From assembly GCA_016490735.1 (NCBI GenBank), contig JAEMWC010000005.1:3041001-3105000 (forward strand): 64,000 bases of DNA. Reading direction: 5' to 3'. Below, piece after piece: positions 1-64,000 of the stretch. The notes beneath the pieces are model-generated. The model was given only the letters and a program-made list of their open reading frames with translations, had not been told where the DNA came from and searched no databases. Source of the stretch: Pachyseris speciosa (taxonomy: Eukaryota; Cnidaria; Anthozoa; Scleractinia; Pachyseridae). Position numbers and translations under genes: made by a program. Each line of letters begins with the position of its first letter. Position 1 is the stretch's first letter.

Positions 1-831
1 GGTGCATTATCAGCTGAGGAGATTAGAGATGTGAGTCCTGCTTATGTATGCTTTTTTTAAGGTTTTAAATGCAAATATATGTGATGCTTTGTGAAGGACA
101 ATCCAGTACATAAACCTTGAAGCAAATTATTTTTTTTAAAGTCAGTTCCCCGTTCCTTGTATGGAAAGGATATGTGGGTGAGAGAGACGGGCACCCTGGA
201 GAAGTGATGGGGTGCATGTTGTGCCTTTGGTGCAACATTCCAATGTAGTTTTGAGGAAGTTCCTTGAATACTGCCCTCATTTCCAGTGTTTACCTTGATG
301 GCAGACCACATTGCTCATTTGGCATGACAATGTGAAAACCATCATGGTGGCTGTTGCATAATCAGGCCTACACGCTGTATTTAATATGATTTAAACTCAA
401 GTATTGAGAAGCTCCAAGCCAAAAGAATTGCTCAGAAGAAGGCCTGCCAGCTTAGAAGAAGGCAAGGACAGCCAATGTATATGCATCAGTATTCAACACA
501 ACCTTTCTTCCTGCACTGGCCTCATTTTTATTTGTTTTTAGGCTTTTATAGTTTATATGGTGAAATTAGGCATGTGTGTATACCCAGAACAAATTGTTAC
601 AAGTGAAATGTGGGATATTTCATGGCCTACCATAAGAAATCTTGGCTTAACTGGTATACCAGTAAATTATTATGTTGTCTGTATGTTGGTTGATAGGCCC
701 TTGATCTTGAATTTATCAAGACACATCACTGGAACATTCAGTGGTGCAGTGCCGTGACAGGAGAGAAGCTGCTGGATGGCATAGACTGGATCATCTCTGA
801 TATTGCGTCAAGAATTTTCACAATGGATTGA
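1..831 (+). CDS. ARL2: ADP-ribosylation factor-like protein 2 (ARL2), 3' end; exons 1-30 and 697-831
   Basis: Two exons of an ARL2 gene whose 5' part lies outside the window. Bases 1-30 read [10 protein letters not shown] in frame 1 and stop at a strong donor (GAT|gtgagt). The last exon begins after an acceptor (ttgatag) at 697 and runs to TGA at 829-831, giving 44 residues that end in SRIFTMD. The join is in phase 0. The residues are those expected for the C-terminal third of ARL2: the alpha-helix starting GAL, the HHW segment, the guanine-base-binding CSAVTGE (SAK-like G5 loop) and the GIDW helix. ARL2 is a small GTPase that, in other animals, works with tubulin cofactor D and with BART in microtubule and mitochondrial functions. 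No lesion is visible. Family assignment is firm from the end motif; the rest of the GTPase domain cannot be judged here. Confidence 0.93.
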
Positions 832-2146
832 TCAGTGTGTTACTAGCATATATGTAGTGGCTGTACCCAGCTCACACCAGGGCCCAGTTTTTCAAAGGCA
901 GATGTACACTAATCCCTGATTAAAATTTACAGTAGCTAAGGTTTTCACCTTGCCCATCGTGAATGTTTTATGAGCAAAATGTAAGCTTATGGTAAAAGAA
1001 AGTGAAAAACTTGAGGTTGAAAATCTTTTTGAAAATATCGCAATTAAGCTGGGATCAAACTTCATACTGACCCTGGATTAGCTTAATCTTGCTTTGAACA
1101 AATGGGCTCAGGACAGCATCATTATATTTTGTGCTAATCCTGAACCTTTTCCAGAGCTCTACTTTCATTGGTCCTATGACCTGCAGCTTCTTTTGTTATC
1201 AGGGCTGAACTGGGGGGATTGTTTGTGTTGTATCATCTATTGTTTTATTCTCCAATCACAGAGCACGTCTGGAAAGCTACAGGCTATCTGTTATTTGCAT
1301 CCAAATTAGCTCTAATTCTGGGTTAATTGTGAGAAAAACCTTAAATTTGTCATGTACATGTAGTTAATCGGTATTAGCACTAATCATGCCTCGAAGACCA
1401 GACCATTTTTGAATCTGATTTTTATCAGTTTTGATTGGTGATCGTTTTCAGTTTTAATGGCTTAGCTTTCAGATCTATTTATTTGAAATGAAATTTTTAT
1501 TGATGAACCATTGTGCATGTTTAATAATTTCCTGGAATGTTGTTATAATATTTGTTAAAATGTCCTATGATGGTACTTCGCATTTTCATAAAGAAAAAAG
1601 AGCGGAACGTTTGCCGATAGCATTCCTTTGACTTTGCAGGCAGCAAATTTGAGCGAAGGTAGATCGTATGGGAAACTCATAAAAGTCATAAGCCTCTTGA
1701 GGATAAAAGAGACAGTTTGTATTAAAACAAGATATTTATTTCCTTGTGCGTTTGAGTGAATGAATTTTATAGATTAAATAAACTGTTTATTTACAAAATG
1801 TTTCTTTTTTATAAACAACTTGAAATTTCCTCTGTGCCGACAAATACAGTCGTTAAGTAGAATGGCAAAATGTTGCTTTATACACGACAATAATTCAAAT
1901 GCACCATATATTAAAATGCACTCTATAAATATATCATATTTTTGCATGTCAACATTGCGCATCGCTCGAAATCCATTTGCCATTTTTGTTATTGTTATCG
2001 TTATTTTATGAAATAAGGAAGACATCGCATAATTTTCTTTTTTTCTTTACATAAACTGATATAAACACTGGCGACTCGTTAAAATTTGGTGTAACGCGAA
2101 ACAGGTACTGCCATGTAGATAGGAAAAGACTACACAACACTTATTA
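832..2146. other. ARL2 3' UTR and flank; no further gene seen
   Basis: Sequence after the ARL2 stop contains only short chance reading frames. A possible polyadenylation signal AATAAA lies at 1777-1782, which would make a 3' UTR of about 0.95 kb; there may be an earlier non-canonical one. I see no splice-flanked coding block on either strand. Confidence 0.4.
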
Positions 2147-2253
2147 CAACGCTTATTTGAAGGGGGCGCTTATTACAAATTTTGAGCCTTAGGAGGGGCG
2201 CTAATTCGAAGCGGGGCGCTTATTTGAAGCTGGGCGCTAATTCGAGCATTTAC
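2147..2253. repeat. GC-rich short-unit repeat (GGGCGCTTATTTGAAG-like units)
   Basis: Four to five spaced copies of a 14-18 base unit resembling ggGCGCTtATTtGAAG, alternating with a variant ggGCGCTaATTcGAaG. It looks like the end of a MITE or a solo terminal repeat. No partner in inverted orientation was found nearby. Confidence 0.5.
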
Positions 2254-2294
2254 GGTACGTAAATAAAAACTCAGTAGGAGATGGACGCGCCTAA

Positions 2295-3209
2295 AGGCCT
2301 GTGATAACGGTACCAACGGTCAACCAACCACTTCCAACACTGCTGGGCCATTGTTGAGCCCACTGGGTGATGTTGGGATTTAAAACATTCAACGGCTACC
2401 AACTCTTCTAAAGTCCTGGCCAAACTATCGAACAAAGTTGGATTGAACGTTTCAACTTTGCTCGATCCAACATTGTTCGACTGTTTGGCCGCCCATGTTG
2501 GATGATGTTCGTCCAACATTTTTTGCTCCATCAAATGTTGGATAGAGTTTGCTTTTGATCAAACATTACGTCCAACAATTCTGCTCGATGAAAAAATGTT
2601 GTAGTGTTTTACCGCTCTTCCAACAAAGTTGTATGTTAAAGTGAGTCACGTACGCCCTGCTAGCCAATCAAAAATCACTATTGTGGTGCTCTGTTTGCAG
2701 ATGTCCAGTTCAATAGCGTTTAAAATTTTTATGATTTGATCCAGTCTCATTCTCATCATCTCCTTAATGTCCTTAGTCCTCGCGGGTGTATCTTGCAATG
2801 ATAATTGTAGAGCGGCATGGAACATACCGTTTTCATCTCGTTCTCTTAACAATTCCAAGGTTTTTACTCGCTTGAAAACGTCATTTACGTCCTCGAACAG
2901 CTCTAGTACCATAAACATTACATGTAACGCTATATAAGCGCTTTTCGTGTCCGTTTTAGCGTCATGTTTTGAATTTAATTTAGCGCCAACTTGTAACGGT
3001 AGCTTGTTTCGTCTAGCAATGTTGGATAGTGCTTTGCCACTATCTCAACATTCACATCCAACATTGTTGGATGTTGGATCCAACTTTGTTCGATAGTTTT
3101 GCCAGGACTTAAACTACACCTAGCGCCGTGTTCATACGAACCCACCATGCTGGGCCCAACAATGTTGGAAGTTGTTGGTCAACCATGTTGGAAGCGTTTG
3201 CACGCGCCT
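2295..3209. mobile_element. Harbinger-like non-autonomous DNA transposon with palindromic arms
   Basis: A 915 base element with inverted arms of roughly 190 bases. Both arms carry the block aagtcctggc(c/a)aaactatcgaacaaagttgga (near 2411 forward and near 3095 reversed) and many copies of the palindrome tCCAACATTGTTGGa. Termini are AGGCCTGTG... and its imperfect complement ...CACGCGCCT. The flanks TAA (2292-2294) and TGA (3210-3212) nearly match the 3-base TWA target duplication of PIF/Harbinger elements. A minus-strand reading frame at 2646-2918 (LLRERDENGMFH..., RMRLDQIIKIL) faintly resembles the N-terminal region of Harbinger-type transposase. Superfamily is inferred; the inverted structure is seen directly. 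Confidence 0.6.
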
Positions 3210-3243
3210 TGAAAAGAAAAAAATGCGAGCGCTTCGGCTTCAT

Positions 3244-6200
3244 TCATCGAATTGAGAAAATTACAATAGCGTAGAAAATGTTTACAGCTTTGGAATTTAA
3301 ACCACACGAAACTCTGTCACCGCAGTTTATAGTTCTTGTTTTGTTGGAATTTACACGCATCACATTCTTTGTCGGCATCGGCATCTGTTTTTTTGTGATG
3401 GTGCAGTTATGGGAAGAGCAGTGTTGTTGACATAGTTCTGCCTCCGCAGGACAAGTCAGGCTGCAACCTCCGCCTGTGCAATTCTGCTGGCATTGCAGTC
3501 CGTTGCATTCCAAGGTACAGTTTCCAGAGTCGCAGAGTTGAAGACATGATGGCGAGTGGCAAATGCCTTGACAGCCTCCTTTAGAACATCGCTACAGAGA
3601 AGAAACGAATTTCTCATTCATTCATTGGTCACCCAACTGTAGTTCAGCTTTTAAAGTTATTTTGGGTGACCTGTTACTGTATGTATACCTTAATATCAAC
3701 AAGTATACCTTAACGTTTGTAAATTTGTAAACTTAACAAAAATAAAAGTTGTTGTTGAAGTCTTATTTATTAGAAACTCACTTGTGAAGACGCAAGTCCC
3801 ACAGTGGAGAATACCTGACTTTGTAAAAGACTGAGATTGAGAGTGTCGCGTGAGGGATTGTGGGATTGTTTCGGGGAAAACGATTCTTTCTTTGCAACAC
3901 GCGTCTCTCCAAACAATCCCACAATAGCTTGCGCGGCCACTTGGATCCAGTCTTTTCAAAAGCGAACTATTAGGCAACTGTACGGGGAACTGAAGCGTGA
4001 ACGGGCTGCGAGATGAGACCGAGGCTGAAGAGAATCATTTTTAATTAGACTTTTTGCATAGGGTGGTGAAGTGGCCTTGGGCGGAGAGAACAATGGACAG
4101 AGAAACGCCTGATTTCCTTATTGACAACACTTTGAATTTGAATTTCTGAAAACCAATTATAATCCCAAAGCAATTTGAAGGCAGACAGATAATTGCCAGG
4201 ATAAAACGGACCCGCCTCTTGAGTTTATTCTCTCTTTGTTAAAAAGTGTTTCTTTTTACTGCGATAAAGAGGCCAAAATATAGACCTAAAAGTAGCAATA
4301 GGAATCCCCGGTTTTTCGTGTAAGCCAGGAGGCCATCACTAGGAGCGTACAACTGCCCTGTACTTCTGTCACGGAGTTTTCACAGAGCAGTTTATTTTTA
4401 GATTGAATTTCCCGCTTATTTGAATTTAATCAAGTTTCAGATTTACAATCAAATCAAATCAACCGTTCAAGCTGAGGTAGGCTTAAAACAGAGTACCAGA
4501 CTCCTTAAAAATAAGCCACCAATTATTACATGATAAATAAATCTATAGAGTTAATTAAGTAATAAAATTATCTTAAAAGTTACCATATAACTTATATCAG
4601 ACCCCGACAGGAACGTCTTGTTTTATGGCGCGTTGCCGTTGCCATCTTCGTTGCCCTTTTTCGCGCGAAAAAATAGTCTGAAAATAAATCGATCTGTAAA
4701 AAAGGCCTTGACATATAGGCTTCTAGTGATGGGCACCTGTGTAAACGTTTACATATGAAGCAAATAATTTGATCCTGATACTCGGCTACCTCGGTAAACT
4801 CTATTGGGCGGACCAGGTCTGGTTCGAAGTGTCTCAACTTCCCCTTCCTTGGTAATACTGAGGCCTTGCCTGGGACTCAAGGTGAGGCATGCATACCTGC
4901 GTACAGTGATCCGAAGCTTTGCAAGTCATGTTACAGTTTCCACCTTGGATGCAGCGCTGCACACATCTCTTGGAGTTGCATGACTGCTGACATTTGCCAT
5001 TGATGCCGCACGACTGGTCGCACCTTTCTACGGAAGCGCATGTTTGGTGGCACCGTCCCTGCAGTTCTGATAGCAGCTGAAGTTTGATGTACAGTTTTGC
5101 AGACAGTTACCATTGCTGCAGTATTGGTATCCCTCTTTAGCGTGGATCAGCATCTTCTTTCCTCCTCCAAACTATGGATTAACATTCAAGGGGCCGTTAG
5201 CTTGCAACGCAGGTAATTTTGATGCGGTACTCGCCACGATGTTCGCTCCTTTTTCGTCTTGCGCAAATAACGCTGTACATGGCTCGTGAGGCGCGCGTTT
5301 CTCAGAACACCGATACCATTTTGGGCCAGATGAACTATTTCAGGAGCACAATTTTCATTAATACACATTAGATTTTGAATAATTTCGAAGGGCAAAAAGG
5401 TTTAGAAAATTGACTTCCGCGAAGGTTGTCGAAACGTCAGTCACAACAGAGAGCTTCAGATTTGACTACGAGTACGAGATTGAGTAAGAGTACGACTTTT
5501 GAAATATGGTTAGCGTGCTTTACATAATCACTTCGTACATCAATCCTGTTTCTAAAATCTCTTTTTCTGTTATTAAGCAATGGGGAAGAGTGAGGGATCT
5601 GTGGAGGTCACCGGTTTGAAGTTTGAAAGTCGTACTCGTCCTTGATCTCGTGCTCTTACTCAAATCTTAAACTGATGTGAGTTCTTAAGTTATATACCTG
5701 CACAACTGATATCAGTGATTAGCATTCAGTTTTAAGGCTACCGGTGTCATAACGAATTTGTTTCAGTGAGAACTGAACAAATTTGATATTAGCGTGAAAC
5801 TCGTTCTTGTTCTAGGGGGTCCTCATTACAGCCCATATAATGATATCGTAGGAGAATGGCAAAGTACAGCGAAAATCACCGGTAATTTACAAAGCAATGC
5901 ATCAGAATCGTACAGAGATTACTCAAAATACTCTCGGCTTAAGTAAACAGAATCGCTCGTGTAAACCACCGAGCATTCAGGTCCCACACAGGCTATAGAA
6001 TAGGTTTACTTGTGCTTACCTGTCTACAAGATCCTTCTTTACTCTGACAGTCTACCAACGGACATATCTTGTAATATGATGAGCACTGCTGTACGCAGGT
6101 GTTATTAGTTTTGCACTTCATCTTGCACTCTCCACGAACACAGGATTGTCGGCAACCATCTGTGGCGCATCTCAGGGAGCAGCGCCCCTGATCGCAGCCC

Positions 6201-7231
6201 TGGTCGCAAAATCGCTTAGCATTGCAGGTTGCTCGGCAGTCACCTTCCCAGCAAGACTAGTAAATAAACGAAAGGGTTCCTCTTTTACGATTTTGTATGA
6301 ACATAATGAGTTAATATTCTAGAAAGTCATTTGCTTGGTTGGTCAGTTCTGCATGGAATCGTGTCCAACGAGATAGAGAAGAATAATTGTGTTAGATCTC
6401 TGAATCTAAGCCCGAAGAAAGACACTTACACTGGCAAATGCATAATATAGTTTGCGCTTGTTTGGGCTATTTCCTTCACTTGTTAACTTGAATAGCAAGC
6501 TGTCCCGTGTGGTTTTTGGGCGCTCAAAAAGCCGATTTCCGAATTTTGGATGCGCGCGAAATGGACGCCCAAACACCACACGGAAACGCTTTCTACGCAG
6601 GCTACTCACTTGTAAATATGAACTTACAACATAACGGTGGATAGAAAATCATAGCGCTTGCCTTCTCAGACCTGGGACCTGAGCACGAGAACTAGGTGGC
6701 TCTGGCGTCGTTTTCGTCCTCACCTTAGCTTTCTGTATCCTTCCATGTCCTAGCCTGCAGATTCTTGATCATACTAGAAAGCAAAGCTAATAAACGTACC
6801 TGTTTACAGTGCTCTCCAGTTTTTGGGCATTTAAGGTTGCATGATCCCTCATTACAGGACTGTTTGCATCTAGAACTCGCTCTACAACTAAGGTGACAGG
6901 TCCCTGCTTCACACATCTGTGTACAGTTGGCGGTTTTGCAGAACATTGAGCCCACGCACATTGAAGGCCATTGGCAGGTCTGATGACACGTCTCTCTGGT
7001 AACACACTTCATATCACAGCGCCCGTTCCAACACCCTTGATCACATGACTTGAGCGGGGGTTCTATTTTCGCGCATGTCATTTTGCAGTCTTCGTTGCAC
7101 TCTTGTTCACAAGAGCCGGAAGTAGTAGGAGAATTTTCGCAGTGGTTGATTGCTGTCTTTGCTTCCCCCAGTGCCCTCACAATCGACAGAAAACATGATG
7201 TCTTGACAAGCAATTCAAGAAACTGAATCAT
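3244..7231 (-). CDS. Secreted cysteine-rich repeat protein, four exons, possibly GPI-anchored
   Basis: Four minus-strand exons, all in phase 0: 7231-6800, 6256-6020, 5058-4897 and 3591-3244, each with AG acceptor and GT donor. The start at 7231 is chosen because it opens a signal peptide (MIQFLELLVKTSCFLSIVRA); an acceptor-like ttaaggcag lies just upstream at 7249, so a 5' UTR exon is likely. About 390 residues follow, dominated by short Cys modules of the type C-x3-C-x(4-6) with NGRC, EGSC and GGNC turns. The last exon ends in a hydrophobic stretch (NIFYAIVIFSIR), compatible with a GPI-anchor signal or poor membrane segment. No enzyme domain is visible and I do not recognise the family; an extracellular, disulfide-rich structural or adhesive role is only inferred. 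The third exon has a reading-frame problem described separately. Confidence 0.75.
4897..5132 (-). other. Cys-rich exon 3: full-length homologous block with 1-base frameshift or internal acceptor
   Basis: Cys-rich coding sequence extends beyond the in-frame exon (5058-4897) up to about 5132, reading YCSNGNC..., CYQNCRDG in one frame and then CHQTC..., NCNMTC in the next. From an AG at 5133-5134 the block is 236 bases, one short of the 237 base exon before it. Either one base has been lost near 5055-5060, or splicing uses the internal acceptor CTGCAG|GGACGG at 5058, which restores phase 0 but drops some 25 residues. An assembly error is the third option. Confidence 0.6.
6505..6583. mobile_element. 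79-base hairpin MITE
   Basis: Terminal inverted repeats of about 20 bases (CCGTGTGGTTTTTGGGCG... against ...CGCCCAAACACCACACGG) enclose a short loop. It sits in the intron between the first and second exons of the cysteine-rich gene. No clear target duplication. Confidence 0.55.
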
Positions 7232-7315
7232 CGTTCTCTTCTCAGGGGCTGCCTTAAAAAGAATACAAACAATAATTATGTTTGACGAAGCTACTGTGAA
7301 ATCAGAGATTTTCAC

Positions 7316-8140
7316 TCTTGGGCTGAATGGCTGAATAACGCTTAATCGATACTTACTAACAGTTTTTCGGTAACGATTGAGAGAGAAGAAAACTAAAGAA
7401 CGATTAGACCGATTCGCTCGTACGAATCGTTTATTCTCGAAACGTCGACTTTTGAATCTGTTCCGTACAACTCCAGTGTCATTAGAAATTAATCCACTTA
7501 AAGAACGAGTAGGCCGAAAAATGTTTTATGATCACCTTATAGTGAATTTCAAGATATGATGTCTGAAAGGAAAATACCAGCAAACCAAGTTTAGACTTTC
7601 ACACCAAGACATGTTTAATACAGGTCAGAACACAATATGAAAGGGAGAACTTCAGCGACTGCCCTCTCTTTCTATAGAGCGAGTGAGGTAGACTTCGCAA
7701 TGAATAAACTAAGAGAACCACAATTTTTATGACTTAAAAAGTAATTTTTCTGCGCTCTTTTAGACTGCTCTTTTGGTAGATTTTGTGCTCGGAAGGCCTT
7801 TTTTTTTGCCTCAGCTACACGTTTAGATCAGTTAAATAGAGAAATTTATGGTGTCTTTTTGCCTGATTAGATACTCGGTAGAGTTTTCTTTTTACAGAAT
7901 GTCCTCTTTAACTTTACCGAGCAAGTGATTTTGGAAAGCTGACATGCAGCATCCCAGAAATTCGGAGAATACGAATCCGTTCCCAAACTGATACAACTAT
8001 TTCTTTGAAAAGCCAAGAAACGATTTGGGATCATAGAAGGCCACATCAAAGCATTTTGGTCAAGTAAGGTTACGTTGTCGTGGGTTGCCCCTTGAACAGA
8101 TGGCATCTTAAAAGATGTAGTCGGTTATTCTTTTAGTGAC
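7316..8140. other. No gene recognised
   Basis: AT-rich non-coding sequence upstream of the cysteine-rich gene; it would hold that gene's promoter or first non-coding exon, but I cannot place either. Confidence 0.4.
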
Positions 8141-8144
8141 ACAC

Positions 8145-8385
8145 CCATTAGTTAAAAAAAATTCCGAGTTCTGCCCACAGGACTGGAAGCCATGATTACC
8201 CTATACCAGTCTGGATGCTCTATCGCTGAGATACATACATTTGTCCACGAGCTTAGTTTAAGGGCCCCGTTCTAACGAGTCCCTGTAGCTCAGTGTTAAA
8301 ACGTCAGAACTAGTAATCGGAAGATCATACCAGTTTGACTCCTGTTGGGAAAACTCGGATTTTTTTCCGGCCGAGTACGCGCTCA
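8145..8385. repeat. Head-to-head pair of tRNA-derived SINE fragments
   Basis: On the plus strand 8281-8370 shows a tRNA-like A box (TAGCTCAGTG) and B-box-like GTTTGACTCC followed by TGTTGGGAAAACTCGGATTTTTT. The complement of about 8145-8240 shows the same order (ATCTCAGCGATAGAGCAT, then TTCCAGTCCTGTGGGCAGAACTCGGA). The shared body after the B box argues for two degraded SINE copies in opposite orientation rather than functional tRNA genes. Confidence 0.4.
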
Positions 8386-8389
8386 GTTA

Positions 8390-11300
8390 TCTCCAATAGA
8401 AAAGTTACTTATTCATCTCATTCACCGTGCTTAAATTTCACCATCATACTGTCAGATGTTGGCTTAATAAAATTTTAACTGTCGCGCTATATAATTAACG
8501 AACACCATTGACAATCATACTTTCCCCAAATCACAAGCAGCTTAGCAGTGATGACATCAATGGTGATTCGGATATTGCTTTTTGAGTTCGTACTCGACAA
8601 ATGATGGGAGCAAATTGAACACCAGCTACAAAGCATTACTCGGCATAGCGTGGGAAGAGACCACTTTATATTTAGACATGATGTTACAGAAAACTGGCCA
8701 CCGTGCGCGGAAAAATTAAAGTAAGGATGGCCAAGGTTGCCGGTAAATTTAAGATTTTGCGAGACTCCAAGTAAAGCAATTTTACTGGGCGCTCAAGGGT
8801 TTGTTAGCCTTGCAAAATAAATCGCACCTGCAAGACCGTAAAATTTTGCTTAAACTTCGCGAGTCATTTATGGTTTCAAGGAGCATTCTCCAACCCTAAT
8901 TTAGGATATGGGTCTTGCCACGAAAACATTTATTAACACGATCCATTTTGTTTACTAACGCCCACGCACATCTATATCAATACATCTCTAGCCAGGCAGT
9001 ATTTTTTCGATTTAAGACCTTCCTGGCATTGATGCCCCAGAAACAGAAAAAAAACGTTTTTCCCCAGCCAACAAATGGTGCTCTGCCAAAGTGGCTCCAA
9101 CTTTGTACTCTTATTTGAAATGCTCAAGTGGGTAAAAGCCTTTGAAGTACTGTTCAAAGTAAAGCTGCCAAGCAGAGTACTTCTTGTTCAATTGTGAGTC
9201 TGAAAGCATTTTCATTCAAATTAGGCCCACTAAGCAGTACTTTCTTGCTTTTACCACGCGAAAGCGTCCATGCGCGTGTTTTCTCCTATTGTTATGACCA
9301 GTTTTTCCGCGTTATACTTTGTTCCCCTGTTGAGTCTCGCGCACGTTAATTAAGGATTTCGCCAGGTGTTCGTGTTTGCTTGAATCGCGTGGTCTTCGTG
9401 CTTTGTGTTTGCGTCCTTTTTTAGAGTCGCGCGCCGTGAATACATATTACAACGGCACGCTTCCCTTATATGAGAACATTCTTACCAGGTCGTTAAAGAT
9501 GACAGAGACCTAAAGTCCAGTTAGACCTAATGCTTTGAGCGTATTCACAGGGCCCACGCTGCGGAGTTTAAAATTGAGAACTGAACAACTTAAAAGCCGG
9601 AAATATGCTTAATTATGTTTTGATCCAATTTCTTTTAACATTACTGAAGGTCGAGAAATGCTCCAAGCCTCCTCAAGAACACGAATGCTTTGACACTTTC
9701 AGATTCTGCGAGAAAAAGCCGTACTTGTCCGTGTAATCCAATGGCACGTGCCTTGTTGCAGCCGTGTGGACAACGGCGCTTAAAAAAATGTGCTGGAATG
9801 TGCTCAAGCCCTTAACCTGAAGTGGCGATGAACTTGTTTAGAAAATGACAAATGTGCCAGATGATAAAAGAGTGGCTCTAATTATGTTCTTTGTAAAAAG
9901 CTGAAACGACCACTGCAGGAGCTAGTTCATGATGAGGCATACAGGATGAAAATAAAGTTTGTTTTTCGAATGCAATTAAATTTCAGATAACAATCGAACC
10001 TGCGGCCTGTTTTCTCTAACGGTTATATCAGTTTTCTGGTGATTCTACAGCATTCGTGCGTGAACGAAAAGTGACTTTCTCTGTATACTGCGCATCAGAT
10101 CTCGAAAACTTGGGAGTTCTTATTATCAAACGAAGCGTCAACTGTTTTTCCTTTCGTCAGCGATGCCTCACCGCTGAATTCCTTAACCCCAGACGGTACG
10201 AAACTTATCAAAAGATATCCCCCCCCCCAATAAAAGAGAAAAGAAAAGAAAAACAAAAAAGAAATGAAAAGAAAAAATCGAAGCATAGCCTCTTTGAGAT
10301 TCTACAGAGATGAAATAACACAGTTCACCGTGAAATAAGTTAGCACGGTGCCTTTTAAAAATGCATCACTTGCATTTATGAAATTCATGCTTACATCCCT
10401 CTATTGAAAAGATTACTTTAACACTTGCTAATAAATTTGCTCTCTTTCTGTTTTTGTATGTCCTTCAGCCCTTATGGTTTATTGAGATGTTTCCTTTTCA
10501 AGGGGGATTCAAAGCTATCTTGTACACCGCTTTTAATTTTTGTGTTCGCTGGTTTCACGAGCCTCGGAAACTGAGAAAAAGGAAAAGAGCCTCAAATACT
10601 CTTCAACCGCTGAGTGCCAACGAATTTAAGCGTAGATCACACAGGCTTGCCATTCTCTTACTTATTGTATGGTAGACTGTGTCTAAATAACTGCGCTGAT
10701 TATCAAATGAGTCTTGTCAAGTCTTTTACAAATGATGTTTAGGCCTTATAATCGGATGAAAATAAAAAGAAAAAAAGGTAAAGTTGCCACATACTTTCGT
10801 AATTTCTTATTCATTAATTTCAAAAGCTGGCTCCTCTAATTTTGAAAGCACATATAAGCAATCTTTCATAGCCACTGAGTGAGTCAGTTTAATGTCAGTA
10901 CTGAACGATATCGACATTGTTCAATCGAATTTCCGTGTCTTGCTTACTGCTGAGGAAAAGGAACACGTGCAAGTATTGTGTTGAGCTGGTCGTCATGTCT
11001 GCCCTAATATTGACTGTTGAGTCTATCATTATGAACTAATTTGCAATCGGAAACAGTTACGAATAACGGTAAGCGTCGCTGATAACCGCTTTAAAAAAAC
11101 AAACAAGTCAAGTCATTTTTCTCTGATACATTGTACTTGAATCTCTCTCAATCGACGTTCTTTTTGAAGCAATCCTTATTGAGCTGATCTTAAAACTTCT
11201 CGTTAGCTACCATACGGCAAAATTTCCGCCACTATTTAAACGAGAACCAGTACAAATAAGTTCCGTAAGACAACACATTCGAACACTGTATTCTTGAATC

Positions 11301-14300
11301 CGTTGAAGCTAAATCATTGGTCATAATTCATTCACTGTACTTGAAATCGCTCATTTGCTATTATTATTGAAAAGAAACTAGCTCTTTGAGATCAATTCTC
11401 AGTAGTCAAAGTTTTTAGCCGCCTTTAGCTAGTTTTGTGGGGAGCGATGTATCCAGCTTCCGGTCAGCAGCTGAATGCTGTATCCTTCTATTAAGAAGTT
11501 CTCGTAACATTTATATGTGACTTTCCCCAGTAAATATAAAACGAATATTTCATATCAAAACCATTTTTAAGGGCTCGATTAAAGCGATTTTCGGACCCCT
11601 TTAGGCAAAAGGTATGTAGAGGTTACTCCAGATCTGTAAACTCTTTTCTGTCCCCGAGCAACTGAAATTCTAATTGGACCGATGAGTATCAATATTGACG
11701 ATCGCGGCCGCTTCGTTGAAACCGCAGGCTAATTTTGAGGGCCTACGTTAACATCCCATCCCATGGGTCTTTCCCGCCCTTATATTTTAGTTTACTATAA
11801 AATCTTTCTCGCCAAACATTACACTAATGTCACGACAAAGGCAAGATGTCAGTTTTCGCTGATATCATTTAGAGGAATTGTCCTGTAGTGTACGTTATGG
11901 TTGTAGATTAGAAAGAAAAAGCTCCATTAATCGAGTCCGTTTTTAAAGGAGAGCGACTACCGCGTTTCAAAATTTAGCCCGTTTTTTCACCCGATGCTAT
12001 GACATCGTCAAATTATCTGCAGAGCAAGAGGAAAATGATCAAGCAAATAAGATCGCGAGCAAATTAAGCTTACATGCAACCTAATATTAGTTCGGACTTT
12101 ACATGGTCTTATTTCACCAAATTGTCTTGTTATACCATGGACATTTTTCGCCCACGCCTCTGAGAATACTGTTTGATATGCAAAAGAGATCTTGTATGGT
12201 CCTTGAAATTAGTTTTCGGCTACCGTGGGAGCATAGGTTTCTCGGCTTCATTGTTTTCTTTTTTTTGCTGCTCATGGCGTTGTCAGTGGCGATATCGCAT
12301 GCTATGTGCAATAAACATAACTTAACTCAGACTAAACTGTCTCTACGCAACTTCTCTAACAAAGCGGCCAGCTTCATAAACTTTTTACTTACCCCAACAA
12401 GGTTCTTTCTCAGGCATTAATATTGGCTGCGACTGAACTGCTATCGGTGTTTATGAACAGTCTTATAATAAGCCTAATGGCATACAGTATTCAATTTGCT
12501 TGCTTCGACTCCGCTCCTGTAACTATGTAAAATTGTTTCGGAGACTTACCCAATTTGCAGCCCCCGACGCGTGTTTGCCGCATTGTCGAACAGCCAGTTT
12601 TCTTTTCTATTTTGTTTGTTTAATAAGAAATAGAAAAGAAAACAATACTCGCTCACGTGGAAGCACTCAGAAACGCTTTCAAGCGTTTCAATGTTTTGAC
12701 TTTATGCACGGTTAAGTTTGTGAGTCATGGGCCAAGGACTCACATGAAAACGACGCTCAAAATTTATGGCCTCTCAACTCATATGTTAAAGGAAATATCA
12801 ACAATGAATTTTACGGAACCATTTCCCGTACAATATCTGAGAATAATCTGTGGCTTAAAATCCAGGGTCCTCACGTACCTTGACGATGTTCGCGCTCATT
12901 AGTAGATTGCGAGCCGCCGGGTTAAATCTCCCTCCGTTAAAAACGCAAGTCACGGAGAAGAATGATTAGTCATGAAATATTTACTGTTCAGCCCTGGGGG
13001 CTGCAAGATAACCTCATATCTGATGATATCTGAGACGGAAAAGCACCTGTTATGCTCACATAAAAGCATGACGATATCATAAAGTAATCTTTGTTTCTGT
13101 TCTTGTGTCTACTAAAGGGACGGTTTCTACTTTAAATACTATACCGCGATTGATGAACTGTCTACGGAAATTGAGTCAGCAAAAAACCTGTTTTCGTGGA
13201 TTCAAATTTTAAGTTAAATGACTGAACCCACATGCCTAAACGGAGGTGACATGTAGACACAATCACGCGGTGGAATGAAATTAAGTTTATATTTCTTGCT
13301 GGAGTCCACGTTTTAAACATGCATGAGTGCAGCAGATCGGTCGCAAGCAAAGTTTTAAAATGGCAACTGTTCTTTTGAGAAAAAAATAAATATTCGAGAA
13401 TCATGACCAAGGAAAAGGCAGTTAATTTAAATACTTAAATAGTTAATCGCACGTCATTTGGGGCAGGTGGCTAAAATGTGTTGAGCGTTGTTATGAAGTC
13501 TTATTGTTATGGTAATGACACGCTAATGGGTGTCAAACGAACATTAACTGAAACTTTTCGTCGCGAGGTAGCGTACGTTGAAATCATCACGCCTTGAGAT
13601 TTTATGATGCAGAAGATGACAACACCTTTGAATGTATTTCCCAGCGACATTAAGTTGAATCACCCTTTCGCTTGAAGTACGCGAGAAGTTCAGCCTTCCC
13701 TTGACAAGCTCTGTCTTCTCGTTGGTGCGACAATATTTGCGGTCAAGGTTTTCCTTGACGTAATTCTTGTTCTTATTCTAATTCTATAAAACAAACTAAA
13801 CAAACAAGACGATATAAATGTATTTCTCGTCAGCTCAAATTATTTGAACGCTCAAATTGTAAAATTTCACATACAGACAGTCGTCAAAGTCATCATTTAC
13901 GGCATAATATACAGCACCACAGAAAAATACTGCTCACCAGCTGTTGTTAAGTGGTGTGGCTTTAAGATTTCATCCACAGACTCAAAAGTGGGAACTCAGA
14001 TTTTCCCCATTAGATAACCCCACGTTACACATCAACAGAAGAGTGTTTCGCAAATAGGTTTCATCAACCTTTACTTATATTGGTCATAATCGGCAAATAT
14101 TCGTTCCTTTGCAGACACTTCCAAGTCAGAAAAACTGCAGTAGGAAATAATTACAACATAGCCATGAATAAACAAAGTAAAACAGGGAAAGAATTGGGTA
14201 TCTTTCAGACTTTTACATATTCCGAGTGAATGATTGTTTTAATATTCCACTTAAAGACTAACATGCCTGAATTTACGCTGAATCATTCGCACTATTGAGG

Positions 14301-14330
14301 ATTTTATCAGCAGATTAAAAATCCAGTACC
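8390..14330. other. About 6 kb without a recognisable gene
   Basis: Only short chance frames are present, including a 105-residue one at 12103-12420 with no splice signals or family resemblance. No long inverted or tandem repeat stands out beyond an A-rich tract at 10220-10280. Confidence 0.4.
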
Positions 14331-14332
14331 AC

Positions 14333-14522
14333 CTTGCGCATTGCAACTCTATTGCAGCTAGTGCATCACCTATTGTTTCGTGGCGCTCTCCTTGCCGTTG
14401 ACGTACGTACGTCCTCATCTCCCATTTTTGCGGGCGGAAAAGATAGTCTATCATAGATCGGACTGTAAAATTGCCGTGGTATAAGCTTAGTACGGGGATT
14501 GCAAGCTCCTTCGACTCGAAAT
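14333..14522 (-). CDS. Candidate internal exon of an unidentified protein
   Basis: A minus-strand open block begins after a good polypyrimidine tract and acceptor (ctgtttttctag at 14523) and ends at a possible donor (GCAAG|gtggta, exon end 14333). The 190-base block reads about 63 residues, with segments such as LAIPVLSLYHGNF, MIDYLFRPQ and VRQRQGERHETIGD, which look more protein-like than chance frames. No partner exon was found and no family is recognised. It could be a transposon remnant. Confidence is low because the evidence is composition plus splice sites only. Confidence 0.3.
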
Positions 14523-15112
14523 CTAGAAAAACAGCAAAGTAAACGGTTGAAGGGTCGCACAAAATTTACCAAGCTGTTGGACTTAGGAAGGCCGATCTAA
14601 ATCCATTTCTTACCAAGCAGTGTGGATAAAATGGTTTAAGAGGAATTTTCAAGAGGCCGTTCATTTCGGCAAAACTTATCTTTTCTTACCAACTACAATT
14701 TTGGGCAAAATTAGTCGAGACAAATTGGAAAATACCTAATTTTTCATGTCAAGGTGATGACTTTGTTCTGGTTTGATGACATTGTTGCAGTATCGCGAGT
14801 AAATTAAAAAAGAAAAAGGGGATGTGTCTCGAGAGCTTTGTCCGAGGTTGTAGTTATATTGGTTTTGATCATGTGTTTAGGAAAGAATTTACAAAATGGA
14901 CTCATTTATTGTTTACTTAGAAGGGACTTTTAAACATATCATCATCTCAACTACTGAATAGATAACAAATTCAGTTTTTTTACTTTACTTGCTCGCGTGT
15001 GGCGGCGACTGGTGATTATAGCTAATGATATTGGTAATCGTGATTTAAAGAGATAATAATGATTTAAAACCCTGTTATTTGGGTCGTATTCTGGAACATT
15101 GGGTACTTAATA

Positions 15113-15563
15113 GAGAGATTAAGTTCGAGGTTTTCCGGCTTTTCCCGCGAACCGCGAACGTCAAGAAGTCACGTGACCAGTGCCTTGCCGTCAGGTTTGC
15201 GGTTTGAGGTTCACGTTTGTACGGCTAGACCACACTCTAGAGGTAAGTGATTTACCGCAAGGTTTTTTGCATCCTAAAACATCACAATCCCACGTTTGAG
15301 AGGAAATGCTACCTTTTATAACTCTTTCGCTTATTGATTATCGAATTCTTTTTCATAGAAACGTAATTTTGAAGACGATTTCTCAGCTCAGATAGAAGTG
15401 AACGAATGAATGAAAACAAACATGGCGGCCGGCTATTTGTTGTTAGAACCAACCACGAATCTTAAGCCCCGAATATTTTTTAGACGGTAAACGTAAAACC
15501 GCTAACCGCAAACCGCGGTTTGCCGTTTGCGGTAAGATGGCCAAACCTGTATCTTAATCTCTC
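15113..15563. mobile_element. Non-autonomous DNA transposon copy 1 (451 bases), TSD TAATA
   Basis: Begins GAGAGATTAAGTTCGAGG and ends ...ATCTTAATCTCTC, imperfect terminal inverted repeats of about 20 bases. It is flanked by exact 5-base duplications TAATA at 15108-15112 and 15564-15568. The 3' part carries a near-perfect inner palindrome built on GCAAACCGCGGTTTGC. No coding capacity. Confidence 0.8.
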
Positions 15564-15571
15564 TAATATTA

Positions 15572-16448
15572 GAGACCTTAAGATCGAGGTTTAGCCATCT
15601 TACCGCAAACGGCAAACCGCGGTTTGCGGTTAGCGGTTTCACGTTAGCTGTCTGCCCATATTCGGGAATTAAGATTCGCGGGTAAGAAATAGCCGGCCGC
15701 CATGTTTGTTGTCAGTCATTCGTTCACTTCTATTTTAGCTGAGAAATCGTCTCAAAAATTACGTTTTTTTGAAAAAGAATTCGATAATTAATAGGCGAAG
15801 GAGTTCTAAAAAGTAGTAGAGAGATTAAGATTGAGGTTTTCAGCATTTTCCGCGAACCGCGAACGTCAAGAAGTCACGTGACCAGTGTCTTGCCGTCAGG
15901 TTTGCGGTCTGAGGTTCACGTTTGTACGGCTAGACCACGCTCTAGAGGTAAGTGATTTACCGCAAGGATTTTTGCACCCTAAAACATCACAATCCCACGT
16001 TTGAGAGGAAATACTACTTTTAAGAACTCTTTCGCCTATTAATTATCGATTTTTTTTCATAGAAACGCAATTTTTAAGACGATTTCTCAGCTAAAATAGA
16101 AGTGAACGAATGAATGAAAACAAACATGGCGACCGGCTATTTGTTACCCGCGAATCTTAAGTCCCGAATACGGGTAGACAGCTAACGTGAAACCGCTAAC
16201 CGCAAACCGCCGTTTGCCGTTTGCGGTAAGATGGCCAAACCTCGATCTTAAGGTCTCTAGTATTTCCTCTCAAACGTGGGATTGTGATGTTTTAGGGTGC
16301 AGAAAACCTTGCGGTAAGTCACTTACCTCTAGAGCGTGGTCTAGCCGTACCAACGTGAACCTCAAACCGCAAACCTGACGGCAAGGCATCAGTCACGTGA
16401 CTTCTTGACGTTCGCGGTTCGCGGGAAAAGCCGAAAAACCTCAGTCTC
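15572..16448. mobile_element. Same transposon family, copy 2, inverted and split by copy 3
   Basis: Reverse-oriented copy starting GAGACCTTAAGATCGAGG at 15572 and ending ...GACTGAG complement side at 16448 (plus strand CCTCAGTCTC). Flanks TATTA (15567-15571) and TATTT (16449-16453) match at 4 of 5 bases. It is interrupted between 15818 and 16258 by copy 3; rejoining the flanks recovers the same order of sequence as copy 1. Confidence 0.75.
15819..16257. mobile_element. Same transposon family, copy 3, nested in copy 2, TSD TAGTA
   Basis: 439 bases in the orientation of copy 1, GAGAGATTAAGATTGAGG ... CTTAAGGTCTC, with exact 5-base duplications TAGTA at 15814-15818 and 16258-16262. It is the youngest of the three by position, since it lies inside copy 2. 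Confidence 0.8.
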
Positions 16449-16454
16449 TATTTT

Positions 16455-18095
16455 GTGAAATTTTTGGTGATTTTTGGGTATATTTGGGAAGAGTTAATTT
16501 TTCTCAAAGGATTACTGTAGTTCAATTGAGGGAAATAGGAAATATTGAAGATTCAATGAAGGTTTAAAAGTTAGAAGTTAGAATTTAGTAGATAACTAAG
16601 GTTCCCAGGACTCTTTTTTCAACTCGACCAGCGGATTGAATTCATGATATCAGCGAATTCATGAACAACTGACAATTCAGGATAATCCTGAATTCAAGCC
16701 TGAGAACGTGTTGAAATAAACACTAAACATTATAACCTAAAGGATTACATTACCACTACAATATTACTATCTCACAAGCTATGCATTAGATTACTACATT
16801 ATAAACTAGAAGATACAGTTGTTACGGTATCGCTCAACCGACAGAAAAGATACACTGCGAAACTCTTCTACAAACCCAACTTTTACAAAGGAGCTATTTC
16901 TAAACAATACAATCTGCTATCAAACTAGCTTAAGCCTACTGCTAAAACTTCAGTCACCACTGACACAAACCCACAATAAATGTCGATGTCTCCGAAGAAA
17001 TCTCCTTTCGATGCACTTGACCTCAAATGAAGTTTCTCAGTAGCTCTCTATGTTTCTCTTGGTATAGCTTCTCCAGTCGGTCTATGCCGACAACAACAAC
17101 AACAACCCACCATAGCAGGCAATTCTAGTTCTCAGCTGTGTAATCTTTTCCACTTCACTTTATATTTCATCTTCTCACTGCTGCAGTCCACAACGAACAT
17201 CCACAACTGAATCACTTCTCGTAGAACTCTGTAGTAGCTTGGAATATGGCATCATTCTTGATCACTTGCTCTATAGTTGTCGACAGTATCTTGGGTTATA
17301 GTGGTTATAGCCAGTATATCAGTTATTGAGGAGGGCTTGCGCCCTGCCACCACCACCAACAACAATCGCTTCATAGCGGAATCCTTGTATACAATTAACT
17401 AATATTCTAGAACCTTCTTGGAGCTTCTAACACAACTATTTATGTAGCATTACATCGTAATTACATCATTCAGTAGAATGTTCTAAATTGTTCTGTAACG
17501 TGACAGTAGAAGGTTCTGGTACAAACATTGCGTGACTTAAGATTCTAGAAATTACCAGAAACTTAGTATTTACAATTTCTCCATAACACAGTTATCCTGT
17601 AGCTATAAGTTAAAAGAACAATAAAGTTAAATCAAACAACACACAATAATCAAGTACAAGCGAAGCAACTCGGAAAGTAGAGAGGAGAGAATTGTGATAT
17701 ACGGCTGTAAGCGAGGTATATAGCTATAAGGTACCATAATTACTGGTATTGAATTTCAATATTAGAAAATGGGCGTCAATATAATAGTCCTCAATCCCAA
17801 GTACAGTTAGAAGCAACTTATGAATTTTTCTTTTAACTGCTCTTTTCGTGAGCTTAAGGTGATTCCTCACATTTGCATCGCGCATCCTTACTGCGCATAA
17901 TTTATGGTGTCATTAATAAGCCTCCTTGGTGCCAAAGATTGAAATAAATTGCAACTTGACAAAGTTGGCCCAACTTTAAGTTCTCCTTTTGTGTTGGGGA
18001 AAATCAGTTAATACTAGCACAGAAGAGGTGTGTGTGGTATGCGATGACCCAAAGCTGTCTCACTGACTTGGCTGTGATGGATGTGCAGCGTAGAA
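16455..18095. repeat. Interspersed repeat sequence, no gene; part repeated near 19.7 and 22.0 kb
   Basis: The block 16455-16600 (ttttgggtatatttgggaag..., gaaatattgaagattcaatgaagg...) recurs diverged at 21995-22140, whose continuation (tagtagacg... agtgcccttttggggtgtcaactgtct) recurs at 19690-19870. The rest to 18095 holds spaced CAA/CCA trinucleotide tracts (17090, 17350) but no coding block. Confidence 0.5.
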
Positions 18096-18104
18096 CATTG
18101 CCAA

Positions 18105-20221
18105 GGGAGTGTCTGATTTTCGTGGGTCGCGGGTCGCGGGTAAATTGTCGAGGGTCGCGAGTGAATTGTCGCGGGTCGCGGGTGAATTGTCGTGGGTAGA
18201 AGACTAATTGTTCAGGATCAGTCTTTGACGTCAGTGAATTTTTTATAAACAGAAGATTATCACCAAGTGTAAAATAGTTTCGCAGAATACGACAAGCTCA
18301 TTGAAGTTACAGTTATTGCAAACCTTCAGGGCTGCGTTTCGGAAAGTCGCACCTGTGCGCAAGCGTTCAAACGAAAAACTGACAATATTTGGTCAACCGA
18401 ATTAATAGCTCTTGCGTTACTAGACTTACTACGGACATCCAGACAAACTGGACTATATCATTCAGGAGAAAATAGGCTAACAACGTGTGTAAGGTTTTTA
18501 CGGTATTCCGGAGAAAATCCATTGTAAAGTTGGCCAATAGAATAAAAATAATTCGAATTTGTAAAAGCCTCATACAATTTGGTGCGGTAACGTGTGAGGA
18601 ACAGTTTCGCTAAATTCCGTAAAAAATCTGATCACGCAAAAATAAATCCCGACTTTTTGGCCTCCAAAGATTTGCACAGTTTTCACAACTCATTGAAGGT
18701 GCACGTTGCCAAAGCGGTCACCGCCCACCAATAGAGGACAACTGAGAAACTCTCGGAAGAGGATACGTTACAAACTAGCCCCATCAAATCGCGGGAATGT
18801 TAATTCCAGGTTCAGCGACAGAGGGAGTATTCATCTTTTGGTAAAACAGTCAATTCTCTCTAAGGCGGACACCCTCGGGACCAGCTCCAGGTGTCCGCCT
18901 TATAGAGAGATAATGTAATTTGACAATAAATAAACCTGTGACGTCAGAACTGAAAAGAGATCTTTATTTTAAAACAAGTCAGCGACCAGATGTTCGTCTT
19001 TCAGTGGCGAATAGGCAAAGCGCTGTAAGTCGTTCCCTTCCGCTCACGATCACAAACACCGATATTTGCCAGATGTAACTTTTCTTCTTATGAGATCTGT
19101 TTGATATTACAGGGTTGCTATGATAGCCCAAGGGTGGGATGGTAGCTCAATTTGAAATAATATCCAGGCCAAAATCTTTTGATTGTATAAAGAATACCAT
19201 TCTAGTGTCCGCCTTGAGAGGTATTTTCTACCAGAAATTTGCTAAAAAAAATAGTGTCCGCTGTCTGCATTAGAGAGGTTTTCGCCTTATAGAGGGTTTA
19301 GTTACAGAGAAACATGGGAACTGATTCGGTCGGGACCAGCAATCACTATCCACCTTGAAGAGGTGTCCGCTTTACAGTGGTGTCCGCTTAGAGAGAGTTG
19401 ACTGTATTGTTATCGGAAGGAATAGGTTTGGTGAAAATAAAACAAAACCTCATGCATATAAACTCTTCTTCTTTGGCCATTTTAGCTTTAAGAGAAAAAG
19501 AAAACAAACTGAGGATATAAACATGACAAACCAACGCATGCTTTAGGAACTTGAATTCATTGCAAAACCTGCAAAATCTACCGTCTGGAAAACGGTTTGA
19601 ATGGTGATGCTAACAAAATACGCAATTCGAAATACCGCAAGCTTCGAGCAAAAAATGTCAAAAGACTACTAAACCCCTAAATGCAATGGAGATTTAAAAT
19701 TGGGATTGAAGTTAGAAATTGGTAGACGGTCACGAAACAGTTCCCCAGCAATCTGCAGTGCCCTTGTGGGGTGTCAACTGTCTGGTGGCGTTTCACTGAA
19801 ACATTTTTACCCCATTTCAATCCCTTCTTAAAACTCCTTCAAATTACACTCAAAGTTCACGTGTACCCCCAATCTAACACATGACCTATTGTTGTAGTGC
19901 ATGCTAGTCTTTAAAGTTTTACGCACTCAATTATTTTTAGGTACTTTGTTATACTATCTGAGACAGGGATAAGCTGCTTTAAAAACAAAGCTTCTATCTC
20001 TGTCACTTCTACATGCCAAGAGCACGTTCAAGAAAGCAAGACATTAGACGAGCACTCTAATTACTAGTTTCTCACCCACGACAATTTATCCGCGACCCAC
20101 GACAATTCACCCGCGACCCGCGGCAATTTACCTGCGACCCGCGACAATTTACCCGCGACCCGCGACAATTCACCCGCGACCCACGACAATTTACCCGCGA
20201 TCGCGAAAATTAGATTGTCCC
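18105..20221. mobile_element. Mutator-like foldback element with tandem-repeat terminal arms
   Basis: Both ends are arrays of a roughly 20-base unit, GGGTCGCGGGTGAATTGTCG, in opposite orientation: 18121-18205 and 20075-20210. Termini are GGGAGTGTCTGATTTTCG and the complement of CGAAAATTAGATTGTCCC. The flanks CATTGCCAA (18096-18104) and TATTGCCAA (20222-20230) match at 8 of 9 bases, the target-duplication length typical of Mutator-like elements. No transposase remains. A pogo-type MITE lies inside. Confidence 0.75.
18847..19404. mobile_element. pogo/Tc1-like MITE nested in the foldback element
   Basis: Ends CAGTCAATTCTCTCTAAGGCGGACACC and ...GGTGTCCGCTTAGAGAGAGTTGACTG form terminal inverted repeats of about 26 bases. 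TA follows the right end; the left flank is AA, so the target duplication is only half preserved. Further copies of the GTGTCCGC motif lie within. Confidence 0.6.
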
Positions 20222-20353
20222 TATTGCCAAGCCTTGTTAAATTCCCTCTTCAGTTCACCTGTAATCATGAGAACAACAGATTCATTTTTCTTTATTAGTC
20301 TTCCAGTTTTCCTGTATTAACATCAAACAATGCCGGAGCTATCCGGGGACTAA

Positions 20354-20647
20354 AGGCGCGGTAATACGGGCAACAAATTCGTGCAACTTTCCACGCAACA
20401 TTGTTGCGATACGAGCTAGAGTGATGTTGCCCGTTTTGCCCCTCGCGCAACACTAACTGGTTTTGTTGCACAAAGTAGAAGGCTGTTCTACTTTCTGCAA
20501 CATGTTGCTGCAACATGAAACGACGAAAATTGTTGCGCGACAAGTTGTTCGTGCGGGTGGTAAAACGGGCAACCTCGCTCTTCAACTCGTACCGCAACGA
20601 TGTTGCGCAGAAAGTTGCACGAATTTGTTGCCCGTATTACCGCGCCT
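20354..20647. mobile_element. Harbinger-type MITE, 294 bases, TSD TAA
   Basis: Perfect terminal inverted repeats of about 34 bases (AGGCGCGGTAATACGGGCAAC... / ...GTTGCCCGTATTACCGCGCCT) with exact TAA duplications at 20351-20353 and 20648-20650. Internal copies of TGTTGC/GCAACA palindromes. TSD length and composition fit PIF/Harbinger. Confidence 0.8.
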
Positions 20648-20650
20648 TAA

Positions 20651-22700
20651 GGCGAAATGTACAATTTATGTCGCGCTTCTATGTTATATAGCCTTGCCAT
20701 AACCTAACCATTACGATCACGTCATCAAGTCCAATATCCCGATTGCAAATCAATAGATAAATTTAATGCTGGCCTTCAATCTTACGACAAATTTACTTTA
20801 GATTGCTTGAATTAACATCCCAATTTTAATGTCGTTTAAATGAGCGGAAAAAACAGTCAAAGTGTGCAGAAAACTGCATCTTATGGCTAAAGCCTGGCCA
20901 AACGTAGGCGCAAGTTGTTGCTAGTAGTAGGAACTGAGCTGAACTTGTATGGGGTGGCTAAAGTTTATTCGCAAGAGCACGCAAGTTGTCGCCCCCCCTC
21001 CCCCCCTCCCAAAATACGGTCTTGCATATGCAATGTAGCGCATTTTCAAATTGCTTGCTATAACAACGAATCGCGTGTGATCGACTTTGCGTTGACTTGG
21101 GTTGGGAGGCCAAACGGTGAAAATCGTAAATTATTTGCATCCACTTGGGACTCCGTTAGGCCAGGCCTTTACCGGGTGAACAAGACAAAAAGTGGCCTGT
21201 AGCGGGTCTTGAATATTTAACTAGATGATACAAGCACGCCATACTGTGTAACATGCTAAGTTATTCAAGGCGGCAGTTTAGACGTAGTTTTGTGAAAAAA
21301 AGACAGTGATTTAAGACGGGAATAATTAACAGAAACTTACCAGAGAACAGTAAGCCTGCTAACGGGCGACAAATTACGACGGCACCTTACAGTTGAAGCA
21401 GATTGCCGGATAACCGTCTTTTGAAGGGGTACCGTCACGGCAATTCTTGTTATAAGTTTGTTCCAATTTGCGAGCCAGTAATTCATGTATTACATGAATG
21501 GCCCCTGTAAGATGTAGATTTCAAATTGTTTCTTGGACGGAAAAGAAACAAATGCTATTTTATGGTGATTTTTCCTGGACACAATGATGAAACTTGAAAA
21601 AAGTTAACATCGATAACGTTTTCAAATTGCAACTCATTAGTCAGTTTCTATGAACATGTTAAGTACTTCGTAGCAAAACTGCAGAACTTTGAAATGTTTC
21701 ACTGTTGCAAAAACACGTTTAGATTTACATCCAAATGACGTGACAGTGCCCCTTTAATTCCTTGCTTAAATTTTTTTTCCAGTAAGATTCTAGGATTAGA
21801 TTTTCTCTGTCACCGAAAGTTCTTTAGCTCCCTAGTTTCTTTCGGGCTATTAGCCAGGCTAAGGCGGGATTTCACCTGGGCATCGCTTTTCACTTTCGCT
21901 TAACACAGATTTAACGTCAATATCTCGTTTGCGTTTCAAGCAATCCAAAATCCCTCTTCTCATCTCACGAAGATATGTTGTGCCATATGTTGCGAATATT
22001 TTGGTGACTTTTGGGTATATTTGGGAAGAAATAATTTCTCGCAAAGGATTAGTTAAATTTAGGGTAATATGAAATATTGAAGATTTAATGAAGGCTTAGA
22101 ATTGGAATTTGAAGTTAGAAATTAGTAGACGACGGACACCAAACAATTCTTGGAGTGCCCTTTTGGGGGTGTCAGCTGTCTTCTGGTGTTGCAAAACATT
22201 TTTTTACATTGCAATCCCTTCTTTAAACTCCTTAAAGTCCCACCTGAAGTCCTACCTTAAATGAGTAAAATGTAACGGACTCTCAATGAAATGCTTCAAG
22301 TCGCCGAATTTGTTCGTAAGTGGCTTGATCAGAGATGACACTGCTTATCGTAAACACACAGAGCCGGTTATTTAAAACTCTGAGTCTACCCCGGATGTTA
22401 GACCGTGAGCTGAGAGCGTTGCATCTGCTTGTAACGGGGTCACTTCACTTAGGTAAATGCTGTGTTAGTCTCTGGTAAATTGGCTTTTGTCAACGTTTGC
22501 GGTGAAAAATGTACAGATTTTACGGTGGACTAGCTTGAATTTGATTTCAGGATTGTGGTTTTGCTAAACATTGGGTTTGTTAAACATAGTTTAAATAACG
22601 GGCAGAGCAATTTTTCATATTTTCAAGTTAAAATGTAATATGAATTTATGATGATAATACGTTTTTTAAAATCGAAAATAGGAGGCAATCCCGCTCCATA
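20651..22700. other. Non-coding stretch with dispersed repeat at 21995-22260
   Basis: No gene recognised. 21995-22260 is a diverged copy of the repeat seen at 16455-16600 and 19690-19870. A C-rich tract lies at 20990-21008. Confidence 0.4.
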
Positions 22701-22757
22701 CATTCGTTATAGGAGCCCGTTAGGATGTCATGCAAAGACACAATGAAATAGAAGAGA

Positions 22758-25472
22758 TCAAGTCTTTTTAACAGAATTGATCTGGTCATACTCCATTAGC
22801 TCCATTGGTTCAGGTCCTTGTTCTTGAATTGGACATTGAACGATTTCTCGAGCCAATGACCAGTCTATAACGCCGCGCTTTTTTTCTTGCAAAAACTGAT
22901 TGGCGCATTGAAAGTACTTGCCGTTGAAAAACATGGCGGAGTGGGGGTTACTGGGCGAGGGATGCTGACCCGTTAGGACATAGTGTTTGTTGGTGCCAAC
23001 TGAGTGAATATCGCTTTTAAGTTTTTGGGCTTCAGCACCCCAGAGTATCCACACCGATTGGTCGGCTTTTTCGCTAATGTACTGTACTAACAATTTAGTA
23101 AAAGGTTTCCAAAGCGTTTTATGAGATCCCGGTTTACCCCGTTCAACTGTTAATGCTGCATTCAGGAGCAAAACACCTTGTTGTGCCCACAAACTTAGGT
23201 CGCCGTTATCTAAGTTTACCTTCCATCCCTCAAGAGCTACCTCTAGCAAAACATGCTGTACTGATCGAACGATACTGGGATTAGGAACACTGAATGCCAA
23301 GCCTGTGGCCTGGCCTGGTTGTGGAGCAGGATCCTGGCCTAAGATAACAACCTTGACCTCTGATGGGGCAACCCTTGTCAGTGCTTCAAATACCAGTCTC
23401 ATGGGAGGCTCGATGCCAGAAGTTGCTGCCATCAGGCGCGCGTTCATTCCATCTAAAGCGCTCTTTACTTGTGGATGGCGAAAAAATTCTCCCCATTGTG
23501 GCGGAGCGCATTCTGTAGCAAACACGCTCATTGAAATCCTTCTGTAGTCCAGTGCCATTGACTGGCAATCAATTTCCACAGATCGCTGTTCTACCACTGA
23601 GCTTTCTGAAAACAAAGTGCATTGGTGATTATTCATAATTTAGGTTTACAACAAAATCACACGAGTAAAGAGGAAACTCGCATTGTGATTGGCTAAAGAA
23701 GGGAGGTTATTTATCGTGTAATTGCATGCCTGGCAAGTGATATTGCACTGACGTTAGCCCAAAGCAGGTTTGTTTCGTTTTGTTTCTACTTTCCGAAAAC
23801 AAAACCATTTTAAGGAGGAAATAACGTTTGCAAGATTTGGTCACCTACATCTCGAAAGTTAGCTCGGTGACCTACCCTGATTATTTGTAGACAAATATGA
23901 TTCTTTATTTTGCATTCTTCAAAAAAAATTCGAAAAAAAATTATCAAGTGGAATTTCATTTCATCTTCCAACAGATTTTTCATGAGTAACTCAAGTTCTA
24001 CTAGGCAGTTTTTGTTCATGTCACGTATTAGGTTAGAGAATTTGATGTGGATTTCGATATTTGATACAAAATACTAGATAACAGAATTGTGTTTTTTTTC
24101 AAACACTGAATTTACAGTGTAAGTGTTGATATCAAAGCAGCTATATTCCAAAATTGGTAGCGATTGAATTATGAAACAAATAACCCTTTGTTACGTGAAG
24201 CATTCCAATATGCAACAAAACAAAAGGTCATCTTTTAGTGTATTCAGTAGTGATGTTATAGTGCCCAATAATTTTACACAGGAAACCGTAACCTTGCAAA
24301 ACCACAAGACTGCTTGTTCTAATATGAAAAAGAAATTAAGGAGCGAAGATATAAAACAGTGGTTAGCATCCACGAGTAGTTCATAGCTAGATTCTAGGCA
24401 AAAATTCACACGTAAGGAAATTAAAGAAGATTACCAGATAGACGATTATCTGGAGAAAATTGGAAATCCAACTCATAGAGTAAGCCTAACAAAGCTCAGG
24501 TTAGGAGTCCACTCATTAAGAATGCAAACTGGAAAGTACGAAAACGGAGGAACACCAATTCCTGTGGAACATAGAATATATTTGGTTTGTAAGACGAATG
24601 CCATAGAAGATGAGCAGCATTTCTTGATGTGTTGCCAAGAGTACCATGATATCCGATGAGATTTCCATTCCATCGTTAAGTGAGTGGACAACTGCTTCGA
24701 GACCTTAAATGATCACGACAAGATTAAGTATATACTGAAAACTGGGAATCAAAATACATGCAAAATTATAGGGAAATATATTTACTTAATGCTTCAAAAA
24801 AGAAAAGAGATCCTTAACTGTAATTAAATTATAAATTAGTTTATTATTGTGAATTGTAAAATTAACACTCCTTTTTGAAATTTTAGACTCTTTATTGTAA
24901 ATAGACCAATATTTTTTAACCGTGCGAGCCCACAGTACTTTCGACTGCGGTATATAGACAAGATCGGGGATATAGAAGGATCTGAAAGCAGAAAACGTTC
25001 ACAAATCAGAAGGATTTCATTTCGATAATCTTTATCGTACAAAGTAAACATATTTTGGAATTAACAAGGTGAGACTTTGTCGTGTACGATCGAACAGAAC
25101 TCCTCTGCACCCTGTGACTGTTACTGTTACTGTTACGCACGCATTGACTCACTCACTCACTCACTCACTCACTCACTCACTCACTCACTCACTCACTCAC
25201 TCACTCACTCACTCACTCACTCATTGTTACATAGGCCAACTGGTTCCTTAGTTGGAAACTTTGCCTGCCCGCGTTTCCGGGCTATTATTCGAAAATTAGA
25301 AAACTATTGTCTGGCCAATCAGATTGCGAGTTTGCCAAATAGACGGCTATTATGTCGTACTAATGAATAAATAAAGCATCAAGGCTTAAACGAATAACAC
25401 TGTTGACAAACCTGTGCCTTTTACATTCAATAGCAACAATAGGACAAGAGTGAGAAGAGCTGTCTGAGCCAT
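22758..25472 (-). CDS. UDG-A: secreted uracil-DNA glycosylase-like protein (family 1), intact
   Basis: Two coding exons on the minus strand: 25472-25412 (61 bases, 20 codons plus one base) and 23605-22758 (848 bases), joined in phase 1 (ACA G|gtttgt ... ttttcag|AA AGC) to give 302 residues. Exon 1 encodes a hydrophobic signal peptide (MAQTALLTLVLLLLLNVKGT) with no basic residues before its core, so secretion is more likely than mitochondrial import. Exon 2 is a complete UNG domain: GIEPP near the start; water-activating loop VVILGQDPAP with catalytic Asp112; Phe125 in GLAFSV; uracil-reading Asn169 in VLLLNAALTV; His235 in GQHPSPS. Tyr of the usual GQDPYH is Ala114 and the following His is Pro. 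The intercalation loop lacks Leu right after HPSP. Four cysteines (34, 53, 254, 278). Family members cut uracil from DNA; the extracellular site and altered base choice are inferred. Confidence 0.88.
24171..24700 (+). pseudogene. Non-LTR retrotransposon remnant in UDG-A intron
   Basis: Frames at 24171-24386 (ends RSEDIKQWLASTSSS) and 24430-24657 (EKIGNPTHRVSLTKLRLGVHSL, CLVCKTN-like YLVCKTNAIEDEQHFLMCC) continue one another across an in-frame stop and look like the C-terminal tail of LINE-type polyproteins, which end with a Cys/His knuckle (here C-x2-C...H...C with one C replaced). The fragment is on the strand opposite to UDG-A and inside its intron. Clade not determined. Confidence 0.55.
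25146..25223. repeat. (ACTC)n microsatellite
   Basis: About 19 uninterrupted copies of ACTC, 190 bases 3' of the UDG-A signal exon within its intron. The THSL-repeat reading frames here are artefacts of the tetranucleotide. Confidence 0.95.
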
Positions 25473-25963
25473 AGTTGTATCCAGTGTTCTCAGCTGAAGA
25501 GCTGGGTGATCCAAATTGTTGCTAGAAACGTTTAAAGTAGAAATTAGAGAACATGAAAAATATTGCTCGATTTAAATTTGCGAAAAAGGATTCTTGTAGA
25601 GGCTGAAAAATTAAATTATATTGATTAGTCAATGCATCGACAAATGGAAGGCGATAGAAAATGAAATGCCGTATCATTTTTAAGGATTTGCGAAAATTAG
25701 ATTCCAACACCAATCTCGACCTGGTCCAAGTTGTTCAAAGAGCGAATAACTCTATCCAGCTGATAAGTCACTGTTCACCAGGAGAAAATGTATCAGTGGC
25801 AATACATTTTATCCGGTGGATGGCTTATGCGCTGGGTACATTTATACCCTCTTCGAACAAATGGTCCTGGTTTGAAGAGTGGTTGACATCTTAGCGTGAC
25901 AGACAATCAATAGTTGCCCGCAGAATTGGATTAGTGTATATTATATTAAATTAAGATTGTTAC

Positions 25964-26050
25964 CCTAATTCCTGCGGTAAAGTCTCGTAGATGCGACGTT
26001 ACCCCGAGACTGCTTGCAAAGCGGACTGATCGATCTGGGCTGTCCTTGTT
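25964..26050 (-). other. UDG-A putative 5' UTR exon
   Basis: On the minus strand a block with caacaaggacagcc...gatcagtcc...catctacgagacttt...gcaggaattagg ends at a donor (gtaac). The same order of motifs occurs upstream of UDG-B (near 33966-34060), and a weaker match upstream of UDG-C (62103 onward). No reading frame; a transcribed first exon is the simplest explanation. The upper bound is approximate. Confidence 0.5.
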
Positions 26051-26112
26051 GAAACTTTATGTTGAGATGACGCAATTCAAACTAGCAGATTTCATGATCC
26101 TGAAACCCACTA

Positions 26113-26303
26113 CAGTTCAACACCTGTTAAGCGGTCATCCTCAGGAAAATGAAGAGTGGCCGCTTAATGGGGGCTGGTCCCTTAATAGAGGTTCAAAACT
26201 CAACCCCCCCCAAAAAAAACAAACAAACAAAAAGAAAAAGAAATAGAGGAAACCTTATAGGGAATTGACGTTTTAATATTTGGCCCCTTAATAGGTTCGA
26301 CTG
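26113..26303. mobile_element. Possible pogo-type MITE
   Basis: Left end CAGTTCAACACCTGTTAAGCGG preceded by TA and right end CCCCTTAATAGGTTCGACTG are imperfect inverted repeats. TA is missing on the right. An internal C/A-rich tract lies at 26205-26245. Confidence 0.35.
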
Positions 26304-28590
26304 AACCATTAAGACACTACTTTAAACCAAGAAGAATGAAGAAAAAAGTCATTTACTCGAAAAGAACAGAAGTAGGTTGATCATTAGGAATAAACGCATT
26401 TTTTACCGGAGAGACCTACCTAGAAATGTTGTTCATGAAAACGTTTTAAAGAAAAAATAGTCATTAAAGGTTACGACGGATCAGTGGTAATGGACCATAC
26501 GATGGTTTTGCCGGTGGATCAGCCGCAATAATTGCCCAGGCAATAAAATCCATTAATGAAATCAGGGCCCTAGACCTTAAATTTCAGAAACAATTTTTGA
26601 TTTTTGAAATCTTTTTTATTTATTTTTCTATTGCAAGAAAACCATCAAATTGAAAATACATAGTTAATACCAAATATTTTAACGATACTTAGGCGAAAAC
26701 AAAAAATAATTCCGTTCGATTTGAATTTGAGATTGAAAACGTGGGACAAAACTCAGGTTGAAAAATCAAAATTACACTCTCGGTAAGTCAATGCATCGAT
26801 AAAAATGGAGTGATAGAAATTTAACTTGTACCAGCTTTTGGGGGTTAATTGCGAGGATTCTCGTTCTTGGATCATTTCTTCAAAACAAACACCAGAAGTG
26901 ATGAGAACTGCAGGGTCAGTTTCTTAAAAGCTTGAGGTTTCTTGTAGGTTCATAGAGACCAGTATTGTCTTCTTAACTCTTGGATGACAGAGAATTCTAA
27001 CATCGTGTCGACAGACGTTTTTTGGTTTTACACTTGCCACATAACCAGACAACTTCAAGGTTGAGGAAATGGAACCTAAGCCTAGAGTGGTTGACATCGG
27101 CAGTATATCAGTGTTATACGCTGTCCTGTTATTGACAGCAATAATGGATGTCAATGTGGCGTGCTGTGTTGTTGCGCTTCTTCTTGGAAAACGACGCCGA
27201 ATCTCAGATTGTCTCGCAGTGCATGCTAAAGCGTTCATGCACAGAAGGTATTTTCTTTGAATCGACATTCGCCTAAAGGCTCGTGTGTAAAAATATAAGC
27301 CAAGAGGATACAAGTGACTCGTGGGATATTCCATAGTAATATATCACTCGAAAGCAATGCAAGTTATATCTCAGTTATATAGTCAGTTGCATTTTAACTT
27401 TCAACTTCAACTTCAACTTTTATTCTTGACACTGTTTACAACATTTGCAAGCCATATGAAGTTTACACAAAACTATGATAAAGTAAAGCAGGATCAGTGA
27501 ACAACTGAAAAAGGTATGTGTGCAGTAACCAGAGTAGCCATTGTGGCTACAAACAACTATCCTTCCACAATCTGCTACGAAAAAAAGCCATCCATAAGTA
27601 CTTTATATCACGCCTGGGAAAATGTATAGGGAGATGAAACCAATCGATGGCTGAGTGGAATAGCGATTAAATATACAACAGATTTCCTACATTCTGATTG
27701 GCTACATTGTCTATGACATGACATTAATTCATCAGAATTCTAAACGTAAGTTCAAGGCACTACAAACGTCATCTTTTAATATTTTCCGTACACCTTAAGA
27801 CAGATAAATCTTAAAGAACAATTTCCTGCTGAGATATTGCTTTGCTTTGCAAGTACAACACTTTAAAATTTGATAATATTCCTGGGTCAGCCTAATGAAC
27901 AAGAATGATTACACAGGTATTTTGACCTCACTCTCCAAGTTTCACATTTGATGTTAATGTAAAAGTGTATTCTCAACAATTCTGAAGAGAAATTAGGAAT
28001 ACTACTGATTGTGTAACATAGTGTTATTCTTTCGCCGACCGTTATAGTGGCTATGTTGTAATTCTCAGTAAACGTTACTCTGCAACGAAACTTTATTCTG
28101 GAGAGTTACTAAAAGAGCCACAAATCGTTTTAAGTTGTTTCTTATTGCCTATCGTTTAACAACTGCATTTATTTAACTTATTCTTATAGTCTATACTGTA
28201 TACAATGTATTTTATATAATTTAAAGTTATTGAAAAAGAAAAAACGTTCACCTGAAACTTAAGCTTGGAAATCATAAATTAACGATTGAACTTGAAGATA
28301 CATATATGAAAACTATGCCAAACTTGCAGTTGTAGAGAAATCGAATATGGAACCCTGGTTTCTCTTCCGCTGCATGGGGTGGATAAATTGAAATTCTAAA
28401 ATATACACCTCTTTTCTGAATTTTAATCACAGAAATTTGTTCACCTTTGATGACCTCTGGTAACTGCTCCATGAATATACTGCTGATCGAGTGCATATCA
28501 GCGTGTTTTGATTTGCATGAAAATTGGGTTCGTAGTCTGATTGTTTTGTTCTTTCACAATACCATTTTCATCTTACAGTCATGCAAAGGA
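26304..28590. other. Intergenic, no gene; dispersed repeat at 27392-27550
   Basis: A block beginning tttcaacttcaacttcaactttt...gtttacaacattt and ending ...aaaaaggtatgtg...agagtagccattg (27392-27550) recurs at 39797-39985. A 136-residue minus-strand frame at 26924-27334 has no recognisable motif and I leave it uncalled. Confidence 0.45.
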
Positions 28591-29557
28591 AAGCTACTGC
28601 ATATCAATCTCCATTGGTTCAGGCGGACATTCATTTAAAATGTTTTCTTTAGTCAAATTCCACTTTATCGCACCTCGGCGTCTGCGGCCCAAAAATGCGT
28701 TGGCGCAGCGAAAGTAGTCGCCACCAAAAAATTTATTCTCTACACGGGTCGACCCTTGTGGTGAAGGATGCCCCCCAATATTACATAGTGTTTGTTGGAA
28801 TCAATTTTTTTTTGGAAAGATTGGGCCTTTTTACCCCAGAGAAACCAAACTGAAGCTGGAGCGTTGTTGCTAATATATTCTACCAACAGGTTTGTAAAAT
28901 TACGCCAAAGCTCAACATGAGATCCAGCGTTCTTACGTTCAACAGTTAAAGCCGCATTCAGGAGTACAACGCCTTGGCTCACCCACGAATTTAGGTAGCC
29001 TTGATTTATGTTGACATAAAATCCCTCCAGAGCCAACTCTAACAAAACATTCATCACTGTTGGAACAGCTCTGGGGTTACGAACACTGAAAGCCAAGCCA
29101 GTGGCCTGGTCAGCTTGTGGAGTAGGATCCTGGCCTAAGATAACCACCTTGACCTGTGATGGGGTAATTCTTTGCAGTGCTTCAAATACCAGTGTCATGG
29201 GAGGTTCGATACCTTCGAAATCTTCTCTACGAGTTTTTTGCCACAGGGTGTCGTTCACCTTATTTAAAGCCATCCTTACGTCTTCTCTTTGAAAAAATTC
29301 CCTCCAGTTTGGCGGAGCGCATCTCTCTGCGTAAGTGTTTATAGGGGTCGTCCTGTAATAGAGTATCGCCGTGCAATCAATTTCCATCGGTTGCTGTTCT
29401 ACCACTGAGCTTTCTGAAAACAGTTAACATTGGTGATTACTCATAATTTAGCTATAAGCATTTTCAACGTCAGCGATAGTGTACATGCCATTCTAAGGTA
29501 GAAGGGACTTTACATTAAACGACTTCATCAGTTGTGATAAAAAATAACAAACGGAAA

Positions 29558-29612
29558 CAACAACAACAACAACAACAACAAAAATAATAATAATAATAAT
29601 AATAATAATAAT
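29558..29612. repeat. (AAC)n/(AAT)n microsatellite
   Basis: About ten CAA units followed by ten AAT units, immediately 5' of the truncated retrotransposon in the UDG-B intron. Confidence 0.9.
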
Positions 29613-29710
29613 TTTACATCAAAAGAAGTATCTTTCAGGGAGATTCCCTGTCCCCGCTCCTTTTTGTGGTCACAATGAACCCTCTTACTATCATTCTCAG
29701 AAAGTGCGAC

Positions 29711-29778
<68 letters not shown>

Positions 29779-31330
29779 ATATATGCAAACAACACTAAGT
29801 TGAACCACCTTTTCTTCATGGATCAGGATTTGAAGCTATATGCCAGAAATTAGAACCAGTTAGATTCACTGATACAAACAGTGCGAATAATCAGCGAGGA
29901 CATTAGTACGAAATTTGGCACCGAAAAATGTGCTGTCCAGGTAGTGAAGCGTGGTAAGCTGGCACATTCAGAAGGGATTACATTACCTGACGAGATTACA
30001 ATAAGAGCTATGAAAGAAAGTGAAGGATACAAATATTCAAGAGTGCTTGAGGCGGACGGCATGCTACATGACACGATGAAGAAAAAAATCGGGAAGGAAT
30101 ACTTACGTCGGGTCATAAAAGTTGAACAATCTAAGCTAAACGGTGGAAACCTGATAAGTGCCATAAACACCTGGGCAGTATCACTTGTCAGATATGCGGG
30201 GGGTATAATCGATTGGAAGAAACAAGAACTCCAGGATTTAGACCGCAGAACAAGAAAATTAGCTGAAATTACTGACAATGAACGGGGACTTCCATCCACG
30301 GGATCGCGTAAAGCGACTCTATGTCCCAAGGAAGGAGGTAGGAAGAGGCCTTATCTCAGTAGAAGACTGTGTCAATCAGGCAGGGATATTGCTGGAGACT
30401 TATGTTTAAGTCAGTGAGGAGAAGATTTTGAAAGCAGTCAGGAGGAAAGGAGTTGAAAACCAAGAAACGGCTACCAGTTTTAAAGATAGGAGGAGAACCC
30501 AAAATATCCAAGGATGGAAAGAGATGCTACTATATGGGCAATTTGCGAGACAGAGCGGAGATCAAAGAAATGATGAAACATGGACTTGATTGAAAGTAGG
30601 AAAGCTTAAAAGAGAAACGGAGTCTCATTATTGCAGCACAAGATCAAGCTATAAGAACAAATTACGTAAAAGCAACGATCAACAAGTCACAGGCTGATAC
30701 CAAATGCAGAATGTGCAAACAAAACAACGGGACCATCAGCCATATTGCTGCAAAAAGAATACAAAAAGAGACATGACAGTGTAGCTAGGGCGGCTCATTG
30801 GGACCTGTCAGGAAAATATGGGTTTGTGCGAAATGATATGTGGCATGACAATGTTCCGGACAGTGTACTTGAAAATGAGGAGTACAAGATGCTGTGGGAC
30901 TTCAGTGTACGAACAGACCATGAGATCGAGGCTAGGAGACCGGATTTATTGGTCATGGAAAAAAGAGAGAAGAACTGCCAAATTATAGACGCGGCAAACC
31001 CGGAAGATGGAAGGGTGAGAGCAAAAGAAGATGAGAGAGTAGAAAAATATCAAGATCTTGCGAAAGAAATTCAAAAGATGTGGGGAGTAAGGACAAAGGT
31101 GAAACCCAATGTGGTGGGGGCATTGGGAACAATACCACTGAGGTTAAAAGACAATCTGAGGACCATAGGTGTGGACACGTCCATTGAACTGATTCAGAGA
31201 TCTGTATTGTTGGGGTCGGCAAGGATCCTTAGGAAAGTGCTGGAGATGTAGGCAGGAGAGGAAAGTAACGATGAAGGACGCTTCTTGGTTTCCCTAGACA
31301 GCTGGTTGCTGCTCGGAGCCAATGAAACCA
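29613..31330 (+). pseudogene. 5'-truncated R2-like (restriction-like-endonuclease) non-LTR retrotransposon
   Basis: Coding sequence starts in the reverse-transcriptase domain: FQGDSLSPLLFV at 29635, then a catalytic-motif region FFMD-(Q)-DLKLYA near 29810 that is disturbed, followed by 29881-30417 (FGTEKCAVQVVKRGKL, EGYKYSRVLEAD, SAINTWAVSLVRYAGGIIDW), all typical of the RT C-terminal half. After several frame breaks, a degraded knuckle (CRMCKQN...H) at about 30700 and 30745-31251 give the endonuclease-type tail: EARRPDLLVM...CQIIDAANP resembles the PD...D core of restriction-like endonucleases, ending LLGSARILRKVLEM. An (AT)n tract splits the RT. Dead copy in the UDG-B intron on the opposite strand. 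Confidence 0.75.
29711..29784. repeat. (AT)n microsatellite inside the RT remnant
   Basis: About 33 AT units separate two conserved reverse-transcriptase motifs, so the tract expanded within the retrotransposon after insertion. Confidence 0.95.
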
Positions 31331-31351
31331 GATTTGATCTGAGAGTATTAG

Positions 31352-31450
31352 CAATAATAATAATAATAATGATAATAATTATAATAATAATAATAATAAT
31401 ACTTTATTTATATTAAGCGCTATTTCTATCACTATCCAATAGTGCTTTAC
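31352..31450. repeat. (AAT)n tract and 3'-end-like repeat sequence
   Basis: About 15 imperfect AAT units followed by actttatttatattaagcgctatttctat...agtgctttacgat, which looks like the 3' tail of an interspersed element. It could be the end of the R2-like copy or a separate insertion. Confidence 0.5.
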
Positions 31451-31599
31451 GATCTGAAACGTTTAATAACAGAACAAATAATGCAAATAATAAACTCCAC
31501 ATGATAACATTGCGGAATAACTTGTTTATTATTGGACATTTTTGTCTCCTCAAATGTTTCCGTCTTTTAACGTACTCTTTTTGCGCTCTCGTAGACCGC

Positions 31600-33180
31600 A
31601 TTACCGTCTTATGATTGCCGTTTTTTTCCTACCTCACTATTTGCATTTTAAGCTGCTATGCGCTGCTATAAGCTACAGTACCTCACAAGAATCATGAGCT
31701 CAAGTAGGGCCAGAATCTTTCAACGCTCTATGCAACTGCTTTAAAGTTTGCGGGAGAGTAAACTTCTTTCGTGCTCCCTTTCTGTACTTTTATAAAGGTC
31801 AACCGAAGTATTTTGCCTATTCTGCAGCTGTAGTTGCGCAGTTGCAAAGTGTAAGTTACAAGGATAAACTGGTAAAATCATTGAAATGTTTGTGTTTTCA
31901 TCGTCTTCCCAGAAAATTCTTTGTTTTAGGGCTGGGATTTCCCCTAGGGTTGGCCTTTATTCATTGTCAGGCCATAGTATGCGCAATAAATGATCCGGGA
32001 CCCGTCGGTTCAAAGAGTGGGTAGCTTTGTCTAGTGGAGAGGTCCTTATCCAGCAGATAAAATTTATTGCAACTAATTAACAGTTATGGATGAGGTTGAG
32101 CATAAAAGCAAGAATTACCACGGCCAAAGTTTGTGTTACTCGGCTGCCGAAGCCGAAGGCTGTGGCGGACACCACATATCGAGGCCTTGATAATTCTCTT
32201 AATCATAAAAATTACAATTTCCTCGATTGTGATTGGTTTAAAAAACTCCTATTTTCCACTAATTCACTTGCCAAGTTGTTATCGGACAGTTTGTTATTGG
32301 AGACTTTGTTATCGAACAGATCAATAAGCCAATCACATTCAAAGTAGTATTTTAAATCAACCAATCACAACCTTGGTTACAATCACCATACATTTTGATC
32401 GTAGTCAATTTCAGAGCTTCCTTCGTCAGCCTCTTAATGCAAAATTTCCTTCCCTTTTATAATTTGGCTCTTCTTCTTTTCTCGGAAATTGTAATTTTTA
32501 TAATCAACTGGTAATAAGACTTCGCGTCGTCCAATTTGGTCTGTGATCATACTCATGATAAACAAATCAGACTCCCGCTGCGCGGTCGTCCGATTTTGTT
32601 ATCACTCGTATGATTACAGACCGAACTGGACTCCACTCAGTCCTAGTACCATTACTTATCATGCGAAAACAGAATTCAATAATTGTGTTGTTATGCATAC
32701 ACTTGAACGTTTCTAAAAGCAATCAGGAAGAAAGAAACTAAACATGGCACATCAAATTGTAAACATTAAATTGTATATATTAGTTACATAAAGATATCTT
32801 ATCTTGGTTCAATGTATCCGGTGGAATTTATATAAATTTCTCAACTGAGCAAATTCTATTTCAGAATTATTCCCAGCCACCTATAAACAATAACCTCCCA
32901 CGCCGGCTAAATTTACTTCCTAAGTGCTCTCAGTTCGTAAATAATTTAATAATATAATGGAATATTGAGAATTTGCTGTATAAGACCGACTTTTGATATT
33001 TTATCTACAAACCTTTTGATGTGCTGTCTTTTTTTGTTTGTTAGTTCGTTTTCGTCACAGTAGCTATCAAAAGTTTTTGAAATCCTAAAGCGTCTTAGGG
33101 CTGTCTCGTCGTTTCAGCATAGCCCAAGGACAGATGTATCACACAGAGAAGTCCAATTGAACTGGCTCGTTTCTGGGTGA
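31600..33180. repeat. Palindromic interspersed repeat in UDG-B intron (about 32190-32620)
   Basis: 32190-32260 (aattctcttaatcataaaaattacaatttcc) and 32480-32515 (ggaaattgtaatttttataatcaa) pair in inverted orientation, and 32520-32625 folds on itself around cagactcccgctgcgcggtcgtccg. This suggests a foldback MITE of roughly 0.45 kb. The remainder of the interval shows no gene. Confidence 0.45.
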
Positions 33181-33965
33181 GTGGCTTACAAGTTGGAAGA
33201 TTTCCGTGCGCGCTTTTCCAGGCCGTCGCCCAGCCAATCAGATTCCTTGTTTGCCAAATAGTCGGCTAGTGCCCGTTACGAATGGTTTTAAAAGAGCACC
33301 TTTACTGAAACGAAAACGTGGTTGACAAACCTGTGCCCTTTAGGTTCAGCAGCAACGGTAAACAGGCAGCGAGAAAAGCTGTGTGAGCCATAATTATATC
33401 CAATGTTCTTGAAGAAGTGATTTGGATTGTTTCTAGAAAAGTGTAAAATAGAAATTAGAAAACATGAAAAAATATTCCTTCGATTTAAATTTGACAAAAA
33501 TGTAATCACTTAGGTTCAAACATTTTAATTAAAAGATCAAACCATTGTTGCAAATTTAATGTTAATCGAATTTGAGATGTCCCAGTTTTTTAAAGGTATC
33601 ATTTTCAGTGACCTCCGGCCACTGAGTCAAGCAGTGAGAACGAAAACGATACAATAGACTAATGTTGACCTGCATTATGGTTTGAAGAGTGATTGGTAAT
33701 TGAAGTAGCGATGATCATGATAATTAGATAGAAAACTTAAAACACAAACCAAGCAAAAAATTAAAACAACACCACCTTCACAACCACCACCAACATTAAC
33801 GACAACAACAACGACAAAAAACGAAAACAAAACAAAATAAAAATGTCGTTAATTCTCGCGGTTAAACTGAATTGCCTTTTAAACAACAAGGATGAGTGCA
33901 AAAAACCTTGCTGGTCGAAAAAGAAAAATGAAAACAAAAACAGAGAAAAAGTGAAAAATAGTTAC

Positions 33966-34060
33966 CCTGACTCTTGCGACAAAGTTCCGTAGATATGAAT
34001 CAGTTCACCCGAACACTGATAGTAAAGGACTGATCTGCTCTCACCTTGTTGACCCGCAGT
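33966..34060 (-). other. UDG-B putative 5' UTR exon
   Basis: Minus-strand block with caacaaggtgagagcagatcagtcc...catatctacggaactttgtcgcaagagtcagg ending at donor gtaact, matching the order of motifs upstream of UDG-A. It lies 575 bases upstream of the signal exon. No reading frame. Confidence 0.5.
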
Positions 34061-34189
34061 TACGCCATCCAAACTGATCTTATCATCAAGAAAGCCACGG
34101 CGATTAACTTCAAAATCACCGGCGGGTGATTCTGTTTATTCAAACAAAAAAGATCTAAAATTCGTTTAAAACACGACTATCACTAAAAG

Positions 34190-34935
34190 CGTTCTGGAAC
34201 TTGAATTGCTGATAATAAAAGGTTTCGTGAAGCACTTTAGAATAAAAATTAGCGATATGAAGACTGAACGACGTTTCGAGCGTTCTACGGTCATTCTCAA
34301 GTTCAATGTTGAGGCTAAAAAGAATTATCATATATATCTATACTTTGGGAGGGGGGGGGGGGGGGGTAATGAAGTAAAATTATAAAAACTTTTATGTAAA
34401 AAGTTTGGCGCGAACTGAATCCGACTGCGTGTTACGTTTTGGTTTTGGTTTTATGTTCCTGATAAAGAGCATCTCGTAGATCAAGCAGTCAAACTTTGCG
34501 CCGCATTTCTTTAGAAAGGTAAACTGATCTTGTAGATTAGTTGCTTGCAGCCTGTGTTCTTCTTTCAGGTGTTTACCAATACAAGGTAGCAGAATGTTTA
34601 TGTTCGGCGATGCGTTGAAAGAGATGTCGGGATGTATATCCAACATAATCTGTACCACACAGATCACATGAAAATTTGTAATTGGTTAATCAGGGGAGGT
34701 TTGGCCTCCACTACTTTGATATCATCAATGATTTTTCTGCTAGTAAACACTGGGCGCAAATTACTTCCAGTTTTCTTTCTAAGTTCGCTGAGATCTTTTC
34801 GTACGGCCGGCGTCGACCGATCTCTGATCTTTGAATGGCGATTCGAATCGACCATCAGCAGTTTCATCTCTTTCAACGCATCGCCGAGCATAATTCGGCA
34901 GATCGTGATTTCAAATCGGATTAGGATGTGGTTTT
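34190..34935 (-). pseudogene. Penelope-like retroelement 3' fragment (GIY-YIG region)
   Basis: Minus-strand frames at 34891-34664 (SRKIIDDIKVVEAKPPLINQ) and 34667-34392 (IGKHLKEEH, FTFLKKCGAKFDCLIYEMLFI, NTQSDSVRAKLF) match the layout of the C-terminal GIY-YIG endonuclease region of Penelope-like elements, with the GIY-YIG core itself out of frame. The downstream piece (gaacgacgtttcgagcgttctacgg) is typical of their 3' ends. Truncated and frameshifted. Confidence 0.6.
34350..34367. repeat. Poly-G tract
   Basis: Uninterrupted run of about 18 G within the 3' tail of the Penelope-like fragment; a likely site of length error and a potential quadruplex former. Confidence 0.85.
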
Positions 34936-34939
34936 TCGA

Positions 34940-35965
34940 CAGAACATGATTCTATTCAGGAAAACACCAATTATTTCTTCCATGACAACAATTTCAAGAA
35001 GTAATAGCCATTAGCCGGATTGCAACGGTTCAGTGGTAGTGAACATCGAGATGGTCGGACACGATTTCTGATGGCCGGTGGATCCGTTGAGATGTGCAAA
35101 TTACCTGTGCATTAAAACGTATTATTATAAACGACCCTTGTTTGAAACAAAAACAAAGAAGGACAACATCCAAGAACTGTTTCGCGTGCTTAATTACCGC
35201 CCCTTGTTTTTGTTTTCGCGAGTATTCCTTTTTGGCAACTTTTATAAAACGCGAAATCACGAAATTTAACCCGGCAGACAATTAGTAAGATCACGTTTCA
35301 TAAGAATCCAACAGATAACATTTTTCGTGCTTTCTGAGCGGATAATCAAACTCTAGATAGTTAACAATTATTTTTTCGAGGGCACGCTGCATATGGACCG
35401 GATATACGCACCGAGTTGGTTAATATCATTTCAAGTTTGGAGCTGATGATGGGTACGTTGCATCGAGTGCAGATGAAAGAACATTTTCCATATTTGTCAA
35501 TTTTTAGTTATTGTTTGTTGAAGTTTAAACGATGGGTCTATTTACAGACTAATGACATTTGTTATTGGATTATTTATGCTAATTTGCTTGGTTGTATGAG
35601 CTAAACTAGACGCATGACTGCGTGTACTCGGGTTGCTCTTTTTCACTGAAACTTGAATTTTATGTATAAATATAGATTAATTACAAAACCGCGATAACTC
35701 TGTGTCACCTTATGTACATTTATGAAAGTGTTTTATACCTATGTGACAAGATTGAATGGTTGTCTTTGAATTTGCATATTTATAGCAGTTTCCATATCAT
35801 TTCTGGTTCGTAAAATGCAGAGATAGTTGGAGCCTCTGACTTCCGCTGCCTTGGATTAAATAGACAATAAAATGTATTCTATGATTGCCCACCCCGGCAA
35901 AGTTATAACTTTACACTTTATAATTTGAAACTCGTGTATTTCAACTTTTGTTTATTGACATGTAC
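34940..35965. other. No gene recognised
   Basis: AT-rich sequence with short chance frames only. Confidence 0.4.
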
Positions 35966-35966
35966 G

Positions 35967-36300
35967 CAGATCTAATTTGCAAACAAAAGTTAACAAAAAA
36001 TAATATTTTAATAATCTGAAACATCAGTGTCATCTGACAGCCAAGTTCACAAGAAATAGTAATTTCTATGCCAAGGTGTTGTCATCAATAGATATGACAT
36101 CCACACCTTTTTTTTTTGTAAACAAAACTTAACAAATTGTTATATCTTAATAATCTGAAACATCAGTGTCATCTGACAGCCAAGTTCAAAAGAAATAGTA
36201 ATTTCTGTGCCAAGGTTTTGTCATCAATAGATATGACATCCACACAGATCTAATTTGTAAACAAAACTTGACAAAATGTTATATCTTGATAATCTGAAAC
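35967..36300. repeat. Tandem repeat, about 135-base unit, two full copies and a partial third
   Basis: Unit runs from gatctaatttgtaaacaaaac through aataatctgaaacatcagtgtcatctgacagccaagttc to caatagatatgacatccacac. Copies start near 35969, 36110 and 36246. It abuts the 3' end of the adjoining deubiquitinase-like pseudogene and may be its 3' terminal repeat. Confidence 0.8.
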
Positions 36301-37187
36301 AGCCATACAGTCTTTTGCCATTGTCTAGAATAGTAGCTAAAGTTTTTGAATTCCAATAACTACATGATTTAATTATAGAGTAGCACAGAGAGTAGATGGC
36401 TACAACACAACTTAGATTTAAATTTACGCTCTCATGTGCATTGTTCAGAAAAAGTACTATGCCATTTTGAACTTCGTTAATGTGTACCCCCTTCACCTCA
36501 AATATATCATTATTATGTATACTCTGAAAATAACATACTAATCTATCAAGCGATAATGCTTCAAGTAGCACACATGTACCTTGAGGATCGCCCCTACCAT
36601 ATACATCTCTTGCATGAGAATCAAATATTTTGAACCAGGGCTCCTGTCTTGAACCCCATATGAACATTGTAATGAATAGAAACACCGATAACTCTCACAG
36701 TTAATATAAAATTGGTGTAGTTTTGAGATAATAGTGATTCAAAGGCTCTTTGTAGAGAAGTACAGTACTGGTATCCTTCTATTTCAGTCTCCTGATGCAC
36801 AGTACCGGTGAAACTTTCACTGTATTCTAGTTCATAGTCAATATCAAGCACATTTAAAATTGTAGGTAATTCTGTCTGCATTAAATAAGACTGTCTGCCT
36901 AATTGAGACAAACTTGAATACAACTGATTTCCAATATTCATTATTTGAATAAGGTCATTCGCAGAACTGATTCCTTGTTTGCTGTTATAAATCAAACTGC
37001 ATAAACTCATTGCAACACATTGTTGTCCAGCATTTTTTCCAAATACCAACTCTTTACCTTGGCTATATGGTGCTGCTATTGTTTTGCTGGGATCAACATA
37101 CACTGAGCGAGGGCCAGGGTTCTTTTCTATATATGTGGTAAATTTACAATAATTTGCTGCATGGGTTTGACTCTTATAAAGACACAT
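36300..37187 (-). pseudogene. Transposon-type cysteine protease (C76/OTU-like deubiquitinase) with N-terminal 2A-like motif
   Basis: Minus-strand frame 37187-36621 carries YIEKNPGP at residues 19-26 (bases 37110-37121 for NPGP), matching the ribosome-skipping 2A consensus D/-x-E-x-NPGP. About 25 residues on comes a Cys-centred motif GKNAGQQCVAMSLCSLIYN and, after a frame change near 36650, FKIFDSHARDVYGRGDPQGTCVLLEA in frame 36685-36224. Gly-Gln-Cys plus Asp-Ser-His is the pattern of the deubiquitinase-like cysteine proteases found in herpesvirus tegument proteins and in several eukaryotic transposons. The frameshift separates the Cys and His halves, so this copy is broken. It is likely a fragment of a larger mobile element; family assignment is tentative. 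Confidence 0.5.
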
Positions 37188-37189
37188 AA

Positions 37190-38545
37190 CTTTGTTACAA
37201 GAAAACAGTGAGCTATATCGTGTACTTCAACATTTTAACTTTATTCTTAGCTACAGAATTATATATGGCTGGAGAAAAATAGAGTGCCGAGATATTTAGA
37301 GCCGCGTGCGCCAGGGAGGAGATACGAGAGAGGATTGCCAAGGCGGTTAGAAAGCTGGAATTGTTGGGTTGAAGTGAATTTTAATTGTAAGTAATTAATT
37401 AAGCTGTTTGTCAAATCAATGATAAAGTCTCGAACCGTTAAAATCAATGAAATGCTCAGAAATTTTATGGATTACCTTCGCAGGGGTCGTTTGTGCTCTA
37501 AACCGGAAACTCCTCCTCACCCATTGCTAGACCAAACCAAGATTTCAGACTTGAGCGTAAAAATCCCAACCTTCCTCTTAATTAAGTGTGGTAAAAGAAT
37601 ATATACCGGGCACCCTAATGCTAGCCCTATGGAGCGCCAAATAATTTCAAAATGTGAACAGGGAAGTGCGTTTCCCTCCTTCTAGCTCTTTGAGAACGCG
37701 AACTCAATGCCTGCTAGAAAAGTTTGAATACAGATAAGAAACTAAGAAAAATGAGAAAAAAAGTGACCAGGTCGGGCAGTTGTTCAAGAAAACCCTAATG
37801 ACTAAATGCATCAACAAAGAAATCTAAGTGGAATGCTTGATCAGTTTGTCGATAACAAATTGAAATGTCTCGGTGTTCCGAAATTTGGACTATTTTTTTT
37901 CAGGATTATAAAATGATGGATTTGCATTTATACTCGAATTCCAACTCGAAATGGATCATTAACTGAGTAATAAACGCTTGTGATAAGTTAGGAAAGCAAT
38001 TAGCAAACAATACCGAGGAGTTGACAACCAGGCGGGGTTTTAAGAGATTGAATAATAATAAAAAAATATTTCACTTATTGATATGTTATCAACAATGATA
38101 TATTACTCAACAATGTACGAGGAACAATTTTTTTTCTTTTCTAAAATGTCCCGGAGATTTCGCGCGAGAAATGGCTTGATGAAATTTGACGACACTCTAA
38201 CCCCCACATTTTGCTTTTATTTTCAAAATAATTTCAACCATGAATTGAACCGCTTGTTTTTATTGTTTTGCATTATTTTCTTTATAAAATGTCTAGAGAC
38301 ATGCACGCGCACTCACTTGTGACAAAGCCTGCGTGCATTATATTTCCACAATGCACACGTGTGACATATGGTGTGTGCAACTATAGAGATTTATATAATA
38401 AGGTGAATAGTTCGCGCGTTGAGATTGGTTCTTAGCTATGATCTATTAGAGGACAGATGCACAGATTACATCATCACTGCAACTATTTTTCCAGAAATGT
38501 GAAAATAAACAAGTTTTTCGCTTGCATTTTGTTTCTTTATTATAT
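37190..38545. other. No gene recognised
   Basis: Non-coding, with short chance frames. Confidence 0.4.
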
Positions 38546-38548
38546 AAA

Positions 38549-38733
38549 ACAAATAGATTCCATGTTGCCGTGCGTCTGTTCAGTAATAGATCACAGAAGA
38601 CGTCAAAATGTGGTAAAAACATCAGTGACACGCTCGCCTGCGGCTCGTGTGCCACTTCTTTGTTTTTATCACATTTTGACATCATCTTTAATCTATTACT
38701 GAACAGACGCACGGCAACATGGAATCTATTTGT
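38549..38733. mobile_element. 185-base foldback MITE
   Basis: Inverted arms of about 75 bases (ACAAATAGATTCCATGTTGCCGTGCGTCTGTTCAG... and its near-exact complement) flank a loop of about 30 bases. It lies at the edge of the segment duplicated between UDG-psi and UDG-C and is absent from the UDG-C copy. Confidence 0.75.
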
Positions 38734-38984
38734 TAAATAATGCACTCGATTCGACCAATCATACCACGCGCAATTCTTCGAACATTTTATAAAATATGAA
38801 TAGATTTCGTGTTGCCTTGCGTATATTCAATGAGTAAACTATTTTCTGATTAAGGTCTCCATTCTGAAGGTGCCTCTGTCTTCGATATGATTTTGATTAC
38901 GCAACCAGGCAAGTCCCATGATCAAGCTAGATCAATGGCTCTGACAACTGACAAATTAATTTATATTCTTACTTATGATTTTAT

Positions 38985-39770
38985 TTGTGAGGAAAAGCAT
39001 ACAATCCACTATCCTGTATAGCTTGTCCTTGATGATTTGGGCACGGATTCAAAACGTTTTCGCCTGCCACCAGTGACCAATCGACTGGATTTCGGTTCAC
39101 TTTCATCAAAAATTTATTAACGCACTTTGAAAGTAGTTGCCACCAAAAAATTAAAATTTCATTGACCCCCCCTTCCCTAAGGCTGATGGGTGACCTCCCG
39201 TTATGACATAGTGCCTTGGTTCGTCAATATATCCTAAGTCTTTGAACGCCTGCGCTGTTTTGCCCCAGAGAAGCCTCACGGATGGGGGAGCCTTTTGGTT
39301 GATAAACTGTATTCATAACACTGTGAACTGGTTCCAAAGGCCTCCCGCGCTATTCCTCCCCAGAGTGAAGGCCGTGTCCAGGAGAAGAACGCCTTCGTTT
39401 GTCATTGTTTACGTCTACCTTGAATCCCTCGAGAGACACTCCTAGCAAGATGCTCATTACTGTTGTAACGGAATGGGGATCAGCAACGCTGAAAGCCAAA
39501 CCTGTAGCTTGGCCAGGTTTGGGAGTGGAATCCTGGCCTAAGATAACAAACTTGATCTGGGTTGGAGCTACCAATTCCAAAGCTTTAAATATGTTTGACA
39601 TTGAAGGTTTTATGCCTGGTTGATTTCTTCGGTTAGCCTCTTTAGAAAGGATTGGGGCCGTTTCGCCGAAGTCTATATTTACTTCTGGATTTTCAAAAAA
39701 TTCTCTCCAAGCATGTGGAGCACGTTTCCTTTCTAATTCGTCGATTGGAACGGTCTACACTTTCTAGACC
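38985..39770 (-). pseudogene. UDG-psi: decayed uracil-DNA glycosylase-like copy
   Basis: Co-linear with the catalytic exon of UDG-C. The longest open piece (39601-39350) reads IKFVILGQDSTPKPGQATGLAFSV, so the loop Tyr is Thr and the conserved Pro is Ser. After it, a deletion of about 20 bases (near 39402) removes the segment corresponding to the region after VDVNNG, and insertions break the Leu-loop region (run of C at 39165-39172). The 5' part (39610-39770) shows the PPA-W-EEFF-equivalent and TxPID-like region but lacks a clean acceptor and start. No signal exon is found upstream: the expected position is occupied by an interspersed repeat (39797-39985). Non-functional. Confidence 0.8.
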
Positions 39771-39796
39771 TCCAGACTTTCTTTATAAGCGAGCTA

Positions 39797-39985
39797 AACT
39801 TTAACTTCAAGTTCAACTTCAACTTTTTGTATTCTTTGCATTGTTTACAACATTTACGCGTTAGCTATATGTCGTTTAAAGAAAATAAAATAAAGCAAAA
39901 TATGATCAGGAAACAAATGAAAAAGGTATGTGCACCGTAATCAGAGTAGCCATTGGCTTTCGAGATGGTTACAAAAATAGGTGAA
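39797..39985. repeat. Second copy of dispersed repeat also at 27392-27550
   Basis: Shares tttaacttcaa...caacttcaactttt, gtttacaacattt, and aaatgaaaaaggtatgtg...gtaatcagagtagccattg with 27392-27550. It lies where the UDG-psi signal exon and intron should be. Confidence 0.6.
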
Positions 39986-40024
39986 AAAAAGCTTAAATGG
40001 CTGAATATTTCAGAAATTTGTCAA

Positions 40025-40210
40025 AAATAGAGCTCCCCTGGCGTCTGAACCACTAAAAACGGAATGAATTTAACGAAAATCAGTTTTGACAATATAAAAT
40101 ATGGATTGTTTTCAATTTGATTTGATTTGATTTGATTTGATCGTCAACTTGAACTCTATGTCGAACGGAAACGAATGGTGCTGAACGCTTATGCCTCAAT
40201 GAAAGTTGAA
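40025..40210. repeat. Remnant of UDG upstream region, homologous to 61590-61770
   Basis: atagagctcccctggcgtctgaaccactaaaaacggaatgaattt... and ...aacttgaactctatgtcgaacggaaacgaatggtgctgaacgcttatg correspond to sequence upstream of the UDG-C signal exon. A (TTTGA)n tract lies at 40112-40140. This shows that the duplication carried flanking DNA. Confidence 0.6.
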
Positions 40211-41200
40211 AATTACATGACCCACCCCTAATAACACATATGATTTCTAGTTGGAGAAAGTCTTGTATGGACTTTTGACTGTTGATTGATGTTTAGATAT
40301 ATTTCTTAACCAAATGCAAAAGCACTTCTCTTTCTCCTTCTCTTAATTTATTTTCATGATGTATTTTTTGTTCCAATTATTTGAATGTTGTAATTAACAA
40401 TTAGATTATTCGCTCTCGATTTCAATCGCGTGGTAGCTGATGAGGGCGCAGACTAAAGGACGGTTTCAACCAACATCGTAGAACAGTTGACAAACAAACC
40501 AATAGCTCTAAACCCACTGCAGTACCAGAACATTTCATTTTCTCTCTAACGGTCACAGCACTACTGACCTGCAATTAATTCCACTAAAAATCTCTAAATC
40601 TAATCTTGATGGTGTACGAAAAGTCAGAGAAGCATATCTAATCAACTCTTGAAACTTTAGGTATCAATAGAAAAGAAGAAATATAATACCTTTTATTTTG
40701 TTTTCATGTTACGTATTTTTCAAATTTTCAAACCGTAACGTTTTTTATTTCCGTTGTATTGTTTACCTTTATTATAGTATCATATTGTATCAACAACTTC
40801 TTTTAAATTGTAACGTCATAAGATGTAACACCCTGATGAAGGAAGGCTGTGCCTCCCGAAATATATTCCTCGCCGTGTGACCAGCCTTGCTTGTTGTTGT
40901 TGTTGTTTTTTTTACCGTTTTCTAGTTTATAAATCTACTAACCGTTCAAAACAAAACAAGCAAATTGTCTAAATCACCCTCGCAGACACTTCGAAAACGC
41001 AAAGAAGCGGCCGCCATTTTGTTGACAACCACTACTCACTACCCATCACAGAGAACGGCGCAAGTTTGCAACTGGAGGGGGGCTCACTTCGAAGGCGTTA
41101 GCGTGAGTAAACTAGGGGATCTGGGGGCATGCTTCCCCGGAAAATTTTTAAATTAAAGTCCTCTGAAATGGCTGGAAATGCATTTATTTCAAAACCAAAA
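40211..41200. other. No gene recognised
   Basis: AT-rich non-coding DNA. Confidence 0.4.
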
Positions 41201-41202
41201 TA

Positions 41203-41382
41203 GACCTTTTTCATAATGGCGGACGATTTTAATTATTCTTTTGTATATGTGTTAATTAGCCCTACTAACCTCACTTTAATGTAAAAATTCTATTAAATTT
41301 TGCACATGCTGACGAGGCTAGTAGGGCTCATTATCATAAGAATAAAAGAGTAATTTGTCGGGCGCCATTATGAAAAGGGTCT
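41203..41382. mobile_element. TA-flanked MITE (GACCTTTTTCATAATGGC ends)
   Basis: Terminal inverted repeats of about 18 bases and TA on both sides (41201-41202, 41383-41384). The inner part (attattcttttgtatatgtgttaattagccct) is related to the MITE at 56895-57073. Confidence 0.75.
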
Positions 41383-41384
41383 AT

Positions 41385-42320
41385 AACCTGGCAGTTTTCG
41401 GTAAAACTTTAAATAGAAAACTAACTTCGATTTTTTTTGTATTACTTGCTTTTTTCTGTTTTCAGCCCCTCCCCCTGCGCGGTGCCTGAGAACGCTAGTA
41501 GATTTATACTAATATGTAATAGGACCTCATTTTATTGGTTAGACGCATTAATTTTCAGCTATATCACGGTATTTTAATAATATGTAGGAAAAAAAATCGC
41601 AGAAACAAAGCTGCCCAGCTTTAAATGTGTGGCCAACTATTACAGCAAAACTAAGCAAGATCTCTTTCTTTTGATACAACAAGTATGGCTATTCCAGTAA
41701 TCCAGCCATAAAAAAAGATGACCCACCCCACTGTTACCTTAAAATTGGACTACACACCCCTTACTAAGGTCTGAAAACACTGATGACCCACCCCCCGTAT
41801 ACTTTTTGACCAGGCCCTAATATCTTCTTTCTTCGCAAATGGCAGTTACGCGAAGAATAAGCGTTTTCGTTCTGATAATGGGAATTGTATTTAATTCACA
41901 CTCTACTTTTCAACAGTATCATCTTTGCTCAGAATATCTCATCAAAATTGTGCGTCGAGCGATAGCTAACGCGAATTCAATAGCTTAACCAGAAACAAGA
42001 GGCCATGTTGGCCTTTACTCGGCCTTCTCGCAAAAAGCCAATTAGAAATTGCAATTTGCTACTTCACTGATTTACCCGAACATTTGTAATATTATGACAA
42101 AGTTAGAATAACAAGATCTGAATTCCTTTCCATATTTTATTTTCACTATTGCATCATGTTCATCATGAGCAGATAGTAGCACTGCCTTCTCTAATACAAC
42201 GCTTTCTTCAAGTACAGTGAACACTGCTTGTGTTATGGATGTCTAGAAAACGATAACCCAAAACACGATCGAAAACCGACCCATAAAAGAAAAACGATGA
42301 CCCATAAAGGCAAGGAATGA
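41385..42320. other. No gene recognised
   Basis: Non-coding. Repeated atgacccaccc motifs (41720-41800) suggest degraded repeat sequence. Confidence 0.4.
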
Positions 42321-42595
42321 TTACAGTAGAACCTCGATTATCCGGAGTCGTCGGGACTGAGCTAAACAGTCCGAATAATCGAGAGCCTGGATAATCGAAA
42401 ATATGAATACTAATGAGCCAAAACTAAAACTGAATGACTGAACTATTGGAGCGTGAAATTTCACTTAGAAACAAAGAACACCTGAGCAAATCAGAGCTCA
42501 GTGAAATAAATTGCCGTAGTATGGCGCGTGTGAGCTCAAAACACGTACAGATTTAAGTTTTGAAGCGAAACAAATTCAGTTTGAACCGGAGTTTC

Positions 42596-42756
42596 TGTAG
42601 TGTAGTGGGGTTTCTTGTAGCAAGGTAAAACGCATAGAACAGATACTATTAAACGCAACGGTCTAATCAAATATGGCGAAATCCAAAAAGCACATGGCAA
42701 AAGCAACTTGAACTGAGCATGCGCGTACAATATGAATATTCATGAGATACTGAACA
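42596..42756 (-). repeat. 3' LTR of the Ty3-type element
   Basis: 161 bases, TGTAGTGTAGTGGGG ... GATACTGAACA on the plus strand, adjoining the polypurine tract inside and GTTTC outside. Confidence 0.88.
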
Positions 42757-42872
42757 AATGCCCCCCTCGAAGCACAGTAGGAGTGAATGGAAACTGAGCT
42801 GAGAATTTAACAAATGTTTCCACTAAATTTCTTAAAATGTAAGTACTTGTACGCACAAAATGTTTACACAGT

Positions 42873-44002
42873 TCAATAATATCTCTGAGGTGGTTTTCGT
42901 TCCCTTAGGGGGTATCTGTGTTCTGGTTTCTCAGGCAAAGGCTGTGAAGATTTAGAATCTTGAGTGTACATGTCTTGAGACTTCAGAGTGACTTCAGACG
43001 CAGAGTTCAATACTGGTATGTCATTTGGCAAGGTGGTTTCCTCTGCCTCCTTCTCTGTAGTGGTCAGTGGGGGTGTCGGTTTAATGGGTGCATTATCTAG
43101 TTCGAGTGGTGGTCTCTCCACTGACTCTAGTATTAGGGACTCACGAAGAGGTTCGGAGCATTGTGTTGTGGGTATGTGTCTCGGACGAAGCTGTCCTTCA
43201 TGTCGTTTCCACAGAGTATCTCCAACTTGGACATCAAAATTTCTAGGACTGACTGTTCCTGTAATCCTCCCAGGTACCCATTTGGCTCCTTTCCCGAAAT
43301 TACACACAAAAACTGGCTGATCTGGGGTAAACTTCGGCTTATTGTCTTGAAAAACCTTAACTTCTTGTTTAGTGTTCTTACTTCTTAAAGCACTGAGTCT
43401 AATTCTAGGTTGTCTGTTCATTAGCAATTCTGAAGGTGACCAAGTGAAGTAGGCGTGGCTCTGTACGTCAGTAAGAAGCGATCTAGTTTTGTCTGTACTG
43501 ACTTGTCTGTATCACCAATCTTGTTCAGCTTATCCTTAAATTCTCCGACATAGCGTTCCGTTACTCCATTTGTTGCAGAATGTCCAGGGGCTGTAAACGT
43601 ATGTTGAATATCATTATCCCTGAGAAATTTCTGGAATTCTGCACTTGTGAATTGGCTGCAATTATCAGTTACAAGTTGTTCAAGTAAGCCAAAGTAGCTG
43701 AAAACATGTCTCAGAGCCGCAATGGTGTTAGCTGAAGTGGCTGATGACATTGGCACTACCTCTAAAAATTTAGAGTAAGCATCCACTATAACTAAAAATG
43801 TCTTTCCTAGGTAGGGTCCAGCAAAGTCTAAGTGCAGGCGCCTCCATGGTCCACCCGGCCATGACCATGAAGTCGGTTGGGATGATGCTGGTGATTTAGC
43901 GGCTTCCTGACAAGCAGTACACAACTTGACAGTTTCCTCTATTTCTTTGTCCAGTCCGGGCCACCATAGGTACTTTCGTGCTAGTTGTTTCATTTTAACC
44001 AT
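42873..44002 (-). pseudogene. Integrase and C-terminal domain of Ty3-type pol
   Basis: The frame 44002-43421 contains YLWWPGLDKEIEE with the knuckle CTACQ, the first acidic residue in HLDFAGP, the second in LVTDN and the Glu in NGVTERYV, so the D,D-35-E triad is still recognisable. It breaks near 43425; the frame 43427-42873 continues through MNRQPRIRLSAL and a chromatin-binding-like module FVCNFGKGAKWVPG ending RYPLRERKPPQRYY. Broken across two frames. Confidence 0.8.
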
Positions 44003-44269
44003 ACCAAGGTGTTCAGCATGTAAATCCTTCAGTAGAAGGCTACGCAGTGACTCTGGTATGACAACCCGCGAGTTCCATAGTAAAACACCATCTTCATGGG
44101 TAAGGTCGAGTCGTTTGCTGTAATAGGGTTGAGTACTGGTTCAGGGTGTTCTGGCCAACCATGCTGAGTGTAGTGTAAAACTTTGCTAAGTAGTGGATCC
44201 TTCTTGGTTTCCATAGCAACCACTGAAGCATTCACAAACTGATCCCCTCGATAAACATCAGGTTCACAG

Positions 44270-45500
44270 TTACTTGCTCTGCTGAGGAGGGCTCAGTGGC
44301 AATTGGCTTTCTGGAAAGAAACCTGCATACACATTTTCTTTGCCAGGAATGAACTCAATTGTGTAGTCGTAAGCAGCAAGAAGCAAAGACCATCTTTTAA
44401 TTCTGGTTGAGGCTAGCTGAGGCACAGGTTTATGCTTTCCTAGTAAAGTAATCAAAGGCTTGTGATCTGTAAGAAGTTTGAAATGCCTTCCAAGCAAGTA
44501 CTGACGGAATTTGGTGATGCCAAAAACAATCGCTTAAGACTCTCTTTCAATTTGAGAGTAGTTCTGTTCTGCACTGTTCAGTATTCGGGATGCGTAAGCA
44601 ACAGGTTGGAAAGAACCATCAGGTCCAGGTTGAAGCAATGCAGCTCCCACACCAACAGAAGATGCATCACACTGCAGAACTAGTTCAGCGGAATGATCAT
44701 AGTGAAGCAACACAGAGTCAGAACATAAAGCTGCTTTGAGATTATCAAAAGCATCCTGTTCAAGTTTTTCCCATTTCCAGGGTGTTCCTTTATGAAGTAA
44801 TCTGTTAAGGAGTGAGGCAATTCTTGCAAAATCTGGCACAAATTTGGGAAGGAAATTTGCACTTCCAAGGAAAGACTGTAACTCAATTACATTTGCTGGA
44901 GGTGCTGCCTCCTGAATGGCATGTACTTTCTCTTTGGTGGGTGAAATTCCACCTGCAGAAATGGTGGTTCTCAAGTACACAACTTCATCGAGCATGAAGT
45001 GAAACTTGTCAGGGTTAAGTTTCAGTTCACATTCCAGTAATCTCTGTAGAACCCGGTGCAGGTTCTCCAAGTGGATTTCATCAGACTCTGCCGAAATGAG
45101 TATGTCATTAATGCGAACACAGCAGCCTGGAAGATCCTTCAACACATTTTCAATGGTGCTTTGAAAGATAGATACTGCACTTAGTCTACTAACTCCATAA
45201 GTCAGTCGTTTGTACTGATATAGACCTTGATGGGTGTTAATAGTAGTCTACTTTCTACTTTCAAGGGTAAGTTACAGTTGATGATATGCCTGGGAAAGGT
45301 CGATCTTAGTAAATCTCTTTCCACCCGACAACTTGCTCAACAGTTCCTCAAGAGTAGGTACTGGGCATTGCTCAAACACTGAAAATTTGTTAATAGTGAC
45401 TGAGTAGTCTCCACAAATTCTAAGATCCCCACTTGGCTTCACAATAGGGACTGTTGGTGAGGCCTATTCTGAATGTTCTACTTTCTCAATGATATCGTCT
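44270..45500 (-). pseudogene. Reverse transcriptase/RNase H of Ty3-type pol
   Basis: RT thumb and RNase H are readable in 45145-44534 (LNPDKFHF, LQSFLGSANFLPKFVPDF, LQCDASSVGVGAALLQ, EQNYSQIE) and 44497-44270 (LTDHKPL, RIKRWSLLLAAYDYTIEFIPGKEN). The catalytic YxDD motif has become RIND, losing one Asp, so this polymerase would be dead even without the frame breaks. Confidence 0.8.
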
Positions 45501-45820
45501 GCCACGAATTTCTCTAGAGCTTTCTCATACCTGGATCGGATTGCAAAAGGCACTACTCGAGGTTTGGTGAACACAGGATTTTCCTCTTTCACTCGCAATG
45601 ACACCTGACCTCAGCCCTTTGAGTTTCCTCACAGTACTGTTGTCAAACAGATCAGGGTATTGACATACAATGTCTTCAGCTGTAGTTGAAACAGTACTGA
45701 AAATGTTCTGCCAAGGTAATGTAAACTTAGACATCATGTCACGCCCAAGGAGTGACGGCCACGAACAACACGAATCAAGAGTGTGTCAACCTGATTTCCA
45801 ATCTGAACTCTCATGTCTTT

Positions 45821-57626: not shown

Positions 57627-60600
57627 TTAGTCATGATTTCTTTTCTGAGGTAATGGGTACAGTCCACTATCCTGTATAGCTTGTCCTTGATGATTTGGAC
57701 ACGGATTCAAAACGTTTCCGCCTGCCACCAGTGACCAATCGACTGGTTTTCGGCTCACTTTCACCAAAAAATTATTGGCACATTGAAAGTAGTTACCACC
57801 AAAAAAGGTATTTTCATTGACTCCACCTAAGGCCGATGGGTGACCTCCCATTAGGACATAGTGCTTTGTTTGATCAATCAATCCCCCATCTTTGAACTCT
57901 TGCGCTGTTTTGCCCCAGAGAAGCCACGCGGATGGGGGAACCTTTTTGCTGATATAATCTATTAAAAGCTTTGTAAAGTCGTACCAAAGATCTACATGAC
58001 GTCCCGCCTTATTCCTCTCGACAGTGAGGGCCGTGTTCAGGAGTAGAACGCCTTCGTTTGCCCATTTTTCCAAGTTGCCATTGTTTACGTCTACTTTGAA
58101 TCCCTCGAGGGCCACCTCTAGCAAGATGTTCATTACCGTTGGAACAGAACGGGGATTAGCAACGCTGAAAGCCAAGCCTGTGGCCTGGCCAGGTCGGGGA
58201 GTGGGATCCTGGCCTAAGATAATAACCTTGATCTGATTAGGGGCTACCTTTTCTAAAGCTTTAAATATGTTTGGCATTGGAGGTTCTATGCCTGGATAAT
58301 TTTTTTTGTTAGCCTCCTTAATAATGACTGGGGTTATTTCTTTTAACTCTTTGTCTACTTCTGGTTTTAAAAAAAATTCCTCCCAAGCTGGTGGATGACA
58401 TTCCTTTGCAAAAGCGTCGATTGGGGTGGTCTCATAGTTTGCTTCTTCACATTTAATGTCCACTTCCATCATTGAGCCCTCTGAGAACAGAATACACAAA
58501 AATTGTACATTGTAGTTAGACCAAACAGAGGCTAATAAAGCTAGAGCTAAAACATTTTCAATGACATCGACATGGAACATATTCATGGGGAAAATTAGAA
58601 GCTGACTAACAAATAAGAATAACTATTTACGTGACAAACATGACGGCTTTTTTCCCCTTAATCCAAGCTCTTTTAGCAGCTTTTCGCCAGGTGCTCTTGA
58701 ATAGCTTAATAAGGACCTTAAGATACGAGGACATAAAGCAGGGGCACCCAACGAGCCAAATCAACCAAAAGATGTAGAAAGGTATTTTTAAGTACCTGGT
58801 GGTGTTTGAAGTCTGTTTAAAGTGATGTTTTCATAAGCTAGACGAAGTTCATCTGTTCGGATTCTCTAGGTGGAAGTTTAATTGCCCGAAAATGTTAGCA
58901 AGCTGAAATGAACTTTCTACAACCTTTCTAGGGAACTATTTTCTTTCCGAAAATGCTAGCTGACATTTTTGACTGCCAGAAACAGCAATTACGACCCTTC
59001 CGAAAACCTCAGAGGCTATCATTTCCCAATTGCGAATCTTTTAGGCCACGTTTTAGTTACGAAAATCCGAGTGCACTCTTAAATCAACGCCGAAAGCCCA
59101 AGGCGAATTACCCTCCACCGAACAGATATCTACCGAAACTTGTCGTTGCGTGCCCCTGATAAAGATCTAGGACGGTTTTCACTTTTCACACATGCGCACG
59201 AGTACTGTCGCCCAGCCCCATCCCGTCCCGGGGCCTGTTTCTCGAAAGTCCTGGTAACGTAACGTGCCTGAAACCATATATTGAAATCAAAATCTCCTTT
59301 GTTTTGATCTCTTAAACTCTTGTTGAATGAAACAAATTGCGTACACTCGCGAATTACAATTTTTAACTCTGGCTTCCCACTCAATTTAGAATGACAATTA
59401 CTGGCTTGTAGACTTTGCAACATATGCCCTTTTCCTTAGATCCAAGTACCTTACCCCTATTTCGTATACTTAGTACACCACTTCTGTTGGGATTAAGGTA
59501 CCTGTTGTTGGAGCGACCCAGCAAAGGATCCTCCCGCGAAAGAAATACAGTGTAAATGTATAAATGATGTATCCCTTGTATCACCCTGATTTGTAATAAA
59601 CAACAGGATTTGTAATATCAACCGGATTTGTAATAAAAATCAACCGGATATGTAACAACAACAGGATTTGTAATTAAAATTAACCGGATATGTAATAAAA
59701 TAACTAACAGAATTTGTAATAAACTTTCAACTGGATTTGTAATAACATACTTAACCGGATTTGTAATAACCTATCAACAGGATTTGTAATAACGCTGCGA
59801 AAGGTGAATCACATACCCAATGTATTTTCTTAAAGATATCCATACCCTCTGTTCTCCTACTTATGGAAGGGTCTGGACATTCCAGAAGGTTAGGAGTCGA
59901 AGACTGCGCCAATTTCAGAGGAGTTTAGGAGAGGGGAGTGTGGAGTTAACATATTCTACATATCTGCCTTCATATATGACCCCCGGGGGCACTCCCTATA
60001 ATGGCCTATACGGGGGTCTCCACCCGAAAGGGGGAGGCGCCACGCAGCTCTCGGAACAGTTCACAGGATTGGCTGAGAAAACAATAAACAAACAACAGAA
60101 ACAATGGACCCTAGCCCTCAAATAATGGAGCTGCGTGGTAATAAGAACCAATGAAATAATAGGTTACTGAGAGGTGCGTGGCATCTGGAAAGGGGTACCT
60201 TTTTCACTCTTCAGGATGTATGAAAGGGTAGGCTTTCACGAGGCTAAGTATATGAAACGGTAGGGAAATATGTCATTTTGGTATTTAAAGGGCCTTTCAT
60301 TAAAATATTTCGAACACATACCTTACCACTGTACTGTTTTCATGTTGCGTTATATATCAGAACATATCATGTTTGCTTATATTATAACAAAGTAGAAAAC
60401 CTTTTTGTTATTCTTGTTAGACTTAGGTTAGAAAGCGGGGCAGGCAGAAAAACACCAAGAATATTATTTCGGCTGCTCACTCCCCTCCCTTCTCCGCTCA
60501 TCTTGAATTCCGTATTCGAATTCGACCAACGACTCCCCGTCATCCCCCCACCCCCCCCCCTCCCCACTCCCTATAGAAATTTCCAACCGTAAAGGTAGGG

Positions 60601-60906
60601 AAGGATATTGATATTTTATTGCAAACGCACATCAAGGTATGTGACTCACCTTTCGCAGTGTTATTACAAATCCGGTTAAGTATGTTATTAAAAATCCGGT
60701 TGAAAGTTTATTACGAATCCGGTTAGTTATTTTATTACATATCCGATTGATTTTAATTACAAATCCTGTTGTTATTACATATCCGGTTGATTTTTATTAC
60801 AAATCCGGTTGATATTACAAATCCTGTTTCTTATTACAAATCAGGGTGATACATCCCTGGCAACTTGGTTCGTAATTCACACACGTTTATAAGCAGTCAT
60901 CCAAAA

Positions 60907-60962
<56 letters not shown>

Positions 60963-61222
60963 TGATGATGATGATAATGATGATGATGATGATGATGATG
61001 ATGATGTTGATAAAACTTCTATAGCGCCGATATCAATATCGCTATTTTCATCAGCACTTAAAAGGCAGGCCTTTGCTTAACAATCAACGTGCGAGTTTGC
61101 CACGTAGTTATTCGACAACTTTATATAATTCCGAGGATTAAGAGAAACGTAGTTGACAAACCTGTGCGTTTTCCGTTCAGTAACAGCACCAGAATGACGG
61201 TAAAGAAAGCCGTTTGAGCCAT
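57627..61222 (-). CDS. UDG-C: secreted uracil-DNA glycosylase-like protein (family 1), intact
   Basis: Coding exons 61222-61162 (61 bases; MAQTAFFTVILVLLLNGKRT, hydrophobic signal peptide) and 58480-57627 (854 bases), joined in phase 1 (ACA G|gtttgt ... gttctcag|AG GGC) to give 304 residues. The upstream in-frame ATG at 58586 lies in intron sequence and is not used in this model. Catalytic exon: GIEPPMPNIF, VIILGQDPTP (Asp112; Tyr of GQDPYH is Thr114), GLAFSV (Phe125), VLLLNTALTV (Asn169), and MGGHPSALGG (His234), where Leu is present close to the intercalating position, unlike UDG-A and B. Exactly four cysteines (31, 48, 254, 281), at corresponding places in UDG-A. A C-terminal extension rich in Pro, Gln and His follows. 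Predicted extracellular DNA glycosylase; activity untested. The intron contains a 1.3 kb foldback element. Confidence 0.88.
59577..60853. mobile_element. Foldback element with tandem-repeat arms, TSD TCCCT, in UDG-C intron
   Basis: Each arm of about 240 bases is made of about ten copies of a 20-28 base unit (aaccGGATTTGTAATAA...), direct within an arm and inverted between arms (59577-59815 and 60640-60853). Termini TGTATCACCCTGATTTG and its complement; exact TCCCT on both sides (59572-59576, 60854-60858). The central part encodes nothing recognisable; a C-rich tract lies at 60543-60565. Confidence 0.8.
60908..61006. repeat. (AAT)n/(GAT)n microsatellite
   Basis: About 17 AAT units then about 15 GAT-type units, producing an artefactual poly-Asn/poly-Asp frame. 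It lies between the foldback element and the UDG-C signal exon. Confidence 0.95.
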
Positions 61223-61369
61223 GGCTACTAAGTCCAGTTTCTTTAAGGATCTGAAAAGAAATAATTACTAGAAAATTTTGGATTGCAACAACAAACCACC
61301 TTTAACTGGTACAAAGTGTGGTAAACCTTTTCAAGCTTGGTTTGACCCGACTTAACAAGGTTTTAGAGT

Positions 61370-61490
61370 CGATTCTTAACTCTGATGATGACTTCTGCTC
61401 AGGTTGTCGAAAAGTCAGTCATCGTCAATCACAAACAGTCCTTCTCAGGACTACAATCACCCGGACGATCATGTTTCACTGGACGAAAAC
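61370..61490. repeat. Interspersed-repeat fragment
   Basis: gatgatgacttctgctcaggttgtcgaaaagtcagtcatcgtcaa...caggactacaatcacccggacgatcatg resembles the piece at 5414-5450 (acttccgcgaaggttgtcgaaacgtcagtcac) and looks like the end of a retroelement. The open frame at 61385-61630 overlaps it and is not called. Confidence 0.4.
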
Positions 61491-62102
61491 TGGTGAGTAT
61501 GGTAGATCTAGTTTTTCCAGACTTTTCTGAAAAGCCAGCTAAAAGTTACTTGAAAAGTCTTAAGGCACACGAGTGGGTAATTTGGGACAATATAGCTCCA
61601 TGGGAGACTGAACCACTCAAAACAGAATAAACTTGATCATCAGGGATTAACGAGATTCAGTTTTATAAAATGTGAAATGATAATTTTTTTTCAATTTAAT
61701 TTTGATTAGATTTTCACTCGAACTCGTGATCTCAAACGAGAAGGGATAGTGCTAAACGCTTATGATAAGTTATGGAAAAAAAAATCCTGGAAAACGTAAT
61801 AAGTTTTAAACAGCTTGGCTGTGTGTGAAAATATGAATGAGGATTTTTGTCAACCTAATTTGACTTAATCTTTCACTCGACTAATTTCGGATAGGAACGA
61901 ATAATGATAAACGTTCGTGAACATTAATTAAATGTGTTAAAAATTATGTGAGCTTGTTTGCGTTATCTACTCTACTGCGCCCTACTACATGTCATTGTTA
62001 AAAGTTTTCTCATATTTGTTTATTAAACAATAAAAACCGTCGAAACTGAGTTGAGTTTCAGGAGCTAGAGATTTAATAATCTGGAAAAAGAACAAATATT
62101 AC

Positions 62103-62230
62103 CTGAACTCTCCTGAAAAATCACCGCAGATAAGAATTTACCCAGAGGAAAGTTATATGGGCTAAAGAACCACTGATCTCTTTTCTCCTTGGTCTACAAG
62201 TTGACTTGCAGTCGGGAACAACTGGCTACA
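62103..62230 (-). other. UDG-C putative 5' UTR exon and TATA-like site
   Basis: A minus-strand block ending at donor GTTCAG|gtaat (62103) sits about 880 bases upstream of the signal exon, as in UDG-A and B. Motifs shared only weakly (gatcagtg, gatcagtgg). A TATA-like CATATAAT lies near 62240 on the minus strand. An acceptor (tcttttcag at about 61253) precedes the signal exon by about 30 bases. Confidence 0.4.
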
Positions 62231-62341
62231 CTGATCGTATTATATGAACAGGCACGATGAACAAGAGAAACCCACAGGTGGCTCTATTTAGTCAAGTTTA
62301 ATTCATGGAAAGAAGGGTTAATAGCCATTAACAGGTTAATA

Positions 62342-62481
62342 GGCTAGTTTCGAACAAAAGAACCAAGTCGAGGTTGAGGGGAATAATTTTCATTTTCCTT
62401 TGTTTTTGACAAAAGAAAATGCAAAATTATTCCCTGAACCTCGACTTGGTTCTTTTGTTCTCCCACAATTCGAAACTAGCC
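62342..62481. mobile_element. 140-base foldback MITE, TSD TA
   Basis: Arms GGCTAGTTTCGAACAAAAGAACCAAGTCGAGGTT... and complement pair over most of their length around a short loop; TA at 62340-62341 and 62482-62483. Confidence 0.75.
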
Positions 62482-62596
62482 TATACACTGATGCTTTAGA
62501 CTAAAACCCTTAAACGAATGAAACACTGAATTAATTATACCTTATTCTTTTGGCAATTAAGGAAAAGGTCAGGGTTAGAACACCACTTTACAAAGA

Positions 62597-63010
62597 AATT
62601 GGCCATGTTCTAAACGAGTAAGGGCCTGGGAACGAATCCAAATTTCATTGAAAATCAATGAAATTGATGTAAATCGATTCTCACATGAAAGGGTATCTCA
62701 AAATAAGTAGTTTCAGCAAGTTTGACTACGTTTGGTTGGAAAGCCGCCAAATAACATACATTTAAAACTTAAAAAAATCCCATACAAATGTCTCTGTTTC
62801 GGAAAGTGTGTCCCTCCAAACCATACAAAGTCTCTAATTTTCACAATTTTCAAAAGCATTTTTTTCAGTTCCAATACAACCGAACAGCGTCAAAGTTGGT
62901 TAGGTGACCATTTTTGAGATGCTCTTTCATGCAGTAGAAACAATTTTTTCCAATCGATAAATTTTAAAATCTTGTTCCCAGGCCCTTACTCGTTTAGAAC
63001 ATGGCCAATT
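62597..63010. mobile_element. MITE with about 38-base perfect terminal repeats
   Basis: AATTGGCCATGTTCTAAACGAGTAAGGGCCTGGGAAC at the left is repeated in exact complement at the right end. The AATT ends are palindromic, so they may be part of the element or a 4-base target duplication. No coding sequence. Confidence 0.82.
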
Positions 63011-63242
63011 GCATTTCATATAATACAACTTAACACTTCACAACTCTTGATAATTGATTCTGTAGGGCGTTAAATAGACTTTCGAAAAAGTCCTTCGTCC
63101 TATTTAATATGACGCGGGACGAAGGACTTTTCATACTTGATTGGCGCCAATTTTAGCGACCCAAAAACGGGTCGCTGAGCTTAGACCAATCAGAGTAGAT
63201 CTTTGGGACCCTCGGGGATAAGGTTGTCAATCAAAAGTAATA

Positions 63243-63407
63243 GACCTTTTTAGCTTGTAGATTTTGTTTTCCCCATGTAGTCCATGTGATCTTCTCAAGG
63301 GGATTTGCCTTTTGTCTTTTTATGAATTGAGCGTACATATGCACGTGAATAAGGGTAGCATCACGTGATCTACATTGAGAAAATAAAATCTACAAGCTGA
63401 AAAGGTC
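63243..63407. mobile_element. TA-flanked MITE (GACCTTTTTAGCTTGTAGATTTT ends)
   Basis: Terminal inverted repeats of about 30 bases with two mismatches, TA at 63241-63242 and 63408-63409. Same terminal GACCTTTT as the MITE at 41203. Confidence 0.78.
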
Positions 63408-63810
63408 TATTATGAGCAATGAAACGTGACTAGCGATTGAAATTCCAACATGAAGTCGATTGTGAAAGCGATAACTGATGCTCTGGCTTACAAATGCGAG
63501 TCACGCCACTTAACATTTTGGCCAGAGACGCAAATGAAAACCCTTCAAGCGAGACAAGTCGACCTCTCGCGACTTCGTCTCTCGCTCAGCAACTTCGCGG
63601 CCTGAAAAGCTCGCTCCTCTTTGCTTTTTGCTGTGAGAATCGAGAGATCGACTTGTGGCAAGTCTAGGCGTTAAAGAACCCACACACTGTTCGAAAAGTT
63701 TCCGGTGTGGTGGTCTATCTCTCATCTGACGGTTGGGTTGGTAAATCCTCGGAGATATTAGTTGTATAAGCTACTCTAAAATCCGAGGGTAAATAAAGTA
63801 TATTTATGCA

Positions 63811-63862
63811 GTATGTATATGTGTGTGTGTATGTATGTATGTATGTATGTATGTATGTATGT
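63811..63862. repeat. (GTAT)n microsatellite
   Basis: GT units followed by about ten ATGT units near the window end. Nothing else is recognised from 63410 to 64000. Confidence 0.9.
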
Positions 63863-64000
63863 TCGTATACTGATCGAGAGATTTTTTCTTGAAAATATTT
63901 ATAGAAATAAAAGACATCACCAATTAAAACACGTTATTAGAAACATAGTTAGATGACGGCTAGATGTCGTAACTTCTACAACCTGTAAAAAGTCGAGATT

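Follow-up and report, generated by a model that had tools for sequence, protein, structure and literature searches.

UNG-type DNA glycosylase genes with candidate signal peptides and an altered base pocket in the coral Pachyseris speciosa

Results

Gene models

The window, which is the whole stretch of 64,000 nucleotides that was analyzed (Pachyseris speciosa contig JAEMWC010000005.1, positions 3,041,001 to 3,105,000), contains three UNG-type genes (A, B, and C) and a decayed copy (D), all on the reverse strand. In each of the three genes, a 61-base first exon is spliced in phase 1 onto a single catalytic exon. This confirms the structure described in the first-pass annotation, and the junctions that it gave for A and C (25412/23605 and 61162/58480) are exactly those recovered here. 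Exon 1 of gene A (25412..25472) encodes the candidate signal peptide MAQTALLTLVLLLLLNVKGT and the first base of a split codon, and is followed, across the donor GTTTGTCAAC and the acceptor ...TTTGTTTTCAG, by a catalytic exon with the motif GQDPAP (22758..23605). Gene C has its signal exon at 61162..61222 (MAQTAFFTVILVLLLNGKRT) and its catalytic exon, with the motif GQDPTP, at 57627..58480; the donor is as in A and the acceptor is ...CTGTTCTCAG. The phase 1 join yields an open frame of 302 aa in A and 304 aa in C. In gene B, the signal exon (33331..33391, MAHTAFLAACLPLLLNLKGT) again has the donor of A and leads via the acceptor ...CTGTTTTCAG to a GQDPTP-bearing catalytic exon (28594..29413) with a one-base frameshift, located within a G run near 28775, beyond which the C-terminal part is read in a different frame as far as a stop at 28596-28594.

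The genes had been described as a tandem family. They do lie on the same strand, but they extend across 38 kb, with pieces of mobile elements in the genes and in the spaces between, so the term applies only in a loose sense. The nearest relative of copy D (38975..39754) is C; it has three stops in its main frame, and tblastn with the signal peptides of the three genes found no signal exon for it. Copy D and the frameshift in B are additions to the first-pass annotation, as are the active-site change, the bacterial-type relatives, and the nuclease fusions described below.

The signal exon

Hydrophobic candidate exons in phase 1 are frequent by chance (2 to 11 per 6-10 kb stretch, nested variants included), and we rejected the bare existence of such an exon as proof. 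The bare start pattern has four matches versus 0.98 expected, and 2 of 100 shuffles scored as high, which is weak evidence alone; three of the four matches are the signal exons themselves. We relied on named gene models, on the family protein P0137, and on conservation among A, B, and C. The three signal peptides match pairwise at 60-65% over 20 residues, and the A and C signal exons differ by ∼12 synonymous and 7 nonsynonymous changes on 16.3 and 43.7 sites, respectively (omega 0.06). For the catalytic exons of A and B, omega is high (0.63). The likeness of the signal exons of loci L011 and L012 (omega 1.19, six changes) carries little information because these copies are nearly identical.

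In P0137, one continuous run joins residues 1-21, which match the predicted signal exon of locus L010, to residues 22-267, which match its catalytic exon; the signal exon is also matched by P0008 and P0020. Signal-like N-termini occur in eight of 11 named coral gene models, and candidate signal exons were found at five of six further loci in the P. speciosa genome. Hydrophobic N-termini are present in 37 of 151 sequences, a count that we rejected as stand-alone proof because several (e.g., MEFIFLFIQLFIF...) resemble read-through of an intron pyrimidine tract.

Animal UNG proteins are located in the nucleus or in mitochondria. The presequences of A and B contain no Arg and one Lys each, that of C contains one of each, and these few basic residues lie around a hydrophobic 10-residue core of the kind expected of a signal peptide. 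We therefore rejected mitochondrial targeting for all three on sequence grounds, in agreement with the earlier statement that the presequences are unlike the basic mitochondrial type. Such N-termini argue against a nuclear or mitochondrial location, and the proposed entry into the secretory route appears well supported at the level of sequence (signal exons, coral gene models, P0137, and the cysteines and bacterial-type kin treated below). A Stylophora UDG with 38% identity, known from its proteome entry (m.7445), is listed alongside an actinoporin; it came from the supernatant of a whole-tissue extract, not from isolated nematocysts or mucus. Our literature search on secreted or coral UNG found no description of one among the papers listed.

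Active site

In UNG, Asp145 activates water, His268 stabilizes the leaving group, and Asn204 and Phe158 bind the base, while Tyr147 excludes thymine and blocks C5-substituted pyrimidines. We compared a clade of 197 sequences (166 coral-type and 31 bacterial-type) with 96 canonical, Tyr-bearing UNGs. Asp145, Asn204, and Phe158 are present in 197/197 and His268 in 193/197. The Tyr147 position is occupied by Thr (most commonly), Ala, or Val throughout the clade and by Tyr in none; motif 1 reads GQDPA in A and GQDPT in B and C. His148 is replaced, with Pro in 193/197. Among the 166 coral-type sequences, the Ser169 position is S in 90, A in 39, and T in 37. The Leu272 intercalation position is similarly variable, with Leu in 25/166 coral-type, 8/31 bacterial-type, and 79/96 canonical sequences, and kept in gene C. 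Because His148 is lost and the Ser169 and Leu272 positions vary, the enzymes may bind DNA weakly or be poor catalysts.

The bare count of 197/197 without Tyr147 is circular, because the coral-type and canonical sets had been sorted on that very residue, and we rejected it as stand-alone proof. When columns 147 and 148 are left out, the tree places the 197 and the 96 rows on opposite sides of one branch (99%, FastTree; some branches are long). As controls, we took the best 80 of 589 confirmed prokaryote family-profile loci and the best 80 of 440 viral ones; after three and four rows, respectively, were dropped for unreadable motifs, Tyr was present in 77/77 and 76/76. The exported bacterial type is absent from these best-80 lists, so the controls mark the change as unusual but do not demonstrate its absence from prokaryotes. 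A Pfam search of the P. speciosa genome gave nine matches, all with GQDP[T/A]P, although a canonical UNG divided into short exons could escape such a search.

Relation to known glycosylases

The proteins have the UNG alpha/beta fold, and the solved structures that match them in sequence are UNGs. The coral family shares Asp145, His268, Asn204, and Phe158 with canonical UNG and differs in having GQDP[T/A/V] rather than GQDPY, Pro for His148, extra cysteines, a signal peptide, and a single catalytic exon. The clade thus lacks the motif GQDPY, by which family 1 UNG is sorted in PMC5387724, and also lacks a constant intercalating residue at Leu272. NCBIfam model NF003592 exceeds its cut-off with A, C, and P0008 but not with B and P0201; the four other NCBIfam Ung equivalog models listed (TIGR00628 included) score under their cut-offs for all five proteins.

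There is a likeness to SMUG1 (family 3), which also has a small residue on the C5 side of the pocket and whose motif is given as GMNPG in the relevant part of PMC7826747. However, the UNG Gln-Asp pair is retained in the coral family where SMUG1 has Met-Asn; in the whole clade, Asp occurs in 197/197 and the preceding Gln in 195/197. SMUG1 removes 5-hydroxymethyluracil, according to PMC13230825. The same pocket position has been altered by design in human UNG Y147A and Deinococcus UNG Y85A, with detected thymine editing (PMC11289083); these editors are engineered and intracellular, whereas the coral family is natural and mostly has Thr, not Ala. The section of that paper on Y147 reports detectable but low thymine editing (up to 0.4% for Y147A) with small residues “such as A, C, G, or S,” and does not name threonine.

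Cysteines and bacterial-type relatives

Four cysteines are specific to the family and occur also in its bacterial-type relatives. They would suit an exported protein, and probably hold the mature domain as disulfides. Co-loss of cysteines, counted in the 119 of 151 rows that were usable, fits the pairs 31-48 and 254-281 only loosely (all four present in 88, the last two jointly lost in 17, Cys254 alone lost in eight, the last alone in two, and other patterns in four).

The 31 bacterial-type sequences have both the active site and the cysteines in common with the coral family; a protein of Thalassotalea fusca is an example of a bacterial-type relative. Signal-like N-termini are found in 26 of them, and a lipobox-like motif in 11/31 versus 0/96 canonical sequences; judged by these N-termini, some bacteria appear to have an exported protein of the coral type. 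In two members, part of a nuclease domain is fused ahead of the UNG-type domain. This nuclease domain, PF01223 (DNA/RNA non-specific endonuclease, Serratia and NucA type), has a separate fold; both matches are limited to its C-terminal part, and the scanned coral genes gave no match to it. Searches for bacterial gene context at strict limits, run with no positive control, gave no match in 394 and 395 genomes (order and family of G001), 379 genomes (phylum of G760), or 294 genomes (phylum of G761). Plasmid and phage searches yielded 86 and 100 records, every one with <60% identity.

Discussion

UNG is the textbook intracellular repair enzyme, with a near-perfect selectivity for uracil that is due largely to one tyrosine. 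The explanation that we prefer, and consider reasonably probable, is that these genes encode exported and probably active pyrimidine-DNA glycosylases with an opened C5 pocket, whose target would be extracellular or engulfed DNA. What we observe is the gene structure, the signal exon, the catalytic residues, the loss of Tyr147, the cysteines, the clade with bacterial-type kin, and two fusions; from these we infer secretion and disulfide formation, catalytic activity and its substrate range, and a biological role. A clade of UNG-fold glycosylases would have been rerouted into the secretory pathway by a cleavable signal peptide from the 61-base exon, the mature domain being held by its cysteines. 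With the UNG catalytic set retained and Tyr147 and His148 lost, such enzymes could flip pyrimidines out of DNA and excise them, either in the extracellular space or within phagosomes or secretory compartments. Their substrate range may be wider than that of UNG, including uracil and C5-substituted uracils (e.g., thymine or 5-hydroxymethyluracil), and, jointly with nucleases, they may damage foreign DNA, prey or symbiont DNA, or self DNA outside the cell, or contribute to its breakdown. As stony corals have an export-like family that has lost Tyr147, and as some bacteria have exported proteins of this type, it seems that a repair enzyme was turned into a protein that attacks extracellular DNA.

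The proteins might also be secreted without being enzymes, as UNG-fold DNA-binding or structural components of secretions or venom. Loss of Tyr147 and His148, variability at Ser169 and Leu272, the many copies and their fairly fast evolution, and the listing of the Stylophora UDG beside actinoporin all lean this way. However, Asp145, Asn204, and Phe158 in 197/197 and His268 in 193/197 make up a full set that would not be expected of a binding-only protein, and fusion to a partial nuclease domain points to DNA processing, so we regard this as unlikely, with a modest chance of being right. A signal peptide by itself cannot separate release from retention within the secretory route, and corals house intracellular algae; together with a membrane-anchor-like stretch in the Oculina gene model P0152, this gives some grounds for proteins that stay in the phagosome, symbiosome, or lysosome and there attack DNA from microbes or algae that have been engulfed. 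The signal-like N-termini of the bacterial-type relatives, some of them lipoprotein-type, speak against it, as does the Stylophora UDG in a tissue-extract supernatant, although the latter cannot distinguish the two fates; retention seems to us rather improbable.

We give very little credence to the signal exon being an artefact or minor form and the main product being an ordinary intracellular UNG paralog whose ATG lies within the catalytic exon or the intron. There is an in-frame ATG just upstream of the acceptor in A and a long open frame into the intron in C, and hydrophobic phase 1 candidates are, as noted, common by chance. In B, however, the frame is closed by a stop a short way upstream of the acceptor. 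The signal exon is also conserved in all three genes, and P0137, P0008, P0020, and named gene models contain matches to it. An intracellular role would be hard to reconcile with the family-specific cysteines and with bacterial-type relatives that look exported.

A more far-reaching version of the export explanation concerns dinoflagellates, in which 5-hydroxymethyluracil is reported to replace 12% of thymine in Symbiodinium microadriaticum and 62.8% in Prorocentrum micans (PMC11071213). Given this abundance, the coral enzymes could serve as base-excision weapons against, or in the clean-up of, symbiont, prey, or parasite DNA. That they excise thymine or 5-hydroxymethyluracil, and that the same exported enzyme passed between animals and bacteria and was fused to a nuclease in the latter, is a long shot. 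A natural, expanded, and apparently exported lineage that gave up Tyr147 but kept the catalytic residues would show a route from repair enzyme to extracellular DNA attacker. It would also supply the engineered thymine-editing UNG variants with relatives from nature, and would connect coral secretions to unusual dinoflagellate DNA in a way open to experiment. The bacterial-type relatives offer a second, more tractable test system.

Uracil-DNA glycosylase genes in the window

In the genome of Pachyseris speciosa (984 Mb, 2368 contigs; window G000:C5:3041001-3105000), the first-pass annotation described three UNG-type genes on one strand, and genes A, B, and C do all lie on the minus strand. Gene A has a 61-base exon 1 at 25412-25472 and a catalytic exon at 22758-23605, and gene C has the corresponding exons at 61162-61222 (61 bases) and 57627-58480, both genes with a GT donor and an AG acceptor. 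The phase-1 joins, whose coordinates had been named correctly, give open frames of 302 residues (A) and 304 residues (C), so that the proposed structure of a 61-base exon joined in phase 1 to a single catalytic exon holds for these two genes. Gene B (minus strand) also has its 61-base signal exon (33331-33391), and its catalytic exon starts from 29413 and is later interrupted by a one-base frame shift in a G run near 28775, the other frame running to a stop that ends at 28594. The gene may be a young pseudogene, or the shift may be a sequencing error. A further copy, D (39754-38975, minus strand), absent from that annotation, is a decayed UDG nearest to gene C, with three stops in the main frame.

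Conservation of the signal exon

Judged by sequence comparison, the signal exon is real. The signal peptides of A, B, and C share 60-65% pairwise identity over 20 residues, and between A and C we counted ∼12 synonymous changes on 16.3 sites and seven non-synonymous ones on 43.7 (omega 0.06, the synonymous sites being almost saturated). Omega for this exon is 0.36 for A-B and 0.23 for B-C; the catalytic-exon values are 0.32 (A-C), 0.31 (B-C), and 0.63 (A-B).

Six more family loci occur in the genome (two each on contigs C194 and C323, one each on C2085 and C478). A scan for ATG-hydrophobic-phase-1-GT exons, which are frequent by chance, gave a candidate upstream of five of the six (L009, L010, L011, L012, and L014), picked from among other listed candidates by likeness to a paralog or gene model; upstream of L013 the scan gave no convincing candidate. 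The candidates of L009 and L010 resemble each other and are the best supported. Those of L011 and L012 are likewise similar (omega 1.19, on six changes), which says little because the copies are nearly identical (dS 0.05 in the catalytic exon). Both C323 copies look damaged: alignments to each fall in two or more frames, and some run through a stop.

Database proteins bear on the same exon. P0137 (309 aa), which comes from a 1396-base contig and is probably derived from a transcript, aligns over residues 1-21 with the predicted signal exon of L010, at 57% identity and an E value (0.25) that is weak by itself, and over the contiguous residues 22-267 with its catalytic exon, at 67%. This argues, independently, for splicing of the predicted exon. 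P0019, a close relative of P0137 on a 1.67-Mb contig, instead starts in apparent intron sequence. P0008 and P0020 read ...LVLIGDYTES and ...LVLNGDYTES, respectively, where gene A has ...LLLNVKGTES.

Among the matches listed, a signal-like N-terminus is present in eight of 11 named coral gene models from Oculina, Desmophyllum, Pocillopora, and Montipora (P0014, P0031, P0071, P0134, P0152, P0156, P0159, P0162, P0179, P0184, and P0201), in P0134 after an extension. In P0014 the N-terminus is hard to classify, a membrane-anchor-like stretch lies deeper within P0152, and P0071 spans only part of the UDG domain. In several of the models a short pro-region is followed by a dibasic site (e.g., LEKR in P0179 and P0184), a form found in cnidarian secreted proteins. 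By eye, the coral-type family protein P0124 (512 aa) appears to hold a tandem pair of UDG units in one polypeptide.

Active site

We aligned 293 sequences (166 coral-type, 31 bacterial-type, and 96 canonical), with residue numbers of human UNG transferred by motif. The bacterial type was chosen by similarity to P0068, an outlying family member, and coral-type and canonical rows, only part of which carry names, were sorted by residue 147 itself. Asp145, Pro146, Phe158, and Asn204 are present in all 197 family sequences, and His268 is present in 193 (162 of 166 coral-type and all 31 bacterial-type; of the four rows without it, three have a gap there). Position 147 is Thr in 116, Ala in 40, and Val in 10 of the 166 coral-type sequences, and Ala in 30 and Thr in one of the 31 bacterial-type sequences; His148 is replaced by Pro in 193 of the 197. 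Because a split by residue 147 is circular, the 293-row tree was rebuilt without columns 147 and 148, and the 197 and 96 rows still fell on opposite sides of one branch (99%), which bears out the separation of the family from canonical UNG. When the family profile was used for searching, Tyr was found in 77 of 77 readable motifs among the best 80 prokaryote loci and in 76 of 76 among the best 80 viral loci, sets that did not include the exported bacterial type.

The family shares the UNG-type fold and catalytic residues with family 1 UNG but lacks GQDPY. As this motif served to sort family 1 in one published scheme (PMC5387724), the family falls outside it by motif. SMUG1, which removes 5-hydroxymethyluracil, has GMNPG at this position (PMC7826747, PMC13230825), and replacement of Tyr147 in human UNG by a small residue (e.g., A, C, G, or S) is reported to give detectable but low thymine editing (PMC11289083).

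Bacterial-type relatives and nuclease fusions

Many family clusters from corals and other sources were found among the database matches listed. A search with P0068 recovered the bacterial-type group (n = 31, P0068 included), with named members from Thalassotalea fusca, a Nitrospirota MAG, and a Saccharibacteria MAG. A hydrophobic N-terminus is present in 26 of the 31, versus two of 96 canonical sequences, and a lipobox-like motif in 11, versus none of the 96. In two members of the group, P0213 (386 aa) and P0220 (422 aa), the UDG is preceded by the C-terminal part of Endonuclease_NS (profile positions 140-222 and 108-221 of 223, respectively). The nuclease part of P0220 also matches two nucleases of solved structure, 1zm8 and the extracellular endonuclease 1g8t. 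It is possible that these proteins, each with a partial nuclease domain and an exported-type UDG, degrade DNA in two steps.

A careful tree was built from 54 selected rows: 27 of the 166 coral-type, 14 of the 31 bacterial-type, and 13 of the 96 canonical. One of its branches (100/100) has the coral and bacterial-type rows together on one side, but the coral rows by themselves form no such side (p-AU 0.0022), so that in this tree the bacterial sequences branch inside the coral family. The 293-row tree joins it to the L006/L007 type and three other rows (SH-aLRT 95). The placement points to a transfer between animals and bacteria, and any direction given to it is tentative because the root is distant. 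The bacterial form did not turn up in the genomes sampled from several groups, in searches run without a positive control.

Published proteins

Among the papers listed by literature searches, none describes a secreted UNG. In Stylophora pistillata, a uracil-DNA glycosylase, m.7445, whose best hit has 38% identity and 78% cover, showed the third-largest peak area in haemolytic pool 1, alongside an actinoporin, to which the haemolysis was ascribed; the extract was of whole tissue, and the list includes intracellular proteins (e.g., gelsolin) (PMC5762905). The median best identity of family proteins (n = 147) to 59 canonical sequences is 38.6%, and that of the Pocillopora member P0162 is 38.1%, versus a median of 77.9% between canonical sequences and their nearest canonical neighbours, in a set that is mostly bacterial and from one search. 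The identity of m.7445 is about at the family-to-canonical level, and it is therefore probably a family member. Three uracil-DNA glycosylases are placed in the DNA repair protein table for Acropora digitifera (PMC3750612).

Function and possible role

Taken on its sequence features, the family is very probably exported, and there is a good chance that it is a working glycosylase. Its natural role would be to attack or degrade DNA, either extracellularly or within phagosome-like compartments, with the glycosylase acting in step with nucleases. Desmophyllum, which is without algal symbionts, has family genes too (database search), so symbiosis alone cannot explain the family. Acceptance of C5-substituted pyrimidines is a more tentative proposal, somewhat short of even odds, and the boldest reading has 5-hydroxymethyluracil as the putative target. 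In Symbiodinium microadriaticum this base is reported to take the place of 12% of thymine, and in Prorocentrum micans of 62.8% (PMC11071213).

Other elements in the window

In a broken Gypsy-type retroelement (42873-46747, minus strand), separate open frames encode the integrase and the reverse transcriptase/RNase H domains, and a zinc-knuckle-like frame was noted beside them by eye. Two long open frames within the intron of gene B (29854-31251, plus strand), with no Pfam match over the cut-off, are probably mobile-element remnants. The open frame at 6725-7525 (minus strand) is abundant in regularly spaced cysteines, has no Pfam match, and resembles a segment of a secreted cysteine-rich protein. 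Another, at 36621-37226 (minus strand), has a borderline Herpes_teg_N match (25.8 bits vs. a cut-off of 25). Near its start is the stretch YIEKNPGP, which we take to be like 2A ribosome-skipping peptides.
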